In this document: piece after piece, positions 1 through 64,000 of the stretch
Position numbering within the stretch: position 1 is the stretch's first letter
How the letters are laid out: every line of letters starts with the position of its first letter
NCBI RefSeq assembly: GCF_947503045.1
Contig: NZ_CANNCF010000001.1
Location: forward strand, 1,178,001-1,242,000
From: an uncultured Tateyamaria sp.
Lineage (GTDB): Bacteria; Pseudomonadota; Alphaproteobacteria; Rhodobacterales; Rhodobacteraceae
Direction of reading: 5' to 3'
Length of the DNA stretch: 64,000 bases
Program-made: the position numbers and the translations under genes
The notes under the pieces: model-generated
Database searches by the model: none
Told to the model about the DNA's origin: nothing
The model's input: the letters and a program-made list of their open reading frames with translations, nothing else

Positions 1-140
1 TTGGATTGCGCGCGTGCGATCCCGGGAGTGAACAGCCCCACACCGCCCGCTGTCGTGGCCGCTGCCGCGACGGAGGCGGCGGTCAGAAACGTTCGGCGGT
101 TCACGCCGCCCGTGTCGTCAGTATCTGAAAAATCTGTCAT
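1..140 (-). CDS. Tat-exported protein, 5' part only (probable periplasmic binding protein)
   Basis: Only the first 46 codons lie in the window; the gene runs off the left edge. The N-terminus carries a twin-arginine motif (NRRTFLTAAS) at residues 14-23, an Ala-rich hydrophobic stretch and a cleavage-type ARAQS sequence near residue 42, which together make a clear Tat signal peptide. An AGGGAGG ribosome site lies about 7 bases before the ATG at 140. The gene follows the RuBisCO-like gene by 24 bases on the same strand, so the two are probably co-transcribed. In this context a solute-binding protein of a second importer is the likeliest product, but a periplasmic oxidoreductase is equally compatible with the visible residues. 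Confidence 0.7.
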   Translation of the reverse strand, partial: MTDFSDTDDTGGVNRRTFLTAASVAAAATTAGGVGLFTPGIARAQS

Positions 141-164
141 GTCTTCCTCCCTAAATGTTGTTGC

Positions 165-1292
165 TTATCCGCCCGTTAGCGCGGCCTTGAGCTCCCGAAT
201 GCCGCTTGCAATCTCGTCCTTGTATCGCATCGCGCCCCCCCCAAAGAGGAACACGGCTTCGGGGCCGTACATCTCGCGAAGCAAAGGCGCGAGTTCGAGG
301 TTCATTCCGCCGCCCGGGGACGGCAGAATGGGTATGAAGGGCCCGTTTGGGTCCCGGCAGTCCTGCGCGACCTGCACGCACAACTCCTTGGAAAATCCGT
401 AGCGACCGCCAAAGCTGGGGTAGATCGATATGTCCGCGCCCATCAGCCGTGGATATGATGCATACATCACCGAATGGCTCAGTCCGTTCAGACCGGCATT
501 GGTGAACGATCCCATGCCGGACGGGTGGAACATGATCGGTCGCGACAGCTCGGGCGTTCCGGCCAGAAAGCGGACCGAGTCAAAACCGGTAAGCCCCGGC
601 ATGACCAGATATCCGCCTGCTCCGGCTTCCACCGCAAAGCGTGCCCGTTCTTCCAGCTTGTCAACCGGGCACAGCATGGACGGCGCATAGATCGTGGTAT
701 TTCCGGTCTCTGCATTGGCTTTTGCGACGGCCTTGGAAATGGCTTCGACCCGGGGCTCGAACGGGGCCCAGTGCTGCATCGCAAGACTATGGTCGTCCTT
801 GATCAGGTCGATCCCACCCAGCACGCATTGATAGGCCCGCTCGGCCAGTTCGTCCGCTGACAGTCCCATCGGCTTGAGGACGGCACAGACCATCGGGCCG
901 GACCCGCCGACAATGTCGCGCACGCCCTTGGCGCCGAATTGCGGGCCGGGGAACATCGACTGCACCTCGGCGGACAGCTCGATCCCGACCAGCTTGACGG
1001 CGACATGGATCGAACAATTGCCGTACAGCACATTCATCATCTGGGGCAACTCACCCCCCGTGATGTCGGAGCGATAGCGGATGCGGGCGCGGTAGATGCC
1101 GCCGCCCTGATCCTCGACCGTCTCGACCTGCGCCAGCACGTAGTCGAGGATAAATCCATGCGGCACAGCTTCGTCGATGCATTCGATCGTCTGTTCGCGC
1201 GCAATACTGCGCGCCCAGCCGTCTGCGTCTGACGGGCTGTCTGCTTTGAATTCGTAAGTTCCCCAGAACTCGGCCATAGGCTGGTCCGTCAC
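165..1292 (-). CDS. RuBisCO-like protein (form IV)
   Basis: The 375-residue product has the N-terminal alpha/beta and TIM-barrel layout of RuBisCO large subunits. Visible active-site landmarks are LKPMGLS (Lys140, equivalent to RuBisCO Lys175), IKDDH (Lys165, the carbamylated lysine, with Asp167), FHPSG (His256) and the phosphate loops PSPGGGM (about 325-330) and LFGGG (349-353). The usual Glu after KDD is His168, and the loop-6 lysine region reads FGGRYGF, so true carboxylase activity is not expected. Known form IV members act as enolases or isomerases in methionine salvage, or in apiose breakdown as 3-oxo-isoapionate-4-phosphate decarboxylase (OiaX). The KDDH pattern fits the latter type better, from memory. 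No OiaK-type kinase is seen nearby. The listed start is GTG; ATG at 1277 is an alternative. Confidence 0.88.
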   Translation of the reverse strand: MTDQPMAEFWGTYEFKADSPSDADGWARSIAREQTIECIDEAVPHGFILDYVLAQVETVEDQGGGIYRARIRYRSDITGGELPQMMNVLYGNCSIHVAVKLVGIELSAEVQSMFPGPQFGAKGVRDIVGGSGPMVCAVLKPMGLSADELAERAYQCVLGGIDLIKDDHSLAMQHWAPFEPRVEAISKAVAKANAETGNTTIYAPSMLCPVDKLEERARFAVEAGAGGYLVMPGLTGFDSVRFLAGTPELSRPIMFHPSGMGSFTNAGLNGLSHSVMYASYPRLMGADISIYPSFGGRYGFSKELCVQVAQDCRDPNGPFIPILPSPGGGMNLELAPLLREMYGPEAVFLFGGGAMRYKDEIASGIRELKAALTGG

Positions 1293-1383
1293 CCTGCATT
1301 CAGTGTCTTGTCAAAGAGATCAACAAATGATCTTCTTTTTGTCAAACACAATTTGCATTTGTAAATTCAAAGGCGAGGGCCCG
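1293..1383. promoter_or_regulatory. Divergent control region with two TGTCAAA elements
   Basis: This AT-rich interval separates the divergent RuBisCO-like and flavoprotein genes. TGTCAAA occurs at 1309-1315 and 1340-1346, exactly 31 bases apart (about three helical turns). The same heptamer occurs in the two other divergent control regions of the island, at 6945 and 13853. This pattern suggests an operator for one of the two SorC-family regulators encoded in the island; binding is inferred. Confidence 0.5.
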
Positions 1384-3042
1384 TTGAAACTGAGACAAGA
1401 GGCGATTGCCCGGCTGGACAATCTGCGCACGCCAGACGTTCTGATCCTGGGCGGTGGCGTGAACGGGATTGCGACCTTGCGTGATCTCGCGCTCAACGGG
1501 GTGTCCGCCGTCTTGATCGAGCGCGGCGATTTTTGCCGGGGGGCCAGCGGGGCCTCCAGCCGGATGGCCCATGGCGGGTTGCGCTATCTGGAAAACCGCG
1601 AATTCGATTTGGTGCGCGACGCGCTGGAGGAGCGCGATCTGCTGCTCAAACACGCCCCGCATGCCGTTGTGCCGCAGGCCTTCCTGTTGCCGGTCGAGCA
1701 CCGTCTGCGCGGCACATTTGGTGCGGCGCTCAAGTTCCTCGGGATGGGCGGGCGCACGTCCCAGCCCTCCGCGCTTGGGATGAAGGCGGCGCTGATGATC
1801 TATGACAGGTTTCAGACCAGTGCCGCGTTGCCACGCCACAAGATGACCTTGTCGCGCGTGGATTTGCCCATCGGGACGCAGGCCCGCTTTGGCGCGTCGC
1901 TCAGCTATTTCGATGGCAAGTTCTGCAACCCCGAGGGGTTGGTGTTTGAACTGTTGCAAGAGGCGCTGGACCAGTCCTCCGATGTCACCGCGCTGAACCA
2001 CGTTGATTTTCAGTGCCTTACAGATGGCACGATTACCCTCAAGGGCGATGGCGTGCGAGCGGATATCACCCCCAGGCTGATCATCAACGCGACCGGTGCC
2101 TGGCTTGACCGCACCAACGCACTGCTGGATGTGCCCACAGACTATGTCACAGCCGTCAAAGGCGCGCAGATTGTACTGAACCGACCTGATCTGCTGCAAC
2201 GGCTTGCCGGGCGGGCCCTGTATTTCCCTGACACGGGCGGGCGCTTTGTGATCTGCGCGCCGCTCGATCAGACAGTGCTGGTCGGCACCAGCGAAGTCGT
2301 GGTGCCCGATGCATCTGATGCCACCATCGCCTCTGCCGAAATTGACTACCTCCTGCAGGCGATGAACACGTTGTTCGCGGATCTGAGGGTGACCGAAGAC
2401 GACATTCTCGTCGCCACAACCGGCGCGCGCCCTTTGCAAAAGGTGAAGGGGGGGAACGTTACGGCCGCACCGCGCGGGCATGTGATCCACGTCGACGAAA
2501 CCCCGGCTGGACAGCCGCTGATGTCTCTGGCGGGTGGCAAGTGGACGACTTTTCGCGGCTTTGCCGAAGAGGCCGCGGATCAGGCCCTGAAGGCGCTTGG
2601 CAAGGCGCGCACGGTCAGCACCCGCACGCGTGGCTATGCCGGAACCCCAACTGCCGACACACCCGCAGACCCGCGCGACCGTCAGCTTGCCGAGCGGTAT
2701 GGCGGGCTGTGGCAAGCGGTGTCCGCGTTCTGTGCGGAAGAGGCTGACGCACCGCTGGACGACGCGCCCGGGTTCTCGCAACGCGAAATTGTCTGGCTGG
2801 TGCAGGGGCGAGGGGCCTTGCATCTTGATGACCTCATCTTGCGCCGCACCCGTCTGGCGCTCGAGCAACCCATCGAGGATGCGCTTCTGGACGAACTGGC
2901 GGGCATTATGGCGCAGGCCCTCGATCAGACAGCAGCCTGGGCCGACAGCGAGGTTCGCCGGATTCGCGCGCTGCCGACGGTGAGTTACCAAAGCGCACGC
3001 GCGCTTGCGGCACAGGACAACACAGCTATGATCGCCCGATGA
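1384..3042 (+). CDS. FAD-dependent polyol-phosphate dehydrogenase, GlpD/EryB-like
   Basis: The product is a DAO-family flavoprotein of 552 residues from the TTG at 1384. An FAD-binding LGGGVNG motif lies near residue 22, followed by the GlpD-type GASGASSRMAHGGLRYLE segment. A C-terminal domain of about 120 residues matches GlpD/EryB length. Such enzymes oxidise glycerol-3-phosphate or, in erythritol degradation, erythritol-4-phosphate, passing electrons to quinone at the membrane. The open frame extends upstream to 1303, but that extension reads through the AT-rich operator region, while the TTG at 1384 has GGCGAGG just upstream and puts the FAD motif where the family has it. The gene overlaps the next regulator by four bases (ATGA). 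An EryB-like role on a polyol phosphate is inferred from the neighbouring EryA-like kinase and EryD-like regulators. Confidence 0.82.
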   Translation: MKLRQEAIARLDNLRTPDVLILGGGVNGIATLRDLALNGVSAVLIERGDFCRGASGASSRMAHGGLRYLENREFDLVRDALEERDLLLKHAPHAVVPQAFLLPVEHRLRGTFGAALKFLGMGGRTSQPSALGMKAALMIYDRFQTSAALPRHKMTLSRVDLPIGTQARFGASLSYFDGKFCNPEGLVFELLQEALDQSSDVTALNHVDFQCLTDGTITLKGDGVRADITPRLIINATGAWLDRTNALLDVPTDYVTAVKGAQIVLNRPDLLQRLAGRALYFPDTGGRFVICAPLDQTVLVGTSEVVVPDASDATIASAEIDYLLQAMNTLFADLRVTEDDILVATTGARPLQKVKGGNVTAAPRGHVIHVDETPAGQPLMSLAGGKWTTFRGFAEEAADQALKALGKARTVSTRTRGYAGTPTADTPADPRDRQLAERYGGLWQAVSAFCAEEADAPLDDAPGFSQREIVWLVQGRGALHLDDLILRRTRLALEQPIEDALLDELAGIMAQALDQTAAWADSEVRRIRALPTVSYQSARALAAQDNTAMIAR

Positions 3043-4022
3043 CCGACCGGCCGTCCTCCTCAGTCCTGAAATACGCAACCCGCAGCGCGCCGCCCTCCGA
3101 TGCGGTCGTGTCCGAAACCGCGTGGCTCTATTATGTGCGCGGGCTGACGCAGGGCGAAGTGGCGCAGGCGCAAAACATCTCGCGTCCCACCGTCGCCGCC
3201 TATCTGAAGGCAGCCAAAGAGCGGGGCCTGATTGCCATCAAGCTCGACCCACATCACCTGCGCCTGAACGAGCTGAGCCACGCGCTCAAGACCCGGTTTG
3301 GGGTCGACGCGGTCCACGTGCTGCCCGCAAACGGGCTGATCGGCAAAGAGCTTACGCAAGCCGTGAGCGAGGTCGGGGCGCATCTGCTGCCGGGCTTCTT
3401 TGAGCCGCTCGACATTGTCGGCGTCTCCTGGGGCGAAACCATCTCGCTGCTGGCCGAGGTGGTGCCATACTGGCCGCAGCAAAACCTCAAGGTGATCCAG
3501 CTTTTGGGGTCGATGGCCAACCCGCTGATCATGAGTTCGGAACGCTGCACATCGGAAATTGCGCGCCGCCTTGGTGGCACAGGGATCAACATGAATGCCC
3601 CTGCCGTGTGTTCAACCAAATCGGTTGCGGACAGCCTGCGGTCCGAGCCGATCATCGCAGAGCAACTGGCGCAACTGAAGCACTGCAACAAGGCGGTGTT
3701 TTCGGTCAGCACCTGCGACGCCGAAGCGCATGTCGTGCAGTTCAAAGTCGCCACGCCTGAGGACGTCAGTTACTACCAATCCCAAGGCGCGGTCTGCAAC
3801 GCAGTGGGCCGGTTTCTGGATGCCGACGGCCATCAGGTCAAAGGGCCACTGGACGACCGATTGTTTGCAGTTGAATGGGACGACTTTCGGGTCATGCAAG
3901 GCTTTATGGTCGTGTCAGGCCTTGAAAAAGCGCAAGCCACCCGCGCTGTGTTGAAAGGGGCCAAGGTCTCGCAATTGGTGCTGGACGATGCCCTTGCGGC
4001 CGCCATTCTGGCGCTAGACTAG
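3039..4022 (+). CDS. SorC/DeoR-family transcriptional regulator
   Basis: The 327-residue product has an N-terminal helix-turn-helix (residues 36-58, around GEVAQAQNISRPTVAAYL) and a C-terminal sugar-binding SorC domain that resembles a phosphosugar isomerase fold. Members such as EryD and SorC respond to a phosphorylated sugar and control the adjacent catabolic operon. Its ATG overlaps the flavoprotein stop codon, so both are made from one transcript. Its 3' end overlaps the convergent PfkB gene by nine bases. It is one of two SorC-type regulators in the island. The two are clearly paralogous in layout but differ in sequence, which suggests control of different operons or of different intermediates. 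Confidence 0.88.
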   Translation: MTDRPSSSVLKYATRSAPPSDAVVSETAWLYYVRGLTQGEVAQAQNISRPTVAAYLKAAKERGLIAIKLDPHHLRLNELSHALKTRFGVDAVHVLPANGLIGKELTQAVSEVGAHLLPGFFEPLDIVGVSWGETISLLAEVVPYWPQQNLKVIQLLGSMANPLIMSSERCTSEIARRLGGTGINMNAPAVCSTKSVADSLRSEPIIAEQLAQLKHCNKAVFSVSTCDAEAHVVQFKVATPEDVSYYQSQGAVCNAVGRFLDADGHQVKGPLDDRLFAVEWDDFRVMQGFMVVSGLEKAQATRAVLKGAKVSQLVLDDALAAAILALD

Positions 4023-4958
4023 GATGTCTGCCGTTTCCATGAAGGCCAATGTGGTGTCCAGATCGACCACGCCTGCATCCGACCCCAAACCGGTGGCCAC
4101 CAATCCGGAGGTTGCGGTACCAAGGCGGCAGGCCGCCTCCAGATCATAGCCCATGTTCAGCCCGGCGATGAACCCGCCACAATAGCTGTCGCCGCATCCC
4201 GTGGTGTCGGACACATCGACCTTGAAGGCGGGCATCTGGAACGTGGTATCGGCGGTCTTGATGAACGACCCTTCGGGGCCGGTCTTGAGAATGCAGGCCG
4301 CCGCCCCGAGATCCATAAAGAACTGCGCGATATCCGTTCGATCCGTCAGGCCCGAGATGAACTCGGCCTCTTCAATAGAGGGCATGAAATAGTCGATATG
4401 GGGCAGCATGGGCTTGAGTTGTTCCAGCGTGCCCTCGTGCGGGCCGATCAGATCGAATGTGGTGGTCAGCCCCTTGCCCTTGGCGTGGGCCAGCAGCTTG
4501 GCGCCCTGGCCGTCTTCCATCGCGCGGATGAAACCGTGGCCCGCATAATGCAGGTACTTGGCATCGCATACCGCGTCGAACATGTCCTCCGTCACAAACA
4601 GCTCTTCGGATGCGCCGCGGCAATGCAGGCAGGGGCGATCGCCATTGGGGCGGATCGGCAGAATGGTGGACGAGGTGCCGACGGCCTTGGTGCGCATCGC
4701 CATTGAGGTATCAATGCTCATGCGTCCGAACACGTCGTGGATGAAGTCCCCCTTTTCATCCTCGCCGACGCAGAACACGGCTGTCGTCTTTGTGCCCATC
4801 TTGGCGCAGTTCATCACCGACCCGCCAACAGTTCCCGCCGGGTTGATCCGGATTTCGTCCAGAAATGCGATCCCGCCACCATCAGGAATGTCGGCCACAT
4901 GCCGTCCTGAAATATCAAGGGTCATGAACCCGACAAAGCTTGCATCGAATTTGGTCAC
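4014..4958 (-). CDS. PfkB-family carbohydrate kinase
   Basis: The 314-residue product is a ribokinase/PfkB-type sugar kinase. The N-terminal glycine-rich segment (NPAGTVGGSVMNCAKMG, residues 39-55) and the C-terminal signature DTTGCGDSYCGGFIAG near residue 250, with the catalytic Asp of GCGD, are both present. It starts at a GTG directly after the stop codon of the transketolase C-subunit gene, so the three genes 6907 to 4014 form one operon. It probably phosphorylates a ketose, deoxyribose-like sugar or sugar acid feeding or following the transketolase step. The exact substrate cannot be read from the sequence. Confidence 0.88.
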   Translation of the reverse strand: MTKFDASFVGFMTLDISGRHVADIPDGGGIAFLDEIRINPAGTVGGSVMNCAKMGTKTTAVFCVGEDEKGDFIHDVFGRMSIDTSMAMRTKAVGTSSTILPIRPNGDRPCLHCRGASEELFVTEDMFDAVCDAKYLHYAGHGFIRAMEDGQGAKLLAHAKGKGLTTTFDLIGPHEGTLEQLKPMLPHIDYFMPSIEEAEFISGLTDRTDIAQFFMDLGAAACILKTGPEGSFIKTADTTFQMPAFKVDVSDTTGCGDSYCGGFIAGLNMGYDLEAACRLGTATSGLVATGLGSDAGVVDLDTTLAFMETADILV

Positions 4959-5963
4959 TTACAGGCCCTCCGCCTTTGCAAGGGAGTGTACGGCATCAAC
5001 CCGTGCTGCGGACAGGTCTTCTTCGGTGATGCCGAGTTTTTGTCCCATCAAATCCTCGATCCCTTGGGTCAGCGCCAGCGCATCCAACCCGTAATAACGC
5101 ATGAGATACGCGCGGCTGCCGCCATGGGCATAGGTGTCGTTCAGTCCCAGTCGCTTGAGTTTTTTGCCCACGCCGTTGTCGGCCATGATTTCGGCCATCA
5201 GGGACCCGATCCCGCCTTCGGTCACGTGGTTTTCCAGCGTGACAACGCCGCCTTTGACGCTGTTGATGTGATCCAGCATGGCGGCGGCATTGAACGGCTT
5301 GATCGTGTTGAGATGCAGATGGCGTACGGACACGCCCGCGCCTTCCAAGGCTTTGGTGGCGCGCATCGCCTCTTCGGTGGTGATGCCGGCGGTGACGATC
5401 AGGATGTCGTCGCCCAAGGACAGTTCGCGCATCTGGCCCACCACAATCGGCGTGTCGAACAGACGCGGCATCTGCCCGCGCAGCACGCGGCAATAAACGG
5501 GGCCGTCGATGCTGTCAGCGGCCTCGCAAATGCTTTCGACTTCGGTCGCATCGCCGGTCTCAAGGATCGTCATGTTGGGCATGGAGCGCATGACGGAGAT
5601 ATCTTCGATGGCTTGATGCGTCATGCCGCCGGGCGTGGTGATGCCGGGCAGGAACCCCATGATGCGCACCTTGCGCCGGGGATAGGCGATGGACGCTATC
5701 AGCTGATCATAGGGACGGCGGTAGCAGAAAACGCCAAAGGTGTGGATGAATGGGCGATACCCGGCGAGGCCAAGACCCCCGGCAAAGCTCATCATGTTTT
5801 GTTCGGCCATGCCAAGGCTCAGGAACTGGTCGGGGTGGTTGTCGCGAAACTTGTCGATCTCGCAGCTCGACGTCAGATCGGCGGACAGACACAGCACATC
5901 CGGATTGGCCAAGGCGTGTTGTTCAAAGGCCCGCTCATAGGGGCGGCTTACCATTTCCAGCAT
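4959..5963 (-). CDS. Transketolase-like subunit, C-terminal half (pyrimidine-binding and C domains)
   Basis: The 334-residue product matches the second half of transketolase. A pyrimidine-binding domain contains the catalytic glutamate in SLGMAEQNMMSFAGG (Glu54), and a transketolase C-terminal domain follows from about residue 190. The N-terminal half is encoded immediately upstream with an ATGA overlap, so the functional enzyme is a two-gene split transketolase. Split transketolases of this kind include the AptA/AptB pair that cleaves apulose-4-phosphate in D-apiose degradation, as well as several uncharacterised relatives. The context of a sugar importer and kinases supports a dedicated catabolic transketolase rather than the pentose-phosphate housekeeping enzyme. 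Confidence 0.88.
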   Translation of the reverse strand: MLEMVSRPYERAFEQHALANPDVLCLSADLTSSCEIDKFRDNHPDQFLSLGMAEQNMMSFAGGLGLAGYRPFIHTFGVFCYRRPYDQLIASIAYPRRKVRIMGFLPGITTPGGMTHQAIEDISVMRSMPNMTILETGDATEVESICEAADSIDGPVYCRVLRGQMPRLFDTPIVVGQMRELSLGDDILIVTAGITTEEAMRATKALEGAGVSVRHLHLNTIKPFNAAAMLDHINSVKGGVVTLENHVTEGGIGSLMAEIMADNGVGKKLKRLGLNDTYAHGGSRAYLMRYYGLDALALTQGIEDLMGQKLGITEEDLSAARVDAVHSLAKAEGL

Positions 5964-6907
5964 CAGTGCGCTCCTGCATAGTCGACCGGGTCGACCTTGA
6001 GTGATTTGGCGATCTCGACGTTGTAGCGCGCGCGTTCCTCTTCGGATTTGAAGCGGACATAGTGCAGGCGCGGGAACCGTTCGAGCAGCGTGGGCATACC
6101 GCGCCAGGGCGAGGAATTGGCCAGAATGATCAGCGGCTTGCCCATGTGCGGGGTGCGGGCCGCGGCGCGCATCTCGTCGAGGTTGTGGGCATCGGCCCAG
6201 ACCACCTTGGCGCCGAAATCCTCCATCTTCTGGGCGATATCGCCAACTTCCATCACCGAGTTCATCGCGCCGTCACATTGCTGCCGGTTCACGTCCATGA
6301 TGGCTTTTACGTTGTCGATCTTGTGGTGCGCGCAGCACTGGATGGCCTCCCATGTCTGACCTTCCTGCACTTCGCCGTCAGACATGTAGACCCAGACCTT
6401 GCCCGTCTCGCCACGCCGTTTGCGGCCCCATGCCAGCCCTGCCGCCGTGGACAGACCGATGCCAAGAGTGCCGTTATGCACCTCCATGCCGGGGCTGTGT
6501 TCGGCTCCGATCATCTCGACCGAGGAGCCGTCCTTGTTGAACATCTCAAGCCCTTCGGGGGCCATGCGCCCCACTTCGATCAGCGTGGCATAGGCGACCA
6601 GTGCATAATGTGCAGGGGCGATAAACAGGCGGTCGAGGTCGGGCTCAAACGGCCCGTTATAGCCCGCACCGGTATGATAGTCGGGATTGTCCGCACTTGG
6701 CACGCCGCCAAAGGATTTCGGGATCATCGGCAGCGTCGGCGGGCCAAGGTTCAGCTCTTCGTTATAGAGCCATGCGAGCTGTTCGGCAGCCGAGCAGGCC
6801 TGGCTCAGGTACCCGCCATTGTTGCGCATGGCGTGTTCGAACACACGGCGGCGAATGCCAAGGGCAACATCTTCGGTTGTCTTCTCGTTCGTCAGCATCT
6901 GCGCCAT
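5963..6907 (-). CDS. Transketolase-like subunit, N-terminal half (TPP-binding)
   Basis: The 314-residue product is the thiamine-diphosphate-binding half of a split transketolase. The diphosphate/Mg motif is read as SDGEVQEGQ (residues 176-184) with Asn207 in DVNRQQ, and the HNGTLGIGLSTAAG segment (144-157) is typical of the family. It is the first gene of an operon with the C-half and the PfkB kinase. The start at 6907 gives the normal N-terminus; 91 bases of AT-rich control sequence separate it from the divergent molybdoenzyme gene. Confidence 0.88.
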   Translation of the reverse strand: MAQMLTNEKTTEDVALGIRRRVFEHAMRNNGGYLSQACSAAEQLAWLYNEELNLGPPTLPMIPKSFGGVPSADNPDYHTGAGYNGPFEPDLDRLFIAPAHYALVAYATLIEVGRMAPEGLEMFNKDGSSVEMIGAEHSPGMEVHNGTLGIGLSTAAGLAWGRKRRGETGKVWVYMSDGEVQEGQTWEAIQCCAHHKIDNVKAIMDVNRQQCDGAMNSVMEVGDIAQKMEDFGAKVVWADAHNLDEMRAAARTPHMGKPLIILANSSPWRGMPTLLERFPRLHYVRFKSEEERARYNVEIAKSLKVDPVDYAGAH

Positions 6908-6998
6908 ACTCCGTTCCAGAATGTCGAACCTGAGTAGTTACATATGTCAAAATACATGTCATATGCAAACCTAATAGTCAGCCCGGGAAAGCTGTAGG
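6908..6998. promoter_or_regulatory. Divergent control region with TGTCA repeats and CATATG pair
   Basis: The interval between the split-transketolase operon and the molybdoenzyme gene contains TGTCAAA at 6945-6951 and TGTCA at 6957-6961, plus CATATG at 6941-6946 and 6960-6965. It is far richer in A and T than the flanking genes. The shared heptamer links it to the control regions at 1309-1346 and 13853, so a common SorC-type regulator is a reasonable inference. Confidence 0.45.
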
Positions 6999-9287
6999 AT
7001 GAGACCAAGATTCACCGCCGCCCATTGGGGCGCATATGAAATTCACGGCACGGGTGCGGCGACCAAGCTGGCGCCACTGCCGCGTGATCCGCATCCTGCG
7101 CGCATCGGCGGGGGGTGGCTCGATGCGATGCGCAACACCGACACGCGCATTGCCCGCCCCGCCATTCGCGCGGGATGGCTGAAATCCCGCGACCGCAAGC
7201 GGGCAGGGGATGCGCCATTCGTGCAGGTGCCATGGGACGAGGCGCTGGATATCGTCGCAGAAGAGCTGAAGCGCATCGTAGACACCCATGGCAACAGCGC
7301 CCTTTATGCAGGCTCCTATGGCTGGGCGGCGGCGGGGCGTTTTCATCACGCGCAATCGCAGATGCGGCGGTTTCTCAATACAATTGGTGGCTATGTCAGT
7401 TCCGCCAACACCTATTCTCACGCGGCTGCCGAAGTGATCCTGCCCCATATCGTCGGACTGACAAACCGGGGCTTTCTCGACCAGACGACAAGCTGGCCGC
7501 TGGTCGCGCAGCATTGCGAACTGCTGGTGGCCTTTGGCGGCATCTCAAAGCGCGCAGCACAGGTGACATCCTCGGGTACGTCAGTGCACGAAACGCAGGA
7601 CTGGCTGGATCGTGCGCGGGCAAGGGGGTGTCATATTGTCAACATCTCGCCCCTGCGGTCAGATGTGGACGCGGAGGGTGGTGCCGAGTGGATCGCACCG
7701 CGCCCGGGCACCGATAGCGCGCTGATGCTGGCGCTGGCGCACGAGTTGTTTGTCACCGGCAAGGCCAATCGCGATTTCCTGTCGCGCTGCACAAACGGGG
7801 CCGAGGTGTTCGAGGCCTACATCATGGGCAGCGATGGAACCCCAAAGACGGCCGAGTGGGCGGCGGAAATCTGCGACATTCCCTCAGACACCATCCGAGA
7901 CCTTGCCGCCCGCATGGCGCACTCCAAAACGATGATCAATCTCGCATGGGCTCTGCAGCGCGCCGATCATGGTGAGTTGACGCTTTGGGCCGGTCTGGCG
8001 CTCGCCTGCGTGCTGGGCCAAATCGGGCGGCCCGGCACGGGTTTTGCCTTTGGCTATGGTTCTCATGAAACCGTGGGCCGCCCGCGCAAGCTGATCGACT
8101 GGCCCTCTGTGCCGCAGGGCACGAACCCTGTGTCGGATTTCATTCCCGTGGCCCGCCTGGCCGACATGTTGGCCAATCCGGGCCAAGCCTACACCTATAA
8201 CGGCGAACACCGGCGCTATCCCGACACCAAAATGATCTGGTGGTCCGGGGGCAATCCGTTTCACCACCATCAGGACCTCGCGCGGCTTGATACACTGTGG
8301 CAACGCCCCGACACAGTGGTGGTGATGGATCACAGCTGGACCGCAACGGCGCGCCGTGCCGACATCGTGCTGCCGACAACCTCGGCGCTTGAGCGCGATG
8401 ACCTCATGATCAACCGCCGCGACCCGGCATTGGTCTACATGTCTGCCGCGATGCCCCCCTTGGGCGAGGCGCGGGACGATTATGACATCTTTGCCGCCCT
8501 TGCGTCGCGCATGGGCACCAAGGACGCCTTTACTGAAGGGCGCAGCGCCCAAGAGTGGCACGAAGCACTGTGGCAGGACTGCGCGGGGGTGGCGGAAAAG
8601 AACGGCTTTGATCTGCCGACCTTTGACGCGTTCCGGCAGGTGGGTCTGTTCGACGTGCCCGACACAGCGCAGGAACGGCTCTTGTTCAAGGACTTTGTCG
8701 ACGATCCAGAAGCCAACAGGTTGAACACCACCGGCGGCCGGATCGAGATCGAGAGCGCGGCAATCGCACAGATGGGCCTTGCGGACTGCCCGGCGCATCC
8801 TGTCTGGCGGGAACCCGCGGAATGGCTGGGGCAAGCGCAGCCCGATCAACTGCACCTGATTTTGGGCCAGCCCGACACACGGCTGCACGCGCAAAACGAC
8901 AGCGGGTCAACCTCGAAAGCGTCGAAAACGGTGGGGCGCGAGACGTGTACGATCCATCCCCAGGTCGCGCAGGCGCATGGGCTGGAGAACGGCGATGTCG
9001 TCCTGCTTGAAAACGCGCGTGGGGCCTGTCTTGCGGGGGTGCAAGTCTCAGACGCGCTGCGCCCGGATACGGTCGCGCTGCCCACTGGGGCGTGGCTGGA
9101 TCTGCGCGTGATCGATGGCAAACCCACCTGCATTCACGGCAACCCGAACATGCTGACACTGGACAAGGGCAGCACCGGGCTGAGTCAGGGCAATATCGCG
9201 CACACGGCCCTTGTGCGTCTTCGCAAATGGGACGGGCCGCTGCCCGAGATCACGGTGCATCGACAACCCGTTTTCGTGGAGAGCTAG
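6999..9287 (+). CDS. Cytoplasmic molybdopterin oxidoreductase, BisC/DMSO-reductase family
   Basis: The 762-residue product has the domain order of the DMSO reductase family, ending with the molybdopterin dinucleotide-binding domain (from about residue 640). The likely molybdenum ligand is Ser140 in NTYSHAAAEVILPH, as in TorA/DorA/BisC. There is no N-terminal [4Fe-4S] cysteine cluster and no Tat signal, so it resembles biotin sulfoxide reductase BisC in being cytoplasmic. BisC reduces S- or N-oxides; whether this enzyme does so, or instead oxidises or reduces a sugar intermediate of the surrounding pathway, is unknown. It is divergent from the split-transketolase operon and its end overlaps the convergent permease gene by four bases. 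Its place in a sugar locus is unusual. Confidence 0.87.
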   Translation: MRPRFTAAHWGAYEIHGTGAATKLAPLPRDPHPARIGGGWLDAMRNTDTRIARPAIRAGWLKSRDRKRAGDAPFVQVPWDEALDIVAEELKRIVDTHGNSALYAGSYGWAAAGRFHHAQSQMRRFLNTIGGYVSSANTYSHAAAEVILPHIVGLTNRGFLDQTTSWPLVAQHCELLVAFGGISKRAAQVTSSGTSVHETQDWLDRARARGCHIVNISPLRSDVDAEGGAEWIAPRPGTDSALMLALAHELFVTGKANRDFLSRCTNGAEVFEAYIMGSDGTPKTAEWAAEICDIPSDTIRDLAARMAHSKTMINLAWALQRADHGELTLWAGLALACVLGQIGRPGTGFAFGYGSHETVGRPRKLIDWPSVPQGTNPVSDFIPVARLADMLANPGQAYTYNGEHRRYPDTKMIWWSGGNPFHHHQDLARLDTLWQRPDTVVVMDHSWTATARRADIVLPTTSALERDDLMINRRDPALVYMSAAMPPLGEARDDYDIFAALASRMGTKDAFTEGRSAQEWHEALWQDCAGVAEKNGFDLPTFDAFRQVGLFDVPDTAQERLLFKDFVDDPEANRLNTTGGRIEIESAAIAQMGLADCPAHPVWREPAEWLGQAQPDQLHLILGQPDTRLHAQNDSGSTSKASKTVGRETCTIHPQVAQAHGLENGDVVLLENARGACLAGVQVSDALRPDTVALPTGAWLDLRVIDGKPTCIHGNPNMLTLDKGSTGLSQGNIAHTALVRLRKWDGPLPEITVHRQPVFVES

Positions 9288-10222
9288 CGCAGCCTCTTTT
9301 GGCCCACCGCCAACGCCAAGGCCCCGACGAGGATCAGCCCTGACAGCGCGTCCTTGAGGTTAAAGTTCAGGCCCATCAGGTTCAGCCCGTTGCCGATCAT
9401 ACCCAGAAACAGCACACCGATCAGCGTACCGATCACATTGGGGCGGCCCTTGGGGTGGATCGAGGCGCCGATAAACACAGCGGCGATGGCATCGAGCAGG
9501 TAGGAAAACCCGGCCAGTGGCGTGAACATGCGAATATTGGCCGACCCGATCAGCCCGCCAATCGCACAGGTGGCCGAGGCGATGATGAACGCGACGAACA
9601 TGTATTTTCGCACCGGAATGCCCGCCACATTCGCGGCTGAGCGTTGCAGCCCGATGGCATGCACCCGTTTGCCGAGGATCGAGCGTTCGAGGAAGATGAA
9701 ATAGAGGATCAGCACAACGGCGGCGATGATGATCTCGGTCGGGATGCCAAACACGTCCCCCACGGCAAGGTCTCGGTATTCCTGCGGCATGCGCCGGTGC
9801 GAAATCGGCCCGCCTCCGTTGGTAAAGATGCGTTGGACCGACGAGCCGATGAAAAAGGTGCCGAGGGTTGCCATAAAGGGGCTGACCTTGAGCCCGACAA
9901 TCAGGATCGCATTCAGCACGCCGACGCCGACCCCGCCAAGGACACCGACAAGGCAAGCGACCTGCCAGCTTGCGTCATATTCCTTGAGCGCCACAACGGC
10001 AAAGGCCGCGCCCATGTCAAAGGCGATGCCCACCGACAGATCAATGCCCCCCAACGCCACAACCAGCGTCATGCCAAGCGCGAGGATCAGCAGCACGGCC
10101 GAGCCTTCAACCATGTTCATCTGATTGCCCAGCGTCAGGAAGGCCGGGTTATAGAGCGAGAAAAACGCAAAGAACCCTGCGATGATCAGCAAAAAGCCAT
10201 AGCGTGCCAGCACCGCCCTCAT
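9284..10222 (-). CDS. Sugar ABC transporter permease, RbsC-like (second permease gene)
   Basis: This is a 312-residue inner-membrane permease of the BPD_transp_2 (RbsC/XylH) family with about ten hydrophobic segments and the family segment ALGGIDLSVGIAFDMGAAF. The open frame extends further upstream to 10609, but that part is only a shadow of the preceding gene. The ATG at 10222 overlaps the upstream permease stop (ATGA) and gives the normal N-terminus MRAVLARYGFLLII. It forms the membrane channel with the other permease and the ATPase encoded upstream. Confidence 0.9.
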   Translation of the reverse strand: MRAVLARYGFLLIIAGFFAFFSLYNPAFLTLGNQMNMVEGSAVLLILALGMTLVVALGGIDLSVGIAFDMGAAFAVVALKEYDASWQVACLVGVLGGVGVGVLNAILIVGLKVSPFMATLGTFFIGSSVQRIFTNGGGPISHRRMPQEYRDLAVGDVFGIPTEIIIAAVVLILYFIFLERSILGKRVHAIGLQRSAANVAGIPVRKYMFVAFIIASATCAIGGLIGSANIRMFTPLAGFSYLLDAIAAVFIGASIHPKGRPNVIGTLIGVLFLGMIGNGLNLMGLNFNLKDALSGLILVGALALAVGQKRLR

Positions 10223-11184
10223 TGCGCGCGCCCCGCTGCGGCCGAAGCGACAACCAGCAGGATCAGCGCGCCCTTGATGCAGCCCGTCCAAAAGACGTTC
10301 ACACCGATCGAGATGAATCCGACAGACAGTGCCGAGACCAAAACCGCCCCCAGCACAGCGCCCCAGACCGTCACCACCCGGCGCGGGGAAAAGGCCGCAC
10401 CGAGGAAGGTAGCCAGCACCATTTCGAGCAGCAGATTTTCCTCGGAGCCGGGTGAAGACCCGGACCCGCGCGCTAGAACGAAAGTGCAGGCGATCCAGCC
10501 CGTGAACGCGGCCAGAAGGAAAGACTGCACCACGAAACGGTTGGTCGCAATTCCGCTGATTTGCGCGGCGTCCCGGCTGCCCCCGGTGGCCTGCAGGTTC
10601 ATACCCCACCTGGTGCGGTGCACCAGATGCCAGAAGGCCAGCGCAACAATGGCTGTCAGCACAACGCCTGCGGCAATACCAGCAATCTGCCCGTCGCGGA
10701 TAAAGACAATTGTCGGGTCCGTGACCCCGATGCGACGGCTTTCGGTGATGACCTTGGTCACCCCCACCACCGCCACCGAGGTGGCCAGCGTCGCCAAAAG
10801 CGGCGTCATGCGAACCCAGACCACAAGGCCCGCATTGACCACTCCAATAACCCCCGCCGCACCAAAGGCCAGCACCAGCCCCCAGATCAGGGTGGCCTCA
10901 CGGTTGGTGAGTTGATCCGCGACGATGGCCGCACAGATGATCGCCGTGGCCGGGATCGACAGATCAATGCCACCCGACACTACGTCATCGCCCCCGGCGA
11001 TGATGACAGTGGCCAGGCCAAGACTGACCAGAACTGTGGGCACCGCCTGTTTCAGGATCAGCTCAAGCGTTGGCAGGCTGAGGAAGGAGTTGGAATTCAC
11101 GCTCAGATAGATGAACAGCAGCACAAACACGGTGATTGGCAACGCATCAAGCACGCGGCGTAGGGGGGAGGCCGCGGCCGTCAT
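10219..11184 (-). CDS. Sugar ABC transporter permease, RbsC-like (first permease gene)
   Basis: This 321-residue product is also of the RbsC family, with multiple membrane helices and the conserved GGDDVVSGGIDLSIPATA segment near residue 70. It overlaps the ATPase gene upstream and the second permease downstream by ATGA junctions, so translation is coupled through the set. Importers with two different RbsC-type permeases act as heterodimers in many pentose, polyol and autoinducer-2 type systems. Confidence 0.9.
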   Translation of the reverse strand: MTAAASPLRRVLDALPITVFVLLFIYLSVNSNSFLSLPTLELILKQAVPTVLVSLGLATVIIAGGDDVVSGGIDLSIPATAIICAAIVADQLTNREATLIWGLVLAFGAAGVIGVVNAGLVVWVRMTPLLATLATSVAVVGVTKVITESRRIGVTDPTIVFIRDGQIAGIAAGVVLTAIVALAFWHLVHRTRWGMNLQATGGSRDAAQISGIATNRFVVQSFLLAAFTGWIACTFVLARGSGSSPGSEENLLLEMVLATFLGAAFSPRRVVTVWGAVLGAVLVSALSVGFISIGVNVFWTGCIKGALILLVVASAAAGRAQ

Positions 11185-12701
11185 GCCGCCTGGCCACCCG
11201 TTGTCAGCGCCACCAGATGATCGATGCCCAACATGTCTGCCTGCACCTCGGCCACGATTTCGCCGCGCAGCATGACAAGGACGCGATCACACAGCCCCAC
11301 CAATTCCGCCGGGTCCGAAGACGACACGATCACCGCCGCGCCATCCGCCGCCAATTGCTCAACCAAAGTGTAGATTTCGACCTTGGCCCCGACATCCACA
11401 CCCACGGTCGGTTCATCCAGAATGAACAGTTTGGCGCCACGTGTCAGCCAGCGGCCCAGAACCACCTTTTGCTGATTGCCGCCACTGAGGTTGCGGGCGA
11501 CGGCTGCGGGGTTGGGCGGGCGGATATCCAGTTGCGCGGTCACCCCAGCCGCCTTCTCCGCGCCAGCCTTGCGCCGTTCGATCAACGCGGTCGAAATGTC
11601 ATCGAGAGAGGCAAGGTTCACGTTGTCGCTGACAGTCATGTCCAGAACCAGCCCGTCATGGCGGCGATCACGTGGGACCAGCACCATGCCTGCAGCGACC
11701 GCATCGCGGGGGGCCTTGAAGGTGCGGGGGGCGCCGTCAAATACCACCGACCCGGCACTTGGTTTTCTGAGACCATAAAGCGTGTCCACCAACTCTTCGC
11801 GCCCCGATCCGATCAGCCCTGCAATGCCGACGATCTCACCGGCGCGGACCTCAAAGCTCACATCACTGAACGCCTCATGGGCAAGGCCAGTGACCTGCAG
11901 CATCTGGGCTGCGGCTGCATGATTTGAGGAGGGAAACAGCGCATCCAGCTCTCGGCCCACCATCGCGGTGATCATCGCATCGGCGCTGTCTGGCAGGATG
12001 TCGTCGAACACGGCAACGTTGCGGCCATTGCGCAGCACGGTCACTCGGTCGCAAATATCAGTGATTTCAGCGAGATAGTGAGAGACATAGATCATCGCGA
12101 TCCCGCGTTCTTTCAGTCGCTTGATGGCCGCAAACAGTTTCTTCGTCTCGCCGCTGGAGAGGGGCGCGGTTGGCTCATCAAACACCACCAGCTTGGCCGC
12201 CCCGTCAATCAGGGCGCGCGCGATCTGTACCAGTTTGCGCTCTGCGATACCAAGGTCGCGGATCAGAGTGCTGCCCTGCAATTCCGTCCCCAAGGCCTCG
12301 CGAAAGAACGCCTCGGCCCGGCGCGTCATCTCGCGGCGGCGCAGACCTGTGGGGCCGGACAGTTCCTGCCCCATGAACACGGATTCGGTGACGGTAAAGT
12401 GCTGCACCAGATGCAGTTCCTGATGGATGAACCGCACGCCCGCGGCATGGATGGTGCGGGGATTGACGTCACCCAGCGTCTCGCCGTCCATCGCAACAGA
12501 GCCGCCATCGGCCTTGTAGACCCCCGCCAGCACCTTGATGATGGTCGACTTGCCAGCGCCGTTTTCACCCACAAGGCCGTGGATCTCTCCGGCGCGCACG
12601 CTCAGCGCGACCTTGTCCAGCGCAAGCACACCGGGAAACGACTTGGTTATGTCGTGCATCTGCAAAAGGGCGTGCGCCACAGCAGGTCTTTCCGTTGTCA
12701 T
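11181..12701 (-). CDS. Sugar ABC transporter ATP-binding protein, fused double NBD (RbsA/MglA type)
   Basis: The 506-residue product contains two ATPase domains in tandem. The first has Walker A GENGAGKS (residues 45-52) and Walker B followed by FDEPTAPLS; the second has the signature NLSGGNQQKVVLGRWL and LDEPTVGVDVGAK. This layout is specific to CUT2 importers for monosaccharides and polyols. The frame is open to 12884, but the extension covers the stem-loop region and the binding-protein gene; ATG at 12701 gives the family N-terminus. It energises import together with the two permeases. Confidence 0.92.
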   Translation of the reverse strand: MTTERPAVAHALLQMHDITKSFPGVLALDKVALSVRAGEIHGLVGENGAGKSTIIKVLAGVYKADGGSVAMDGETLGDVNPRTIHAAGVRFIHQELHLVQHFTVTESVFMGQELSGPTGLRRREMTRRAEAFFREALGTELQGSTLIRDLGIAERKLVQIARALIDGAAKLVVFDEPTAPLSSGETKKLFAAIKRLKERGIAMIYVSHYLAEITDICDRVTVLRNGRNVAVFDDILPDSADAMITAMVGRELDALFPSSNHAAAAQMLQVTGLAHEAFSDVSFEVRAGEIVGIAGLIGSGREELVDTLYGLRKPSAGSVVFDGAPRTFKAPRDAVAAGMVLVPRDRRHDGLVLDMTVSDNVNLASLDDISTALIERRKAGAEKAAGVTAQLDIRPPNPAAVARNLSGGNQQKVVLGRWLTRGAKLFILDEPTVGVDVGAKVEIYTLVEQLAADGAAVIVSSSDPAELVGLCDRVLVMLRGEIVAEVQADMLGIDHLVALTTGGQAA

Positions 12702-12720
12702 GGTCTGAGGAAGGTCGTCG

Positions 12721-12753
12721 GAAAGGGCACGCCGCGTCAAGGCGCGCCCTTTC
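12721..12753 (-). promoter_or_regulatory. Stem-loop between binding-protein and ATPase genes
   Basis: GAAAGGGC at 12721-12728 pairs with GCCCTTTC at 12746-12753, and after one mismatch CGCC/GGCG continues the stem around a seven-base loop, giving a strong 12-bp hairpin just after the binding-protein stop codon. No T-tract follows, so it is more likely a 3'-end stabiliser or partial terminator that keeps binding-protein mRNA in excess than a full terminator. Confidence 0.6.
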
Positions 12754-12762
12754 AGGGAAGGA

Positions 12763-13737
12763 TCAGTCCAGCGAGCCGTATCCAAGCTCTTTATAGGCGG
12801 CTTTGGCCTCGGCCTGCCCATTGACCGGGAACACATCCACAAAGGTCTGCGGCAGCAACGTCTCGCCCGCAAAATGAGCGGCAACGTTACGTGCGGCCGT
12901 CGAGCCGATCAGGTTGGGTTGCTGTGCGACATTGGCCACGAAGGGCGAGCCGTCCTCGGCCATGATTTCGAGCGTGTCGGGGCCGCCATCAAGGGCTGTG
13001 ACCAGCACATCTGTCCGCCCGGCTTCTTCAAGCGCCTGCACAATGCCGATGGCCGGTTGGTCCCAGCACCCGACATGGATCGCATCCAGCGTCCCTTCGG
13101 GATACTGGCTGAGCAGATCGAGGGTTTTCTTGCGCGCATCCTCGGGCGCGTTGGCAAATTCCTCGGCCAGTTCGGGTTGGATGATTTCGATGCCCGGATA
13201 GTCCTGCAGCACGTATTTCCACAGGCCTGTGCGGATGCCGCAAATGCGCAGCGCACCTTCAAAGGCGTTGAACACCGCAACCTTGCCTTCGCCGCCGATC
13301 GCATCCGCCATATAACGGCCAATCGTGGTGCCCATATAGTAGTTGTCCGACGTTGTATTGTTCACCGCATGGGGCGACTGGTGGTCCACGGTAAAGACCG
13401 GAATGCCCGCGTTCTTAAGGGCTTCGAATTTCGGCTCAACTGCACCGTCGCCAAGGATCGAAATCACCGCATCCACACCCTGATTGAGCAGAATGTCATG
13501 GTTGTCCGCATGGACCTGATTGTCGCGACCGCCATCGACCGGCACCACGGTGCCGCCCAGTTCTTTGACCGTGTCGACCGCGCCGTTAAAGGCCTCGCGA
13601 TCCCAAAAGTGCTGTGTGCCGACAACCGCAACGCCGATGGTCTTGCCTTCGAGGTTGGCGTGGCCATCCGCTGCGGCCATGCCAGCAACAGATACAGACA
13701 TCGCCAACGCGGCCAGTAGTTTCGTGGTGTAATTCAT
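12763..13737 (-). CDS. Periplasmic sugar/polyol-binding protein of the CUT2 ABC importer
   Basis: The product is 324 residues from the ATG at 13737, which has an AGGGAGGAAATC ribosome site. A Sec signal peptide occupies residues 1-23 (ending GMAAADG) and a Peripla_BP_4 domain follows, beginning KTIGVAVVGTQHFWDREAF. It resembles RbsB/XylF-type binding proteins. It is the first gene of the importer operon, ahead of the ATPase and two permeases, and is divergent from the FGGY kinase operon. Longer upstream frames read into the AT-rich control region and are not used. Confidence 0.9.
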   Translation of the reverse strand: MNYTTKLLAALAMSVSVAGMAAADGHANLEGKTIGVAVVGTQHFWDREAFNGAVDTVKELGGTVVPVDGGRDNQVHADNHDILLNQGVDAVISILGDGAVEPKFEALKNAGIPVFTVDHQSPHAVNNTTSDNYYMGTTIGRYMADAIGGEGKVAVFNAFEGALRICGIRTGLWKYVLQDYPGIEIIQPELAEEFANAPEDARKKTLDLLSQYPEGTLDAIHVGCWDQPAIGIVQALEEAGRTDVLVTALDGGPDTLEIMAEDGSPFVANVAQQPNLIGSTAARNVAAHFAGETLLPQTFVDVFPVNGQAEAKAAYKELGYGSLD

Positions 13738-13881
13738 GATTTCCTCCCTGGGCATGCCCTGATTATCAAGGGTCAAAGCGCTCATATTCTTCGCTGTCCG
13801 TTTCGGATCGTAAGCGAGATCAGGGTTAACATGTGACAATTTATATGTCATGTGTCAAATTTATTGATGAGGGGGATCTGG
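13738..13881. promoter_or_regulatory. Divergent control region, importer versus kinase operon
   Basis: The interval contains a cluster at 13832-13860: TGTGACA (13832-13838), TGTCA (13846-13850) and TGTCAAA (13853-13859). The last heptamer is shared with the other two divergent control regions of the island. The cluster lies close to the kinase start and about 100 bases before the binding-protein start, consistent with an operator serving both directions. Confidence 0.45.
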
Positions 13882-15366
13882 GTGTCAGAACGGCTTTTGA
13901 TTGGCATCGATGCAGGTACAACAGCCGTCAAGGCAGCGGCCTTTACCCTGACAGGGACACCGGTTGCAGGCGCGCGGCAGTCGCTGAACGTGCTGCGGCC
14001 CGAACCCCGGTTTTCCGAAATCGCCATGCAGGACATCTGGCAGGCCGTCATCGCATGTCTGCGCGACATCGCGGGTCAAATCGATACCGGCCGCGTTGCC
14101 GGGATCGGGGTGTGCGGGCAGGGCGACGGGTTGTGGATGCTGGACGCGGATAAACAGCCCTTGCGCAATGCGATCCTGTGGAACGACGCGCGGGCCAGCG
14201 ATGAGGTCAGCGACTGGGCGACAGACGGCACTGCCGATGCGATCAGCCGCCATTGCCGCACTGCAATCTGGCCGGGCACTGCCGGGGCCGCGCTGCGCTG
14301 GGTGCAGGACAATGAACCGACGGTGTTTGAGCGCATCGCTCATATCCTCTTTGCCAAGGACTGGATCGTCTACAACCTCACCGGCACGCTTGGCAGTGAT
14401 TTCAGCGACGCGACAATTCCCTTTCTTGATTTGGACACGGGCAGCTACGCGCCCGAGATCTTTTCCGCTCTGGGTCTGCCGGACATGTCGGGCAAGTTGG
14501 TCCAGCCCAGCAGGGCCAGCGACCCTGCAGGCCCTCTCGATGCGGACCTCGGATTTGGCCCTGTGCCCGTGGCGCGCGGCACGCTGGACTTGGCGGCGAT
14601 GATGGCGGGTGCTGGCCTCAACGCGCCTGGCGACATGTGCCTGATCCTCGGCACCACGGCCGTGTTGTCCTATGTGGCCCCGCCCGAACCGTTCACCACG
14701 CCGCCGCTGGCCGCAACCGTGCACCACCCGCTCAGCGCGGACTGGATCCGGGTTCTGGCCCCGCAAACCGGGGCCTCGGCCTTTGACTGGTTCGCTGCCC
14801 TGCATCCCAACAGCTTTGGCGGCGCGGATGCAGGCGAAATCAGCGCCAAGATCAACGAGGCCGCACAGCACGTACCGCCCGGCGCCAATGGTGTGCTGTT
14901 CCTGCCGTTCCTGACCGGCGAACGCGCGCCCTTTGTCGCGCCCGAGGCGGCGGGGTCCTTTCACGGGTTGCGCATCAGCACCACCAAGGCCGACCTTGCC
15001 CGCGCGGTGATGGAGGGCACCGGGTTCAGCCTACGCCACTGCCTGCAGGCCAGCGGCGCGCCTGCGCCCGAACGTGTGGTGCTGACCGGGGGCGGTGCGC
15101 GCAATACATTATGGTGCCAGATTGTGGCGGACATCCTTGGCGTCACGATCCTTGCCAATGCCTCCGAAGATCACGGACTGTGGGGGGCGGCCCTGCTTGG
15201 CGGGGCTGCTGCAGGACTATGTGATCCGCTGAACGGCGCGCGCGACGAGGGATTTGACACCTTCACCCCGGACCCGGCCGCCCACGCGATCTATTCCAAC
15301 ATATTCGAGACCTATCTGATGGCAATCGACGCCAGCCAGCCCATCTGGTCCGCCATGAGGAGCTGA
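13882..15366 (+). CDS. FGGY-family carbohydrate kinase, EryA-like
   Basis: The 494-residue product has the two actin-like domains of the FGGY family: an N-terminal GIDAGTTAVKAAAF phosphate loop (residues 8-21), GVCGQGDGLW near residue 78, and the C-terminal LTGGGARNTLWCQIVADIL motif near residue 400. The GQGDGLW segment and the neighbouring GlpD-like and SorC-type proteins recall erythritol kinase EryA, but L-xylulose and apulose kinases are in the same family. GTG at 13882 is chosen because AGGGGG lies seven bases upstream and the resulting N-terminus fits the family; ATG at 13867 is an alternative. It heads an operon with the dehydrogenase, aldolase and regulator. Confidence 0.85.
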   Translation: MSERLLIGIDAGTTAVKAAAFTLTGTPVAGARQSLNVLRPEPRFSEIAMQDIWQAVIACLRDIAGQIDTGRVAGIGVCGQGDGLWMLDADKQPLRNAILWNDARASDEVSDWATDGTADAISRHCRTAIWPGTAGAALRWVQDNEPTVFERIAHILFAKDWIVYNLTGTLGSDFSDATIPFLDLDTGSYAPEIFSALGLPDMSGKLVQPSRASDPAGPLDADLGFGPVPVARGTLDLAAMMAGAGLNAPGDMCLILGTTAVLSYVAPPEPFTTPPLAATVHHPLSADWIRVLAPQTGASAFDWFAALHPNSFGGADAGEISAKINEAAQHVPPGANGVLFLPFLTGERAPFVAPEAAGSFHGLRISTTKADLARAVMEGTGFSLRHCLQASGAPAPERVVLTGGGARNTLWCQIVADILGVTILANASEDHGLWGAALLGGAAAGLCDPLNGARDEGFDTFTPDPAAHAIYSNIFETYLMAIDASQPIWSAMRS

Positions 15367-15371
15367 CCACC

Positions 15372-16424
15372 ATGAGCAACATGATGACCGCAGCGGTGTA
15401 TCACGCGCTGGATGACATTCGCATCGAACAGCGCCCAATCCCCGAGATCGGGCCGGACGACATCCTGCTCAAGACCCTTGCCTGCGGCCTGTGCGGTGGC
15501 GAAACCATGGCCTGGTACAAAAAGGCTGAGCCCAAGGTGCTGGGTCATGAGCCTGTGGGCGAAGTGGTCGAGGTTGGGGCCAACGTAACGGACTACAAAA
15601 TTGGCGAGCGACTGTTCGTGAACCACCATGTGGGCCGCGTGAACTCGCATTTATCGCTGCGGGGCAAGTTCACGCGCGATCCGTTTTACAGCAGTATGAA
15701 GCTCGATCCCGGCGGGGTCTGCGAATACTACCGTGTGACCGGGCAGCACCTTGCCATGGACACCCACCGCATCCCCGTTCACATCTCGAATATCGAGGCG
15801 ATCACGATCGAACCGTGGTCTTGCGTAGTCGGCGGGCTCAAGCATTGCAACATCCAGCCCGGCGACACGGTCGCGGTGGTGGGGGCGGGGTTCATGGGGC
15901 AGGGCTTTGTCCATATGGCGCCGCTGTTTGGCGCGGGCAAAGTGGTGGCGCTGGACTTTTCCGACTGGCGTCTGGAACAGGCGCGCGGGTTGGGGGCGAC
16001 GCATACGATCAACCCCAAATCCGAAGACGCGATTGCGGCCATGCGAGCGCTGAACAACGGTCGCCTCGCCGATACGGTCATCGTTATCGCACCCTTCGCC
16101 TCCGCTTGGGCGCAGGCCGAGGCCTTGGTCGAAGTTGGCGGGACCTTGCATCTGGGCGCCCCCTTGGCGCCGGGTGAAGAGTGGACCCGCGACGGCAACA
16201 AGGCCTATTTCGACGAGATCACTGTGACATCCAAATACTCATCTGATCACACCGACACGTATAGCTATTTCCGCCTGCTCGATGCGGGCCGCATCGACGC
16301 CAAGCGCGCCGTGACGCACCACTTTGACATCAAGGACAGCGCTGCCGCCTTCAAAATGCTGGTCGAAGCGGAAAAGTCGCTGAAAATCGTGGTCTACCCC
16401 CATGGTCTGCCGGAGGGCCTATAG
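15372..16424 (+). CDS. Zinc-type medium-chain alcohol/polyol dehydrogenase
   Basis: The 350-residue product is a GroES-like medium-chain dehydrogenase. Catalytic zinc ligands are suggested by Cys38 (LACGLCGGE) and His59-Glu60 (LGHEPVGE), and the NAD(P)-binding loop is GAGFMG at 171-176. The lobe that usually carries four structural-zinc cysteines here lacks them (segment 84-108), as in some sorbitol-type dehydrogenases. It probably oxidises a polyol or sugar hydroxyl with NAD(P). It lies five bases after the kinase stop and abuts the aldolase gene directly, so it belongs to the kinase operon. Confidence 0.85.
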   Translation: MSNMMTAAVYHALDDIRIEQRPIPEIGPDDILLKTLACGLCGGETMAWYKKAEPKVLGHEPVGEVVEVGANVTDYKIGERLFVNHHVGRVNSHLSLRGKFTRDPFYSSMKLDPGGVCEYYRVTGQHLAMDTHRIPVHISNIEAITIEPWSCVVGGLKHCNIQPGDTVAVVGAGFMGQGFVHMAPLFGAGKVVALDFSDWRLEQARGLGATHTINPKSEDAIAAMRALNNGRLADTVIVIAPFASAWAQAEALVEVGGTLHLGAPLAPGEEWTRDGNKAYFDEITVTSKYSSDHTDTYSYFRLLDAGRIDAKRAVTHHFDIKDSAAAFKMLVEAEKSLKIVVYPHGLPEGL

Positions 16425-17090
16425 ATGCTGGAAGCACTGAAAGCTGAGGTTTGCGAACAAAACCACGAACTGCCCGCCAACGGCCTCGTTGTCGGCTCGG
16501 GCGGAAACGTGTCCGGGCGCGATCCCGAGACGGGGCTGGTGGTGATCAAACCTTCGGGCGTCAAATTCAGCAAGCTGACGCCGGAGAAGATGGTGGTTGT
16601 CGATCTGGAGGGAACTGTGATTGAGGGAGAGATGAAGCCCTCGGTCGATACCGGCATTCACCTCTATATCTACCGCCACCGGTCGGATGTGTTTGGGATT
16701 ACTCACACCCATTCGCCCTATGCCAGCAGCTTTGCAGCGCGCGGCGCGCGCATCCCGGCAGTGACGACCCCGATCACCCATATGCTGGGGCGCGACGTGC
16801 CCTGTTCGCGCTATGCAACCCCCGGCGAGGTCGACACAGGGGCGGCCATTATCGAGGCGGCCGCAGGCGGCTGGGCGGTGCTGGTCAAAGCCCACGGTGT
16901 CTTTACCATGGGCAAATCCGCAACCCAGGCCACATCCATCGCGATGTATCTCGAAGAAGCCGCCATGACGACCCATCTGGCCCTGCTGCACGGCCCTGTG
17001 GATGAGCTGCCTCAGTCGGAAATTGATCGCTGTTACAATTGGTTCAACAAAAACTATGGTCAGGCGGGGCAAAAGCAGGTCAAAGAGTAA
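16425..17090 (+). CDS. Class II aldolase/epimerase, AraD/FucA family
   Basis: The 221-residue product has the full-length class II aldolase/adducin fold. Zinc ligands are visible as THTHSPYA (His94, His96) and KAHGVF (His157), with SGGNVSGR at 25-32 and IKPSGVKF at 41-48 for phosphate binding. Members are L-ribulose-5-phosphate 4-epimerase, fuculose-1-phosphate aldolase and related tetrulose or tetronate phosphate enzymes. The ATG follows the dehydrogenase stop codon with no gap. In this operon it should act on the phosphorylated ketose made by the FGGY kinase or the flavoprotein. Confidence 0.87.
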   Translation: MLEALKAEVCEQNHELPANGLVVGSGGNVSGRDPETGLVVIKPSGVKFSKLTPEKMVVVDLEGTVIEGEMKPSVDTGIHLYIYRHRSDVFGITHTHSPYASSFAARGARIPAVTTPITHMLGRDVPCSRYATPGEVDTGAAIIEAAAGGWAVLVKAHGVFTMGKSATQATSIAMYLEEAAMTTHLALLHGPVDELPQSEIDRCYNWFNKNYGQAGQKQVKE

Positions 17091-17093
17091 TCT

Positions 17094-18077
17094 ATGGTCC
17101 AGATCACCCAGCCCAACCGCAACCGCGAAGACAAAGAGGCGCTGCTCGCCAATATTGCTTTGCTTTATTATGGCGAGGGGCTGACGCAAAGCGAGATCGC
17201 CAAGCGGATGCAGGTGTCGCGCGCGACCATCGTCAACCTGCTGCGCGAAAGCCGCGAACGCGGGATTGTCGAGATACGGGTGGATGGCAAACATCTGTCG
17301 TCGTCCAACCTCGCGCGGGATTTGCGCGACAAGTTCGGGCTGCAGGATGTCTATATCGCGACCGCTGACAACCGAGACAGCGTGCAGGATCGCGCGGGCC
17401 TTTTGGCGCATGTCAGTCGCGTGGGTGCGGCCGCATTTCTCGATATTGTCGCCCCCGGTGACCGTGTGGGTGTCGCATGGGGCGAGACGATCATGGCCGT
17501 GTCGGATGTCATGGCACCCTCATCCACCGAAAGGGTGCAGGTCTGCCAACTGATTGGCTCGATGAATTCGGTGCGGGTGCCGACCTCAGAAAACTGCGCC
17601 ATCCAGATTGCGGGCAAGATCGGGGCCGAATGCTATACCTTGCATGCGCCGGGGGTTGTCGCCTCACCGGAACTGGCCGAGGTGTTTCGGAACGAGCCCA
17701 CAATCCGCGAACAACTCTCGCGGCTGGATGATCTGGACATGATCGTCGCCTCCGTCGGGAACGTATCGCCTGACACGCATCTCAAGGTGGCTGGCATGGC
17801 GACCACCCAGGAATTGCAGGCCGCGCGCAAACTGGGGGCCAAGGGCATCATTTGCTGCCGGTTCATCGACGCAGACGGGCAGGGCATCGAAACCGCCCCC
17901 GACGACCGCGTAATCGCAGCCAACCTTGCCAACCTGCGTAAGCCCAAGAAAAAGCTGTTGGTGGTGTGCGGTGCGAACCGGACCGAGGCGACGCTGGCCT
18001 CGCTGCGTGGCGACCTTGTGACCCACCTGTGCGTCGATCAAGTGCTGGCGATGGAGCTGTTGCAGAGCGCGCCGTAA
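17094..18077 (+). CDS. SorC-family transcriptional regulator (second copy)
   Basis: The 327-residue product has a helix-turn-helix at residues 30-52 (LTQSEIAKRMQVSRATIVNLL) and a C-terminal SorC sugar-binding domain with the GVAWGETI segment also present in the first regulator as GVSWGETI. It is the last gene of the kinase-dehydrogenase-aldolase operon, starting three bases after the aldolase stop. It is comparable to EryD, the erythritol operon repressor, in length and place. Probable ligands are phosphorylated intermediates of the pathway. Confidence 0.88.
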   Translation: MVQITQPNRNREDKEALLANIALLYYGEGLTQSEIAKRMQVSRATIVNLLRESRERGIVEIRVDGKHLSSSNLARDLRDKFGLQDVYIATADNRDSVQDRAGLLAHVSRVGAAAFLDIVAPGDRVGVAWGETIMAVSDVMAPSSTERVQVCQLIGSMNSVRVPTSENCAIQIAGKIGAECYTLHAPGVVASPELAEVFRNEPTIREQLSRLDDLDMIVASVGNVSPDTHLKVAGMATTQELQAARKLGAKGIICCRFIDADGQGIETAPDDRVIAANLANLRKPKKKLLVVCGANRTEATLASLRGDLVTHLCVDQVLAMELLQSAP

Positions 18078-18364
18078 AGGGTGTTGGGCGCATATTGCGG
18101 TCCTATTTCGTTGCCTTTGGATCGGTGCCATTGGTTTTTCAGCAATCCAATAAAACCACTGATTAACAGAGCGCTACGCCCTCATCCTTATCCTCATGCG
18201 TGCCGCTATCACGCCAGCGAGAATTTCCACTAAAAAAAGACCTAAACCTTCGGCCTAGGCCGCACAGTATCCTCCAAAAGTGCAATTCAAGCACCGGACA
18301 AACGTCCCCAGATCAGCGCAACCGCAGCATTGCGGAGAATTCTGATCCGAAAAGGGACGGCACC
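18078..18364. other. Intergenic region without a recognisable gene
   Basis: These 287 bases separate the sugar island from the PepSY gene. A weak hairpin with GGTTTT/AAAACC arms lies near 18130-18160 and a CCTAAA..CTAGG inverted repeat near 18241-18258. Neither is a convincing terminator. No coding frame with a plausible start and ribosome site was found. Confidence 0.4.
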
Positions 18365-18637
18365 ATGATCAAAGACATAAAATCCATCCTGTTGGCCACG
18401 CTTCTGATCCCCGCAGGCGCTCTCGCCCATCTCGACCTCACTACTGCAAACGGCGCAAAGACAGCGGCAATCTGGACCGCGCTCGCCGCGCAAGGCTTTG
18501 TCGCGACCGAGATCGAGATCGAGGACGGCGCAGTCGAAGTCGACGCAAGGCGGGCAGGACGGACGTTCGACATCGACGTCGCCTTTGACAGTGGCCGCAT
18601 CCTTTCCATCCACGAGACCACCGGGGACGACGACTGA
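18365..18637 (+). CDS. Small secreted PepSY-domain protein
   Basis: The 90-residue product begins with a Sec signal peptide (residues 1-21, cleavage after ALA) followed by one PepSY-like repeat of about 60 residues, with segments ATEIEIEDGAVEVDARRAGR and FDIDVAFDSGRIL. PepSY domains are found in periplasmic and membrane proteins near flavocytochromes and ferric reductases. The next gene on the same strand is such a protein, 59 bases downstream, so the pair is probably one transcript. The ATG at 18365 is chosen over the longer frame from 18200 because it starts the signal peptide. Confidence 0.75.
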   Translation: MIKDIKSILLATLLIPAGALAHLDLTTANGAKTAAIWTALAAQGFVATEIEIEDGAVEVDARRAGRTFDIDVAFDSGRILSIHETTGDDD

Positions 18638-18696
18638 TCGCGGCGCGACCCGACACAACCACACCCGCACCGCACACTCCACCATAAGGACCCCGC

Positions 18697-20019
18697 ATGA
18701 ACCCGCTTGGCCTCATACTGATTATCGCGACCACTCTGTTCCCCGCCTACCAGTTGTTCGCGCTTGCCAATGTCACCGACCAGATCGCGCTGTCATCGCA
18801 ATATCTGGGACTGGCCGCGCTGATCCTCATGGCATGGGGGCAAATCCTGTCCACACGCCTGCGCGGGATCGAGGCGATCTTTGGCGGGCTGGACCGGGTC
18901 TATGTCCTTCACAAATGGACCGGGATCAGCGCCATGGTGGCCATCCTTTTGCACGACACGATTGACGCCGAAATGCGCGGCCTGAGGCGGGAAACCGCGC
19001 TCAATGACCTTGCCGAGACCCTCGGCGAATTCAGCCTTTATGGCCTGCTCATTCTGGTGGTGATTTCTGTTGCAACCTTCATTCCCTATCACCTTTGGAA
19101 ATGGACGCACAAAGCCATGGGGGCCATGTTTGCCGCAGGCGCGTTGCACTTTTTCTTCATCATGAAACCCTTTGCGATGACCGATCCTGCCGGGGTCTAC
19201 ACCGGCTTGTTTTGTGTGCTTGGACTGGCCGCCTATGCGTGGATGTTATTGCCCGAAACCATGCGCCCCAGCCATGGCTACAAGATCGCCTCGATCGAAG
19301 AGACAGGTGGCGCGACCGCCATCACGATGCAGCCCGAGGGCAGGGCGCTGCGCGCACAGCCCGGTCAATTCGGGGTCTTCCGATTTGTCGGTGCAGAGAT
19401 GAATGAGCCGCACCCGTTCAGCTTTTCCAGTATCGGTGCGGATGGTAAGTTGCGTGTCACCATCAAGGCGCTGGGCGATTTTACCGATGATTTGACAAGG
19501 GCGATTGCACCCGGTCAGACCGTGCGCATCCAGGGTCCCTTTGGCCGCTTTCGCCTGTCGGGCAAGGGGCCCGAAGTCTGGGTCGCCGGGGGCATCGGCA
19601 TCACGCCCTTCCTTGCATGGGCCCAAGCGCTGCCTGCCGATGCAGGCCCGGTTGACCTCTTTTTCTGTGTAAAATCACGCAGTACCGCGCCGCACCTCGT
19701 CGAGCTGGAAGAGATTGCAAAAGCCAAACCCAACCTAACCCTGCACCTGATTGCGCCCCACGAGGGGCAACGCTTGTCCGCCAATGTCATCGCCGAGCGG
19801 GTACAGGGCAATCTGTCTGGCGTGAAGCTGTCGTTTTGCGGCCCCGTCGCCTTGCGCAAAGCCTTGCAAAGTGGGCTGGGCAAATACGGCGTCTCGGCAC
19901 GGCGATTTCATTTCGAAGAATTCGAATTCCGCACCGGCATCGGCCTCAAATCACTGGCCGCCTGGGTGTTGCGGCGCACGTCCGCGATGCGCATGACCGA
20001 CAGGGCATCACAGGCCTAA
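18697..20019 (+). CDS. Ferric-reductase-like transmembrane flavocytochrome
   Basis: The 440-residue product has about six N-terminal membrane helices (residues 1-215) followed by a soluble ferredoxin-NADP reductase-like module. Candidate haem-b histidines are His72, His86, His132, His138 and His151, placed in helices. The FAD site reads EPHPFSFSS and the NAD(P) site VAGGIGITPFLAWAQ. The layout is that of FRE/NOX-type proteins and bacterial relatives that move electrons from NAD(P)H across the membrane. The adjacent PepSY protein is a plausible partner. The substrate (iron, oxygen or a periplasmic acceptor) is not determined. Confidence 0.85.
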   Translation: MNPLGLILIIATTLFPAYQLFALANVTDQIALSSQYLGLAALILMAWGQILSTRLRGIEAIFGGLDRVYVLHKWTGISAMVAILLHDTIDAEMRGLRRETALNDLAETLGEFSLYGLLILVVISVATFIPYHLWKWTHKAMGAMFAAGALHFFFIMKPFAMTDPAGVYTGLFCVLGLAAYAWMLLPETMRPSHGYKIASIEETGGATAITMQPEGRALRAQPGQFGVFRFVGAEMNEPHPFSFSSIGADGKLRVTIKALGDFTDDLTRAIAPGQTVRIQGPFGRFRLSGKGPEVWVAGGIGITPFLAWAQALPADAGPVDLFFCVKSRSTAPHLVELEEIAKAKPNLTLHLIAPHEGQRLSANVIAERVQGNLSGVKLSFCGPVALRKALQSGLGKYGVSARRFHFEEFEFRTGIGLKSLAAWVLRRTSAMRMTDRASQA

Positions 20020-20177
20020 GGCCCGCCAAATCCTAAAAACCCACGTGCCTGAATTCCCATCTACCGGAACACAAGAGTTGTTGCCAAGGTCCATCCGGCA
20101 CAGCATGCTCCAGACATTCTGTGTCGGCGCGCGAAGCCGTCGACAGGACAGAGTGGTTTAAAGTTTGAGGGATTTTG

Positions 20178-21809
20178 ATGGACAGTTTTGAGAGTATTGT
20201 GGCCGCATTGCGCAAGGCCTCGGGCAAAAGCTTTGGGTTTGCTGCCGCCGAGGGCGACAAGAAAGCACCGATTGTTATTGTTGCGCACAAGTCCAAGGCG
20301 GGAAGCGCCCTGGTGTCCACAGTCAAGAAATCCGGCAAGTTGCTGGCCCATGGCATGATCACGATCAATGATGCCGGGCAGACCGAGTTTTCCTGCAGCT
20401 ACTGGGCCGCGGGTTTCAAGGAAACGACGCTCAAGCCCTATTTCTCGAAGATCAAGGAAAAGCCGTCGATCAAACTGGCGGCTGAAAATGTTGACGGTGC
20501 CGATGGTGCCGACTCCGGCGAAGTCGCGGCCAACGCAGTCGACGAAATGCAGGATGCCGAAGACGAGATAGAAGATGACGGCGGGGAGATTGTGATCTGG
20601 TCGAGGTCCTTTGCCGCATCGCTCAAAGACGCAGTCCCAAAAGCGACGCTGGACCAGATCGGCAACGCGGACAAACCGTATACCATGACAGTGCCGACGC
20701 TGTTCATGCGCACCCTGCGCAAGCGCAATGCCGCGCCATTTGCACAGAAAATGATTGATGCCGTGAACAAGGAGTTTGATCCGAAAATGGCAGAAATCGC
20801 CCATCTGCTGCAGAATCCGACGCCGACGAATATCGCAGCGATCCCACCGCTGATCGAAGCCTTTGACGTCGACGCCGAAGCCGTGGCCGAAAAATTCTGG
20901 GATGCGTTCTGCAAACGCTACGAGGTGACCAAAGGCCTGAAGAAAAAGAAGTTCATCGCCACCGCGATGCCCGTTGTGGGCGGTGCGGCGGCCGTCGGCG
21001 GTATTGCGACGTCCATGGGCAACCCGGTGACACTGGCGCCTGCGGCCATCTCGCTCTTGCGCGCCGTGGCGGCGGGGGCCGAAACCTACCGCGTCTACTA
21101 CAACGACCTGGCCGACGCGGCCAAACAGGCAGAAGCTACAGGCACCCGCCTGAACAAGGCTTTTCTGGAAGCCAAGGAAGAGGCCGAAACAAAGCAGGAT
21201 ATTTCCGCCGGCGATAAGGCAGGCGAAGTCGGCCGCGCGCTGGTCAACGCCCTGACCGGGACAGGGTTTGCCGGCTCGCTCAATTCGCTCAGCAGTGACT
21301 TGCCAACCCTTGAGGCGCGCCGCGCCAAGGCAGAACGGGGGTTGGATGACGTGCTGGGCTCTCTCAATCCGCTGATCGACCATGTGGCCCGCCTGGACAC
21401 ACAGGTGAAAGACTCGATCCAGAAGGGGATCGCCAATTCCGACAGCTGGTCAGCGCAAACGGTCCAGGAACTGACTCGGATGAAAAAGGAGATCGATGCG
21501 ATCCGGCCCAAGATCACGGCGGGCCTCAATGACATCGCGGCCGAGAACAAAAAACTGACAGAGATCGAAGCGCAGTTGAAGCGCGGCATGACGGTCGTGG
21601 AAAAACTGGGCGCCGCACAAAACAATCCGGCGATTGCAATAGACAAGTTCCAGCAGGTCGTGACGGTGGCAGTGAATGCATCCCTTTTTGCAGTCAATGC
21701 GGGAATTGGGTTGTCCACCAGCGGCGACGCGCTTGGCTTCCTGATTACCGGTGCGGGCGCGACGGCAGACGGCTGGGATTCGCTCGAAGTGGTCAGGAAC
21801 GCTGGGTGA
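20178..21809 (+). CDS. Unrecognised 543-residue protein with membrane-like and helical segments
   Basis: No family was recognised. The start ATG at 20178 has GAGGG about seven bases upstream. The visible layout is an N-terminal compact domain (about 1-100), an acidic linker (about 105-137, rich in Asp and Glu), a middle region to 255, a Lys patch (GLKKKKF) directly before a Gly/Ala-rich hydrophobic stretch (259-300), long polar helices with coiled-coil character (310-470), and a second hydrophobic Gly/Ala stretch at 494-531 ending in a short tail. There is no signal peptide. A cytoplasmic protein able to insert in membranes, such as a pore-forming or toxin-like factor, is possible but speculative. 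It stands alone, convergent with the Lrp-like gene. Confidence 0.75.
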   Translation: MDSFESIVAALRKASGKSFGFAAAEGDKKAPIVIVAHKSKAGSALVSTVKKSGKLLAHGMITINDAGQTEFSCSYWAAGFKETTLKPYFSKIKEKPSIKLAAENVDGADGADSGEVAANAVDEMQDAEDEIEDDGGEIVIWSRSFAASLKDAVPKATLDQIGNADKPYTMTVPTLFMRTLRKRNAAPFAQKMIDAVNKEFDPKMAEIAHLLQNPTPTNIAAIPPLIEAFDVDAEAVAEKFWDAFCKRYEVTKGLKKKKFIATAMPVVGGAAAVGGIATSMGNPVTLAPAAISLLRAVAAGAETYRVYYNDLADAAKQAEATGTRLNKAFLEAKEEAETKQDISAGDKAGEVGRALVNALTGTGFAGSLNSLSSDLPTLEARRAKAERGLDDVLGSLNPLIDHVARLDTQVKDSIQKGIANSDSWSAQTVQELTRMKKEIDAIRPKITAGLNDIAAENKKLTEIEAQLKRGMTVVEKLGAAQNNPAIAIDKFQQVVTVAVNASLFAVNAGIGLSTSGDALGFLITGAGATADGWDSLEVVRNAG

Positions 21810-21836
21810 GCCGGGACGGGACGGCCGGAGTGGTGC

Positions 21837-22076
21837 TCAGAACACCTTGAAGGTCATTGTGGTCATCGATCGCTCGATCCCTTCGATGTCCAAGAGATGT
21901 TCGTTGATGAACTTGCCGACATCTTCCTTGGCCGGCACATAGAGCTTCATCAAGAGGTCGTATTCGCCGGATGTGGAATAAAGCTCCGAGTGGATTTCGC
22001 GCAGGGCAATGTCTTCGGCGACCCTGTAGGTGGAACCGGGGCGGCAGCGGATCTGGATAAAGACGCATGTCGACAT
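21837..22076 (-). CDS. Stand-alone Lrp/AsnC ligand-binding (RAM) domain protein
   Basis: The 79-residue product matches the C-terminal amino-acid-binding domain of Lrp/AsnC regulators, with the typical SGEYDLLMKLYVP strand and the closing IEGIERSMTTMTFKVF. It has no DNA-binding helix-turn-helix. Such single-domain proteins may modulate full-length Lrp paralogues by forming mixed oligomers. The gene is divergent from hisB, which suggests, but does not prove, a role linked to amino acid supply. Confidence 0.85.
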   Translation of the reverse strand: MSTCVFIQIRCRPGSTYRVAEDIALREIHSELYSTSGEYDLLMKLYVPAKEDVGKFINEHLLDIEGIERSMTTMTFKVF

Positions 22077-22218
22077 GTGGCATCGGCCCTTTCACGAGGA
22101 TGTGGTGCCGTTTTAGTGACATGTCCGGCCCGCCCTGCACAAGGGGGGGCTGCGGGACTTGGCGCGCAGGGCCCACCCGCCTATAGAGAGCGCGAAGTGA
22201 CCTCTCGAAAGGGAAACC

Positions 22219-22806
22219 ATGCGCCGCGCGACCCTGACCCGCACCACCGCCGAGACCGATATTTCGGTCAAGCTGAAACTTGATGGCACGGGTGTCTACG
22301 ACAACCAGACCGGTGTCGGGTTCTTTGATCACATGCTGGACCAGCTGGCCCGCCACGCACTGATCGACATGACGGTGCGGTGCTCGGGCGATCTGCATAT
22401 CGACGATCACCACACGGTCGAGGATGTGGGCATTGCCATTGGGCAGGCGTTGACCAAGGCGGTCGGTGACAAGAAGGGCATCCAGCGCTACGGGTCCTGC
22501 CTGTTGCCTATGGATGACGCGCTGGTGCGCGCCGCCCTCGATCTTTCGGGCCGCCCGTTCCTTGTCTGGAACGTCGATCTGCCCACGCCCAAGATCGGGA
22601 CGTTTGATACCGAACTGGTGCGCGAGTTCTTTCAGGCCCTGTCGACCCACGGCGGCATCACGCTGCACGTGGACATGCTGCATGGTCTCAACAGCCACCA
22701 TATCGCCGAGGCGGCCTTCAAGGCTGTCGCACGGTCCTTGCGTGTCGCGCTTGAAGTGGACGCGCGCGTGGCCGACGCCATCCCCTCGACCAAGGGCGCC
22801 CTATGA
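22219..22806 (+). CDS. hisB: Imidazoleglycerol-phosphate dehydratase
   Basis: The 195-residue product is a monofunctional HisB that converts imidazole glycerol phosphate to imidazole acetol phosphate in histidine synthesis. The paired manganese-binding motifs DHMLDQ (residues about 36-41) and DDHHTVED (about 61-68), and the second-half [11 protein letters not shown] motif, are present. Length is normal. Its stop overlaps the hisH start (ATGA). Confidence 0.97.
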
Positions 22807-23444
22807 GCCTCACGGCCCTGATCGACTACGAAAGCGGCAACCTGCACTCAGCGGAAAAAGCCTTTCAGAAGATGGCCGCCGATCTGGGTTCGGGCGCGGT
22901 TGTGGTCACGTCGGACGCGGATGTTGTTGCCCGCGCGGACAGGGTTGTGCTGCCCGGCGATGGCGCCTTTCCAGCCTGCGCGGCGGCGTTGCGTGGCACT
23001 GGCGGGCTCTATGATGCACTGGTCGAAGCGGTCGAGATCAAGGGCCGCCCCTTTCTGGGCATCTGCGTCGGTATGCAACTGATGGCCAGTGTGGGGCGGG
23101 AATATACCGACACGCCCGGGCTCAATTGGGTTGGGGGCGAGGTGGTGCCCATTGCGCCCACCGATCCGGCGCTGAAAGTGCCGCATATGGGCTGGAACGA
23201 CCTTGTGCTCGATGCCGCCCACCCGGTCTTTGACGGCATAAAAACGGGTGATCACACCTATTTCGTGCACTCCTATCATTTCGAGGTCGCCGATCCGGCC
23301 TTGCGTCTGGCCCATGTGGACTATGGCGGCGATGTGACGGCTGTTATAGGCACGGGCACGATGCTGGGCATGCAGTTCCACCCGGAAAAAAGCCAGGATA
23401 TCGGGCTGCGCATGATCCGCAATTTCCTGACCTGGACGCCCTAG
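22803..23444 (+). CDS. hisH: Imidazole glycerol phosphate synthase, glutaminase subunit
   Basis: The 213-residue product is a class I glutamine amidotransferase. The nucleophile cysteine lies in [10 protein letters not shown] (near residue 82) and the catalytic His/Glu in QFHPEKSQD (near 195). It supplies ammonia to HisF for formation of the imidazole ring. It is translationally coupled to hisB. hisA and hisF do not follow in this window; the next gene is convergent and overlaps by four bases. Confidence 0.97.
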
Positions 23445-24580
23445 GTCAGGACAAACGGTTCGGGCAGATTGCGCAAGTTGCGCGCGCCCAGCTGGCCCAT
23501 GTTCGAAATCAGATCGGCCTTGAGGATATGGGCCAGATGGGCAGGACCTTCCGCACCCAACGCCCCCAGCGCATAGTGCCACGCCCGCCCCAGCATCACG
23601 AAATCCGCCCCCGAGGCCATGGCCCGTAGAATATCGAGGCCCCCCTCGATCCCGGAATCAAAGATCAGCGGCAGCGTGGTGGCCGCGCGAATGGCGGGCA
23701 GCACTTCGATACTGGCGGGGGCGGCGTCGAACTGGCGACCTGCGTGGTTCGAGACCCAAATCGCATCTGCACCCAACCCTTGCAGCCGTTCGGCATCGTT
23801 GGCACGCAGGATGCCCTTGACCACAAACGGTCCCTCCCACGCATCGCGCAGCCATTTGACGTAATCCCAATCGGGCGAGGTGCGCAGCAAATACCCGACA
23901 TGGGCGGTGACCGGCAGGTTGTCCGTGGCGGCATTTGCATAGGCATCAAGCATCCGCATATGCGGCATGCCCTGTTGCGCCATCCCCAGCGCCCATCTGG
24001 GGCGCATCGCCACCTGCGCCAGCAGGCGCGGGGTCAGGCGGGGCGGGTTGGTCAGGCCCGAGCGGGTCTGGCGTTCCCGGCGCGAGGCCACCGGCACATC
24101 CACCGTCAACACAAGCGTCTTGAACCCGGCCTTGCGGGCACGGTCCAGCATGTCGCGCCGGATCTCTTCATCCCGAGGCGGATACATCTGAAACCAGCCA
24201 TGTGTGCCCAGATCAGGGGCCACATCCTCGGGCGATTGCGAGGCCACCGTCGAAATCGTGTAGGGAATGCCAAGTTGCGCGGCGGCGCGGGCCAGCAAAC
24301 GCTCGGCATTTGGCCACATCAGACCCGACATGCCCACCGGTGCGATGCCAAAAGGCAGGGGCATCTCTGCGCCGAACAGGGGGGTGGTCAGGTCCGGCTC
24401 GAACTCGCCATGCAAGACCGAGGGCATCAACCCAACGCGATCCAGCGCGATCCGGTTGCGGTGGCGCGTCACCTCGACCCCGGTGCCCGAGTCGAGATAC
24501 TCCCAAACGAATTTGGGGATACGTTTTTTGGCGCGGTCGCGCAGGTCACTGGGGGCCGGAAAGCGAGAGTCGAGGTCCAT
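23441..24580 (-). CDS. lldD: FMN-dependent alpha-hydroxy-acid (L-lactate-type) dehydrogenase
   Basis: The 379-residue product is of the LldD/glycolate oxidase family. FMN and substrate residues are visible in VWEYLDSGTG, FGIAPVGMSGLMWPN, WFQMYPPRDEE, VLTVDVPVASRRERQ and the catalytic histidine segment SNHAGRQFD (the family usually has SNHGGRQ). It oxidises L-lactate or another 2-hydroxy acid and passes electrons to quinone. The ATG at 24580 gives the family N-terminus; the longer open frame to 25090 is an antisense shadow of the helicase gene. Substrate within the family is uncertain, hence the symbol is tentative. Confidence 0.85.
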   Translation of the reverse strand: MDLDSRFPAPSDLRDRAKKRIPKFVWEYLDSGTGVEVTRHRNRIALDRVGLMPSVLHGEFEPDLTTPLFGAEMPLPFGIAPVGMSGLMWPNAERLLARAAAQLGIPYTISTVASQSPEDVAPDLGTHGWFQMYPPRDEEIRRDMLDRARKAGFKTLVLTVDVPVASRRERQTRSGLTNPPRLTPRLLAQVAMRPRWALGMAQQGMPHMRMLDAYANAATDNLPVTAHVGYLLRTSPDWDYVKWLRDAWEGPFVVKGILRANDAERLQGLGADAIWVSNHAGRQFDAAPASIEVLPAIRAATTLPLIFDSGIEGGLDILRAMASGADFVMLGRAWHYALGALGAEGPAHLAHILKADLISNMGQLGARNLRNLPEPFVLT

Positions 24581-24751
24581 GCGCGGGTTTATGTCCGGTT
24601 CAGGCAGGAGCGGCAAGGCGTTGAAATCGAGTGCATCGCCATTGCCTTTCGGAGCAGCGGCCAGCCCTCGGTAATCTGGAAAACCGAGATGCGGAACATC
24701 GCGTGAACATGCGTCTTTCCCTTTTGCCGCGTCCGGTTTAGTTTGTCGCCC

Positions 24752-27175
24752 ATGAGCAGTTTCGATGAATTCGACGCATTCGAGGGCGCCTCCCTGTCCG
24801 CGCGCGCTATGGCCGCGCGTCCGCAGCCCTATCTGGACGGGCTGAACCCGGCCCAACGCGAGGCGGTGGAAAAGGCTGATGGCCCGGTACTGATGCTGGC
24901 CGGGGCAGGGACAGGCAAAACCCGCGCGCTGACCGCGCGGATCGTGCATCTGCTGAACACCGGGCGGGCGCGGCCCAATGAAATCCTTGCCGTGACCTTC
25001 ACCAACAAGGCCGCACGCGAGATGAAAAACCGTGTGGGATCGATGCTGGGCGGGCAGATTGAAGGTGTGCCATGGCTGGGTACCTTCCATTCAATCTGTG
25101 TCAAGCTCTTGCGCCGTCATGCGGAACTGGCCGGACTGAAATCCAACTTCACCATTCTGGACACCGACGACCAGATACGCTTGCTGAAACAGCTGATCCG
25201 CGCTGCCAATATCGACGACAAACGCTGGCCTGCGCGCATGCTCGCCAACATCATCGACGGCTGGAAAAACCGCGCCCTGACACCGGACAAGGTGCCCGCC
25301 TCGGATGGTGGGGCCTACAATCACATGGGCGTCGAGCTTTATGAGCAATACCAGACCCGCCTTAAGGAACTGAACGCCTGCGATTTTGGTGACCTGCTGT
25401 TGCACATGGTCACGATCTTTCAGACCCATGAGGACGTGCTGGCCCAGTACCAGCGCTGGTTCAAATTCATTCTCGTTGACGAATATCAGGACACGAACGT
25501 CGCTCAGTACCTGTGGCTGCGGCTGTTGGCGCAGGGGCACCGCAACATCTGCTGCGTGGGCGATGACGACCAGTCGATCTATGGCTGGCGCGGGGCTGAG
25601 GTGGGCAATATCCTGCGGTTTGAAAAGGATTTTCCGGGTGCCCATGTGGTGCGGTTGGAACAGAACTACCGCTCGACCCCGCATATTCTGGGCGCGGCAT
25701 CCGGTGTGATCGCCGGCAATCAGGATCGGCTGGGCAAGACGCTGTGGACCGACAAGGATGACGGCGAAAAGGTCCGCCTGATCGGCCACTGGGACGGCGA
25801 GGAAGAGGCTCGCTGGATCGGGGACGAGGTTGAGGCCGCCCAACGCGGCACGCGCGGCATGGACCCTATGTCACTGGACGAGATGGCGATCCTAGTGCGC
25901 GCCAGCCACCAGATGCGCGCCTTTGAGGACCGGTTTCTGACCATCGGTCTGCCCTATCGCGTGATCGGCGGGCCACGGTTTTATGAACGGCTCGAAATCC
26001 GCGACGCCATGGCCTATTTCCGCGTCGTCGTCAGCCCCGAGGACGATTTGGCATTCGAGCGGATCGTGAACACGCCCAAACGGGGGCTGGGCGACAAGGC
26101 ACAGCAAACCATTCAGGTCGCCGCGCGGGCCAATGGCGTCAGCCTCGTTGAAGGCGCGCGCATCGCGGTCGAACAGGGGCTGATCAAGGGCAAAGGCGGC
26201 ACCGAGCTGCGCGCGCTGGTCGATGGCATCACCCGCTGGAACAGCAAGCTGCGTGGCCCCCGCATCGAGGTGGTCGAGGATGACAGCGTGATCGACGAGG
26301 GGCTGGTGCCTTTGCGCACGGAATATGGCCCGCCGCCGATCAGTCACGTGGAACTGGCCGAGGTGATCCTGGACGAGTCGGGCTATACCGCACACTGGCA
26401 GAACGAAAAGACACCCGAAGCCCCCGGACGGCTCGAAAACCTCAAGGAACTGGTCAAGGCGCTGGAGCAGTTCGAGAACCTGCAGGGCTTCCTCGAACAT
26501 GTCTCGCTGATCATGGACAACGAGCAGGATGATGGCGGGGCTAAGGTGTCGATCATGACGCTGCATGCGGCCAAGGGCCTCGAATTTCCCATGGTGTTCC
26601 TGCCGGGCTGGGAAGACGGGCTGTTCCCCTCGCAGCGATCCATGGATGAAAGCGGGATCAAAGGGTTGGAGGAAGAGCGCAGGCTGGCCTATGTCGGCAT
26701 CACACGCGCCGAAGAGGTCTGCACGATCTCCTTTGCCGCCAATCGGCGGGTGTTCGGACAGTGGCAATCCTCTTTGCCGTCACGGTTCATCGACGAACTG
26801 CCAGAGGACCACGTGGACGTGCTGACACCGCCGGGCCTTTACGGCGGCGGGTTCGGGGCGGCGGCCCCGACGATGGAAAGCAACCTGCACAAGGCGGCGG
26901 CCGAGGCGAATGTCTACAACTCCCCCGGCTGGAAGCGCCTGCAGGCCCGGGCGGGCACACGGCCCATTTCCCAACCCAAGGAAAGCCGCAACACGGTGAT
27001 CGATCTCACTGCGGTGTCCAGCTTCACCATGGGCGAGCGGGTGTTTCACCAGAAGTTCGGCTATGGTGCCGTGGTGGGGATCGAGGGCGACAAGCTCGAG
27101 ATCGACTTTGAAAAGGCTGGCGTGAAAAAGGTCGTGTCGCGGTTCATCTCAGGCTGTGATGATATCCCGTTTTGA
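24752..27175 (+). CDS. uvrD: UvrD/PcrA-type ATP-dependent DNA helicase
   Basis: The 807-residue product has all SF1A helicase motifs: AGAGTGKT (motif I), TFTNKAAREM (Ia), DEYQDTN (II), GDDDQSIYGWRGAE (III), QNYRST (IV), LHAAKGLEF (V) and VGITRAEE (VI). The C-terminal 50 residues contain a Tudor-like segment beginning FTMGERVFHQKFGYGAV, as in PcrA/UvrD that bind RNA polymerase. It acts in nucleotide excision and mismatch repair and transcription-repair coupling. The start at 24752 is an ATG with no good ribosome site. A tandem repeat begins two bases after its stop codon. Confidence 0.93.
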   Translation: MSSFDEFDAFEGASLSARAMAARPQPYLDGLNPAQREAVEKADGPVLMLAGAGTGKTRALTARIVHLLNTGRARPNEILAVTFTNKAAREMKNRVGSMLGGQIEGVPWLGTFHSICVKLLRRHAELAGLKSNFTILDTDDQIRLLKQLIRAANIDDKRWPARMLANIIDGWKNRALTPDKVPASDGGAYNHMGVELYEQYQTRLKELNACDFGDLLLHMVTIFQTHEDVLAQYQRWFKFILVDEYQDTNVAQYLWLRLLAQGHRNICCVGDDDQSIYGWRGAEVGNILRFEKDFPGAHVVRLEQNYRSTPHILGAASGVIAGNQDRLGKTLWTDKDDGEKVRLIGHWDGEEEARWIGDEVEAAQRGTRGMDPMSLDEMAILVRASHQMRAFEDRFLTIGLPYRVIGGPRFYERLEIRDAMAYFRVVVSPEDDLAFERIVNTPKRGLGDKAQQTIQVAARANGVSLVEGARIAVEQGLIKGKGGTELRALVDGITRWNSKLRGPRIEVVEDDSVIDEGLVPLRTEYGPPPISHVELAEVILDESGYTAHWQNEKTPEAPGRLENLKELVKALEQFENLQGFLEHVSLIMDNEQDDGGAKVSIMTLHAAKGLEFPMVFLPGWEDGLFPSQRSMDESGIKGLEEERRLAYVGITRAEEVCTISFAANRRVFGQWQSSLPSRFIDELPEDHVDVLTPPGLYGGGFGAAAPTMESNLHKAAAEANVYNSPGWKRLQARAGTRPISQPKESRNTVIDLTAVSSFTMGERVFHQKFGYGAVVGIEGDKLEIDFEKAGVKKVVSRFISGCDDIPF

Positions 27176-27176
27176 C

Positions 27177-27481
27177 CGTCGCATTCACGAAGGTGAATGC
27201 GACGAGTGGCAAGGGTTGCTTTTCGAAGAAAAGCGACCAGCCACACAGTCGATCCATGGGGCGAAATGGTTTCATTCACGAAGGTGAATGCGACGAGTGG
27301 CAAGGGTTGCTTTTCGAAGAAAAGCGACCAGCCATACAGTCGATCCATGGGGCGAAATGGTTTCCTTCACGAAGGTGAATGCGACGAGTGGCAAGGGTTG
27401 CTTTTCGAAGAAAAGCGACCAGCCACACAGTCGATCCATGGGGCGAAACAGCTTCATTCACGCAGGTGATCGCGACGAGTC
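27177..27481. repeat. Tandem 91-bp palindromic repeat, three full copies and a partial fourth
   Basis: The unit starts at 27183, 27274, 27365 and 27456, exactly 91 bases apart, with very few differences among the first three. Each unit has two short palindromes: ATTCAC-gaag-GTGAAT and GCTTTTC-gaa-GAAAAGC. In the first copy the former extends to a perfect 12-bp arm hairpin at 27177-27204, just after the helicase stop, where it could end or protect the mRNA. The fourth unit degenerates after about 25 bases. The period is not a multiple of three, so the open frames across it are not genes. A diverged single copy lies in the opposite direction at 61252-61340. Confidence 0.92.
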
Positions 27482-27504
27482 GATCCTTACCGCCGCACAC
27501 CCAC

Positions 27505-27600
27505 CTCCAAAAACGCAAACACGACGGCCCCGGGAGGAGGGGCCGCCGCGTCATTTGCACCACCCGACCCGTCAGGGAGGAGGAGGACCGGTCAGGTGAT
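27505..27600 (-). ncRNA. CcsR-like sRNA, third unit
   Basis: On the minus strand this unit carries two hairpins whose loops or arms show CCTCCTCCC: hairpin at 27566-27593 (motif 27575-27583) and hairpin at 27525-27545 (motif 27532-27540, 7-bp CGGCCCC/GGGGCCG stem). The second is followed by a T-rich stretch (TGTTTGCGTTTTTGG), as expected for a Rho-independent end. It is the last of three similar units downstream of the DUF1127 gene. Ends are approximate. Confidence 0.75.
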
Positions 27601-27715
27601 GTATCGCGTTGCACCCGTTCTGGGTGCTGAAGGGAGAGTACGGCGACCCCTGGGAGGAGGTAGGAGCCGCCGCTCTGACAACACCGCTTTGGTCAGGGAG
27701 GAGACCGTGGCCGTG
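27600..27715 (-). ncRNA. CcsR-like sRNA, second unit
   Basis: The unit has CTCCTCCC at 27696-27703 within a GGTC/GACC hairpin (27691-27706) and CCTCCTCCC at 27652-27660 within a CGGCG/CGCCG hairpin (27641-27672). A further hairpin, GCACCC/GGGTGC at 27611-27627, lies near its 3' side. The second hairpin is almost identical to that of the first unit, which points to duplication. Ends are approximate. Confidence 0.75.
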
Positions 27716-27764
27716 TATCTGCGCGCACCATGTGGTGCGGGGTGTTTCGGGGCGCCCCGTAAGG

Positions 27765-27855
27765 CGCGGAATAAAAGGCGCGGCGACCCCTGGGAGGAGG
27801 TAGGAGCCGCCGCTAATTTCAGATGCCCCAGGGAGGAGGAGAGGGACATCTGATC
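27765..27855 (-). ncRNA. CcsR-like sRNA, first unit
   Basis: Immediately downstream of the DUF1127 stop, a CAGATG/CATCTG hairpin (27820-27852) displays CCTCCTCCC (27831-27839), and a second GCGGCG/CGCCGC hairpin (27780-27813) displays it again (27792-27800) and is followed by CCTTTTATT. In Rhodobacter sphaeroides the CcsR1-4 sRNAs have the same two-hairpin design and lie downstream of a DUF1127 gene; they are stress-induced and act with Hfq. The motif is complementary to Shine-Dalgarno sequence. Ends are approximate. Confidence 0.8.
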
Positions 27856-27863
27856 CGGTTGGC

Positions 27864-28097
27864 TCAGTTGGCGTTGACGCCGTAAGCCGCTTCCCATGCC
27901 ACGCGGGAGAGTTCGGAGCGGTGCAGTCCCAGATCCGCCAGTTCGCGGTTGGACAGAGCTTGCAGTTCTCTCAGCGTGGTCTTGTAGACACGGCGCGTCG
28001 CATGACGGGCTGCCGCGGCTTCAAAGTAGTGCGCAAGCGTGGCCAGGGTCCGTTCGACCAGGTCGCTGCGTTGTGCTAATTCGTTGTAATAGGCCAT
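27864..28097 (-). CDS. DUF1127 small protein, CcaF1-like
   Basis: The 77-residue product contains the DUF1127 signature in its second half (LRELQALSNRELADLGLHRSE). The ATG at 28097 has AGAGGCG upstream; an upstream in-frame ATG at 28142 is less likely. DUF1127 proteins are small, basic and Arg-rich, and the Rhodobacter CcaF1 homologue is an RNA-binding protein that affects sRNA maturation. The gene is followed by three sRNA units on the same strand, matching the Rhodobacter arrangement, so it probably shares their stress-responsive promoter and part of its mRNA is processed into the sRNAs. Confidence 0.9.
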   Translation of the reverse strand: MAYYNELAQRSDLVERTLATLAHYFEAAAARHATRRVYKTTLRELQALSNRELADLGLHRSELSRVAWEAAYGVNAN

Positions 28098-28322
28098 GTT
28101 CTTCGCCTCTTGCTCGTTTGTGTTGATCCAAACATAAGCCAATGCTGCAGATGCACAATAGACGCATGTTCAATGCTGCCATGCAGCAATTGCATAGGGT
28201 AGACGCTTGATTTGCGTGCACTATGCACAGGGATTTGGCTCTTTTGCCCGTTGGACTGTCTAGCCCTTGCCCTCGCGCAGAATTCTGCCAGTTAATGCAG
28301 CACCTCAGCGGAGAAACGCGCC
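28098..28322. promoter_or_regulatory. Divergent control region, DUF1127/sRNA operon versus mrp
   Basis: The interval is rich in TGCA-containing words: GTGCATAGTGCAC-like sequence near 28215, and the direct repeat GCAGCATTG read on the minus strand near 28143 and 28175. The sRNA operon promoter should lie here; alternative sigma factor RpoH controls the Rhodobacter counterpart, but no clean -35/-10 pair with correct spacing could be assigned by eye. Confidence 0.35.
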
Positions 28323-29396
28323 ATGTCGATAACCAAAGATGAAATCCTGTCCGCCCTGCGCCGGATCGAAATGCCCGATGGTGGCGACCTGGTGAGCCGC
28401 GATTTGATTCGTGCGGTACAAGTGCAGGGTGATGTGGTGCAATTCATCATTGAAGCGCCCAGCCCCGAGCTCGCCGCGCGGATGGAGCCGTTGCGGGCGG
28501 CGGCCGAGGCGGCCGTGTCTGGCCTTGCCGGTGTGACACAGGTGCGCGTGGCGCTGACGGCCCATGGGCCTGCGCCAAAACCGCCAGCGCCGCCGAGCCT
28601 CAAGATCGGGGGTCATCCCAAACCGCAAGAGGGTCCGACCAAGCCTGCCGGGGTGCAACGCATCCTTGCCATCGGTTCGGGCAAGGGCGGGGTGGGCAAA
28701 TCCACCGTGTCCTCGAACCTTGCTGTCGCGCTGGCGCGCGCGGGGCGCAAGGTGGGCCTGCTGGACGCAGATATATACGGACCCAGCCAGCCGCGCATGA
28801 TGGGGGTGAACAAACGCCCCGCTTCACCTGACGGCAAGACGATCATTCCGCTGCGCGCGCATGGGGTCACGCTCATGTCCATCGGCTTCATGATGGAAGA
28901 GGGCAAGGCCGTGGTCTGGCGCGGCCCGATGCTGATGGGCGCGCTGCAACAAATGCTGGGGCAGGTGGAGTGGGGTGAACTGGACGTGTTGGTCGTCGAT
29001 CTGCCGCCAGGCACGGGGGATGTGCAACTGACCCTGTGCACCAAGTCCGAGTTGAGCGGTGCCATTGTTGTGTCCACCCCCCAGGACGTGGCGCTGATCG
29101 ATGCGCGCAAAGCGCTGGACATGTTTGCCACGCTTAAAACGCCGGTGCTGGGGCTGATCGAGAACATGTCGATGTTTGTTTGCCCCGATTGCGGGTCGGA
29201 GCACGAGATCTTTGGGCAGGGCGGGGTGGCGGCCGAGGCCAAGCAGATGGGCGTGCCGCTGCTTGGTGCGCTGCCGATCGATCTTGAGACCCGGTTGGCG
29301 GGCGATGGCGGCACCCCGGTGGCGGCGGGCGACGGGCCGATGGCTCAGGCCTTTGCGCGCATCGCCGAAGGATTGATCAAGGGCGGGATGGCCTGA
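28323..29396 (+). CDS. mrp: Mrp/NBP35 (ApbC) Fe-S cluster carrier ATPase
   Basis: The 357-residue product has an N-terminal MIP18/DUF59 domain (about 5-80), a Pro-rich linker and a P-loop ATPase domain with the deviant Walker A GKGGVGKST at 120-128. The cluster-binding CPDC pair lies near residue 282, and DLPPGTGD is conserved. It carries and transfers [4Fe-4S] clusters in the cytoplasm. The start at 28323 gives the normal N-terminus. Confidence 0.95.
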   Translation: MSITKDEILSALRRIEMPDGGDLVSRDLIRAVQVQGDVVQFIIEAPSPELAARMEPLRAAAEAAVSGLAGVTQVRVALTAHGPAPKPPAPPSLKIGGHPKPQEGPTKPAGVQRILAIGSGKGGVGKSTVSSNLAVALARAGRKVGLLDADIYGPSQPRMMGVNKRPASPDGKTIIPLRAHGVTLMSIGFMMEEGKAVVWRGPMLMGALQQMLGQVEWGELDVLVVDLPPGTGDVQLTLCTKSELSGAIVVSTPQDVALIDARKALDMFATLKTPVLGLIENMSMFVCPDCGSEHEIFGQGGVAAEAKQMGVPLLGALPIDLETRLAGDGGTPVAAGDGPMAQAFARIAEGLIKGGMA

Positions 29397-29397
29397 G

Positions 29398-29413
29398 CCG
29401 TTTCCAAACGGCC
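29398..29413 (+). terminator. Hairpin directly after mrp
   Basis: GCCGTTT and AAACGGC form a perfect 7-bp stem with a two-base loop overlapping the mrp stop-codon area. There is no T-run, so it is probably an mRNA 3' end stabiliser rather than a complete terminator; the element at 29447-29482 may do the stopping. Confidence 0.45.
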
Positions 29414-29446
29414 GCTTGCGCGACGACATTATATAGAGAAGGGGGC

Positions 29447-29498
29447 TCTGCCCCGTCCTTCGGACTCCCCCGGGATTTTTTGAAAACAGAGAAGATCC
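29447..29498 (+). terminator. GC-rich terminator-like element with ATTTTTTGAAAACAGAGAAG tail
   Basis: A GC-rich segment with GTCC/GGAC and GGGGG/CCCCC pairing is followed by CCCCGGGATTTTTTG and then AAAACAGAGAAG. A very similar arrangement (GGGATTTTTTC, CAGAGAAG) lies on the minus strand after cobT at 63565-63600. This looks like a dispersed transcription terminator. Confidence 0.6.
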
Positions 29499-29836
29499 GG
29501 ACCTGCATGGGATGTCATGGGTCTGCTCATGGGAAATCATGGTCGATTGCTGGGTTTTGCGCGTGATTCGAATCAATTTGCGCACAGGGTATCGATTTTT
29601 TCGATTGAAATTCAGGAACATAAATAGAACATAGGTGTTCTCCGAGACATAATCCTGCATTTTTTGGGAATTTATGGCACTTTTATTTCGATCACAATTC
29701 AACACAATATGTAGTGTGTGATTGCTGTCGATCCACATGATGATCCGCAGCGCGGCGTGCTTCTCTCGCTCGGTACTGTATTTTGGACCCTCTGTTTGCG
29801 AGGTCTAAGGGCATTTACCCGTAAAAAACTGTTGTT
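29499..29836. other. AT-rich region upstream of the mraZ promoter, no gene seen
   Basis: These 338 bases are much richer in A and T than the surroundings and contain no convincing open frame. The palindrome GATTCGAATC at 29565-29574 holds two overlapping GANTC sites, the target of the alphaproteobacterial cell-cycle methylase CcrM. The region probably carries promoter elements for the division cluster. Confidence 0.4.
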
Positions 29837-29861
29837 TCCCATCAATTCCCATGGCATCCCT
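29837..29861 (-). promoter_or_regulatory. MraZ operator (three TGGGA-type repeats at 10-bp spacing)
   Basis: TCCCA at 29837-29841, TCCCA at 29847-29851 and TCCCT at 29857-29861 are spaced exactly 10 bases apart, which on the minus strand is AGGGA-N5-TGGGA-N5-TGGGA. This matches the known MraZ binding site of repeated TGGGN with five-base spacers, placed upstream of mraZ for autoregulation. It lies about 320-390 bases before the mraZ start, implying a long leader. Confidence 0.85.
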
Positions 29862-29867
29862 AATGCA

Positions 29868-30081
29868 TCGGATGAGAACGAGCCCGGGGCACCAAACGAC
29901 CCCAAGCAAACAATAAACTCTAGCAGGTTTCATACAGGCACCTCGCTTTCATCAGACCAGAGATCCGGCGCGCGAGCGAGCAGACATCCCCCCAGGTGGC
30001 GCGCGCAGCTGGACATCCCGCAAGTCGGGACGAGGGCGGCGGGTTGATCAGTGGCAGCAGATCAACCCGCCGTTTCCATTT
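29868..30081 (+). ncRNA. UpsM-like leader sRNA of the division cluster
   Basis: Transcription from the MraZ-controlled promoter would pass about 210 bases and meet a strong terminator hairpin at 30037-30072. In Rhodobacter sphaeroides the abundant sRNA UpsM, about 200 nt, is made in the same way from the 5' leader of mraZ by termination and RNase E processing. Position, approximate length and terminator agree. Primary sequence similarity could not be checked. The 5' end is estimated from the operator position. Confidence 0.65.
30037..30081 (+). terminator. Strong Rho-independent-type hairpin in the mraZ leader
   Basis: The arms at 30037-30049 and 30060-30072 pair over 13 perfect base pairs (CGGCGGGTTGATC with its complement) around a ten-base loop, followed by TTTCCATTTC. 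The T-tract is interrupted, so termination may be partial, which would let some polymerases continue into mraZ. Confidence 0.8.
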
Positions 30082-30085
30082 CTCG

Positions 30086-30156
30086 CCCCAGAGGGGCGGA
30101 TGGAACCTTTTGTCCCCAGAGGGGCGGATGGAACCTCTTGTCCCCAGAGGGGCGGA
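30086..30156 (+). repeat. 28-bp tandem repeat (three copies) in the mraZ leader
   Basis: CCCCAGAGGGGCGGAT recurs at 30086, 30114 and 30142, with the connecting bases TGGAACCTTTTGT and TGGAACCTCTTGT nearly identical; the third copy is partial. Each copy holds a CCCC-aga-GGGG hairpin and an AGGGG ribosome-site-like sequence. Copies one and two are followed by ATG (30100 and 30128), opening small frames; the second runs 18 codons to a TGA at 30182-30184 that overlaps the TTG proposed as mraZ start. Confidence 0.85.
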
Positions 30157-30180
30157 TAATTCGATTGGCTGGGGAATGAT

Positions 30181-30717
30181 TTGAGCGCTGGGGCGCGAAA
30201 CGGTAGCAAGGGACGGGCCAAAACAGTGGCACGCAGGTTCAGAGGTGAAAGCGACCACAAGGTGGACGCAAAAGGCAGGGTGTCCATCCCGGCCTCTTTT
30301 CGCCGTGTTATCGAATCCGCCGACCCCGACTGGACCGATGGTCTGCCACCCCGCATCATCATCGTCTATGGTGGGGACACCCGCGACTATCTCGAAGGGT
30401 TCACCATTCAAGCCATGGACGAGGTGGACGACAAGATCTCCCAACATCCCCGCGGATCGGCGCGACGCAAGGCGATGGAACGCCTTTACAGTGCCCAATC
30501 CATCGAGACGGTTGTTGATGACACGGGGCGCATCGTGCTGCCCGCCAAACTGCGCGACAAGATCGGGCTTGAGGGCATGGCCCGCTTTGTCTCCTCCGGT
30601 GACACATTCGAAATCTGGAAGCCTGAGGCTTATGACGCCAGCATCGCCGCCCTTGACGATGACGGGTACGACCCGGATGTCGATCCGTCGGTCTATCTTG
30701 ACGGAGACCTCGGATAA
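30181..30717 (+). CDS. mraZ: MraZ transcriptional regulator of the division cluster
   Basis: The product is 178 residues from TTG at 30181, or 163 from GTG at 30226. Two MraZ/AbrB-like domains are seen: [17 protein letters not shown] near residue 26 and [18 protein letters not shown] near residue 113. MraZ oligomerises in rings and represses the dcw promoter. GGGGAATGA before the TTG favours the longer form, while homologues usually begin close to RRFRGES, which favours the GTG; the start is therefore open. An upstream 18-codon frame ends over the TTG. Confidence 0.93.
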
Positions 30718-30746
30718 GATGTCGGCTGGAACGGACGCATAAGGAG

Positions 30747-31709
30747 ATGTCTGGGGGGCCACATATTCCAGTCCTGATTGACGCCATCCTGTCCCATTGC
30801 GCGCCCATTGAAGGCACTTGGCTGGACGGCACCTTTGGTGCGGGCGGTTACACCCGCGCGTTGCTTGAGGCAGGTGCTGATCGCGTGATTGCGGTGGATC
30901 GTGACCCTGTTGCCTTCGAAATGGCTGCCAATTGGGCCGGTGCATATGCCGACCGCATTCAGATGCAGCCAGGCGTTTTTTCCAGGCTGGATGAATACGG
31001 AACCGGCCTTGACGGCGTTGTCCTCGACCTTGGTGTCAGCTCCATGCAGCTTGATCAAAGCGCACGTGGCTTTTCCTTTCAAAAAGACGGCCCGCTCGAC
31101 ATGCGGATGAGCCAGGAGGGCCCCTCTGCCGCCGACATCGTGAACGATGCGGACGAGGGCGTTTTGGCCGACATCCTGTTCCACTACGGCGAAGAGCGGG
31201 CCAGCCGCCGCATCGCGCGCGCCATCATCACTGCGCGTCCCATCACCACCACGTTGGAACTCGCCGCAATCGTCGAAAAGTGCCTGCCGCGCCCCAAACC
31301 GGGCCAGTCACATCCAGCCACGCGCAGCTTTCAAGCGCTGCGGATCGCGGTGAACAACGAATATGATGAGCTGTACCAAGGGCTTATGGCAGCAGAGCGC
31401 GCGCTGAAACCCGGTGGCAAGCTGGCGGTCGTCACCTTTCACTCGGTCGAAGATCGCATGGTCAAACGCTTCCTCACCGCACGCGGGGGCCGGGCCGCCA
31501 ACGCCAATCGCTACGCGCCGGAGACCACGCAAGAGGCCGCACAGTTCACGCTCAAAAGCCGCAAGGCCATCGGCCCGGACGCGGATGAACTGGCGGCAAA
31601 CCCGCGCAGCCGCTCAGCCAAGCTGCGCGTGGCGGTCCGCACGGACGCGCCTGCTGGTGCAATTGACGCGAAATCCATCGGGATGCCGCAGGTAAAAGGG
31701 ATGTTATGA
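30747..31709 (+). CDS. rsmH: 16S rRNA m4C1402 methyltransferase
   Basis: The 320-residue product is RsmH (MraW). [10 protein letters not shown] opens the fold, the SAM loop is [17 protein letters not shown], and the C-terminal [14 protein letters not shown] and [12 protein letters not shown] motifs are present. It methylates N4 of C1402 in the ribosomal decoding centre. The ATG at 30747 follows AAGGAG with no spacer, an unusually tight ribosome site that might mean low or coupled translation. Confidence 0.96.
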
Positions 31710-32065
31710 TGCGCAGTGTTCTTTATGTGCTCACCACGCTGGCGGTGATCGGTCTTGCCTTTTGGGCCTACCGCGAAAACTATGCCACGCAAAGTTCGCT
31801 CTCTGAAACCGACCGGCTGCACCGCGACATCCGCACAGCGCATGCGCGCCTTGCCGTGCTCAAGGCCGAATGGGCCTATCTGAACCGCCCTGACCGGCTG
31901 CTCGATCTGGCGGATATCAACTTTGACCGCCTTGGCCTCTTGCCCTTCCGCCCCGACCAGTTTGGCCGCGTGGACGAGGTCGCATATCCGGCCCCCCCCT
32001 TGCTTGACATCACCAACAGCGTGGATGTCTCCGGCACCCTGCCGCAGGCGGAGGAGACGCAATGA
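31706..32065 (+). CDS. ftsL: Cell division protein FtsL
   Basis: The 119-residue product is a small bitopic membrane protein with one N-terminal helix (residues 4-21), a leucine-zipper-like helical region (about 30-60) and the conserved [11 protein letters not shown] segment, all as in alphaproteobacterial FtsL. It bridges FtsB/FtsQ and activates the FtsWI synthase. Its start overlaps the rsmH stop and its stop overlaps ftsI. Confidence 0.88.
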
Positions 32066-33849
32066 CCCGAACGCCGCTCCGCCCGTTGGCCCGGATCCTG
32101 CCCGCCCGCGCGGCGGGGCAGAGCCCGGATGATATCGAGCGCGAAAACCGCGCCATGCGCCATGAAGAAATGCGGGATTCTGCCCGTCAGCGCGCGGAAG
32201 GGCGACTGCTGGTGTTGGGCGTGTTTTTCTTCTGCGCCTTCATGGTGGTGGGTGTGCGCATGGGGATGCTGGCCACCTCTGACCCGGTCGAACCACGCGC
32301 CAGTGCGCAAGGTGCGGCCATTTCCGCCGCCCGAGCCGACATCGTGGACCGTAATGGAAGGCTGCTCGCCACAAATTTCGAGACCCACGCGCTTTATGCC
32401 CAACCGCCACATATGATCGACCCGGAAGGTGCTGCCAAAAGCCTTGCCGCGATCTTCCCTGATCTCGAGGAAAAGGACCTGGTCAAGGATTTCACAGGCA
32501 AGCGTAAGTTCCTGTGGGTACGCAAGAAAATCAGCCCCGAGCAGATGCAGGCCGTGCACGAAATCGGCGATCCGGGCCTGCTGTTTGGTCCGCGCGATAT
32601 GCGCCTTTATCCCAACGGCTCGCTTGCGGCCCACGTGATGGGAGGCGCCTCGTTCGGCAAGGAAGGCGTGCACGCCGCCGAGGTGATCGGCGTGGCGGGT
32701 GTCGAAAAGCAATTCGACGACTACCTGCGTGACCCGGCCAACGGGCAGCGCCCCTTGCAGCTTTCGCTCGATCTTACGGTGCAGGCCGCGGCGGAACGGG
32801 TGCTTTATGGCGGCATGAAGATCATGAATGCCAAGGGCGCGACCTCGGTGCTGATGGATGTGCACACGGGCGAGGTGATCTCGGTGGTCTCGCTGCCTGA
32901 CTTTGACCCCAACAACCGCCCCCGGCCTGCGACCTCGGGCGATCAGTCCGACAGCCCGCTGTTCAACCGCTCGGTGCAGGGGGTGTATGAACTCGGCTCG
33001 ACCTTCAAGATTTTCACCGCCGCACAGGCAGTCGATCTGGGCCTGGTGTCGCCCAGCACAATCATCGACACCAAGGGTCCGATGCGGGTCGGCGGCTTTC
33101 CGATCGGCGAGTTCCGCAACAAGAATTACGGCAAGCTGAGCGTGAGCGACATCATCGTCAAATCCTCCAACCGGGGCACCGGGCGCATGGCGCTGCAGAT
33201 CGGGGTGAAGCGGCAGCAGGACTTCCTGAAACGCCTTGGTTTTTTCGAGGCGACGCCGTTCGAGATTGTCGAGGCCGCGACCGGCAAGCCGCTGCTGCCC
33301 AAACGCTGGACCGACCTCAGCGCGGTCACGGTCAGCTATGGGCACGGGCTGTCCTCGTCCCCGATGCATCTTGCTGCAGGTTATGCGGCAATTGCCAATG
33401 GCGGTTATGTCGTGGCCCCCACCATCCTCAAACAGCACGGCCCCAAACTGGGCGAGCGCGTGATGAGTGACAAGGCGGCCCGCGCTGCACGGGACATGCT
33501 GCGCGCTGTGGTGACCTCTGGCACCGCCAGCATGGGCGAGGTGCCCGGCTATGCAGTAGGCGGCAAGACCGGCACGGCAGACAAACCCAAACCCACGGGC
33601 GGCTATTATGAGGACAAGGTTATCGCGACCTTTGCCACGCTCTTTCCCGCCCATGATCCCAAATACGTGCTGGTTGTGACGCTGGACGAACCGGTTGAGA
33701 CATCCGGCGACAAGCCCCGCCGCACCGCAGGCTGGACAGCCGTGCCTGTCGCGGCCGAAATAATCGGGCGCATCGCTCCGCTTTTGGGCCTGCGTCCAAC
33801 CGTTGAACCCACATCACTGACTGATATAACGCTCACCAGCAGCAACTGA
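32062..33849 (+). CDS. ftsI: Division-specific peptidoglycan transpeptidase FtsI (PBP3)
   Basis: The 595-residue product has a single membrane helix near residues 48-68, a PBP dimer domain and a transpeptidase domain. Penicillin-binding motifs are STFK at 313-316 (nucleophile Ser313), SSN at 368-370 and KTG at 502-504. It cross-links septal peptidoglycan in the periplasm with FtsW. Spacing and overlaps place it in the dcw operon. Confidence 0.96.
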   Translation: MTRTPLRPLARILPARAAGQSPDDIERENRAMRHEEMRDSARQRAEGRLLVLGVFFFCAFMVVGVRMGMLATSDPVEPRASAQGAAISAARADIVDRNGRLLATNFETHALYAQPPHMIDPEGAAKSLAAIFPDLEEKDLVKDFTGKRKFLWVRKKISPEQMQAVHEIGDPGLLFGPRDMRLYPNGSLAAHVMGGASFGKEGVHAAEVIGVAGVEKQFDDYLRDPANGQRPLQLSLDLTVQAAAERVLYGGMKIMNAKGATSVLMDVHTGEVISVVSLPDFDPNNRPRPATSGDQSDSPLFNRSVQGVYELGSTFKIFTAAQAVDLGLVSPSTIIDTKGPMRVGGFPIGEFRNKNYGKLSVSDIIVKSSNRGTGRMALQIGVKRQQDFLKRLGFFEATPFEIVEAATGKPLLPKRWTDLSAVTVSYGHGLSSSPMHLAAGYAAIANGGYVVAPTILKQHGPKLGERVMSDKAARAARDMLRAVVTSGTASMGEVPGYAVGGKTGTADKPKPTGGYYEDKVIATFATLFPAHDPKYVLVVTLDEPVETSGDKPRRTAGWTAVPVAAEIIGRIAPLLGLRPTVEPTSLTDITLTSSN

Positions 33850-33885
33850 GGTGCCACGCGGCACCCGAGCCAAAAGGCCAAACCG

Positions 33886-35361
33886 ATGGGCGCGCAGGCA
33901 AGACCACTTTCATCTCTGGGCCTGACCGCCCGGGGCGGGGCCAATCCCGACATCACCGGCCTGGCCGTGGACAGCCGCGAGGTGCAGGACGGCACCCTGT
34001 TCGCCGCCATGCCCGGCAGCCGGGTGCACGGGGCGGAGTTCATTCAATACGCCGTGCGCATGGGCGCTGTGGCCGTGCTGACCGACCGGGCAGGGGCCGA
34101 GATCGCGGCCCCGCATCTCGATGGCATCGCACTTGTGCTGACAGACGATCCGCGCGCCACACTGGCCCGCACCGCAGCCCTTTGGTTCGGCGGGCAGCCG
34201 GAAACGATGGTGGCCGTGACAGGCACCAACGGCAAAACCTCCGTTGCGACCTTTGTCCGCCAGATCTGGATCGAACTGGAGCTGGCTGCCGTCAATCTCG
34301 GCACCACCGGGGTTGAAGGCGCATGGACCGCGCCGCTGGCCCACACCACACCCGAACCCATCACCCTGCACCGCACTCTCGCAGAGGCACGCGCCGCCGG
34401 GATCACCCATGGCGCGATGGAGGCGTCCTCTCACGGTCTCGACCAGCGCCGCCTAGATGGTGTGACGCTGACCGCCGCCGGGTTCACCAATTTCACACAG
34501 GATCACCTCGATTATCACCACACGTTCGAGGCCTATTTCGATGCCAAGGCGGGCCTCTTTGCCCGCGTCCTGCCAGAGGACGGGGTGGCCGTGATCAACA
34601 TGGACGACCCGCGCGGCGTGGACATGGCCGCCATCGCCCGCGCACGCGGGCAAACTGTGCTGAGTGTCGGCCGCGACGGGGGTGATCTGCACCTGTCCGC
34701 GCAGCGCTTTGACAACACCGGGCAGGACATACGCCTTGATTTTGCGGGTAAATCCTACACCGCGCGCCTGCCACTAATCGGCGGTTTTCAGGCTGACAAT
34801 GTGATGCTGGCCTGTGGCCTTGTGATTGCCTGCGGGGCCGACCCTCAGGCCGTGTTCGAAACCCTGCCGTATCTCGGCACTGTACGGGGCCGCATGCAAT
34901 TGGCCGCCACCCGCGAAAACGGCGCAGCGGTCTTTGTCGACTACGCCCACACGCCCGATGCGGTGGCCACGGCCCTTGCCGCGATGCGCCCGCATGTAAT
35001 GGGCAAACTGATCGCCGTGATCGGCGCAGGCGGCGACCGGGACGCGGGCAAACGCCCCCTGATGGGGCAGGCGGCAGCACAACACGCCGACGTTGTGTTT
35101 GTGACGGACGACAACCCCCGTACAGAAGACCCCGCAACGATCCGCGCCGCGGTGATGGAGGGCTGCCCCGAGGCCAACGAAGTCGGCGACCGGGCCGAGG
35201 CCATCCTGCGCGCGGTCGACGCGTTGGGGCCCGGTGATGCGCTGTTGATCGCAGGCAAGGGACACGAGGCCGGGCAGATCGTCGGCGATGACATCCTGCC
35301 CTTTGACGATGCCGAACAGGCCTCGGTCGCTGTGGCCGCATTGGAGGGAAAACTGACATGA
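33886..35361 (+). CDS. murE: UDP-MurNAc-tripeptide synthetase
   Basis: The 491-residue product is a Mur ligase with the ATP-binding VTGTNGKTSVATF near residue 110, the EASSHGLDQRRLDG segment, and a C-terminal DNPRTEDP motif typical of enzymes that add meso-diaminopimelate. It acts in the cytoplasm between MurD and MurF. The stop overlaps the murF start. Confidence 0.96.
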   Translation: MGAQARPLSSLGLTARGGANPDITGLAVDSREVQDGTLFAAMPGSRVHGAEFIQYAVRMGAVAVLTDRAGAEIAAPHLDGIALVLTDDPRATLARTAALWFGGQPETMVAVTGTNGKTSVATFVRQIWIELELAAVNLGTTGVEGAWTAPLAHTTPEPITLHRTLAEARAAGITHGAMEASSHGLDQRRLDGVTLTAAGFTNFTQDHLDYHHTFEAYFDAKAGLFARVLPEDGVAVINMDDPRGVDMAAIARARGQTVLSVGRDGGDLHLSAQRFDNTGQDIRLDFAGKSYTARLPLIGGFQADNVMLACGLVIACGADPQAVFETLPYLGTVRGRMQLAATRENGAAVFVDYAHTPDAVATALAAMRPHVMGKLIAVIGAGGDRDAGKRPLMGQAAAQHADVVFVTDDNPRTEDPATIRAAVMEGCPEANEVGDRAEAILRAVDALGPGDALLIAGKGHEAGQIVGDDILPFDDAEQASVAVAALEGKLT

Positions 35362-36806
35362 GCCTGTGGACCGCCGCCGACGCCGCTGCCGCAACCGGGG
35401 GCACCGCCACCACCGACTGGAGCGCCACCGGCGTGTCCATCGACACCCGCACCATTGAACCAGGCGATTTGTTTGTGGCCCTGCAAGCCGCGCGTGACGG
35501 GCATGATTTCGTGGCGCAGGCACTGGAAAAAGGCGCTGCCGCCGCCCTCGTCAGTCACCTGCCCGACGGCGTCGCTTCGGGCGCCCCGCTGTTGATCGTC
35601 GAGGACGTTCTGAAAGGCCTCGAAGCGCTCGGCACCGCTGCCCGCGCCCGCACGGAGGCCCGCGTGGTCGCCGTGACAGGCTCGGTCGGCAAAACCTCGA
35701 CCAAGGAAATGCTGCGCGCCATACTCAGCGATCAGGGGCGCACCCATGCCTCCGTTGCCAGCTACAACAACCACTGGGGCGTGCCGCTGACACTGGCGCG
35801 AATGCCTGCCGACACCGAATATGCGGTGATCGAGATCGGCATGAACCATCCCGGCGAAATCGCCCCACTGGCAGAACTCGCCCGCCCGCATGTGGCGATG
35901 ATCACGACCGTGGCGGCCGCGCATCTCGAAGCGTTCGAGAGCATCGAAGGGATCGCGGTGGAAAAGGCCTCGATCCTCGAAGGGCTGGAACCGGGCGGCA
36001 CCGCGATCCTGAACAACGACTGTTCGACCGCTGCCATCCTGCAGGCCAAGGCCCATGACATGAAACGCCGCGACATCGGCTTTGGCGAACACGGCTTTGA
36101 TTTTGTTCTGAAATCCGTCGATCTGGGCCGTGAAGTCACCGTGGTGCAGGCCACCGCCCATGATGCGCCATTGCTGTTCAAAGTTGGGGCTGTGGGCAAG
36201 CATTTCGCGATGAACGGCCTGGGCGCACTTGCCGCTGCCGAGGCGCTGGGGGCAGACTTGGCGCTGGCCGCACAAAGCTTGGGCCGCTGGTCTCCCTATA
36301 CGGGGCGCGGCGCGCGTGAGATCATCGCGCTGGATCCGGTCGATCCGCGCATGACGCTCGAATTGATCGACGACAGCTACAACGCCAATCCAACCTCGAT
36401 GAGCGCAGCGCTCGATGTGCTGGCCGCTGCCCAAGTCACCAACGACATCGGACGAGTCAGCAAGGGACGGCGCATCGCCTTTGTCGGCGACATGAAGGAA
36501 CTGGGCCGGAACGGGCCGGACATGCACGCGGCAATTGCCGATCTCGAAGCGATCGATGCCATCGACACCGTCCACTGCATCGGCCCACTCATGCAGAACC
36601 TGCATGCCGCATTGCCTGCGGAAAAACAGGGGCTCTGGAGCGCAACCTCCGCAGAGATGGAGGCCCGCGTCGCGCGCCGTCTGGACAGCGGAGACGTGGT
36701 TCTGGTCAAAGGATCGCTCAGCATGAATCTCGCCCGCATCGTTGACGCGATCCGCAAAATGGGCCATCCGAGTTTAACGGGCGCAGACCCACAAGATAAT
36801 GCGTAA
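35358..36806 (+). CDS. murF: UDP-MurNAc-pentapeptide synthetase (D-Ala-D-Ala adding)
   Basis: The 482-residue product shows the MurF ATP loop VTGSVGKTSTKEMLR near residue 110, the EIGMNHPGEIAPLA motif and a C-terminal domain with DDSYNANPTSM. It adds the dipeptide D-Ala-D-Ala to complete the cytoplasmic precursor. It is coupled to murE and lies 12 bases ahead of mraY. Confidence 0.96.
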   Translation: MSLWTAADAAAATGGTATTDWSATGVSIDTRTIEPGDLFVALQAARDGHDFVAQALEKGAAAALVSHLPDGVASGAPLLIVEDVLKGLEALGTAARARTEARVVAVTGSVGKTSTKEMLRAILSDQGRTHASVASYNNHWGVPLTLARMPADTEYAVIEIGMNHPGEIAPLAELARPHVAMITTVAAAHLEAFESIEGIAVEKASILEGLEPGGTAILNNDCSTAAILQAKAHDMKRRDIGFGEHGFDFVLKSVDLGREVTVVQATAHDAPLLFKVGAVGKHFAMNGLGALAAAEALGADLALAAQSLGRWSPYTGRGAREIIALDPVDPRMTLELIDDSYNANPTSMSAALDVLAAAQVTNDIGRVSKGRRIAFVGDMKELGRNGPDMHAAIADLEAIDAIDTVHCIGPLMQNLHAALPAEKQGLWSATSAEMEARVARRLDSGDVVLVKGSLSMNLARIVDAIRKMGHPSLTGADPQDNA

Positions 36807-36818
36807 GGACAGGCCGCA

Positions 36819-37901
36819 ATGCTCTATTGGTTGACAGCACTTTCGGATGGGGGGGATTTTTTCAACCTGTTCCGCTACATCACCTTTCGGGCAGGCGGGG
36901 CCTTCATGACCGCGCTGATATTTGGCTTCATGTTTGGTCGTCCCCTGATCGCGGTGCTGCGCAAGACACAAGGCAAGGGCCAGCCGATCCGCGATGACGG
37001 CCCCGAAGGGCATTTCGTCAAGGCGGGCACCCCCACCATGGGCGGCTTGCTGATCGTGGGGGCGCTTTTGACCTCGACACTGCTCTGGGCACGGCTCGAC
37101 AACCCGTTTGTTTGGATCGTGCTGGGGGTGACGCTGGCCTTTGGGCTCATCGGTTTTGCGGATGACTACGCCAAAGTGTCCAAGCAGAACACGGCTGGCG
37201 TGCCTGGCAAGGTGCGGCTGGTCCTGGGCTTTCTGATCGCTGCTATTGCCGCCTATTTCGCCGCCGTGTCCCATCCCGAGGGCTTGCAGAACCAGTTGGC
37301 AGTGCCGGTGTTCAAGGATGTGCTGATCAATCTGGGCCTGTTGTTCATCCCCTTTTCAATCATCGTGATTGTCGGCTCGGCCAATGCGGTGAACCTCACC
37401 GACGGGCTGGATGGGCTGGCCATCATGCCGGTGATGATCGCGGCAGCCACACTGGGCGTGATCGCCTATTTCGTCGGCCGCGTGGATTTTACCGAAGACC
37501 TCGGGCTGCACTACGTCCCCGGCACAGGCGAGCTTTTGATCTTCACCATGGGCATCATCGGCGGCGGCCTCGGGTTTCTGTGGTACAACGCCCCGCCCGC
37601 CGCCGTGTTCATGGGCGACACCGGCTCGCTCGCTCTGGGTGGGGCACTGGGGGCCATCGCAGTCGCGTCCAAACACGAGATCGTCTTTGCCATTGTCGGC
37701 GGCATTTTTGTAGTCGAAGCCCTCAGCGTGATGATCCAGGTCCTCTATTTCAAGCGCACCGGCAAGCGCGTGTTCCTGATGGCCCCGATCCATCACCACT
37801 ATGAAAAAAAGGGCTGGGCAGAGCCTCAGATCGTCATCCGTTTCTGGATCATCGCGCTGATCCTGGCGATGATTGGGCTGGCCACACTGAAGGTGCGATA
37901 G
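36819..37901 (+). CDS. mraY: Phospho-MurNAc-pentapeptide translocase MraY
   Basis: The 360-residue product is a polytopic membrane enzyme with about ten helices. Catalytic and Mg-binding landmarks are [29 protein letters not shown] and the loop HHHYEKKGW. It forms lipid I from UDP-MurNAc-pentapeptide and undecaprenyl phosphate at the inner membrane. Confidence 0.97.
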
Positions 37902-37944
37902 TGATGGTGCCCCTGTTTCTTCTGACCAAAAGTACCACGGGGGT

Positions 37945-37962
37945 CTGGGGGCTGGCCCCCAG
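37945..37962. repeat. Perfect GC palindrome between mraY and murD
   Basis: CTGGGGGC-tg-GCCCCCAG is a perfect 8-bp arm inverted repeat in the 88-base gap. It is followed by a second GC-rich hairpin (GCCGC..GCGGC). There is no T-run. It may tune read-through within the dcw operon or be a dispersed intergenic palindrome. Confidence 0.6.
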
Positions 37963-37989
37963 TCCGCCGCTCGCCGCAGGCGGCAACGC

Positions 37990-39384
37990 ATGATCCCGGT
38001 TCAGGGCCTTTCCGGTGCGCGTGTGGCCGTGCTTGGCCTTGGCCGCTCGGGCCTGTCTGCGGCGCGCGCACTGGCCGCTGGCGGGGCGCTGCCCATTTGT
38101 TGGGATGACAACCCGGAGGCACGGGATAAGGCTGAAGCCGAAGGGTTCACCTGCGTCGACCTCAAAAAACACGGCGCCTTTGACGACATTGCGCGGCTTA
38201 TCGTTTCTCCGGGCATCCCGCATCTTTATCCCACACCGAACCCGGTGGTTGCCGCGGCCCTTGTCGCAGGCGTGTCTGTCGACAATGACATCGGGTTGTT
38301 CTTTCAATCCTTTGCCACCCGGGATTGGGACAATTTCGACATTGCCCCGCGGGTCATTGCGGTCACGGGATCGAACGGCAAATCCACGACCTCTGCGCTG
38401 ATCCATCATATCATGGAGGCGGCGCACCGGCCCAGCCAGTTGGCGGGCAATATCGGGCGCGGTGTCCTCGACACCGAACCGCCCCATGATGGCGAAGTGA
38501 TCGTGCTGGAACTGTCGAGCTACCAGACGGATCTGGCGCGCAACCTCACGCCGGATGTGGCCGTGTTCACCAACCTCACCCCCGACCATCTGGATCGGCA
38601 CGCCGGCATGGGCGGCTACTTCGCGGCCAAGCGACGGCTCTTTGCCGAAGGCGGGCCGGATCGCGCCATCATCGGTGTGGACGAGGACGAAGGGCGTTAT
38701 CTGGCGGCTCAGTTGAGCGAGGGGCCGGGCGATGACCGGGTGATCCGCGTGTCGGCCGAGACCAAGTTGGCCGGGCCGGGCTGGAACGTGTTTGTCAAAA
38801 AGGGGTTCTTGTCGGAGACCCGCAAGGGCCGCCAGGTGGCCTCCATCGACCTGCGCGACATCTCTGGTCTGCCGGGGGCGCACAACCATCAAAACGCCTG
38901 CGCGGCCTATGCGGCTGCGCGCGCGGTGGGCATCGCCCCCAAGGTGATCGAGGCGGCGTTGCGCACGTTCGCAGGTCTGCCTCACCGCAGCCAGACCATC
39001 GCTGAAGCCGATGGCGTGCGCTATGTCAACGACAGCAAGGCCACCAATGTGGACAGTGCGGCCAAGGCGCTGGTGGCGTTCCAGAGCATCCGTTGGATCT
39101 GTGGTGGATTGCAGAAAGAGGGCGGGCTTGATGGGCTGGCGGGGGCAACGGGGGCCGTGAAAAAAGCCTATGTGATCGGGCGCGAGGCGGCGCAGTTTGC
39201 GATGCAGTTGAATGTCGAGGCGCAGGTCTGTGGCACCATGGCCGATGCTGTGGCCGCCGCGATGGACGAGGCCGAGCCGGGGGATGTCGTGTTGCTGGCT
39301 CCGGCGGCGGCGAGCTTTGATCAATATGACAGTTTCGAGCGGCGCGGAGAGGATTTCGTCGCGCAGGTCGAAAAACGGCTCTGA
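37990..39384 (+). CDS. murD: UDP-MurNAc-L-alanine:D-glutamate ligase
   Basis: The 464-residue product has an N-terminal Rossmann-like UDP-binding domain ([17 protein letters not shown]), the ATP loop [16 protein letters not shown] near residue 125, ELSSYQTDL, and the C-terminal [15 protein letters not shown]. It adds D-glutamate to UDP-MurNAc-L-alanine. The dcw order is broken after this gene by three unrelated genes. Confidence 0.96.
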
Positions 39385-39618
39385 CCCAAAGGCGCGCCTG
39401 CGGCGCACGACATGTTTTGTTTGGGGCCAGCTTCGGGCTCACCAAGACAGGTTTCTGTCTCGCATCCCCCATCGCTTTCGTCCTGCCTGACGGGCCCTGT
39501 TCTGCCGCTCCAGCACAGTTGCGGTTTCCACGTGCCGTGGACCCTGCGCATTTCTGCTGGACCGTCAGCCCATGGCCCGTCCGTTTGTCCTCAGGCGATG
39601 GCGGCTCCGAGCCAGAGA
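39385..39618. other. Intergenic region after murD, no gene recognised
   Basis: The 234 bases contain a GCGC-rich inverted segment near 39390-39405 but no T-tract and no plausible coding frame. Transcription converges here between murD and the flavoprotein gene, so a terminator would be expected but is not obvious. Confidence 0.35.
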
Positions 39619-40794
39619 TCAGCCTTGCAGGTCGCGCGCGGCGGCCATGGCCGAGGACCACGCCCATTGGAAGTTGTATCCTCCGAGCCAGCCCGTCACA
39701 TCCACTGCCTCGCCGATGAAATAGAGGCCCGGGGTGGTTTTGGATTGCATGGTTTTGGACTCTAGTGTGGCCGTGTCGATGCCGCCCCGCGTGACTTCGG
39801 CAGTCCGGTAGCCTTCGGTGCCGCCGGGGGTCAGACGCCACCGTGTCAGGCCCTCAACAAGGGATGCGATGCGCGCATCCGACAGATCGCCAAGCCTGCC
39901 GCTCAGGTCCATCTCGCTACCCAGATGCTCGACCAGCCGCGCGGGCAGGTGCCGCGACAGTTCGGTTGTCAGTGCCTTTTTGCCATCGCTTTGGCGCTTG
40001 TCCTTCAGGATGGCGCCAAGATCAGCCTGCGGACTGAGGTTCAGGGTGATGGTGTCGCCCGCGTCCCAATAGCTCGACGCCTGTAGCACTGCGGGCCCCG
40101 ACATCCCGCGATGAGTGAACAGCACCGCTTCGTCAAAATCGGGGCCGTTGGCGGTGACGCGGGCGGGGCAGGCCACACCAGAAATGGCGGCAAAGCGCCC
40201 TTCAGGGAAGGTAAAGGGCACAAGGGCGGCCTCAAGCTCTGTAACGCGGTGCCCGAATTGGCGCGCCACGTCATTGGCAAATCCGGTCGCCCCCATCTTT
40301 GGAATGGATTTGCCGCCTGTGGCGATCACCGCCCGTTTGGCGGCGATGTGCTGCCTGTGCCCGTCGCGGATCAGGGTGGCCTTGAACCCATCAGGGGACT
40401 TTGCAAAGTGAGTGACCTCTGTTTGCAAATGCAGATCGACCCCTGCATCGACCATCATTTTGCGCAGCATCGCCACGATATCCTTGGCTGACGTGTCGCA
40501 GAACAATTGTCCCAGCGTCTTTTCGTGCCAGGGGATGCCGTGGGCTTCGACCAATGCGATGAAATCCCACTGGGTGTAGCGGGCCAGTGCGGATTTGGCG
40601 AAATGGGGGTTTTCGCTGATGAAAGCGTCGGCATCGCAGTTGAGATTGGTGAAATTGCACCGTCCGCCCCCGGAAATCCGGATCTTTTCGCCGGGCGCGC
40701 GAGCGTGATCGACCACCAACACGCGGCCCCCCGCATGGGCGGCGCACATCATGCCAGCCGCGCCGGCCCCGATGACAAGCGTGTCGTATTCCAT
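39619..40794 (-). CDS. HI0933/BaiN-family NAD(P)/FAD-dependent oxidoreductase
   Basis: The 391-residue product begins with a dinucleotide-binding VIGAGAAGMMCAAHAG (residues 6-21) and KIRISGGGRCNFTNLN, both hallmarks of the HI0933/YhiN family, and ends with the family's EAVDVTGWLGGYNFQWAWSS. Members include the bile-acid flavoprotein BaiN, but cellular roles are mostly unknown. It lies in the opposite direction to the dcw genes and interrupts them between murD and ftsW. Confidence 0.9.
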   Translation of the reverse strand: MEYDTLVIGAGAAGMMCAAHAGGRVLVVDHARAPGEKIRISGGGRCNFTNLNCDADAFISENPHFAKSALARYTQWDFIALVEAHGIPWHEKTLGQLFCDTSAKDIVAMLRKMMVDAGVDLHLQTEVTHFAKSPDGFKATLIRDGHRQHIAAKRAVIATGGKSIPKMGATGFANDVARQFGHRVTELEAALVPFTFPEGRFAAISGVACPARVTANGPDFDEAVLFTHRGMSGPAVLQASSYWDAGDTITLNLSPQADLGAILKDKRQSDGKKALTTELSRHLPARLVEHLGSEMDLSGRLGDLSDARIASLVEGLTRWRLTPGGTEGYRTAEVTRGGIDTATLESKTMQSKTTPGLYFIGEAVDVTGWLGGYNFQWAWSSAMAAARDLQG

Positions 40795-40904
40795 GACGCC
40801 CCCGTGCAGGAATGCGCGAGATGGGTCAAGAGGTTGGCCTTGCGCTCTGCGCCAGCGACCCTACCTCGCACTCAACAGAATTTGCACTGATAGGAGAGAT
40901 TCCG

Positions 40905-41432
40905 ATGCACGCACTGGACGCAGGCAGCCCGTTCCCGAAAACGGAACTGCCGAGACTTGGTGGCGGTACAATGACGCTGGGCGCGCCTGACGGCGGTCGG
41001 GACTGGCAATTGGTGGTGATCTATCGCGGCCTGCATTGCCCTTTGTGCAAGACTTATCTGGCCGAACTGGATCAGATGCAGACGGCCTTTCACAAGATCG
41101 GGGTGGATGTTGTGACAGCTTCGGGTGATCCCGAGGCCAAGGCGCAGATGATGGTCGATGAAAAAGAGCTGACCCTGCCCATGGGCTATGGGTTGAGCGT
41201 AGAGCAGATGAGGACTTTGGGCCTATATGTGTCCGACCCACGCAGCCGGCAGGAAACCGACCGCCCCTTTGGCGAGCCGGGCCTGTTCGTCATCAATGCC
41301 GAGGGTCGGATCCAGATGGTCGATATCTCGAACGCGCCGTTCCTGCGCCCGCCGCTGGCGAGTGTGCTGAAAGGCATCACGTTCACACGCAAAAACGATT
41401 ATCCGATCCGGGGCACGCATATGACGGCGTGA
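40905..41432 (+). CDS. Peroxiredoxin-like (AhpC/TSA) protein with CPLC site
   Basis: The 175-residue product has a thioredoxin-fold AhpC/TSA domain. The putative peroxidatic cysteine is Cys45 in RGLHCPLCKTY, with a second cysteine at 48 giving a CxxC that typical peroxiredoxins (PxxxTxxC) lack. It probably reduces peroxides or acts as a thiol-disulfide protein. ATG at 40905 is preceded by AGGAGAG and is preferred over the longer frame from 40812. It is divergent from the BaiN-like gene and may be expressed separately from the dcw set. Confidence 0.82.
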   Translation: MHALDAGSPFPKTELPRLGGGTMTLGAPDGGRDWQLVVIYRGLHCPLCKTYLAELDQMQTAFHKIGVDVVTASGDPEAKAQMMVDEKELTLPMGYGLSVEQMRTLGLYVSDPRSRQETDRPFGEPGLFVINAEGRIQMVDISNAPFLRPPLASVLKGITFTRKNDYPIRGTHMTA

Positions 41433-41717
41433 ACGGTTTGGCTTGTGAAATGGGCGAGTGAGCGATGCTGTGGTTGCGCGATTACTTTGCAAGGCGGAGA
41501 GGATATAGCCTGCGGCCTGTCGAACCAATGGCGATGCATGCCCTGATCACTTGTGCCGCGCCTTTGAAATATTTTTGAATTGGGGGCACGGCGGTTATGC
41601 CGCGCAGGGCGGCTTTGAGCCCAACATTGACCGATGCTGCGTGCTGCACGTATGTCCATTATTTTAGCCTTCAATGTCGATCCCACCGGTTTCATCACAA
41701 CGCTAGGGACCAAAGTT

Positions 41718-42551
41718 CTAGGCGTCTTTAATCGCGATCATTTCGATCGGTGAAATGCGCCCTGCAGCCAAATTTGCTACCATATTTGGGATTTTTTCTG
41801 CGGTGGTCTGCTTCATGAGTACATGTAAACCCAAAGGGGGTGGTCCTCCAGCGGCTTCGGATGCGGCCTTCATTTTCTTGAAGAAATCCATTGCAAAGTC
41901 GTGACGATTGTTTTCCTCATCGACGACGAACCCATTGGCTTCGAGTGCCATTCGATAGTCTTTGGGCTCTGCAACCCAGCTTGTTTCAGGTGTGGTTGCC
42001 CAAGGAACAGGGTAGATTAACTCCTCGTCGTTCCCCTTCATGATATCGTAGATACCAAACTTTGCGCCAGGTTTCAGAACACGGGACACCTCAGAAATCA
42101 GAATATGCTTGTCTTTGATGTTCATACCGACGTGCATCATGAATGCGCCGTCAAAACTCGCATCCTCAAAAGGAAGCGAAAGTGCACTACCTTGCTGGAG
42201 TGTTATGCTATCCGACAAGCCGACCCATTCGCAAAGTCGCTGCCCGACATCAATGTATTCAGATGTCAGATCAATCCCAGTAATCTTTGCCCCGTAAGTC
42301 TTCGCAGTGAAACGCGCTGAACCTCCCAAACCGCAGCCGATATCGAGTATGGTTTGGGACGGCGATATCCTAAGCTGGTCCAGGAAATGGATGCTCGCTG
42401 CCCGCCCACCAATGTGAAATTCGTCTACTGGACCAAGATCCTCAACACTGGCGTTTTCAGGTTTAATACCCTGTTTCTTGAGGCCTGCCTCAATCGCGGA
42501 TAGCAGGTTTCCGTGGTGATAGTGGGTGGAAATTTTCTCATCGTTGTTCAT
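41718..42551 (-). CDS. SAM-dependent methyltransferase, low-GC, probably acquired
   Basis: The 277-residue product has a class I SAM fold with motif I ILDIGCGLGGSARF (about residue 87), the acidic IDLTSEYI end of strand two, and later FDGAFMMHVGMNI and VLKPGAKFGIYD. The UbiE/gamma-tocopherol or sarcosine methyltransferase-like layout does not identify the substrate. Base composition is much lower in GC (a counted 60-base line is 45%) than the flanks, and the gene lies within a break of the dcw cluster with no functional partner, so horizontal acquisition is likely. Confidence 0.82.
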   Translation of the reverse strand: MNNDEKISTHYHHGNLLSAIEAGLKKQGIKPENASVEDLGPVDEFHIGGRAASIHFLDQLRISPSQTILDIGCGLGGSARFTAKTYGAKITGIDLTSEYIDVGQRLCEWVGLSDSITLQQGSALSLPFEDASFDGAFMMHVGMNIKDKHILISEVSRVLKPGAKFGIYDIMKGNDEELIYPVPWATTPETSWVAEPKDYRMALEANGFVVDEENNRHDFAMDFFKKMKAASEAAGGPPPLGLHVLMKQTTAEKIPNMVANLAAGRISPIEMIAIKDA

Positions 42552-43172
42552 GACAACCAACTTTTTCCAATTTGTGAATTACGACCCTACCACGTTTCAC
42601 TGAATCGCCTAAGCTGTCATTGGCGCAGCCGCAGCGAAAGGGCGCTTCGTCCGCATTGTGGACTCTGGCATGTGATTTTGATATCCGACACCTCCAAACC
42701 AACGCACGCTGCGCGATCGCCATCCCGCAGGGACCGGCTGGCCCCTCTCGGCAGATTTGGCAATTGCCCAATCGCCTGCCGGGCAATGGATTGCCCGGCG
42801 CCTGCGGCTGGATTCCGGGCCCGGCGGCGCTCTTTGGACGGCGTATTCTTTCTACACAGCGGAGCCGGCACCAGTGCCTTAGGCTTAATTCCAATCAGGG
42901 TGTTTCGATCAAACGATGCCACAGATGCTGCTGTCGTCAACGCATCATCCATACAATGCCGTTTCCGTAGCCATGCAATTTCCACTGCAAGACGCCTTTA
43001 CCGCACGCTCAGGCAACACCGTCCCCATACCGCGTGCAGACATCCGCTCAACGCCCATCTCGCTCAACCCAACAAGGGCTAGCCCGCGCGGCAATTACCC
43101 GCTATGATCGCGCGCAAGCACCTTGGGCAAACCGGGGGCACGAGGCAGTTACAGGCAACAAGGCGGCAGATC
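42552..43172. other. 621-base region without a recognised gene, with REP-like palindromes
   Basis: Frames are open on both strands, but none has a family resemblance, a ribosome site or consistent codon use. A perfect palindrome, CCGGGCAAT-gg-ATTGCCCGG, lies at 42779-42798, preceded by GGCAATTGCC at about 42760-42769. These resemble a REP-type element. The region joins the low-GC methyltransferase gene and ftsW and may be a decayed insertion. Confidence 0.45.
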
Positions 43173-44339
43173 ATGACAGAGATGGTCTATGGCGCGGTCC
43201 CGGTGCGGGACGGCGAACCAATCCTTCCAAAATGGTGGCGCACCATTGACAAATGGTCGCTGAGTTGCGTGCTGATCCTCTTTGCCATCGGGCTTTTGCT
43301 GGCCCTTGCGGCGTCGGTCCCACTGGCTGAAAAGAACGGCTTTCCTCCATTTTATTACGTGAGCAAACAGGCGATTTTCGGAGCTGCGGCCTTGCTGGCC
43401 ATGGTTCTGACCTCGATGATGTCGCCCACGCTGGTGCGCCGCCTTGCGGTGCTGGGGTTCCTTGTGTCCTTTGTGGCACTGGCGCTGTTGCCCTTCTTCG
43501 GCACGGACTTTGGCAAGGGCGCGATGCGTTGGTACAGCCTTGGATTTGCGTCCATTCAGCCGTCCGAATTCCTCAAGCCCGGCTTTGTCGTGGCTGCGGC
43601 CTGGATGCTGGCGGCAAGTCAGGAGATCAACGGCCCGCCGGGCAAGACGTGGTCGTTCGCCTTGTGTGTCTCCATCGTACTGATGCTGGCGTTGCAGCCC
43701 GATTTCGGTCAGGCGTGCCTGGTCCTGTTCGGCTGGGGTGTCATGTATTTCGTGGCCGGGGCGCCGATGCTGTTGCTTGTTTGCATGGCCGGGGCGGTCG
43801 TGTTCTTTGGCACCATAGCCTATTCCAATTCCGAGCACTTTGCGCGCCGTATTGACGGGTTCCTGAGCCCGGATGTCGATCCGCGCACGCAGTTGGGCTA
43901 TGCCACCAACGCGATTCAAGAGGGTGGTCTGTTTGGCGTCGGCGTGGGCGAGGGGACGGTGAAATGGTCGCTTCCGGACGCCCATACGGACTTCATCATT
44001 GCTGTGGCGGCCGAGGAATACGGGCTGATCCTCGTGCTGTGCATCATCGCGCTTTATACCGGCATCGTTGTCCGTTCGCTCATGCGGCTGCTGCGCGAAC
44101 GTGATCCGTTCATCCGCCTCGCAGGCACCGGGCTGGCCTGCATGTTCGGCGTGCAGGCGATGATCAACATGGGCGTTGCGGTGCGGCTGCTGCCCGCCAA
44201 GGGCATGACGCTGCCTTTCGTGTCTTACGGCGGCAGTTCGGTCATTGCGAGCGGCATTGCGGTCGGCATGCTTTTGGCCTTCACCCGCACGCGCCCGCAG
44301 GGAGAGATCGCGGATCTGCTCGGGCGAGGGCGGCGATGA
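43173..44339 (+). CDS. ftsW: Septal peptidoglycan glycosyltransferase FtsW (SEDS)
   Basis: The 388-residue product from ATG at 43173 has about ten membrane helices and SEDS-family motifs: [18 protein letters not shown], the catalytic-loop Asp in [16 protein letters not shown], and the C-terminal [18 protein letters not shown]. It polymerises septal glycan with FtsI. The frame is open to 43104, but the extra residues are atypical. The stop overlaps the murG start. Confidence 0.95.
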
Positions 44340-45433
44340 ACCAGCCCTTGCTCCTCATCGCGGCGGGCGGCACGGGCGGGCATATGTTCCCGGCCCAGGC
44401 GCTGGCCGAGGCGATGCTGACGCGGGGCTGGCGGGTCAAGCTGAGCACGGATGCGCGCGGCGCGCGCTATACGGGCGGCTTTCCCCATACCACACAGATC
44501 GAGCAAATTTCCTCGGCCACCTTTGCGCGCGGCGGGTTGGTCGCCAAGGCGATGGTGCCGTTCCGGGTTGGGGCAGGCATTCTTGGGGCTACCCTCAAGA
44601 TGCTGCGCGAGAAGCCCACGGTTGTCGTCGGCTTTGGCGGTTATCCCACGATCCCGGCTATGGCGGCTGCGACGCTGCTGCGCTTGCCGCGCATGATCCA
44701 TGAACAGAATGGCGTGTTGGGCCGGGTGAACCGGATGTTGACCAAGCGGGTCGATATCGTGGCTTGTGGTACATGGCCCACCGACCTGCCCGAGGATGTC
44801 GAGGGCGTGCACGTGGGCAACCCGGTGCGCAGCGCGGTTCTGGACCGGTCAGAGTCGGGCTATATCGCGCCCGGCGACTACCCGATGGAGATCCTTGTGA
44901 TCGGCGGCAGCCAGGGCGCGCGTATCCTCAGCGATGTGATCCCGCCTGCCATTGCCAGCCTGCCGATCGAACGTCTGCAAAACCTGCGCGTCAGCCATCA
45001 GGCCCGTGGCGAGGACGAAGCCCGCGTGCGCGCCTTTTACGACGAACAGGGCATTGCCGCGGACGTTCAGCAGTTTTTCACCGACGTGCCGCGCCGGATG
45101 AGCGAGGCGCAACTGATCATCAGCCGCGCCGGGGCCTCGTCTGTCGCTGACATTTCGGTCATCGGCCGCCCGTCGATCCTGATCCCTTATGCCGCCGCGA
45201 CAGGCGATCACCAAAGCGCCAATGCGCGCGGGCTGGTCGAGGCAGGCGCCGCGATCCTGATCCCGGAAAGCAAGCTGACCCCGCAATCCGTGGCCGAACA
45301 GATCATGGCCGTTCTCGACAATGCCGATGGGGCGTTGCAAATGGCCCGCGCTGCCGCCACCTGCGGCAGGCCCGAGGCGACGGAACACATGGTCAGCCTC
45401 GTTGAAACCCTCGCACAGAAAGGGACATCATGA
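44336..45433 (+). CDS. murG: Lipid II synthase MurG
   Basis: The 365-residue product is a GT-B glycosyltransferase with the N-terminal [17 protein letters not shown] (about residues 9-25), [10 protein letters not shown] and [13 protein letters not shown], and the C-terminal donor-site [11 protein letters not shown]. It transfers GlcNAc to lipid I on the inner face of the membrane. It overlaps ftsW and murC, so the three are coupled. Confidence 0.97.
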
Positions 45434-46836
45434 ACGCTGCCACCAAACTGCCCGGAGACGTGGGCCCCATCCATTTTGTCGGTATCGGCGGCATCGGCAT
45501 GTCCGGCATCGCCGAAGTGCTGCTGAACCACGGTTACGTGGTGCAGGGGTCGGACCTCAAATCATCAAAGATCACGGACCGGCTGGCGGAACTGGGTGCG
45601 CATATCTTTGTTGGCCAAAAGGCCAGCAATATCGATGCCGCCGAAGTGGTCGTGATCTCATCCGCGATCAAGCCGGGCAATGCCGAGCTGGACGCGGCCC
45701 GCGCGCGGGGCCTGCCCATTGTGCGTCGCGCCGAGATGCTCGCCGAGTTGATGCGCCTCAAATCCAACATCGCCATTGCAGGTACCCACGGCAAGACCAC
45801 GACCACCACGATGGTTGCGGCCCTTCTGGACGAGGGCAAATTTGACCCCACGGTTGTGAATGGCGGCATCATCCACGCCTATGGCTCGAATGCGCGCAAG
45901 GGCGAGGGCGAGTGGATGGTGGTTGAGGCCGACGAGAGTGACGGCACCTTTAACCGCCTGCCGGCCACCATCGCCATCATCACCAATATCGACCCCGAAC
46001 ATATGGAGCATTGGGGCACCGAAGAAGCGCTGCATCAGGGATTCTATGACTTTGTCTCGAACATCCCGTTTTACGGTCTGGCCGTGTGCTGCACCGATGA
46101 TCCGGACGTGCAGGCGCTGGTCGGCAAGATCACCGACCGGCGCGTGGTCACCTATGGGTTCAATGCGCAAGCCGACGTGCGGGCGATGCACCTGACCTAC
46201 AAGGCAGGCGTGGCCCATTTCGATGTGGCGCTGCAATCCGAGGACATGATGATCGAAGGCTGTTCGCTGCCGATGCCGGGCGATCACAACGTCTCAAACG
46301 CGCTGAGCGCCGTCGCTGTCGCCCGCCATCTGGGCATGAAAGGCAACGAGATCCGCACCGCACTGGCCAATTTCGGTGGCGTTAACCGTCGCTTTACCCG
46401 CGTGGGTGAAATTGATGGGGTCACGATCATCGACGATTACGGTCACCACCCGGTGGAGATTGCTGCCGTGCTCAAAGCTGCCCGTCAGGCCACGGATGGC
46501 CGCGTGATCGCGGTACATCAGCCGCACCGGTATACCCGGCTGCACCACCACTTTGACGAATTCTGTGCCTGTTTCAACGATGCGGACGTTGTCGGCATCA
46601 CCGATATTTTCGCCGCCGGAGAAGACCCGATCGAAGGCGCAAGCCGCGATGATCTGGTCGCAGGGCTGATCCGTCACGGTCACCGCCATGCGCGCGCCGT
46701 GGTCAGCGAGGACGATCTGGAGCGCCTTGTGCGCGAACAGGCGCGCCCCGGTGATATGGTAGTCTGCCTTGGGGCAGGCACGATTTCGGCCTGGGCCAAT
46801 GCCCTGCCAGGGCGGTTGCAAAAGGGGGCTGCGTAA
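45430..46836 (+). CDS. murC: UDP-MurNAc:L-alanine ligase
   Basis: The 468-residue product has [17 protein letters not shown] at the N-terminus, the ATP loop [15 protein letters not shown] near residue 115, [13 protein letters not shown], and [10 protein letters not shown] followed by [10 protein letters not shown]. It adds the first amino acid to UDP-MurNAc. It is followed after five bases by a run of small membrane protein genes. Confidence 0.97.
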
Positions 46837-46841
46837 GCGCG

Positions 46842-47162
46842 ATGGAGGCAAACCTGTTCAGCATTCTGGTTTTTGGTGTGCCGGTCCTTGCCGGACCCGT
46901 GGCGCTGATCTTTGGCCTGCGCAAGACGCTGATCGGCGTTCTTGCCATCGCCGTGCTGATGCTGGTGGCCCCATACGTTTACTTCGGCATCTGGGCGCTG
47001 GCCGAAGGTGAAAGCCTTTTGGGCACGCTGGGCGCGGTGTCGGTGTCCTTGCCTGCGGCGGCGATTGTGCTGGGCTGGATGCTGGCCTGGTCCGCCGCCT
47101 ATGGCGCGATTGCTGCAATGATACGTCTGGGGTGGCTGCATTGGAGAGGAGTGCGCACATGA
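46842..47162 (+). CDS. Small membrane protein of unknown function (106 residues)
   Basis: The product has three predicted membrane helices (about 6-24, 32-52 and 62-92) and a basic C-terminus. No function is recognised. It starts five bases after murC and its stop overlaps the next gene (ATGA), so it belongs to the cell-wall transcript. It is the first of five consecutive small membrane proteins placed between murC and murB. Confidence 0.75.
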   Translation: MEANLFSILVFGVPVLAGPVALIFGLRKTLIGVLAIAVLMLVAPYVYFGIWALAEGESLLGTLGAVSVSLPAAAIVLGWMLAWSAAYGAIAAMIRLGWLHWRGVRT

Positions 47163-47431
47163 TGGTGATATGTCTTGGAATTCTGGCCCTGTCGCTGGCC
47201 TTTGGGGTGGCGTGGATCAACACACGGATTGCCGGGTTGTTCTGGGTCTCGGCCAACTTTCTGGCCTATCAGTGGACGGTCGAGGCGACGCGGATGGACC
47301 CGCAAATGATGGCGATGGCCGCAAACGTGACCCTGTTTCTGCTGATCGTCTATCTGTCGGTGATGTCCCTGTCGGGAATCGGCGCGGCCCATATGCTCAA
47401 ACGCGCAAGGTCGCGGGGGGCGATGGCATGA
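47159..47431 (+). CDS. Small membrane protein of unknown function (90 residues)
   Basis: The product has two or three hydrophobic segments (about 2-18, 24-38 and 55-75) and a basic Lys/Arg tail (KRARSRG). It overlaps both neighbours by ATGA. No family assigned. The longer frame from 47132 lies inside the preceding gene and is not used. Confidence 0.72.
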   Translation: MMVICLGILALSLAFGVAWINTRIAGLFWVSANFLAYQWTVEATRMDPQMMAMAANVTLFLLIVYLSVMSLSGIGAAHMLKRARSRGAMA

Positions 47432-47691
47432 TCCTTTTGCTGGTCTGCATCGCATGGGTGTTTGCAGCGACCTTCGTCGCCATGCTGCCGATGCGGCACC
47501 AGTATATTCCGGGCGTGACCCTGCTGATCGCGGCCCCGCTGCTGATCCTGTGGATCGGCATTTCTGTGGCATGGTGGGCTGGGGCGCTGGCGCTGGCCGC
47601 GTTTGTGTCGATGTTCCGCAACCCGTTGCGCTATTTCTGGGCCAAGGCCCGGGGTCAGAACCCTCAATTGCCGCCGGAGTTGCGCTCATGA
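47428..47691 (+). CDS. DUF2484-type small membrane protein
   Basis: The 87-residue product begins MILLLVCIAWVFAATFVAM and contains PMRHQYIPG then two more hydrophobic segments. The N-terminal pattern and RHQYIPG resemble the next gene (MFPSKDNHW), so the two appear to be paralogues of the DUF2484 family that is typical of Rhodobacteraceae at this place. Function unknown. ATGA overlaps on both sides. Confidence 0.75.
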   Translation: MILLLVCIAWVFAATFVAMLPMRHQYIPGVTLLIAAPLLILWIGISVAWWAGALALAAFVSMFRNPLRYFWAKARGQNPQLPPELRS

Positions 47692-47936
47692 GCCTTTCGA
47701 TCATCCTTGCCTGTCTCTGGGCGCTGACGGCCAATGTGTTGGCGATGTTTCCCAGCAAGGACAACCACTGGACCAACGCCTATGGGCTGATCGCCATCGG
47801 CATCCCGATCCTTGGCTATGTCACGTGGCAGCACGGGCCGTGGATTGGCCTTTTGGTGCTGGCCGCAGGCATGAGCGTGCTGCGCTGGCCCGTCATTTAT
47901 CTCACCCGCTGGATCAAGGGGCTGGTGGCGCGATGA
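47688..47936 (+). CDS. DUF2484-type small membrane protein (paralogue)
   Basis: The 82-residue product begins MSLSIILACLWALTANVLAM, followed by FPSKDNHWTNAY and two hydrophobic helices, ending basic. It resembles the preceding product in length and order of segments. Function unknown, but strict conservation of position beside cell wall genes suggests a role in envelope assembly (inference). Confidence 0.77.
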   Translation: MSLSIILACLWALTANVLAMFPSKDNHWTNAYGLIAIGIPILGYVTWQHGPWIGLLVLAAGMSVLRWPVIYLTRWIKGLVAR

Positions 47937-48202
47937 TGGGTATTGCGCTCAGTGCCTTGCTGATCGGCACGGTGGCCGGTTTCGTGCTGGCCCGCCGCTT
48001 TATGCTGCGCAGTCTTGTGGGGCTGATCCTTGGGATGATCGGTCTGATCCTCTTTGTGTCCCTGACCCCGACCGCCGCATTGCCGGGCGATGGCTATGCC
48101 ATCGTGGTCGCCGCCTACCTCATCGCGCCGCCCCTTGGCGCTGGCCTGTTTGGCGGCGGCGTCTTTGCATGGCTGTTTCGCACCCGTGCGAAAGCAACGT
48201 GA
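47933..48202 (+). CDS. Small Gly-rich membrane protein (89 residues)
   Basis: The product has three hydrophobic segments (about 3-19, 27-47 and 55-82), the last Gly-rich, and ends with RTRAKAT. It overlaps the preceding gene by ATGA. No family recognised. Confidence 0.7.
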   Translation: MMGIALSALLIGTVAGFVLARRFMLRSLVGLILGMIGLILFVSLTPTAALPGDGYAIVVAAYLIAPPLGAGLFGGGVFAWLFRTRAKAT

Positions 48203-48226
48203 CACACCAACCCGAGCCGAGGACTG

Positions 48227-48520
48227 ATGGCTGACGCCCTTACGCTGTTGCTGATCCCGGCCATTGGCTATTTCAGCTGGGCCTGCGCGCGCAGTTACGG
48301 CTGGTCCGGTTTCTGCATATTTGGTCTGGCGCTGCTGGGCGTTGGACTCGCCTATGTTTCCACCACAACCGAAGGATCGGTCGAACCTGGCCTGCCATTG
48401 TTGCCGGTTGTCGTGACTCTGTCATCAACGGTGCTGGCCCTGATCGCCGGGGCAGTTGGTGTTGCAAAATGGCGCGCGGCACGGCAAGGGGCTGCAAGGC
48501 ATGACCCCGACAACGGATGA
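48227..48520 (+). CDS. Small membrane protein overlapping murB (97 residues)
   Basis: The product has three predicted helices (about 5-20, 26-46 and 55-80) and a charged tail. It starts 24 bases after the previous gene and its last 20 bases overlap the murB start, so translation of murB is probably coupled to it. No family recognised. Confidence 0.68.
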
Positions 48521-49454
48521 TCTGGTGACAAGCGGCATTTCCCTTCCTCCCGTGCGCGGCACGCTGACCGCGCAAAAGGACCTGTCCTCTCTCACGTGGT
48601 TGCGCGTTGGCGGACCTGCGGATTGGCTGTTTCAGCCAGCGGATGTCGAAGACCTCAGCGCCTTTCTTGCCGCCCTTGATCCGGCCGTGCCCGTCTTTGC
48701 CATGGGCGTGGGCAGCAATCTGATTGTGCGCGACGGGGGTTTGCGCGCTGTTGTGATCCGGCTGGGGCGTGGATTCAACGCAATCGAGATCGAGGGTGAC
48801 ACAGTGCGGGCAGGGGCCGCGGCGCTCGATGCGCATGTGGCGCGCAAGGCAGCCGATGCCGGCGTCGACCTTACCTTTCTGCGCACCATTCCGGGCACCA
48901 TTGGCGGTGCTGTGCGGATGAATGCGGGCTGTTACGGCAGCTATACGGCGGATGTGTTTGTCGCAGCCGAGGTCGTGTTGCGCGACGGGACGGTGACGAC
49001 AATTGCGGCAGATGCACTCAATTTCCGCTACCGGCAAAGCGATCTGCCCGAGGGGGCGGTGCTGACATCCGTCACCTTGCGCGGACCTTTGGGCGATGCA
49101 GAGGCGCTCAACGCCCGTATGGCAGATCAACTGGCCAAGCGTGACGCCACCCAGCCCACGAAAGACCGCAGCGCGGGGTCAACTTTTCGCAATCCGGCGG
49201 GATTTTCGTCAACCGGGCGCACGGATGACGTGCATGATCTCAAGGCCTGGAAGGTGATTGACGACGCTGGTATGCGCGGCGCGCGGCGGGGGGGAGCACA
49301 AATGAGCGAAAAGCACTCGAATTTCCTGATCAACACGGGGGATGCCAGTGCCGCCGACCTCGAAGGATTGGGCGAAGAGGTGCGAAAAAAGGTTTACGAT
49401 TCAAGCGGTATCACGCTAGAATGGGAAATCATGCGGATCGGTGAACCGGGCTAG
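48501..49454 (+). CDS. murB: UDP-N-acetylenolpyruvoylglucosamine reductase
   Basis: The 317-residue product is an FAD enzyme with [48 protein letters not shown] and the catalytic serine region [10 protein letters not shown]. It reduces the enolpyruvyl group to give UDP-MurNAc. ATG at 48501 gives a normal N-terminus and overlaps the upstream small gene; the longer frame from 48456 is not used. Confidence 0.95.
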
Positions 49455-49510
49455 GTCACAGGCGCGCAGGACAGGCCGAAAAACGATTAAAACAACGGCA
49501 TAATAAACGA

Positions 49511-49528
49511 GGGCCCGCGAAAGGGCCC
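49511..49528 (+). promoter_or_regulatory. GGGCCC/GGGCCC hairpin ahead of ddl
   Basis: GGGCCC at 49511-49516 and 49523-49528 can pair around GCGAAA, a GNRA-like stable loop. It sits in the 88-base gap between murB and ddl, just before the ribosome site GGGAAAAAGG. It could attenuate transcription or affect ddl translation. Confidence 0.4.
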
Positions 49529-49542
49529 CGGGAAAAAGGCAC

Positions 49543-50466
49543 ATGGCGGGTCAGTCGAGTAGGACGACTCCGAAAGTGGTGGTGTTGATGGGTGGCCCCT
49601 CGGCTGAACGCGAGGTGTCGCTTTCGAGCGGGAATGCCTGCGCTACTGCGCTGCGGAGTTTGGGTTATGAAGTGGTCGAGGTCGATGCAGGCCCCGACCT
49701 TGCTTCTGTTTTGATAGCGGAAAAACCGGATGCCGTTCTCAACTGCCTGCATGGGCGCTGGGGCGAGGATGGCTGTGTGCAGGGTCTGCTGGAATGGCTG
49801 GGCATTCCCTATTCGCATTCCGGGGTGCTGTCCTCGGCGCTGGCCATGGACAAGCAGCGCAGCAAGGATGTGTACCGCGCCGCCGGGTTGCCGGTGGTGG
49901 ACAGCATCATCGCATTGGCCAGCGACGTGCGCGCCGATCACATCATGCAGCCCCCATACGTCGTCAAACCCAATAACGAAGGGTCGAGCGTCGGCGTCTA
50001 CCTCGTGCATGATGCCGCCAACGGCCCGCCGCAACTGGACAGCGACATGCCGGACGAGGTGATGGTCGAGGCCTTTGCCCCCGGGCGCGAGCTGACCACT
50101 ACCGTCATGGGCACGCGCGCCCTTGGGGTCACCGATATCCTGACTGACGGCTGGTATGATTACGACGCCAAGTACAAGCCGGGCGGATCGCGCCATGTGA
50201 TCCCCGCCGATGTGCCCACCGAAATCACTGAGCTGTGCCTCGACTATGCGTTGCGCGCGCACAATGCGCTGGGGTGTCGGGGTGTCAGCCGCACGGATTA
50301 CCGCTGGGATGAAAGCAAAGGTGCGGCGGGCCTGATCCTGCTTGAAACCAACACGCAGCCCGGCATGACGCCGACCTCGCTGACCCCGGAACAGGCCATC
50401 GCCTGCGGAATTTCGTTTCCCGAGCTTTGCGCGTGGATGGTGGAGGACGCCTCGTGCCACAGGTAA
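49543..50466 (+). CDS. ddl: D-alanine-D-alanine ligase
   Basis: The 307-residue product is an ATP-grasp ligase with [17 protein letters not shown] at the N-terminus, [32 protein letters not shown] and the C-terminal [14 protein letters not shown]. It makes the D-Ala-D-Ala dipeptide used by MurF. Its end overlaps ftsQ. Confidence 0.97.
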
Positions 50467-51329
50467 GCCGCCGCGCGCCCAAGGCCGACCCGGCCCCGTC
50501 CCGCTGGGCCTGGCGCATGCAGCGCTTGATGCTGACACCGCTGTTCCGGTTGGGGCTGCGCGCGGGCCTGCCCTTTGCGCTGACCCTGTCGGTGGCCACG
50601 TGGTTCCTGTCGGATCCGCAGAACCAGGCCGCCATCCGAGACACCGTGGCCGAGGCGCGCGCCAGCATCGAACAGCGCCCTGAGTTCATGGTCAACCTGA
50701 TGGCCATCGATGGCGGTGACACGGATCTGGATGCCGCCATCCGTCAGGCCATCCCGCTTGATTTTCCCGTCTCGTCTTTTGATCTGGACCCGGCGGCCAT
50801 GCGTACCCGTATCCTCGAGATGCCTCCGGTCAAAGAGGCCAGCGTGCGCATTCGCCCCGGCGGCGTGCTGCAGGTCGATATCACCCCGCGCGTGCCCATT
50901 GCGATCTGGCGCACCGCCGAAGGGCTGACCCTGATCGATGCCACCGGCGCGCTTGTGGCCCCCGCCGCGCGGCGCGATTTGCACCCTGATCTGCCGGTGA
51001 TTGCAGGCGATGGTGCCCCCGAACATGTGGACGAAGCGCTTGCGCTGATGGCCGCAGGTGCGCCGCTGGGCAACCGGTTGCGCGGCCTTGTGCGTCTCGG
51101 CAACCGCCGCTGGGACGTGGTGCTGGACCGTGACCAGCGCATCCTTTTGCCCAGCACTGGCGCCGTGCAAGCGCTGGAACGCGCCCTTGCCCTGGACGAG
51201 GTCGATGAGGTGTTGGCCCGTGATGTGGCCCGGGTCGATCTGCGCCTGTCCGAACGGCCCACCGTGCGCATGAATGCCACTGCCACCGAAGAATGGTGGC
51301 GCATCCGACAGTTGAATTCCCAGAAATGA
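50454..51329 (+). CDS. ftsQ: Cell division protein FtsQ
   Basis: The 291-residue product from GTG at 50454 (preceded by GGAGG at eight bases) has one N-terminal membrane helix (about 35-52), a POTRA domain beginning [12 protein letters not shown] and a FtsQ domain with [14 protein letters not shown]. It organises the FtsQLB complex in the periplasm. It overlaps the ddl stop. Homologues of the alpha group have the same short cytoplasmic tail. Confidence 0.93.
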
Positions 51330-51339
51330 GTGCCCTGCC

Positions 51340-52674
51340 ATGACCGACCTGTACCAGAACCAACGCAGCATGCGGAACATGCGCAAGATCGCGATGCAGC
51401 GGGGCGTGGTGGCCATTCTGGACGTGGGCAGTTCCAAGATCGCGGCCCTCGTGCTGCGCTTTGACGGCACGACGACGCTGGGCGAAGAGGGCGAGATCGG
51501 CTCACTCGCCGGGCAGTCGGGATTTCGCGTGATTGGTGCCGCCACGACCCGCTCGCGCGGGGTGCGCTTTGGCGAGATCTGCGCCATGCAGGAAACCGAG
51601 CGTGCCATCCGCACCGCCCTGCAGGCCGCCCAGAAGATGGCTGGCATCCGCGTGGATCACGTCATCGCCTGTTTCGCCGGGGCCGAGCCGCGCAGCTATG
51701 GGCTGGATGCCAAGGTCGAGCTGGAAGGGCAGATGGTCAGCGAACAAGATGTGGCCCAGGTGTTGGCGCGCTGCGATGTGCCTGATTACGGCGAGGGGCG
51801 CGAGGTGCTGCATGCCCAGCCCGTCAACTTTGCGCTCGATCACCGCTCGGGCCTGTCGGACCCGCGCGGTCAGTTGGGCAACGAGCTGGCGGTGGACATG
51901 CATATGCTGACCGTTGATGCCGCCGCCGTGCAGCATCTGGCCCATTGTATCAAACGCTGCGATCTGGAGCTGGCCGGGATCGCCTCGTCCGCCTACGTGT
52001 CGGGCATTGCCGCACTGGTCGAGGATGAACAGGAACTGGGTGCTGCGTGTATCGATATGGGCGGCGGGTCGACCGGCGTGTCGATCTTTATCAAGAAACA
52101 CATGATCTTTGCCGATGCCGTGCGCATGGGCGGCGATCACGTGACATCCGACATCTCGATGGGCCTGCAGGTGCCCACGGCCAATGCCGAACGGATCAAG
52201 ACGTTCTATGGCGGGGTGCATGCGACAGGTATGGATGATCGCGAGATGATCGAGATTGGTGGCGATTCAGGGGATTATGAACATGACCGCCGCACGGCTT
52301 CTCGGGCCGAGCTGATCGGAATCATGCGTCCGCGCGTCGAGGAAATCCTCGAAGAGGTACGCCAGCGTCTGGATGCTGCCGGGTTTGATCACCTGCCCAG
52401 CCAGCAGATCGTGTTGACAGGCGGGGGCAGCCAGATACCGGGGCTGGATGGGCTGGCGAGCAAAATTCTGGGCCAGCAGGTTCGGCTGGGCCGTCCTTTG
52501 CGGGTTCATGGTCTGCCGCAGGCGGCGACCGGGCCGTCCTTTGCCTCGGCTGTGGGCCTTGCGCTCTTTGCGGCCCATCCGCAGGACGAATGGTGGGATT
52601 TCGACATCCCGCACGACCGCCACTCGGCGCGCAGCTTGCGCCGCGCGGTCAAGTGGTTCCGCGAAAACTGGTGA
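51340..52674 (+). CDS. ftsA: Cell division protein FtsA
   Basis: The 444-residue product is an actin-like ATPase with VVAILDVGSSKIAALV near residue 20, the ATP site DMGGGSTGVSIF near 240, LTGGGSQIPGL near 365 and a C-terminal amphipathic helix (SLRRAVKWFRENW) for membrane binding. It anchors FtsZ filaments. It is followed by a convergent VPLPA-CTERM gene, abutting at the stop codons, rather than directly by ftsZ. Confidence 0.96.
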   Translation: MTDLYQNQRSMRNMRKIAMQRGVVAILDVGSSKIAALVLRFDGTTTLGEEGEIGSLAGQSGFRVIGAATTRSRGVRFGEICAMQETERAIRTALQAAQKMAGIRVDHVIACFAGAEPRSYGLDAKVELEGQMVSEQDVAQVLARCDVPDYGEGREVLHAQPVNFALDHRSGLSDPRGQLGNELAVDMHMLTVDAAAVQHLAHCIKRCDLELAGIASSAYVSGIAALVEDEQELGAACIDMGGGSTGVSIFIKKHMIFADAVRMGGDHVTSDISMGLQVPTANAERIKTFYGGVHATGMDDREMIEIGGDSGDYEHDRRTASRAELIGIMRPRVEEILEEVRQRLDAAGFDHLPSQQIVLTGGGSQIPGLDGLASKILGQQVRLGRPLRVHGLPQAATGPSFASAVGLALFAAHPQDEWWDFDIPHDRHSARSLRRAVKWFRENW

Positions 52675-53451
52675 TCAGCCCTTGCGGCGGCGCAGCCCCA
52701 TTGCGGCAAGCCCGCCCAACAGCAAAAGACCCGAAGCTGGCAATGGAACCGCTGGCGGCGGTGGCGGCGGGGTCATGTACGTGTAAGTGATACTTGCGCT
52801 GGCCGAGAAATTGAACGTCGTGCGCGCTGACACATCACAGCTTGTGATGTCGGTAAGCGCGCTAGGGGTGCAACTTGCTTGCGCAAAGTGCGAGAGTGTG
52901 ACCTGCCAGGGCACCACAAATGTCCCCGTTCCGATCAGGTCGGCGAACTGGGTCGGGCTGATCAGCGTGTTGAAGGACGTCCCAAATCCCGAGCCGTCGA
53001 ACGGATTGTCGATGCGTGTGTTCCCGCTGGACGACTGGCTTGCAGATGAGCTTGCGCAGCTGCTGTTTATCAAACCATCGTCTCGGCAAAAGACAGAGAC
53101 AGAGCCTACCGAGCGGGAGAACGCGACATTTCCCGAAATCCGGACAGATTGCAGGATGCCGAGCGTGGGGTCGAACTTGTTCAACGTCAGTGCCGGTCGA
53201 GAGAGATTTGTGATAGACCGCGATGCACTCACGGACCGATTGCTTGATTGCTTTTGCAGATCGCTCACGAACGTGTAGCTGTCGGAATCGCCGTCCGACA
53301 GTGTCATCGTCGCGGCCTGCGCGGTTGCCGCGCCAAGCGACAAGGCGGCCGATAGGCCCAAGGTTGCTGCGAGTGACCGTACGCGGTGGCTTCTTGTCAG
53401 ACGAAAGCGGCGAGATGATTTGGTGGTTTTGCACAATGAAATGGTCGGCAT
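52675..53451 (-). CDS. VPLPA-CTERM sorted surface protein
   Basis: The 258-residue product has a signal peptide (basic N-terminus, hydrophobic core and ATAQAA cleavage at about residue 45), a Ser/Thr/Asn-rich body, a Pro stretch and a C-terminal VPLPASG-hydrophobic-RRRKG tail. The tail is the VPLPA-CTERM sorting signal recognised by the rhodobacterial exosortase. The protein is presumably exported and processed at the cell surface. ATG at 53451 is preceded by GAGGGACC. It interrupts the usual ftsA-ftsZ pair and its promoter shares the gap with ftsZ. Confidence 0.88.
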   Translation of the reverse strand: MPTISLCKTTKSSRRFRLTRSHRVRSLAATLGLSAALSLGAATAQAATMTLSDGDSDSYTFVSDLQKQSSNRSVSASRSITNLSRPALTLNKFDPTLGILQSVRISGNVAFSRSVGSVSVFCRDDGLINSSCASSSASQSSSGNTRIDNPFDGSGFGTSFNTLISPTQFADLIGTGTFVVPWQVTLSHFAQASCTPSALTDITSCDVSARTTFNFSASASITYTYMTPPPPPPAVPLPASGLLLLGGLAAMGLRRRKG

Positions 53452-53692
53452 TTGGTCCCTCGAGGTTAATCGTTTTGGGGCCAATGCCCCGGAATGAAAA
53501 AGACAATACGTGTCAGTATAGGAGCAGGGTAGCCGGGCTTTTTTGCGAAATCCATGAAATTCGCTCGCCTGCAGTCCAACTGGCGGCAGGGCTGGCAAGG
53601 ATGACAAGGTGAAAAGGGCGCGCAAACCCTTGCCGAGGCGCCCGGTTTTGCGTGATCGAATCGCTTGGGTTTTTGTCTGTTAACATATAGAC

Positions 53693-53701
53693 TTATCCAC
53701 A
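53693..53701 (+). promoter_or_regulatory. DnaA box (TTATCCACA)
   Basis: Perfect match to the strong DnaA box consensus, 312 bases before the ftsZ start. It is one of an inverted pair; DnaA activates ftsZ in Caulobacter, which makes a regulatory role plausible. Confidence 0.65.
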
Positions 53702-53891
53702 AGGTCCATAAGAGGCCCGGCGGCAGAAGAGAGCGGTCGCACCACAAACAGAATCTACCATTGCGTGTACTTCGCAATGCGCCCGGCGTGGGTCCTTTGC
53801 CCGCGTGCGTGGTAGCTTTGTCTTGTAAGCCCCCTACATCTGGGCATTTTTGCCAAATCCCGTGTCAGCAGGCAGAGCTTTGCCTATATTT

Positions 53892-53900
53892 TGTGGATAA
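53892..53900 (-). promoter_or_regulatory. DnaA box (TTATCCACA on minus strand)
   Basis: Perfect inverted DnaA box 105 bases before the ftsZ start. Together with the box at 53693 it brackets about 190 bases of AT-rich sequence. Confidence 0.65.
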
Positions 53901-54005
53901 ATTGCGTTTTTTGGGTGACCTTATGTCGGCGGGGCGATAGGATTAGCGAAATTTAGGCACAAAAACACCCGCGAACGCGGCCAACCAGACAGGTGGAATT
54001 GACCC

Positions 54006-55649
54006 ATGACACTGAACCTTTCGATGCCCGGCAATGACGAGCTGAAACCCCGGATCACCGTGTTTGGCGTGGGTGGTGCTGGCGGCAATGCCGTCAACAA
54101 CATGATCGAAAAGCAGCTGGATGGCGTTGAGTTCGTCGTGGCCAACACCGACGCGCAGGCGCTGCAGCAATCCGCTGCCACCAACCGCGTGCAGCTGGGC
54201 ATCAAGGTCACCGAAGGTCTTGGGGCAGGGGCGCGCGCAAGCGTTGGCGCGGCCGCCGCCGAAGAATCCATCGAACAGATCGTTGATCACCTGGCCGGTG
54301 CACACATGTGTTTCATCACTGCAGGCATGGGCGGTGGCACCGGGACGGGTGCTGCTCCGATTATCGCGCAGGCCGCTCGCGAGCTTGGCGTTCTGACCGT
54401 GGGCGTTGTGACCAAACCCTTCCAGTTCGAAGGCGCCAAGCGCATGAAGCAGGCCGAAGACGGTGTCGACGCCCTGCAAAAGATGGTCGATACGCTGATT
54501 ATCATCCCCAACCAGAACCTGTTCCGTCTCGCCAATGAAAAAACGACCTTTACCGAGGCGTTCTCGATGGCGGACGACGTTCTTTATCAAGGTGTCAAAG
54601 GCGTCACCGACCTGATGGTCCGTCCGGGCCTCATCAACCTCGACTTTGCCGATGTCCGCGCCGTGATGGACGAGATGGGCAAGGCGATGATGGGCACAGG
54701 CGAGGCAGAAGGCGAAGATCGCGCCATTCAGGCCGCAGAAAAGGCGATTGCCAACCCGCTGCTGGACGAGATTTCCCTGCGCGGTGCCAAGGGCGTGCTG
54801 ATCAATATCACCGGTGCACACGACCTGACCCTGTTCGAACTGGACGAAGCGGCCAACCGCATCCGCGAAGAGGTCGATCCAGACGCCAACATCATCGTCG
54901 GCTCGACCCTCGACACGGACATGCAGGGCATGATGCGCGTCAGCGTTGTTGCGACAGGCATCGATGCCACCGACGTGAATGCGGAAATGCCCGTGCCGCG
55001 CCGTTCGATGGCTGCACCTTTGCCCGCATCCTTCTCGACCTCCGAAGCCGAGCAAGGCGCCGAGCCGCGCCAGATGCCAGAGCCTGCGCCAGCCCCCATT
55101 GCCGCCGCGGCTGAAGAGCCCACGCTGTTTGAGGAGCTGGATGTGAACCGCGCCGCAGCCGAGGATATGGCCGAGGACATCTTTACCGAAGAAGAGCAGC
55201 AGGTCGCCTCGGATGACGATCTGCCACCCCCGGCCTACCAGCCGCAAGTCGCTGCATTCGAGCCCACACCAGAGCCCGAAACCTTTGTTGCACCGCGCGC
55301 TCCGGCCCCTGGCACACCGTCGCCCGAGGCGCTGGCCCGTTTGCGCGCCGCCACGCAAAAGGCCGCGCCCAACCACCGTGCCCCGCAAGCCGCTCAACAG
55401 CCTGCCGCCGCACCTGCGCCGACACAGGCCGGTGAAAAACCACGCTTTGGGATCAATTCGCTGATCAACCGGATGACCGGCAGCGGCGAGGCACCCCAGG
55501 GCGGCGAACAGCGCCCAACGCGCCAGCAGCCCCCCGTCCAGGCCCGTGCCGCAGCAGCACCAGCCCCTGCGCCCCGGCCCGCCGAAGCGGTGGATCCTGA
55601 CCAGGAACGGATCGAAATTCCCGCCTTCCTGCGGCGCCAGGCGAATTAA
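54006..55649 (+). CDS. ftsZ: Cell division GTPase FtsZ
   Basis: The 547-residue product is tubulin-like. The GTP-binding signature GGGTGTG is at 109-115, preceded by [15 protein letters not shown] (19-33), with [11 protein letters not shown] for the T7 loop. After the core (to about 320) comes a long Ala/Pro/Glu-rich linker of about 200 residues and the conserved C-terminal peptide [11 protein letters not shown] that binds FtsA. The long linker is normal for alphaproteobacteria. It polymerises into the Z-ring. Confidence 0.98.
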
Positions 55650-55669
55650 TTTCGTTCACGAACAAAGAG

Positions 55670-55698
55670 AAAGGGTCGCCATGAGGCGGCCCTTTTTT
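55670..55698 (+). terminator. Rho-independent terminator after ftsZ
   Basis: AAAGGGTCGCC (55670-55680) and GGCGGCCCTTT (55685-55695) pair over 11 positions (one G-T) around ATGA and are followed by a run of six T. It closes the ftsZ transcript, so lpxC has its own promoter. Confidence 0.92.
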
Positions 55699-55809
55699 CG
55701 TTGTAGGGCAGTACGTTACAAATCCATGCGCGCCACTATGCATGTCTGTTACAAACATGTTTCAGACCGTTGCAAAGATTGAGTTGAGTGTTCCCGACCC
55801 ACCCCATAG

Positions 55810-56769
55810 GTGTATGGCCAACAGGCAAATTCCGGGGTGGCCCAAGTGCAGGCGACAGTCAAAGGACCAATCTATTTCTCAGGACGCGGGCTGCATTCCG
55901 GCAAGCCAGCGCACCTGACGATTCGTCCTGCGATGGCCGAACATGGTATCTGGTTCTGCCGCACAGACATCGAAAACGGCGATACGATGATCCCTGCGCG
56001 CTATGACGTGGTGCGCCAGTCCCCCCTTTGTACAACCCTCGTGAATGAAGCCGGCGTCAGCGTTGGCACCGTCGAACATGTCATGGCGGCCCTCATGGGC
56101 TGCGGTGTGCACAACGCGCTGGTCGAAATCGACGGACCCGAAGTGCCGATCCTTGATGGCTCTGCCGTGCCGTTTGTGCGTGGCATCATGCAGCGCGGCC
56201 TGCGCCGCCTGCCAGCCCGTGTGCGTGCGTTTGAGGTGTTGAAATCCGTAACTGTCACCCAAGGCGATGCCAGCGCAACCATCGCGCCGTCGCCTGTGAT
56301 GCGGATCGACTTTCACATTGATTTTGCGGATGCGGCCATTGGCCGTCAGTCCAAGTCGCTGAACATGTCCAACGGCAGCTTTGCCCGCGAACTCAGCGAC
56401 AGCCGCACGTTCTGCCGCAAAGGCGACGTGGAAAAGATGCAGGCCAGCGGTCTGGCCCTTGGCGGTGCGCCCGGTGTCAACGCAGTAGTGTTTGATGGCG
56501 ATCATGTCGACAGCCCCGGCGGTCTGCGCCACACGGACGAACCTGTCCGTCACAAGATGCTGGACGCGCTGGGTGACCTCGCGCTGGCCGGTGCCCCGCT
56601 GATCGGCCACTATACTGGCGTGCGTGCAGGCCACACGCTGACCAACCAGTTGCTGCGTGAATTGTTCGCCACACCCGGCGCGCTGCGCATGGTGACCTGC
56701 GATGCGGAAATGGCGGCATTGCTGCCTGGTGCGGGCCTTGTCTGGGACGAGATTCCAGAAGTTGCCTGA
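55810..56769 (+). CDS. lpxC: UDP-3-O-acyl-N-acetylglucosamine deacetylase
   Basis: The 319-residue product is LpxC, the committed step of lipid A synthesis. Zinc-binding TVEHVMAAL (His near 90) and LRHTDEPVRHKMLDALGD (His and Asp near 240-250) are seen, with the FSGRGLHSG opening strand. The frame starts at GTG 55810; GTG at 55837, close to QATVKGPIYFSG, is an equally good start and closer to the family N-terminus. It acts at the cytoplasmic side of the inner membrane. Confidence 0.96.
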   Translation: MYGQQANSGVAQVQATVKGPIYFSGRGLHSGKPAHLTIRPAMAEHGIWFCRTDIENGDTMIPARYDVVRQSPLCTTLVNEAGVSVGTVEHVMAALMGCGVHNALVEIDGPEVPILDGSAVPFVRGIMQRGLRRLPARVRAFEVLKSVTVTQGDASATIAPSPVMRIDFHIDFADAAIGRQSKSLNMSNGSFARELSDSRTFCRKGDVEKMQASGLALGGAPGVNAVVFDGDHVDSPGGLRHTDEPVRHKMLDALGDLALAGAPLIGHYTGVRAGHTLTNQLLRELFATPGALRMVTCDAEMAALLPGAGLVWDEIPEVA

Positions 56770-56867
56770 GCCCGGCAAAATCGTCGTTTTATCCCTTGAT
56801 CAGTTTGTGTTAAAGAACCTCAAACAGCCCGGAACAGGGCGGTGTAGAGCGTCGTTTGGGGAAAAGC

Positions 56868-57734
56868 ATGATCCGCGGTAAATCCATTTCGCGACTGGCG
56901 ACGGTCCTGATGCTGACAGCGCTGCTGGGCGCCTGTGCAAACTCCGGACGCCCCACGACGGGCGGCTTCCTCAACCAGCAGGAAGTTCCGTTGGAAAACT
57001 TCACCGCGCAGCAGATTTTCGAGCGCGGTGAGTTCGAGCTGGAACGCAACCAGATGAGCGAGGCGGCGTTCTATTTCTCGGAGATCGAGCGCCTCTATCC
57101 CTATTCAGACTGGGCGCGCCGTGCCTTGATCATGCAGGCTTTTGCCTATCACCGTGACCGGGATTACCCCAACTCGCGCTCCTCCGCGCAGCGCTTTATC
57201 GACTTTTATCCCGATGACGAGGACGCGGCTTATGCCCAGTATTTGCTGGCGCTCAGCTATTATGACCAGATCGACGAGATCGGGCGCGATCAGGGGCTGA
57301 CCTTTCAGGCCTTGCAGTCCCTGCGCGAAGTGATCGAACGTTTTCCCGACAGCGAATATGCAAAATCCTCGATCCTGAAATTCGATCTCGCTTTTGACCA
57401 TCTCGCCGCCAAGGAAATGGAAATTGGCCGGTTCTATCTGCGCCGCGACAACTTTGCCGCTGCGATCAACCGGTTCCGCGTGGTGGTCGAGGATTTCCAG
57501 ACCACCACCCACACACCCGAGGCCCTGCACCGGCTGGTGGAGGCCTATCTCTCGCTCGGCCTGATCGAAGAAGCGCAGACCGCAGGCGCGATCCTTGGCT
57601 ATAACTACCAGTCCACCGAATGGTACGAAGACAGCTACAAGCTGCTCACGGGCCGTGGGCTTGAGTTGCGCTCGCGCGGGAACAACTGGCTGGCGCAGAT
57701 CTACCGTCAGATGATCAAGGGCCGGTGGCTGTAA
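56868..57734 (+). CDS. bamD: Outer membrane assembly lipoprotein BamD (ComL)
   Basis: The 288-residue product from ATG at 56868 (GGGGAAAAGC upstream) has a lipoprotein signal with lipobox LLGAC (Cys near residue 23) and five TPR-like repeats, including AEAAFYFSEIERLYPYS-like and DDEDAAYAQYLLALSYYDQI segments. BamD is an essential part of the BAM complex that inserts beta-barrel proteins. The TTG at 56856 is a less likely start. Confidence 0.94.
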   Translation: MIRGKSISRLATVLMLTALLGACANSGRPTTGGFLNQQEVPLENFTAQQIFERGEFELERNQMSEAAFYFSEIERLYPYSDWARRALIMQAFAYHRDRDYPNSRSSAQRFIDFYPDDEDAAYAQYLLALSYYDQIDEIGRDQGLTFQALQSLREVIERFPDSEYAKSSILKFDLAFDHLAAKEMEIGRFYLRRDNFAAAINRFRVVVEDFQTTTHTPEALHRLVEAYLSLGLIEEAQTAGAILGYNYQSTEWYEDSYKLLTGRGLELRSRGNNWLAQIYRQMIKGRWL

Positions 57735-57759
57735 CCTTTGGCCTTGTGGACGGGCACTG

Positions 57760-59409
57760 ATGCTGCGCGGGCTTGATATCTCGAATATGTTGATCATTGA
57801 CCGGCTGGAGCTTGAGTTTCAGCCTGGCCTCAATGTGCTGACGGGCGAGACGGGCGCGGGCAAGTCGATCCTGCTGGATGCGCTTGGCTTTGTTCTTGGC
57901 TGGCGTGGCCGGGCCGAACTGGTTCGCCAGGGGGCCGCGCAGGGCGAGGTGACTGCCGTGTTCGATCTGAGTGCCACTCATCCCGCGCGCACGGTGTTGG
58001 AAGAGGCCGGGCTGCCCGTTGAGGACGCGCTGATCCTGCGCCGCGTGAATACCGCAGATGGACGCAAGACCGCATGGGTCAATGACCGGCGCTGTTCAGG
58101 CGAAGTGCTGCGCGCCCTCAGTGACACGCTGGTTGAATTGCACGGCCAGCACGACGATCGTGGCTTGCTGAACCCGCGCGGTCACCGGGCCATTCTGGAT
58201 GCCTTTGCAGGGTGCGACGCAGAGCGTGACACCACCCGCGCTGCATGGCGCGAGATGGGGCGCGCCCGCAAGACTTTGGCCGAAGCCGAGACCGCCATGG
58301 CCGCCATCCGCGCCGAGGAAGAGTTCCTGCGCCACGCGGTCGCCGAGTGTGACGCATTTGCCCCGCAACCGGGCGAGGACGCTCAACTCGACGCCCGCCG
58401 CCGCATGATGCAGGGCGCCGAGCGGATCCGCGAAGACGTGCAGCGGGCCCATCAGGGGTTGGGCCATGACGGGGCCGAAGGCGCGCTGAGTGATGCGATC
58501 CGCTGGCTCGACGGGGTGGCTGAACAGGCCGAGGGGCAGCTTGATGCGCCCTTGGCCGCGTTGTCCCGCGCACTGGTCGAGTTGGATGAGGCCAGCGACG
58601 GCATCCTGCGCGCGCTTGAGATGATGTCGTTCAACCCAACCGACCTTGAAGACACCGAAGAGCGCCTGTTTGCCATTCGCGCTTTGGCCCGCAAGCACGG
58701 GGTCGCGCCGGATGAACTGGCCGTCTTTGGCGATGGTCTGCGCGCCAAGCTGGTTGCGCTTGATGCGGGTGATGCGGACCTTAGCCGCCTGACATCTGAA
58801 CTGCGCGCCGCCGAGGCCGCCTATGACAGTGCGGCCGCCGATTTGCGCGCCGTGCGGGTGGCTGCGGCCAGGGATCTGGACAAGGCGGTCATGCACGAAC
58901 TTGCCCCGCTCAAGATGGAGCGTGCGGTGTTTGCCACCCAGATCACTGACGAGGCGCCGGGCCCCGAAGGCACGGACGCTGTCGCGTTTTCCGTTGCCAC
59001 CAACCCCGGCGCGCCTGCCGGGCCACTCAACAAGATCGCATCGGGCGGGGAACTCAGCCGCTTTCTGCTGGCCCTCAAGGTGTGCCTGACGCGCGAGCAA
59101 TCGGGGCTGACCATCATCTTTGACGAGATCGACCGCGGGGTCGGGGGTGCCACGGCGGACGCAGTGGGGCGGCGTTTGTCCACGCTGGCGGCGGGCGGGC
59201 AGGTTCTGGTTGTCACCCACTCGCCGCAGGTTGCCGCCCTTGGCGCGCATCACTGGCGGGTGGAAAAACGGGTGAGCCAGGAGATGACAACCTCGAGTGT
59301 TGTGCCGCTGGGAGAGGACGCACGCGTCGACGAAATCGCCCGAATGCTGGCCGGTGACACCATCACGGACGAAGCCCGGGGAGCGGCGCGGGCGCTGCTC
59401 GCGGGCTAG
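57760..59409 (+). CDS. recN: DNA repair ATPase RecN
   Basis: The 549-residue product is an SMC-like protein. Walker A TGETGAGKSILLDALG lies near residues 27-42, a long helical middle section follows, and the ABC signature KIASGGELSRFLLALK and Walker B LTIIFDEIDRGVGG lie near 425-460. It acts in double-strand break repair. It follows bamD after 25 bases and may share its transcript. Confidence 0.96.
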   Translation: MLRGLDISNMLIIDRLELEFQPGLNVLTGETGAGKSILLDALGFVLGWRGRAELVRQGAAQGEVTAVFDLSATHPARTVLEEAGLPVEDALILRRVNTADGRKTAWVNDRRCSGEVLRALSDTLVELHGQHDDRGLLNPRGHRAILDAFAGCDAERDTTRAAWREMGRARKTLAEAETAMAAIRAEEEFLRHAVAECDAFAPQPGEDAQLDARRRMMQGAERIREDVQRAHQGLGHDGAEGALSDAIRWLDGVAEQAEGQLDAPLAALSRALVELDEASDGILRALEMMSFNPTDLEDTEERLFAIRALARKHGVAPDELAVFGDGLRAKLVALDAGDADLSRLTSELRAAEAAYDSAAADLRAVRVAAARDLDKAVMHELAPLKMERAVFATQITDEAPGPEGTDAVAFSVATNPGAPAGPLNKIASGGELSRFLLALKVCLTREQSGLTIIFDEIDRGVGGATADAVGRRLSTLAAGGQVLVVTHSPQVAALGAHHWRVEKRVSQEMTTSSVVPLGEDARVDEIARMLAGDTITDEARGAARALLAG

Positions 59410-59504
59410 ACACGCAGGATTGAGCGGCTGAGGGGGTTTCGCAGGTGCAGCAATTGGCCTAAAGCTTGGCTATTCCTTGCGTATTGTGACCCATAGTTTT
59501 TCCC

Positions 59505-61193
59505 ATGGCTGATCCCGCCCGCCACCTGATTGCCAAGCAATTTGACATCGCGATGAACGCGTGCCGGGACGGGTGGCTGGTGTTGCGCCGTCGCGGACCG
59601 TCACAAATCCAGTTCTGGTTCATCGCGCTGGCCATCGGAATCGCGGCGGGTTTTGCCGCGTTGTTCTTTCGCAAAGGGATCGAGGCGCTGCAGGCTTGGC
59701 TTTATGGCACAGATGATGTGCAGCACCTGCACAGTTTTGCCTCGTCGCTGCCGTGGTACCTGATCCTTGTGATCCCCATCGTGGGCGGTTTGCTGACCGG
59801 GCTTATTCTGCATCACTTCACTCGCGAGGGCACGGCGCGCAGCGTGGCGGACGTGATCGAGGGCGCGGCCTTGCGCAACGGTCAGGTCGGAACAAAAGCC
59901 GGGATCGCCTCGGCCTTTGCCAGTTTCATCACCCTTTCCTCGGGCGGCTCGACCGGTCGCGAGGGGCCTGTGGTGCACATCGCCGCTGTGATTTCCACCA
60001 AAGTGTCGCGCTGGATCAGTGCCGACGGGATCACCGGGCGCGACCTTCTGGGCTGCGCTGTGGCCGCCGCCGTCTCGGCCAGTTTCAACGCGCCGATTGC
60101 GGGGGCCCTGTTCGCGCTTGAGGTTGTGTTGCGCCATTTTGCCGTTCATGCCTTTGCCCCCATCGTCATCGCCTCTGTCGCAGGCACCGTGATCAACCGG
60201 CTGGAATTTGGCGACGTCACTGAATTCATGCTGCCCGAACAGAACGAGCTGGTGTTCTATCAAGAACTGCCCGCCTTCTTGCTGCTGGGCCTTGTCTGTG
60301 GCCTTGTCGCCGTGGTTCTGATGCGCGCGATCTTCTGGACGGATGACATTGGCACCGCCTTTCAGACGCGCACCGGCATTCCGCGTTGGTTGCGCCCGCC
60401 CATTGCCGGGGCGCTCTTGGGCGGTATGGCGATTTTCTATCCCCACATCATCGGGGTCGGCTATGAAACCACATCGCTGGCGCTGACCGGCAAGCTGGCC
60501 CTGAACGAGGTCATGATCTTTGTGGTGATGAAGACCGCCGCCGTGGCCATCACAATGGCGGGCCGTATGGGGGGCGGGGTGTTTTCGCCCTCACTCATGA
60601 TCGGGGCCCTGTCCGGACTGGCCTTTGGACTGATCGCGACAAGCATCTTTCCGGATGTGTCGGGGTCCGTGTCGCTGTATGCGCTGGCGGGGATGGGGGC
60701 GGTGGCCGCCGCTGTTCTTGGCGCGCCCATTTCAACCACTTTGATCGTGTTCGAATTGACGGGGGACTGGCAGACCGGTCTGGCCGTGATGGTGGCGGTG
60801 TCGATGTCGACAGCCCTTGCCTCGCGCCTTGTGGACCGCAGCTTTTTCCTTACCCAGTTGGAGCGCAAGGGCGTGCATCTGGCCGCAGGGCCGCAGGCCT
60901 ACCTTTTGGCGATGTTCAGCGTTGGCACGGTGATGCGCAAGCCGGATGATCCGCGTGCGGCGGACGAGGCGCGTTGCTGGGAAATGATCGGTGAGGGCAT
61001 TTATGTGGACGCGGCGGCCACTTTGGAGGTCGCGTTGCCGATCTTTGATCGCACCATGGTGCCGTTCATTCCGGTGGTGACGCTGACCGGCAAGGATTCG
61101 GCACCGGAGCTGCGCGGGGCGGTGTTCCATGTGGATGCACTGAAAGCCTATAACCGGGCGCTGGCGGCGACGGCGGCGGAAGAGCATAGCTGA
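59505..61193 (+). CDS. ClC-family chloride channel/transporter
   Basis: The 562-residue product has the ten or more helices of ClC proteins in the first 430 residues. Ion-pathway motifs are SSGGSTGREGPVVH (with the gating Glu of GREGP), GGGVFSPS and the later GAPISTT region. The C-terminal 130 residues form a soluble domain in the position of CBS domains. It moves chloride across the inner membrane, as channel or Cl/H exchanger. Confidence 0.93.
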   Translation: MADPARHLIAKQFDIAMNACRDGWLVLRRRGPSQIQFWFIALAIGIAAGFAALFFRKGIEALQAWLYGTDDVQHLHSFASSLPWYLILVIPIVGGLLTGLILHHFTREGTARSVADVIEGAALRNGQVGTKAGIASAFASFITLSSGGSTGREGPVVHIAAVISTKVSRWISADGITGRDLLGCAVAAAVSASFNAPIAGALFALEVVLRHFAVHAFAPIVIASVAGTVINRLEFGDVTEFMLPEQNELVFYQELPAFLLLGLVCGLVAVVLMRAIFWTDDIGTAFQTRTGIPRWLRPPIAGALLGGMAIFYPHIIGVGYETTSLALTGKLALNEVMIFVVMKTAAVAITMAGRMGGGVFSPSLMIGALSGLAFGLIATSIFPDVSGSVSLYALAGMGAVAAAVLGAPISTTLIVFELTGDWQTGLAVMVAVSMSTALASRLVDRSFFLTQLERKGVHLAAGPQAYLLAMFSVGTVMRKPDDPRAADEARCWEMIGEGIYVDAAATLEVALPIFDRTMVPFIPVVTLTGKDSAPELRGAVFHVDALKAYNRALAATAAEEHS

Positions 61194-61251
61194 GCCGTCG
61201 GACGGTTCTGTTTGCCTTTGGCAAATGCGCCCGCCCGCCGACCCTTTGTTT

Positions 61252-61340
61252 GGTGCCCAATGGATCGTCTGTGTGGCTGGCAGCTTTTCTGCAAAAAAGC
61301 TGCCCTTGCCACCGGATGCGATCACATTCGTGATCGCAAC
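61252..61340. repeat. Single diverged copy of the 91-bp palindromic repeat, inverted
   Basis: Read on the plus strand this segment matches the reverse complement of the tandem unit at 27183-27455: both contain ATGGATCG-CTGTGTGGCTGG, a TTTT-centred palindrome, CCCTTGCCAC and a closing palindrome. Here the palindromes are CAGCTTTT/AAAAGCTG (61281-61302) and GCGATCAC/GTGATCGC (61318-61337); at 27 kb they are GCTTTTC/GAAAAGC and ATTCAC/GTGAAT. Arms differ in sequence but remain self-complementary, so the fold is conserved. Confidence 0.85.
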
Positions 61341-61685
61341 CTAAATCTTCTCAACTGCCACACCGTCGCCAGTGTAAAACGCCAGATGGTCCTTGATCCG
61401 GGCCACGCCGTCCTTGGGGTCTTCATAGCTCCAGACCGTGTTTTCCAGCGTTTGCGATTTCGTCACCACGGAGTAATAGCTCGCATCCCCCTTGTGCGGG
61501 CAATGGGTGACCTTGTCCGTCTTGTCCAGAAAGGCCATCGCAATGTCGTCGCGGGGGAAATAGATGACGGGTGGATAATCCCCCTCGATCAGCTCCAGCG
61601 CGTCCTGGCTTTCGCCCAGAACAGCGCCGCCGGCGCGCACAGACCAGGTGCCCTCTGCCTTACGAATCGTGATGTGATCGGCCAT
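61341..61685 (-). CDS. DUF427 family protein
   Basis: The 114-residue product is a single DUF427 domain with the typical ESQDALELIEGDYPPVIYFP, CPHKGDASYYSV and WSYEDP segments. Members form small beta-sandwich proteins of unknown function, common in Rhodobacteraceae. It is convergent with the ClC gene, with the repeat element lying between them. Confidence 0.9.
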   Translation of the reverse strand: MADHITIRKAEGTWSVRAGGAVLGESQDALELIEGDYPPVIYFPRDDIAMAFLDKTDKVTHCPHKGDASYYSVVTKSQTLENTVWSYEDPKDGVARIKDHLAFYTGDGVAVEKI

Positions 61686-61760
61686 GGAAAGCCTCCTTTG
61701 TTCGGGCTGTGCAATGTGATGAAGGCCACGTGTAACAGATGCATGACCCTGCTGCCAGAG

Positions 61761-63551
61761 TTAGAGCGGGCGGCAGGCCTCGGCAAGCCAGGCGCGGGTG
61801 TCAGCGGACACGCGCGGGCCGATCAGCGACTGCGTGTCGGCATGATAGACATCAAGCCAGTCGCGAGACGGGGCATCCAGCATCTCGGGCACGATCAGGC
61901 GGCGGTCGATGGGGGCGTAGGTCAGCGTGCGCCAGCTCAGCATCTCGCGATGCGCATCCCCGCCCTCGGGCGGCGTGGCGGATTCGACCACCAGCAGGTT
62001 TTCGATGCGGATGCCGAACGCCCCTTCGCGGTAATAGCCGGGCTCATTGGACAGGATCATGCCGGGTTGGAACGGCACATGGCTGACCCGACTGAGCCTC
62101 TGTGGCCCCTCGTGCACGGACAGATAGGCGCCCACGCCGTGGCCCAGCCCGTGATCAAAATCCTGATGCGCATACCAAAGGGGGGCGCGTCCGATGGCCT
62201 CGATATCGCGCCCCGCCAGCCCCTTGGGCCAGATCAGGCGGGACATGGCGATCATGCCCATCAGCACGCGGGTAAAGGCGGCGCGGGCCTCTGGCGGTGG
62301 GGTGCCGATGACAATTGTGCGGGTGATGTCGGTGGTGCCATCCAGATATTGCCCGCCGCTGTCCAGCACGATCAACTGGCCGTCTTCCAGCGTGCTGTCC
62401 GTCTCTTCGGTCACGCGGTAATGCATGATGGCGCCGTTGGGTCCGGTGCCTGCGATGGTCTCGAAACTGATGTCCTGCAGGGCGTTGTCGCGGCGGCGGA
62501 ACCCTTCAAGCTGGCTGACCACCTGGGTTTCGCGCAGCGTGCCGGGGGCTTGCCCGTCCAGCCAGGCCAGCAGTTCGACCACAGCCGCCCCGTCGCGCAG
62601 ATGCGCCTCGGCGCTGCCCGCGATTTCGGCCGCGTTCTTACAGGCCTTGGGCAGGGCGCAAGGGTCGTCGCCCCATTGCACGCGGGTTCCGACGGCATCG
62701 GCGACACTCATGGGAACCGAGGATTTCTCGAGGCGCACGGGGCCTTCCAGTGCTTCAAGGGCTGCCAGAAACGCATCCGGCATGTGGCAGGTTAGATCTG
62801 ACCCCAGATGGTCGCGCACCTCGGCGAGCTTGGCGGCGTCCATGAACAGATCGACCGCGCCGTCGCTGTGCAGTATGGCAAAGCCTTGCGCGATCGGATT
62901 GCGCGGGATGTCGGCGCCGCGGATATTGAGCAGCCAGCAGATCGAGTCGGGCAGGGTGATAACGGCGCAGGCCGCCCCGGCCTCAGCGAGGGCCTTGCCC
63001 AGACGTGCGCGCTTGTCCGCGTGGCTTTCGCCCGCAAATTCGATGGGGTGTACCTTGGCGGGCCGCGCTGCGGGGCCGGGTTGATCGGCCCAGACGCGGT
63101 CGACCAGATTGTCCACCTGCACCAGTTCGATTTCAGTACCGCTCAGCCCCTTGCGGGCCTGTTCGATCTGTCCCGGCGTATGCAGCCACGGATCAAATCC
63201 AACGCGCCCGCCACCCGGCAGTTGCTCTTTCAACCAGTCGGCAAGGCTCACATCGGGCCAGGGCACGGGGGTGTAGACATCCGCCACCTGCGCCTTGACC
63301 TGCGTGCGATAACGCCCGTCGATGAATACGCCAGCCACGTCTCGCAAAACGGCGGCAAACCCGGCGGACCCCGTAAACCCGGTCAGCCAGGCCAGACGTT
63401 CGTCCCGGGCCGAGACATATTCGCCCTGATGGGCGTCCGCGCGGGGCACGAGAAATCCATCTAGCCCTTCGCCAGCAATTTCAGCGCGCAATGCCGCCAG
63501 CCGGGGCGGGCCCTGTTCGGGCCGCGCTGTCACTTCAAAAGATTGAAACAT
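61761..63551 (-). CDS. pepP: M24-family Xaa-Pro aminopeptidase
   Basis: The 596-residue product has two N-terminal creatinase-like domains (about 1-300) and a pita-bread M24 metallopeptidase domain. Metal ligands are visible in LDSGGQYLDGTTDITRT (two Asp), GLGHGVGAYLSVHEGP (His) and MILSNEPGYY (Glu). The three-domain length of about 600 matches the cytosolic aminopeptidase P group. It removes N-terminal residues before proline. It begins about 50 bases after cobT on the same strand. The symbol is tentative. Confidence 0.9.
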   Translation of the reverse strand: MFQSFEVTARPEQGPPRLAALRAEIAGEGLDGFLVPRADAHQGEYVSARDERLAWLTGFTGSAGFAAVLRDVAGVFIDGRYRTQVKAQVADVYTPVPWPDVSLADWLKEQLPGGGRVGFDPWLHTPGQIEQARKGLSGTEIELVQVDNLVDRVWADQPGPAARPAKVHPIEFAGESHADKRARLGKALAEAGAACAVITLPDSICWLLNIRGADIPRNPIAQGFAILHSDGAVDLFMDAAKLAEVRDHLGSDLTCHMPDAFLAALEALEGPVRLEKSSVPMSVADAVGTRVQWGDDPCALPKACKNAAEIAGSAEAHLRDGAAVVELLAWLDGQAPGTLRETQVVSQLEGFRRRDNALQDISFETIAGTGPNGAIMHYRVTEETDSTLEDGQLIVLDSGGQYLDGTTDITRTIVIGTPPPEARAAFTRVLMGMIAMSRLIWPKGLAGRDIEAIGRAPLWYAHQDFDHGLGHGVGAYLSVHEGPQRLSRVSHVPFQPGMILSNEPGYYREGAFGIRIENLLVVESATPPEGGDAHREMLSWRTLTYAPIDRRLIVPEMLDAPSRDWLDVYHADTQSLIGPRVSADTRAWLAEACRPL

Positions 63552-63559
63552 GCCCGTCC

Positions 63560-63600
63560 CCCTTCTCTGATTTGAAAAAATCCCCCCCGGAGGGCCGATC
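63560..63600 (-). terminator. Terminator-like element after cobT
   Basis: On the minus strand, right after the cobT stop, GGCCCTCCGGGGGG is followed by ATTTTTTC and AAATCAGAGAAG. This tail repeats that of the element downstream of mrp (29468-29498). The CCC/GGG stem is short, so termination may be partial before the aminopeptidase gene. Confidence 0.55.
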
Positions 63601-64000
63601 TCAGCTTGCGCGCTTCATCCCCATGACGCGGGCGCGGGCCCGTGGGTCGCTGTCAAACAGGGCGGCAAGCTGTTCTGTCATGGCCCCGGCCAACTGTTCC
63701 ACATCCGTGATTGTCACAGCCCGGTCGTAATAGCGGGTGACGTCATGACCGATGCCGATGGCCAGCAACTCGACCGCGCGCTTGCGTTCGACCATGGCGA
63801 TCACGTCGCGCAGGTGCTTTTCAAGGTAGTTGGCGGGGTTCACCGACAGGGTGCTGTCATCGACCGGGGCACCATCGGAAATCACCATCAGAATCTTGCG
63901 CGCCTCTGGGCGATGCACCATGCGGCGGTGCGCCCATTCCAGCGCCTCGCCGTCGATGTTTTCCTTCAATAGGCCTTCCTTCATCATCAGCCCCAGATTG
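63601..64000 (-). CDS. cobT: Cobaltochelatase subunit CobT, C-terminal part
   Basis: The visible 133 codons continue past the right edge. They show the end of a von Willebrand A-type domain: [36 protein letters not shown] and [20 protein letters not shown]. This matches the C-terminus of CobT, the partner of CobN and CobS in aerobic insertion of cobalt into the corrin ring. Only the 3' part can be judged. Confidence 0.92.

Follow-up and report, generated by a model that had tools for sequence, protein, structure and literature searches.

A catabolic island joining a RuBisCO-like protein, a split transketolase-like enzyme and a molybdoenzyme in an uncultured Tateyamaria: a probable variant of 5-deoxy-5-methylthiopentose catabolism

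Introduction

Which substrate is served by a gene island that joins a RuBisCO-like protein (RLP), a split transketolase-like enzyme (TktAB), a GlpD/EryB-type flavoprotein and a molybdoenzyme? Such an island lies at the start of a 64,000-nucleotide stretch of an uncultured Tateyamaria genome (NZ_CANNCF010000001.1, positions 1,178,001 to 1,242,000; hereafter the window). Parts of it recall the erythritol pathway (EryA, EryB and EryD), D-apiose pathways, in which AptAB is a split transketolase, and the sulfo-TK pathway of sulfoquinovose (SqwGH). An earlier note on this DNA had read the island as a mix of the first two, degrading a different polyol or branched sugar by an undescribed route.

Results

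Gene families were assigned by Pfam and NCBIfam profile searches of the open frames of the window (Table 1). All genes that the note had named are open frames at the positions it gave and match the families it named. Pfam and NCBIfam matches identify the RLP (RuBisCO_large), the flavoprotein (DAO and DAO_C, GlpD type), a SorC-type regulator (PF04198), a PfkB kinase, the N- and C-terminal parts of a transketolase, the molybdoenzyme (Molybdopterin and Molydop_binding), and two CUT2-type permeases with an ATPase; the binding protein, FGGY kinase, zinc dehydrogenase, class II aldolase/AraD-type protein and second SorC-type regulator were assigned by NCBIfam only. With gene starts assumed, 11 of 14 adjacent gene pairs overlap or lie at most 10 bases apart, in line with the tight packing described before, and the three remaining gaps measure 58, 91 and 114 bases. 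The content of the island stood as described, but its extent had to be revised: the left edge of the window cuts through another CUT2 importer, which is downstream of the RLP gene on the same strand, continues past base 1 and comprises a binding protein, an ATPase and two permeases (G000:C1:1173675-1178140).

Table 1. Genes of the island, with profile scores and proposed roles (positions in the window).
Feature	Position	Strand	Matches and proposed role
Binding protein of second CUT2 importer, 5' end	1..140	-	RbsB-like; L002 17085-18140 = G000:C1:1177085-1178140; followed by ATPase and two permeases
RuBisCO-like protein (RLP)	165..1292	-	PF00016 81.7 bits; proposed 5-X-ribulose-1-phosphate 1,3-isomerase
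GlpD/EryB-type FAD dehydrogenase (start not fixed)	1303..3042	+	DAO + DAO_C; GlpD models below cut-off; proposed polyol-1-phosphate to ketose-1-phosphate
SorC-type regulator 1	3039..4022	+	PF04198 169.5 bits
PfkB kinase	4014..4958	-	PF00294 137.3 bits; no NCBIfam cut-off reached; proposed sugar alcohol C1 kinase
TktB, C-terminal half of split transketolase-like enzyme	4959..5963	-	PF02779 + PF02780
TktA, N-terminal (ThDP-binding) half	5963..6907	-	PF00456
BisC/DMSO-reductase-type molybdoenzyme	6999..9287	+	TIGR00509 846.8 bits (cut-off 1017.55); proposed S-oxide reductase
CUT2 permease 2 (start not fixed)	9284..10300	-	PF02653
CUT2 permease 1	10219..11184	-	PF02653
CUT2 ATPase (start not fixed)	11181..12704	-	ABC_tran; sugar ATPase models
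Sugar-binding protein of right-hand importer (start not fixed)	12763..13851	-	RbsB-like
FGGY kinase	13852..15366	+	XylB model 271 bits (cut-off 380); proposed 1-X-pentulose 5-kinase
Zinc-dependent dehydrogenase	15372..16424	+	Tdh/IolM-like, below cut-offs; proposed pentitol to pentulose oxidation
AraD-like protein	16425..17090	+	PRK06557 240.7 bits (cut-off 251); proposed 4-epimerase, aldolase possible
SorC-type regulator 2	17094..18077	+	DeoR/LsrR-type models

The RLP is the only RuBisCO_large match in the whole window genome. NCBIfam scores, together with residues, rule out both OiaX (model NF042437, 77.8 bits, cut-off 700) and MtnW (enolase models, 191.5 and 148.7 bits, cut-offs 409 and 513.6). 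Judged by aligned columns, KxDH and GGR[FY] are common to the window RLP, 75 aligned relatives and the cupin-linked RLP of L011, and are missing in Priestia MtnW, OiaX and one Cupriavidus RLP; we infer that they mark the DeepYkr clade. A GN motif was discarded from this signature because one OiaX-type RLP carries it too. In these residues, the window RLP agrees with relatives of the enzyme forming 1-methylthioxylulose-5-phosphate, and not with OiaX or MtnW. Its closest solved structure is 3qfw, which we take to be R. palustris RLP1. That enzyme converts 5-methylthioribulose-1-phosphate to 1-methylthioxylulose-5-phosphate (PMC5893883, in part), a reaction that is thus published for a relative and proposed for the window RLP. 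The latter is only 37-47% identical to the TktAB-linked RLPs of rhizobia and of its own family. In a tree, it and two RLPs of Acidobacteriaceae form a clade of their own; joins near this clade are flagged by the tool, and L010, L011, MtnW and OiaX, on long branches, are unsurely placed. The 67-68% identity of these two RLPs to the window RLP is independent of the tree. Because of this distance and separate clade, its substrate may differ. Among the relatives' loci, the cupin that follows such RLPs elsewhere was matched in Terrarubrum only.

TktAB retains the ThDP-site residues D155, G156, N185 and E411, and H473, in 40 of 40 loci aligned; in the same 40, E. coli H26 is replaced by Tyr in TktA and E. 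coli D469 by Gly in TktB. No His stands at the place aligned with E. coli H100, where the alignment is loose, and H261, R358 and H461, which fall in alignment gaps, are left out of this check. The solved split transketolase 6yak/6yaj retains H26, H100 and D469, and E. coli DXS retains D469. In alignment, TktAB is without the canonical transketolase substrate residues. D469 is presumably a contact to the aldose 2-hydroxyl, and its loss is odd for an enzyme that would release glyceraldehyde-3-phosphate, which counts against the cleavage proposed below. Identity of the window TktB is about 65% with rhizobial TktB and 70-96% with that of Rhodobacterales and others (91-96% for the nearest MtnK/MtnA and molybdoenzyme loci). 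These relatives adjoin either MtnK, MtnA and RLP or a set of molybdoenzyme, FGGY kinase and dehydrogenase, and therefore point to 5-substituted pentoses; the same neighbours lend no support to a mix of erythritol and apiose pathways.

More than 100 loci of relatives were fetched, some of them seen twice, and 80 named loci, most picked by a TktB match, were counted. A single-protein scan of genome contigs with the RLP returned none; RLP-bearing relatives came from an alignment search with TktB. TktAB occurs in two settings, either with an RLP, mostly accompanied by MtnK and/or MtnA, or with molybdoenzyme, FGGY kinase and dehydrogenase, often with an AraD-like protein. The two settings are nearly mutually exclusive: 44 loci have the RLP only, 27 the molybdoenzyme only, 6 neither, and 3 (L086, L096 and L126) both (p = 2e-12), as does the window. 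MtnA accompanies 39 of the 47 RLP loci versus 0 of the 33 others, and a search of the window genome gave no MtnA match. FGGY kinase or dehydrogenase is present in 28 of 30 molybdoenzyme loci, and 2 of the 80 loci have one of these without the molybdoenzyme. Some of the exceptional loci (the 8 RLP loci in which MtnA was not seen, the 6 with neither RLP nor molybdoenzyme, and these 2) end at contig edges. In RLP-TktAB operons, MtnK of L012 and MtnA of L003 score above their NCBIfam cut-offs, and one relative operon holds nucleoside phosphorylase, amidohydrolase, MtnA, molybdoenzyme, TktAB and RLP together.

Within the family (394 genomes), the RLP was matched in 26 (E <= 1e-30), TktB of this kind in 33 (E <= 1e-110; at least 71% identity in 32 of them) and both in 25 (Fisher p = 1.5e-31), G227 being the one RLP genome without a TktB match. 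The two genes lie at most 42 bases apart in 24 of these 25 genomes, the window being the sole exception, and among the 24 other RLP loci of the family that were fetched, 21 have MtnA. Outside the family, this TktB is present in numerous rhizobia and in a small number of other phyla. The co-conservation on which the earlier note had staked its reading was thus found for each half separately, while the full combination was in none of the loci examined.

In the left half, the GlpD-like flavoprotein is matched at E <= 1e-130 in 2 of 390 genomes of the order, the window genome counted. The other match, in G130, belongs to a GlpD/FGGY/SorC/CUT1 cluster that may be of an erythritol type; its GlpD-SorC pair, there adjoining the FGGY kinase, resembles that of the window. 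In two Acidobacteriaceae loci, the RLPs closest to that of the window adjoin a protein 50-51% identical to SorC1, and none of the other loci examined has the left-half gene set as a whole.

In the right half, the closest solved structure to the molybdoenzyme is DMSO reductase 1eu1. The motif SYGW (Tyr plus Ser ligand) is present in 41 of 41 aligned molybdoenzymes, as in DMSO reductase, whereas E. coli TorA is without the Tyr, which presumably has a role in DMSO/S-oxide reductase; no signal peptide was seen by eye. Homologues of the importer's binding protein (72-93% identical) occur in 12 of the 80 loci, each of which also has the molybdoenzyme and the FGGY kinase, and XylB is the NCBIfam model closest to the window's FGGY kinase. 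In 23 of 23 aligned AraD-like proteins, D76, the metal-binding His 95/97/171 and Y229 are kept, Asp occupies the position of FucA Glu73, as in AraD, and D120 and H218 are replaced by His and Cys. Among NCBIfam models, a 4-epimerase (PRK06557) scores highest. Aldol cleavage is nonetheless possible, because D120 and H218 are missing and the best solved relative is the 5-deoxyribulose-1-phosphate aldolase DrdA (6btd, 120 bits versus 115 for AraD). SorC2 is 49-73% identical to proteins of AraD-bearing relatives.

Contig 12 of the same genome carries a second such island (TktA 85% and TktB 91% identical) with molybdoenzyme, FGGY kinase, zinc dehydrogenase, AraD-like protein, SorC regulator, taurine-type importer, sulfatase and sulfatase maturase; the stretches fetched held no RLP there. 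Elsewhere in the genome, away from the island, are two methanethiol-oxidase-family genes and three phosphotransacetylase-family matches.

Discussion

The island probably belongs to no erythritol or apiose pathway; what it encodes is probably a modified 5-deoxy-5-methylthiopentose catabolism, in which the cleavage reaction was not found in print. A catabolic island with a possibly polyol-like substrate, an RLP other than OiaX and a route not found in print survives from the earlier reading; its mix of erythritol and apiose pathways does not, and no support was found for an apiose reading. The literature searched, which left most subscription papers outside, gave no description of such a route. 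From the observed gene content, co-conservation and residue signatures, we infer the substrate, the TktAB product and all steps except the RLP reaction as follows.

We lean, by a little, towards two entry routes for 5-X-pentoses or pentitols meeting at TktAB, where X replaces the 5-hydroxyl and would most likely be methylthio or its S-oxide. In the left half, a 5-X-pentitol would be imported by one CUT2 importer, phosphorylated by PfkB at the end opposite X and oxidised at the adjacent carbon by the GlpD-like flavoprotein to 5-X-ribulose-1-phosphate, so that these two enzymes may stand in for the MtnK and MtnA that the common relatives have; the RLP would then shift the ketone, forming 1-X-xylulose-5-phosphate. 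In the right half, the oxidised (S-oxide) form would enter by the other CUT2 importer, be reduced by the molybdoenzyme, converted by the zinc dehydrogenase to 1-X-L-ribulose, phosphorylated at C5 by the FGGY kinase and inverted at C4 by the AraD-like protein to 1-X-D-xylulose-5-phosphate. On stereochemical grounds, the two halves appear to converge on a single 1-substituted xylulose-5-phosphate, and the xylulose configuration is the one that transketolases use. TktAB would cut its C2-C3 bond to yield glyceraldehyde-3-phosphate and a two-carbon X fragment, preferably with methanethiol expelled from the ThDP adduct and acetyl-phosphate left, or alternatively with methylthioacetaldehyde released.

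An unlikely yet serious rival involves no sulfur: kinase and GlpD-like flavoprotein would form an ordinary ketose-1-phosphate, the RLP would move its ketone (pentulose-1-phosphate to pentulose-5-phosphate, or tetrulose-1-phosphate to erythrose-4-phosphate), and TktAB would act as a normal transketolase. The resemblance of the GlpD-SorC1 pair to the G130 cluster fits this, as do the absence of MtnA matches from the window genome, the lack of any seen in the two Acidobacteriaceae loci, and Dak1/Dak2 near one of these, which could phosphorylate a plain ketose; but the close identity of TktB to its counterparts in the nearest loci with MtnK/MtnA or molybdoenzyme and the transketolase residues missing from TktAB tell against it, and the molybdoenzyme would have no role on a plain polyol. 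The molybdoenzyme would also be left without a role if X were H (5-deoxyribose only), a reading that may hold for MtnK/MtnA loci. It is distinctly unlikely that the AraD-like protein cleaves a 1-phosphate to DHAP and X-acetaldehyde in the manner of DrdA and Ald2, leaving TktAB to the left half only. The DrdA match favours this, and R. palustris Ald2 yields methylthioacetaldehyde (PMC5893883, in part), but the AraD-type Asp and the 4-epimerase model do not, and relatives keep TktAB in right-half sets without an RLP (in loci mostly picked by TktB).

Two unrelated islands lying side by side, with one substrate each, would account for the two importers, the two SorC regulators and the separation of the halves in nearly all relatives; we consider this very unlikely, as both half types are TktAB-linked elsewhere and RLP and molybdoenzyme do meet in three loci. 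A long shot is that the set of molybdoenzyme, FGGY kinase, dehydrogenase, AraD-like protein and TktAB serves to degrade the arsenosugars of marine algae, which derive from 5-deoxy-5-(dimethylarsinoyl)ribose; cleavage by TktAB would then yield a two-carbon arsenical. Arsenosugars carry an oxo group on arsenic and have the D-ribo configuration, with sulfate esters and a nucleoside among them, and dimethyloxarsylethanol has been obtained from decomposing kelp (PMC9919133, in part). The AraD step proposed above requires this D-ribo configuration, and a sulfatase is encoded close to the set in 11 of 15 AraD-bearing loci versus 0 of 65 others (none near the window set, one in the contig 12 island), but the sole ArsP-family match of the window genome is on another contig.

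Should the two-entry route to TktAB be true, methylthioribose carbon would have one more fate, through an RLP isomerase and then a ThDP enzyme, beside classical methionine salvage, the cupin shunt and the aldolase shunt. Expulsion of methanethiol by the ThDP enzyme would let the whole of the pentose carbon reach central metabolism and would release a volatile sulfur compound. Given the spread of TktB in the family, in rhizobia and in other phyla, the route may be of consequence for how SAM-derived sulfur is cycled, chiefly in the sea, and it offers a testable substrate set for three importers, both of the window and one of contig 12.

Among known systems, the erythritol pathway shares a GlpD-like flavoprotein and a SorC regulator with the island, which differs in having TktAB, RLP and molybdoenzyme. 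D-apiose pathways likewise use an RLP (OiaX) or a split transketolase (AptAB, likened by description only) in sugar catabolism, but the window RLP falls far below the OiaX cut-off and has other residues. The sulfo-TK pathway also sets a two-subunit transketolase (SqwGH) on a sulfur sugar, a likeness of description and not of sequence. The MtnK/MtnA-RLP-TktAB operon differs in its MtnA, which has no match in the window genome. The MTA-isoprenoid shunt of R. rubrum and R. palustris (MtnP, MtnA, DeepYkr RLP and cupin; PMC5893883, in part) is matched in the RLP residue signature and, among the window's relatives, in MtnA and nucleoside/methylthioribose entry genes, whereas the island has a split ThDP enzyme for the cupin, PfkB and GlpD-like proteins, and no MtnA. 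Finally, the DHAP shunt and 5-deoxyribose salvage (MtnK, MtnA, Ald2; DrdK, DrdI, DrdA; PMC5893883 and PMC6079011, in part) share a class II aldolase-family protein and the 5-substituted pentose chemistry proposed for the island, which would in contrast have TktAB cut the sugar, either in place of an aldol step or alongside it, and let substrates enter through molybdoenzyme and FGGY kinase/dehydrogenase.

Gene content and edges of the island

All fifteen genes named in the earlier note are present where it placed them, and its tight packing was confirmed, 11 of the 14 junctions overlapping or spanning at most 10 bases (gene starts assumed). The island is cut by the window edge: a second CUT2 importer sits behind the RuBisCO-like protein (RLP), followed leftwards by genes without evident link, such as pyruvate carboxylase. 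No link to the island was seen for three right-flank genes (Table). A second, related island lies on contig 12 of the same genome, where the split transketolase-like enzyme TktAB accompanies a sulfatase, a taurine-type importer and a sulfatase maturase (L013, L143).

Table. Island genes from left to right, then other features. Counts are loci among the best 80 of at least 463 TktB relatives; they hinge on the chosen similarity thresholds, in stretches that stop at contig edges.
Feature	Position	Strand	Loci of 80
RLP		-	47
GlpD-like		+	0
SorC1		+	
PfkB		-	1
TktB		-	
TktA		-	80
Molybdoenzyme		+	30
CUT2 importer (two permeases, ATPase, binding protein)		-	12
FGGY		+	28
Zinc dehydrogenase		+	18
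AraD-like		+	15
SorC2 (right end)		+	
Ferric-reductase-like protein	window 18697-20019		
FMN-dependent dehydrogenase	window 23441-25090		
UvrD helicase	window 24743-27175		
MtnA			39
MtnK			34
RbsD/FucU mutarotase (noted with setting I)			16
Second dehydrogenase			13
Sulfatase			11
Taurine-type importer			8
Sulfatase maturase			8
Bifunctional class II aldolase/SDR near TktAB	e.g. L025 14952-17021		16
Ensifer MtnK-MtnA-TktAB-RLP operon	L009 5620-16510		

TktAB and its recurring partners

TktAB is the hub of the island. RLP was matched in 26 of 394 family genomes (E ≤ 1e-30) and TktB in 33 (E ≤ 1e-110), 25 having both; in 24 of these the two matches lie at most 42 bases apart, the exception being the window, with about 3.7 kb between them. 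G227 has RLP without a TktB match at that threshold, and the eight TktB genomes without RLP carry a TktB 78-82% identical in seven and 52% in one (G014). MtnA, the methylthioribose isomerase, lies within 21 of the 24 RLP stretches fetched from the 25 other family loci (G216 was left out); of the three stretches without it, two sit on a short contig or reach a contig end. MtnA had no match in the window's genome.

Searching genome contigs with a TktB alignment matched at least 590 stretches, at least 463 of them with an encoded relative at E ≤ 1e-3, a set that may include ordinary transketolases. The best 80 form our sample, and several of them come from genomes already represented by the family loci. 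TktAB loci fall into four recurring settings: I, MtnK-MtnA-importer-TktAB-RLP, seen among Rhodobacterales and rhizobia; II, nucleoside phosphorylase-amidohydrolase-MtnA-TktAB-RLP, in most cases accompanied by a nucleoside importer and sometimes by the molybdoenzyme; III, molybdoenzyme-FGGY-dehydrogenase-AraD-SorC2-TktAB, often with a taurine-type importer and likewise sulfatase and maturase; and IV, TktAB together with molybdoenzyme, FGGY, dehydrogenase and an importer of the window's right-half type, AraD and SorC2 appearing when two loci were extended. Among the best 80 of at least 463 relatives, RLP and molybdoenzyme co-occur in three loci (L086, L096, L126) and their sets are near-exclusive (p = 2e-12), a pattern consistent with two alternative entry routes. 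In the window, a left half with a make-up of its own is coupled to a setting-IV right half. Co-conservation, a point raised in the earlier note, held for each of the two halves, but the left half as such recurred in no other locus examined. GlpD was matched (E ≤ 1e-130) in two of 390 genomes of the order, one being its own and the other having a GlpD/FGGY/SorC/CUT1 cluster.

Several rhizobia carry MtnK-MtnA-TktAB-RLP operons on plasmids, and that of Ensifer ends 1.8 kb from plasmid repABC genes. A Vibrio nigripulchritudo plasmid (L010) bears divergent TktAB-RLP with FGGY, an SDR and a CUT1 importer. Locus proteins of L096 (and L034) share 95-98% identity with those of a stretch of Ponticoccus plasmid; the contig bears the title Enemella evansiae, which by its name is an actinobacterium, and this label on the L096 record is probably wrong.

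Identity of the RLP

Assignment of the window RLP to two other RLP types failed, as it scored 77.8 of the 700 bits needed for OiaX and far under the MtnW cut-offs. Its best solved relative is 3qfw, which we take to be R. palustris RLP1. According to PMC5893883 and PMC6302742, the RLPs of R. palustris (RLP1) and R. rubrum convert 5-methylthioribulose-1-P to 1-methylthioxylulose-5-P and 1-methylthioribulose-5-P (3:1), after which a cupin releases methanethiol. The window RLP shares the motifs KxDH and GGR[FY] with 75 aligned relatives, a figure that counts duplicates, and with the Terrarubrum RLP linked to a cupin; both motifs are absent from the aligned columns of Priestia MtnW and two OiaX-type RLPs; neither is complete in the Vibrio RLP (L010). 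The window RLP and two Acidobacteriaceae RLPs form a clade (support 100/99) outside the MtnA-linked RLPs, in a tree where joins near this clade carry a warning and long branches leave the placement of L010, L011, MtnW and OiaX unsure.

Residues of TktAB, the molybdoenzyme and the AraD-like protein

In all 40 aligned loci, TktAB retains the ThDP residues, has Tyr for E. coli H26 and Gly for D469, and lacks His at the place of H100, where the alignment is loose; H261, R358 and H461 fell in gaps. The solved split transketolase 6yak/6yaj retains H26, H100 and D469. In transketolase, the C1-hydroxyl of the donor is contacted by H100 and the 2-hydroxyl of the acceptor by D469. The missing H100 fits a donor bearing methylthio at C1; the missing D469 is unexplained by glyceraldehyde-3-P as product.

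The closest solved relatives of the molybdoenzyme are DMSO reductases (562-582 bits), followed by chains named TMAO reductase (427-546 bits). SYGW, whose Tyr favours S-oxides, occurs in 41 of 41 aligned molybdoenzymes (window's included, some genomes counted twice), with a gap at this Tyr in E. coli TorA. Methylsulfinyladenosine derivatives described from a marine ascidian (PMC4278203) indicate that such S-oxides occur in the sea. The AraD-like protein, nearest by bits to the 5-deoxyribulose-1-P aldolase DrdA, retains D76 and the metal histidines, and neither D120 nor H218.

Proposed convergence of the two halves

Argued on paper through Fischer projections, the two halves would converge. Counted from its X end (X being a substituent, most likely methylthio or S-oxide), the pentitol derived from 5-X-5-deoxy-D-ribose would be 1-X-1-deoxy-L-ribitol; oxidation beside CH2X would yield 1-X-L-ribulose, and C5 phosphorylation with C4 inversion (the AraD reaction) 1-X-D-xylulose-5-P, the same compound that RLP would form from 5-X-ribulose-1-P. 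Since GlpD-type enzymes oxidise the carbon next to the phosphorylated one, as established for glycerol-3-P, PfkB and the GlpD-like protein could supply the ketose-1-P required by RLP. Dak1/Dak2 genes near RLP in one of the two Acidobacteriaceae loci are another possible source. Weak points of the scheme are the two AraD residues lost from the AraD-like protein and its nearness to DrdA, the left half without a counterpart among the loci examined, and the genome's lack of an MtnA match.

Comparison with known pathways

In agreement with the earlier note, our literature search found no description of this route; most subscription papers were outside its reach, so that one may exist in print. A promiscuous transketolase step has been suggested for 5-deoxyadenosine salvage in M. 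jannaschii, as reported in PMC8102628. The earlier note saw parts of the erythritol and apiose pathways mixed in the island, a view that gained no support. The island is probably neither route; most likely it encodes a variant form of 5-methylthiopentose catabolism that includes cleavage by a ThDP enzyme, a step for which the search gave no published description.
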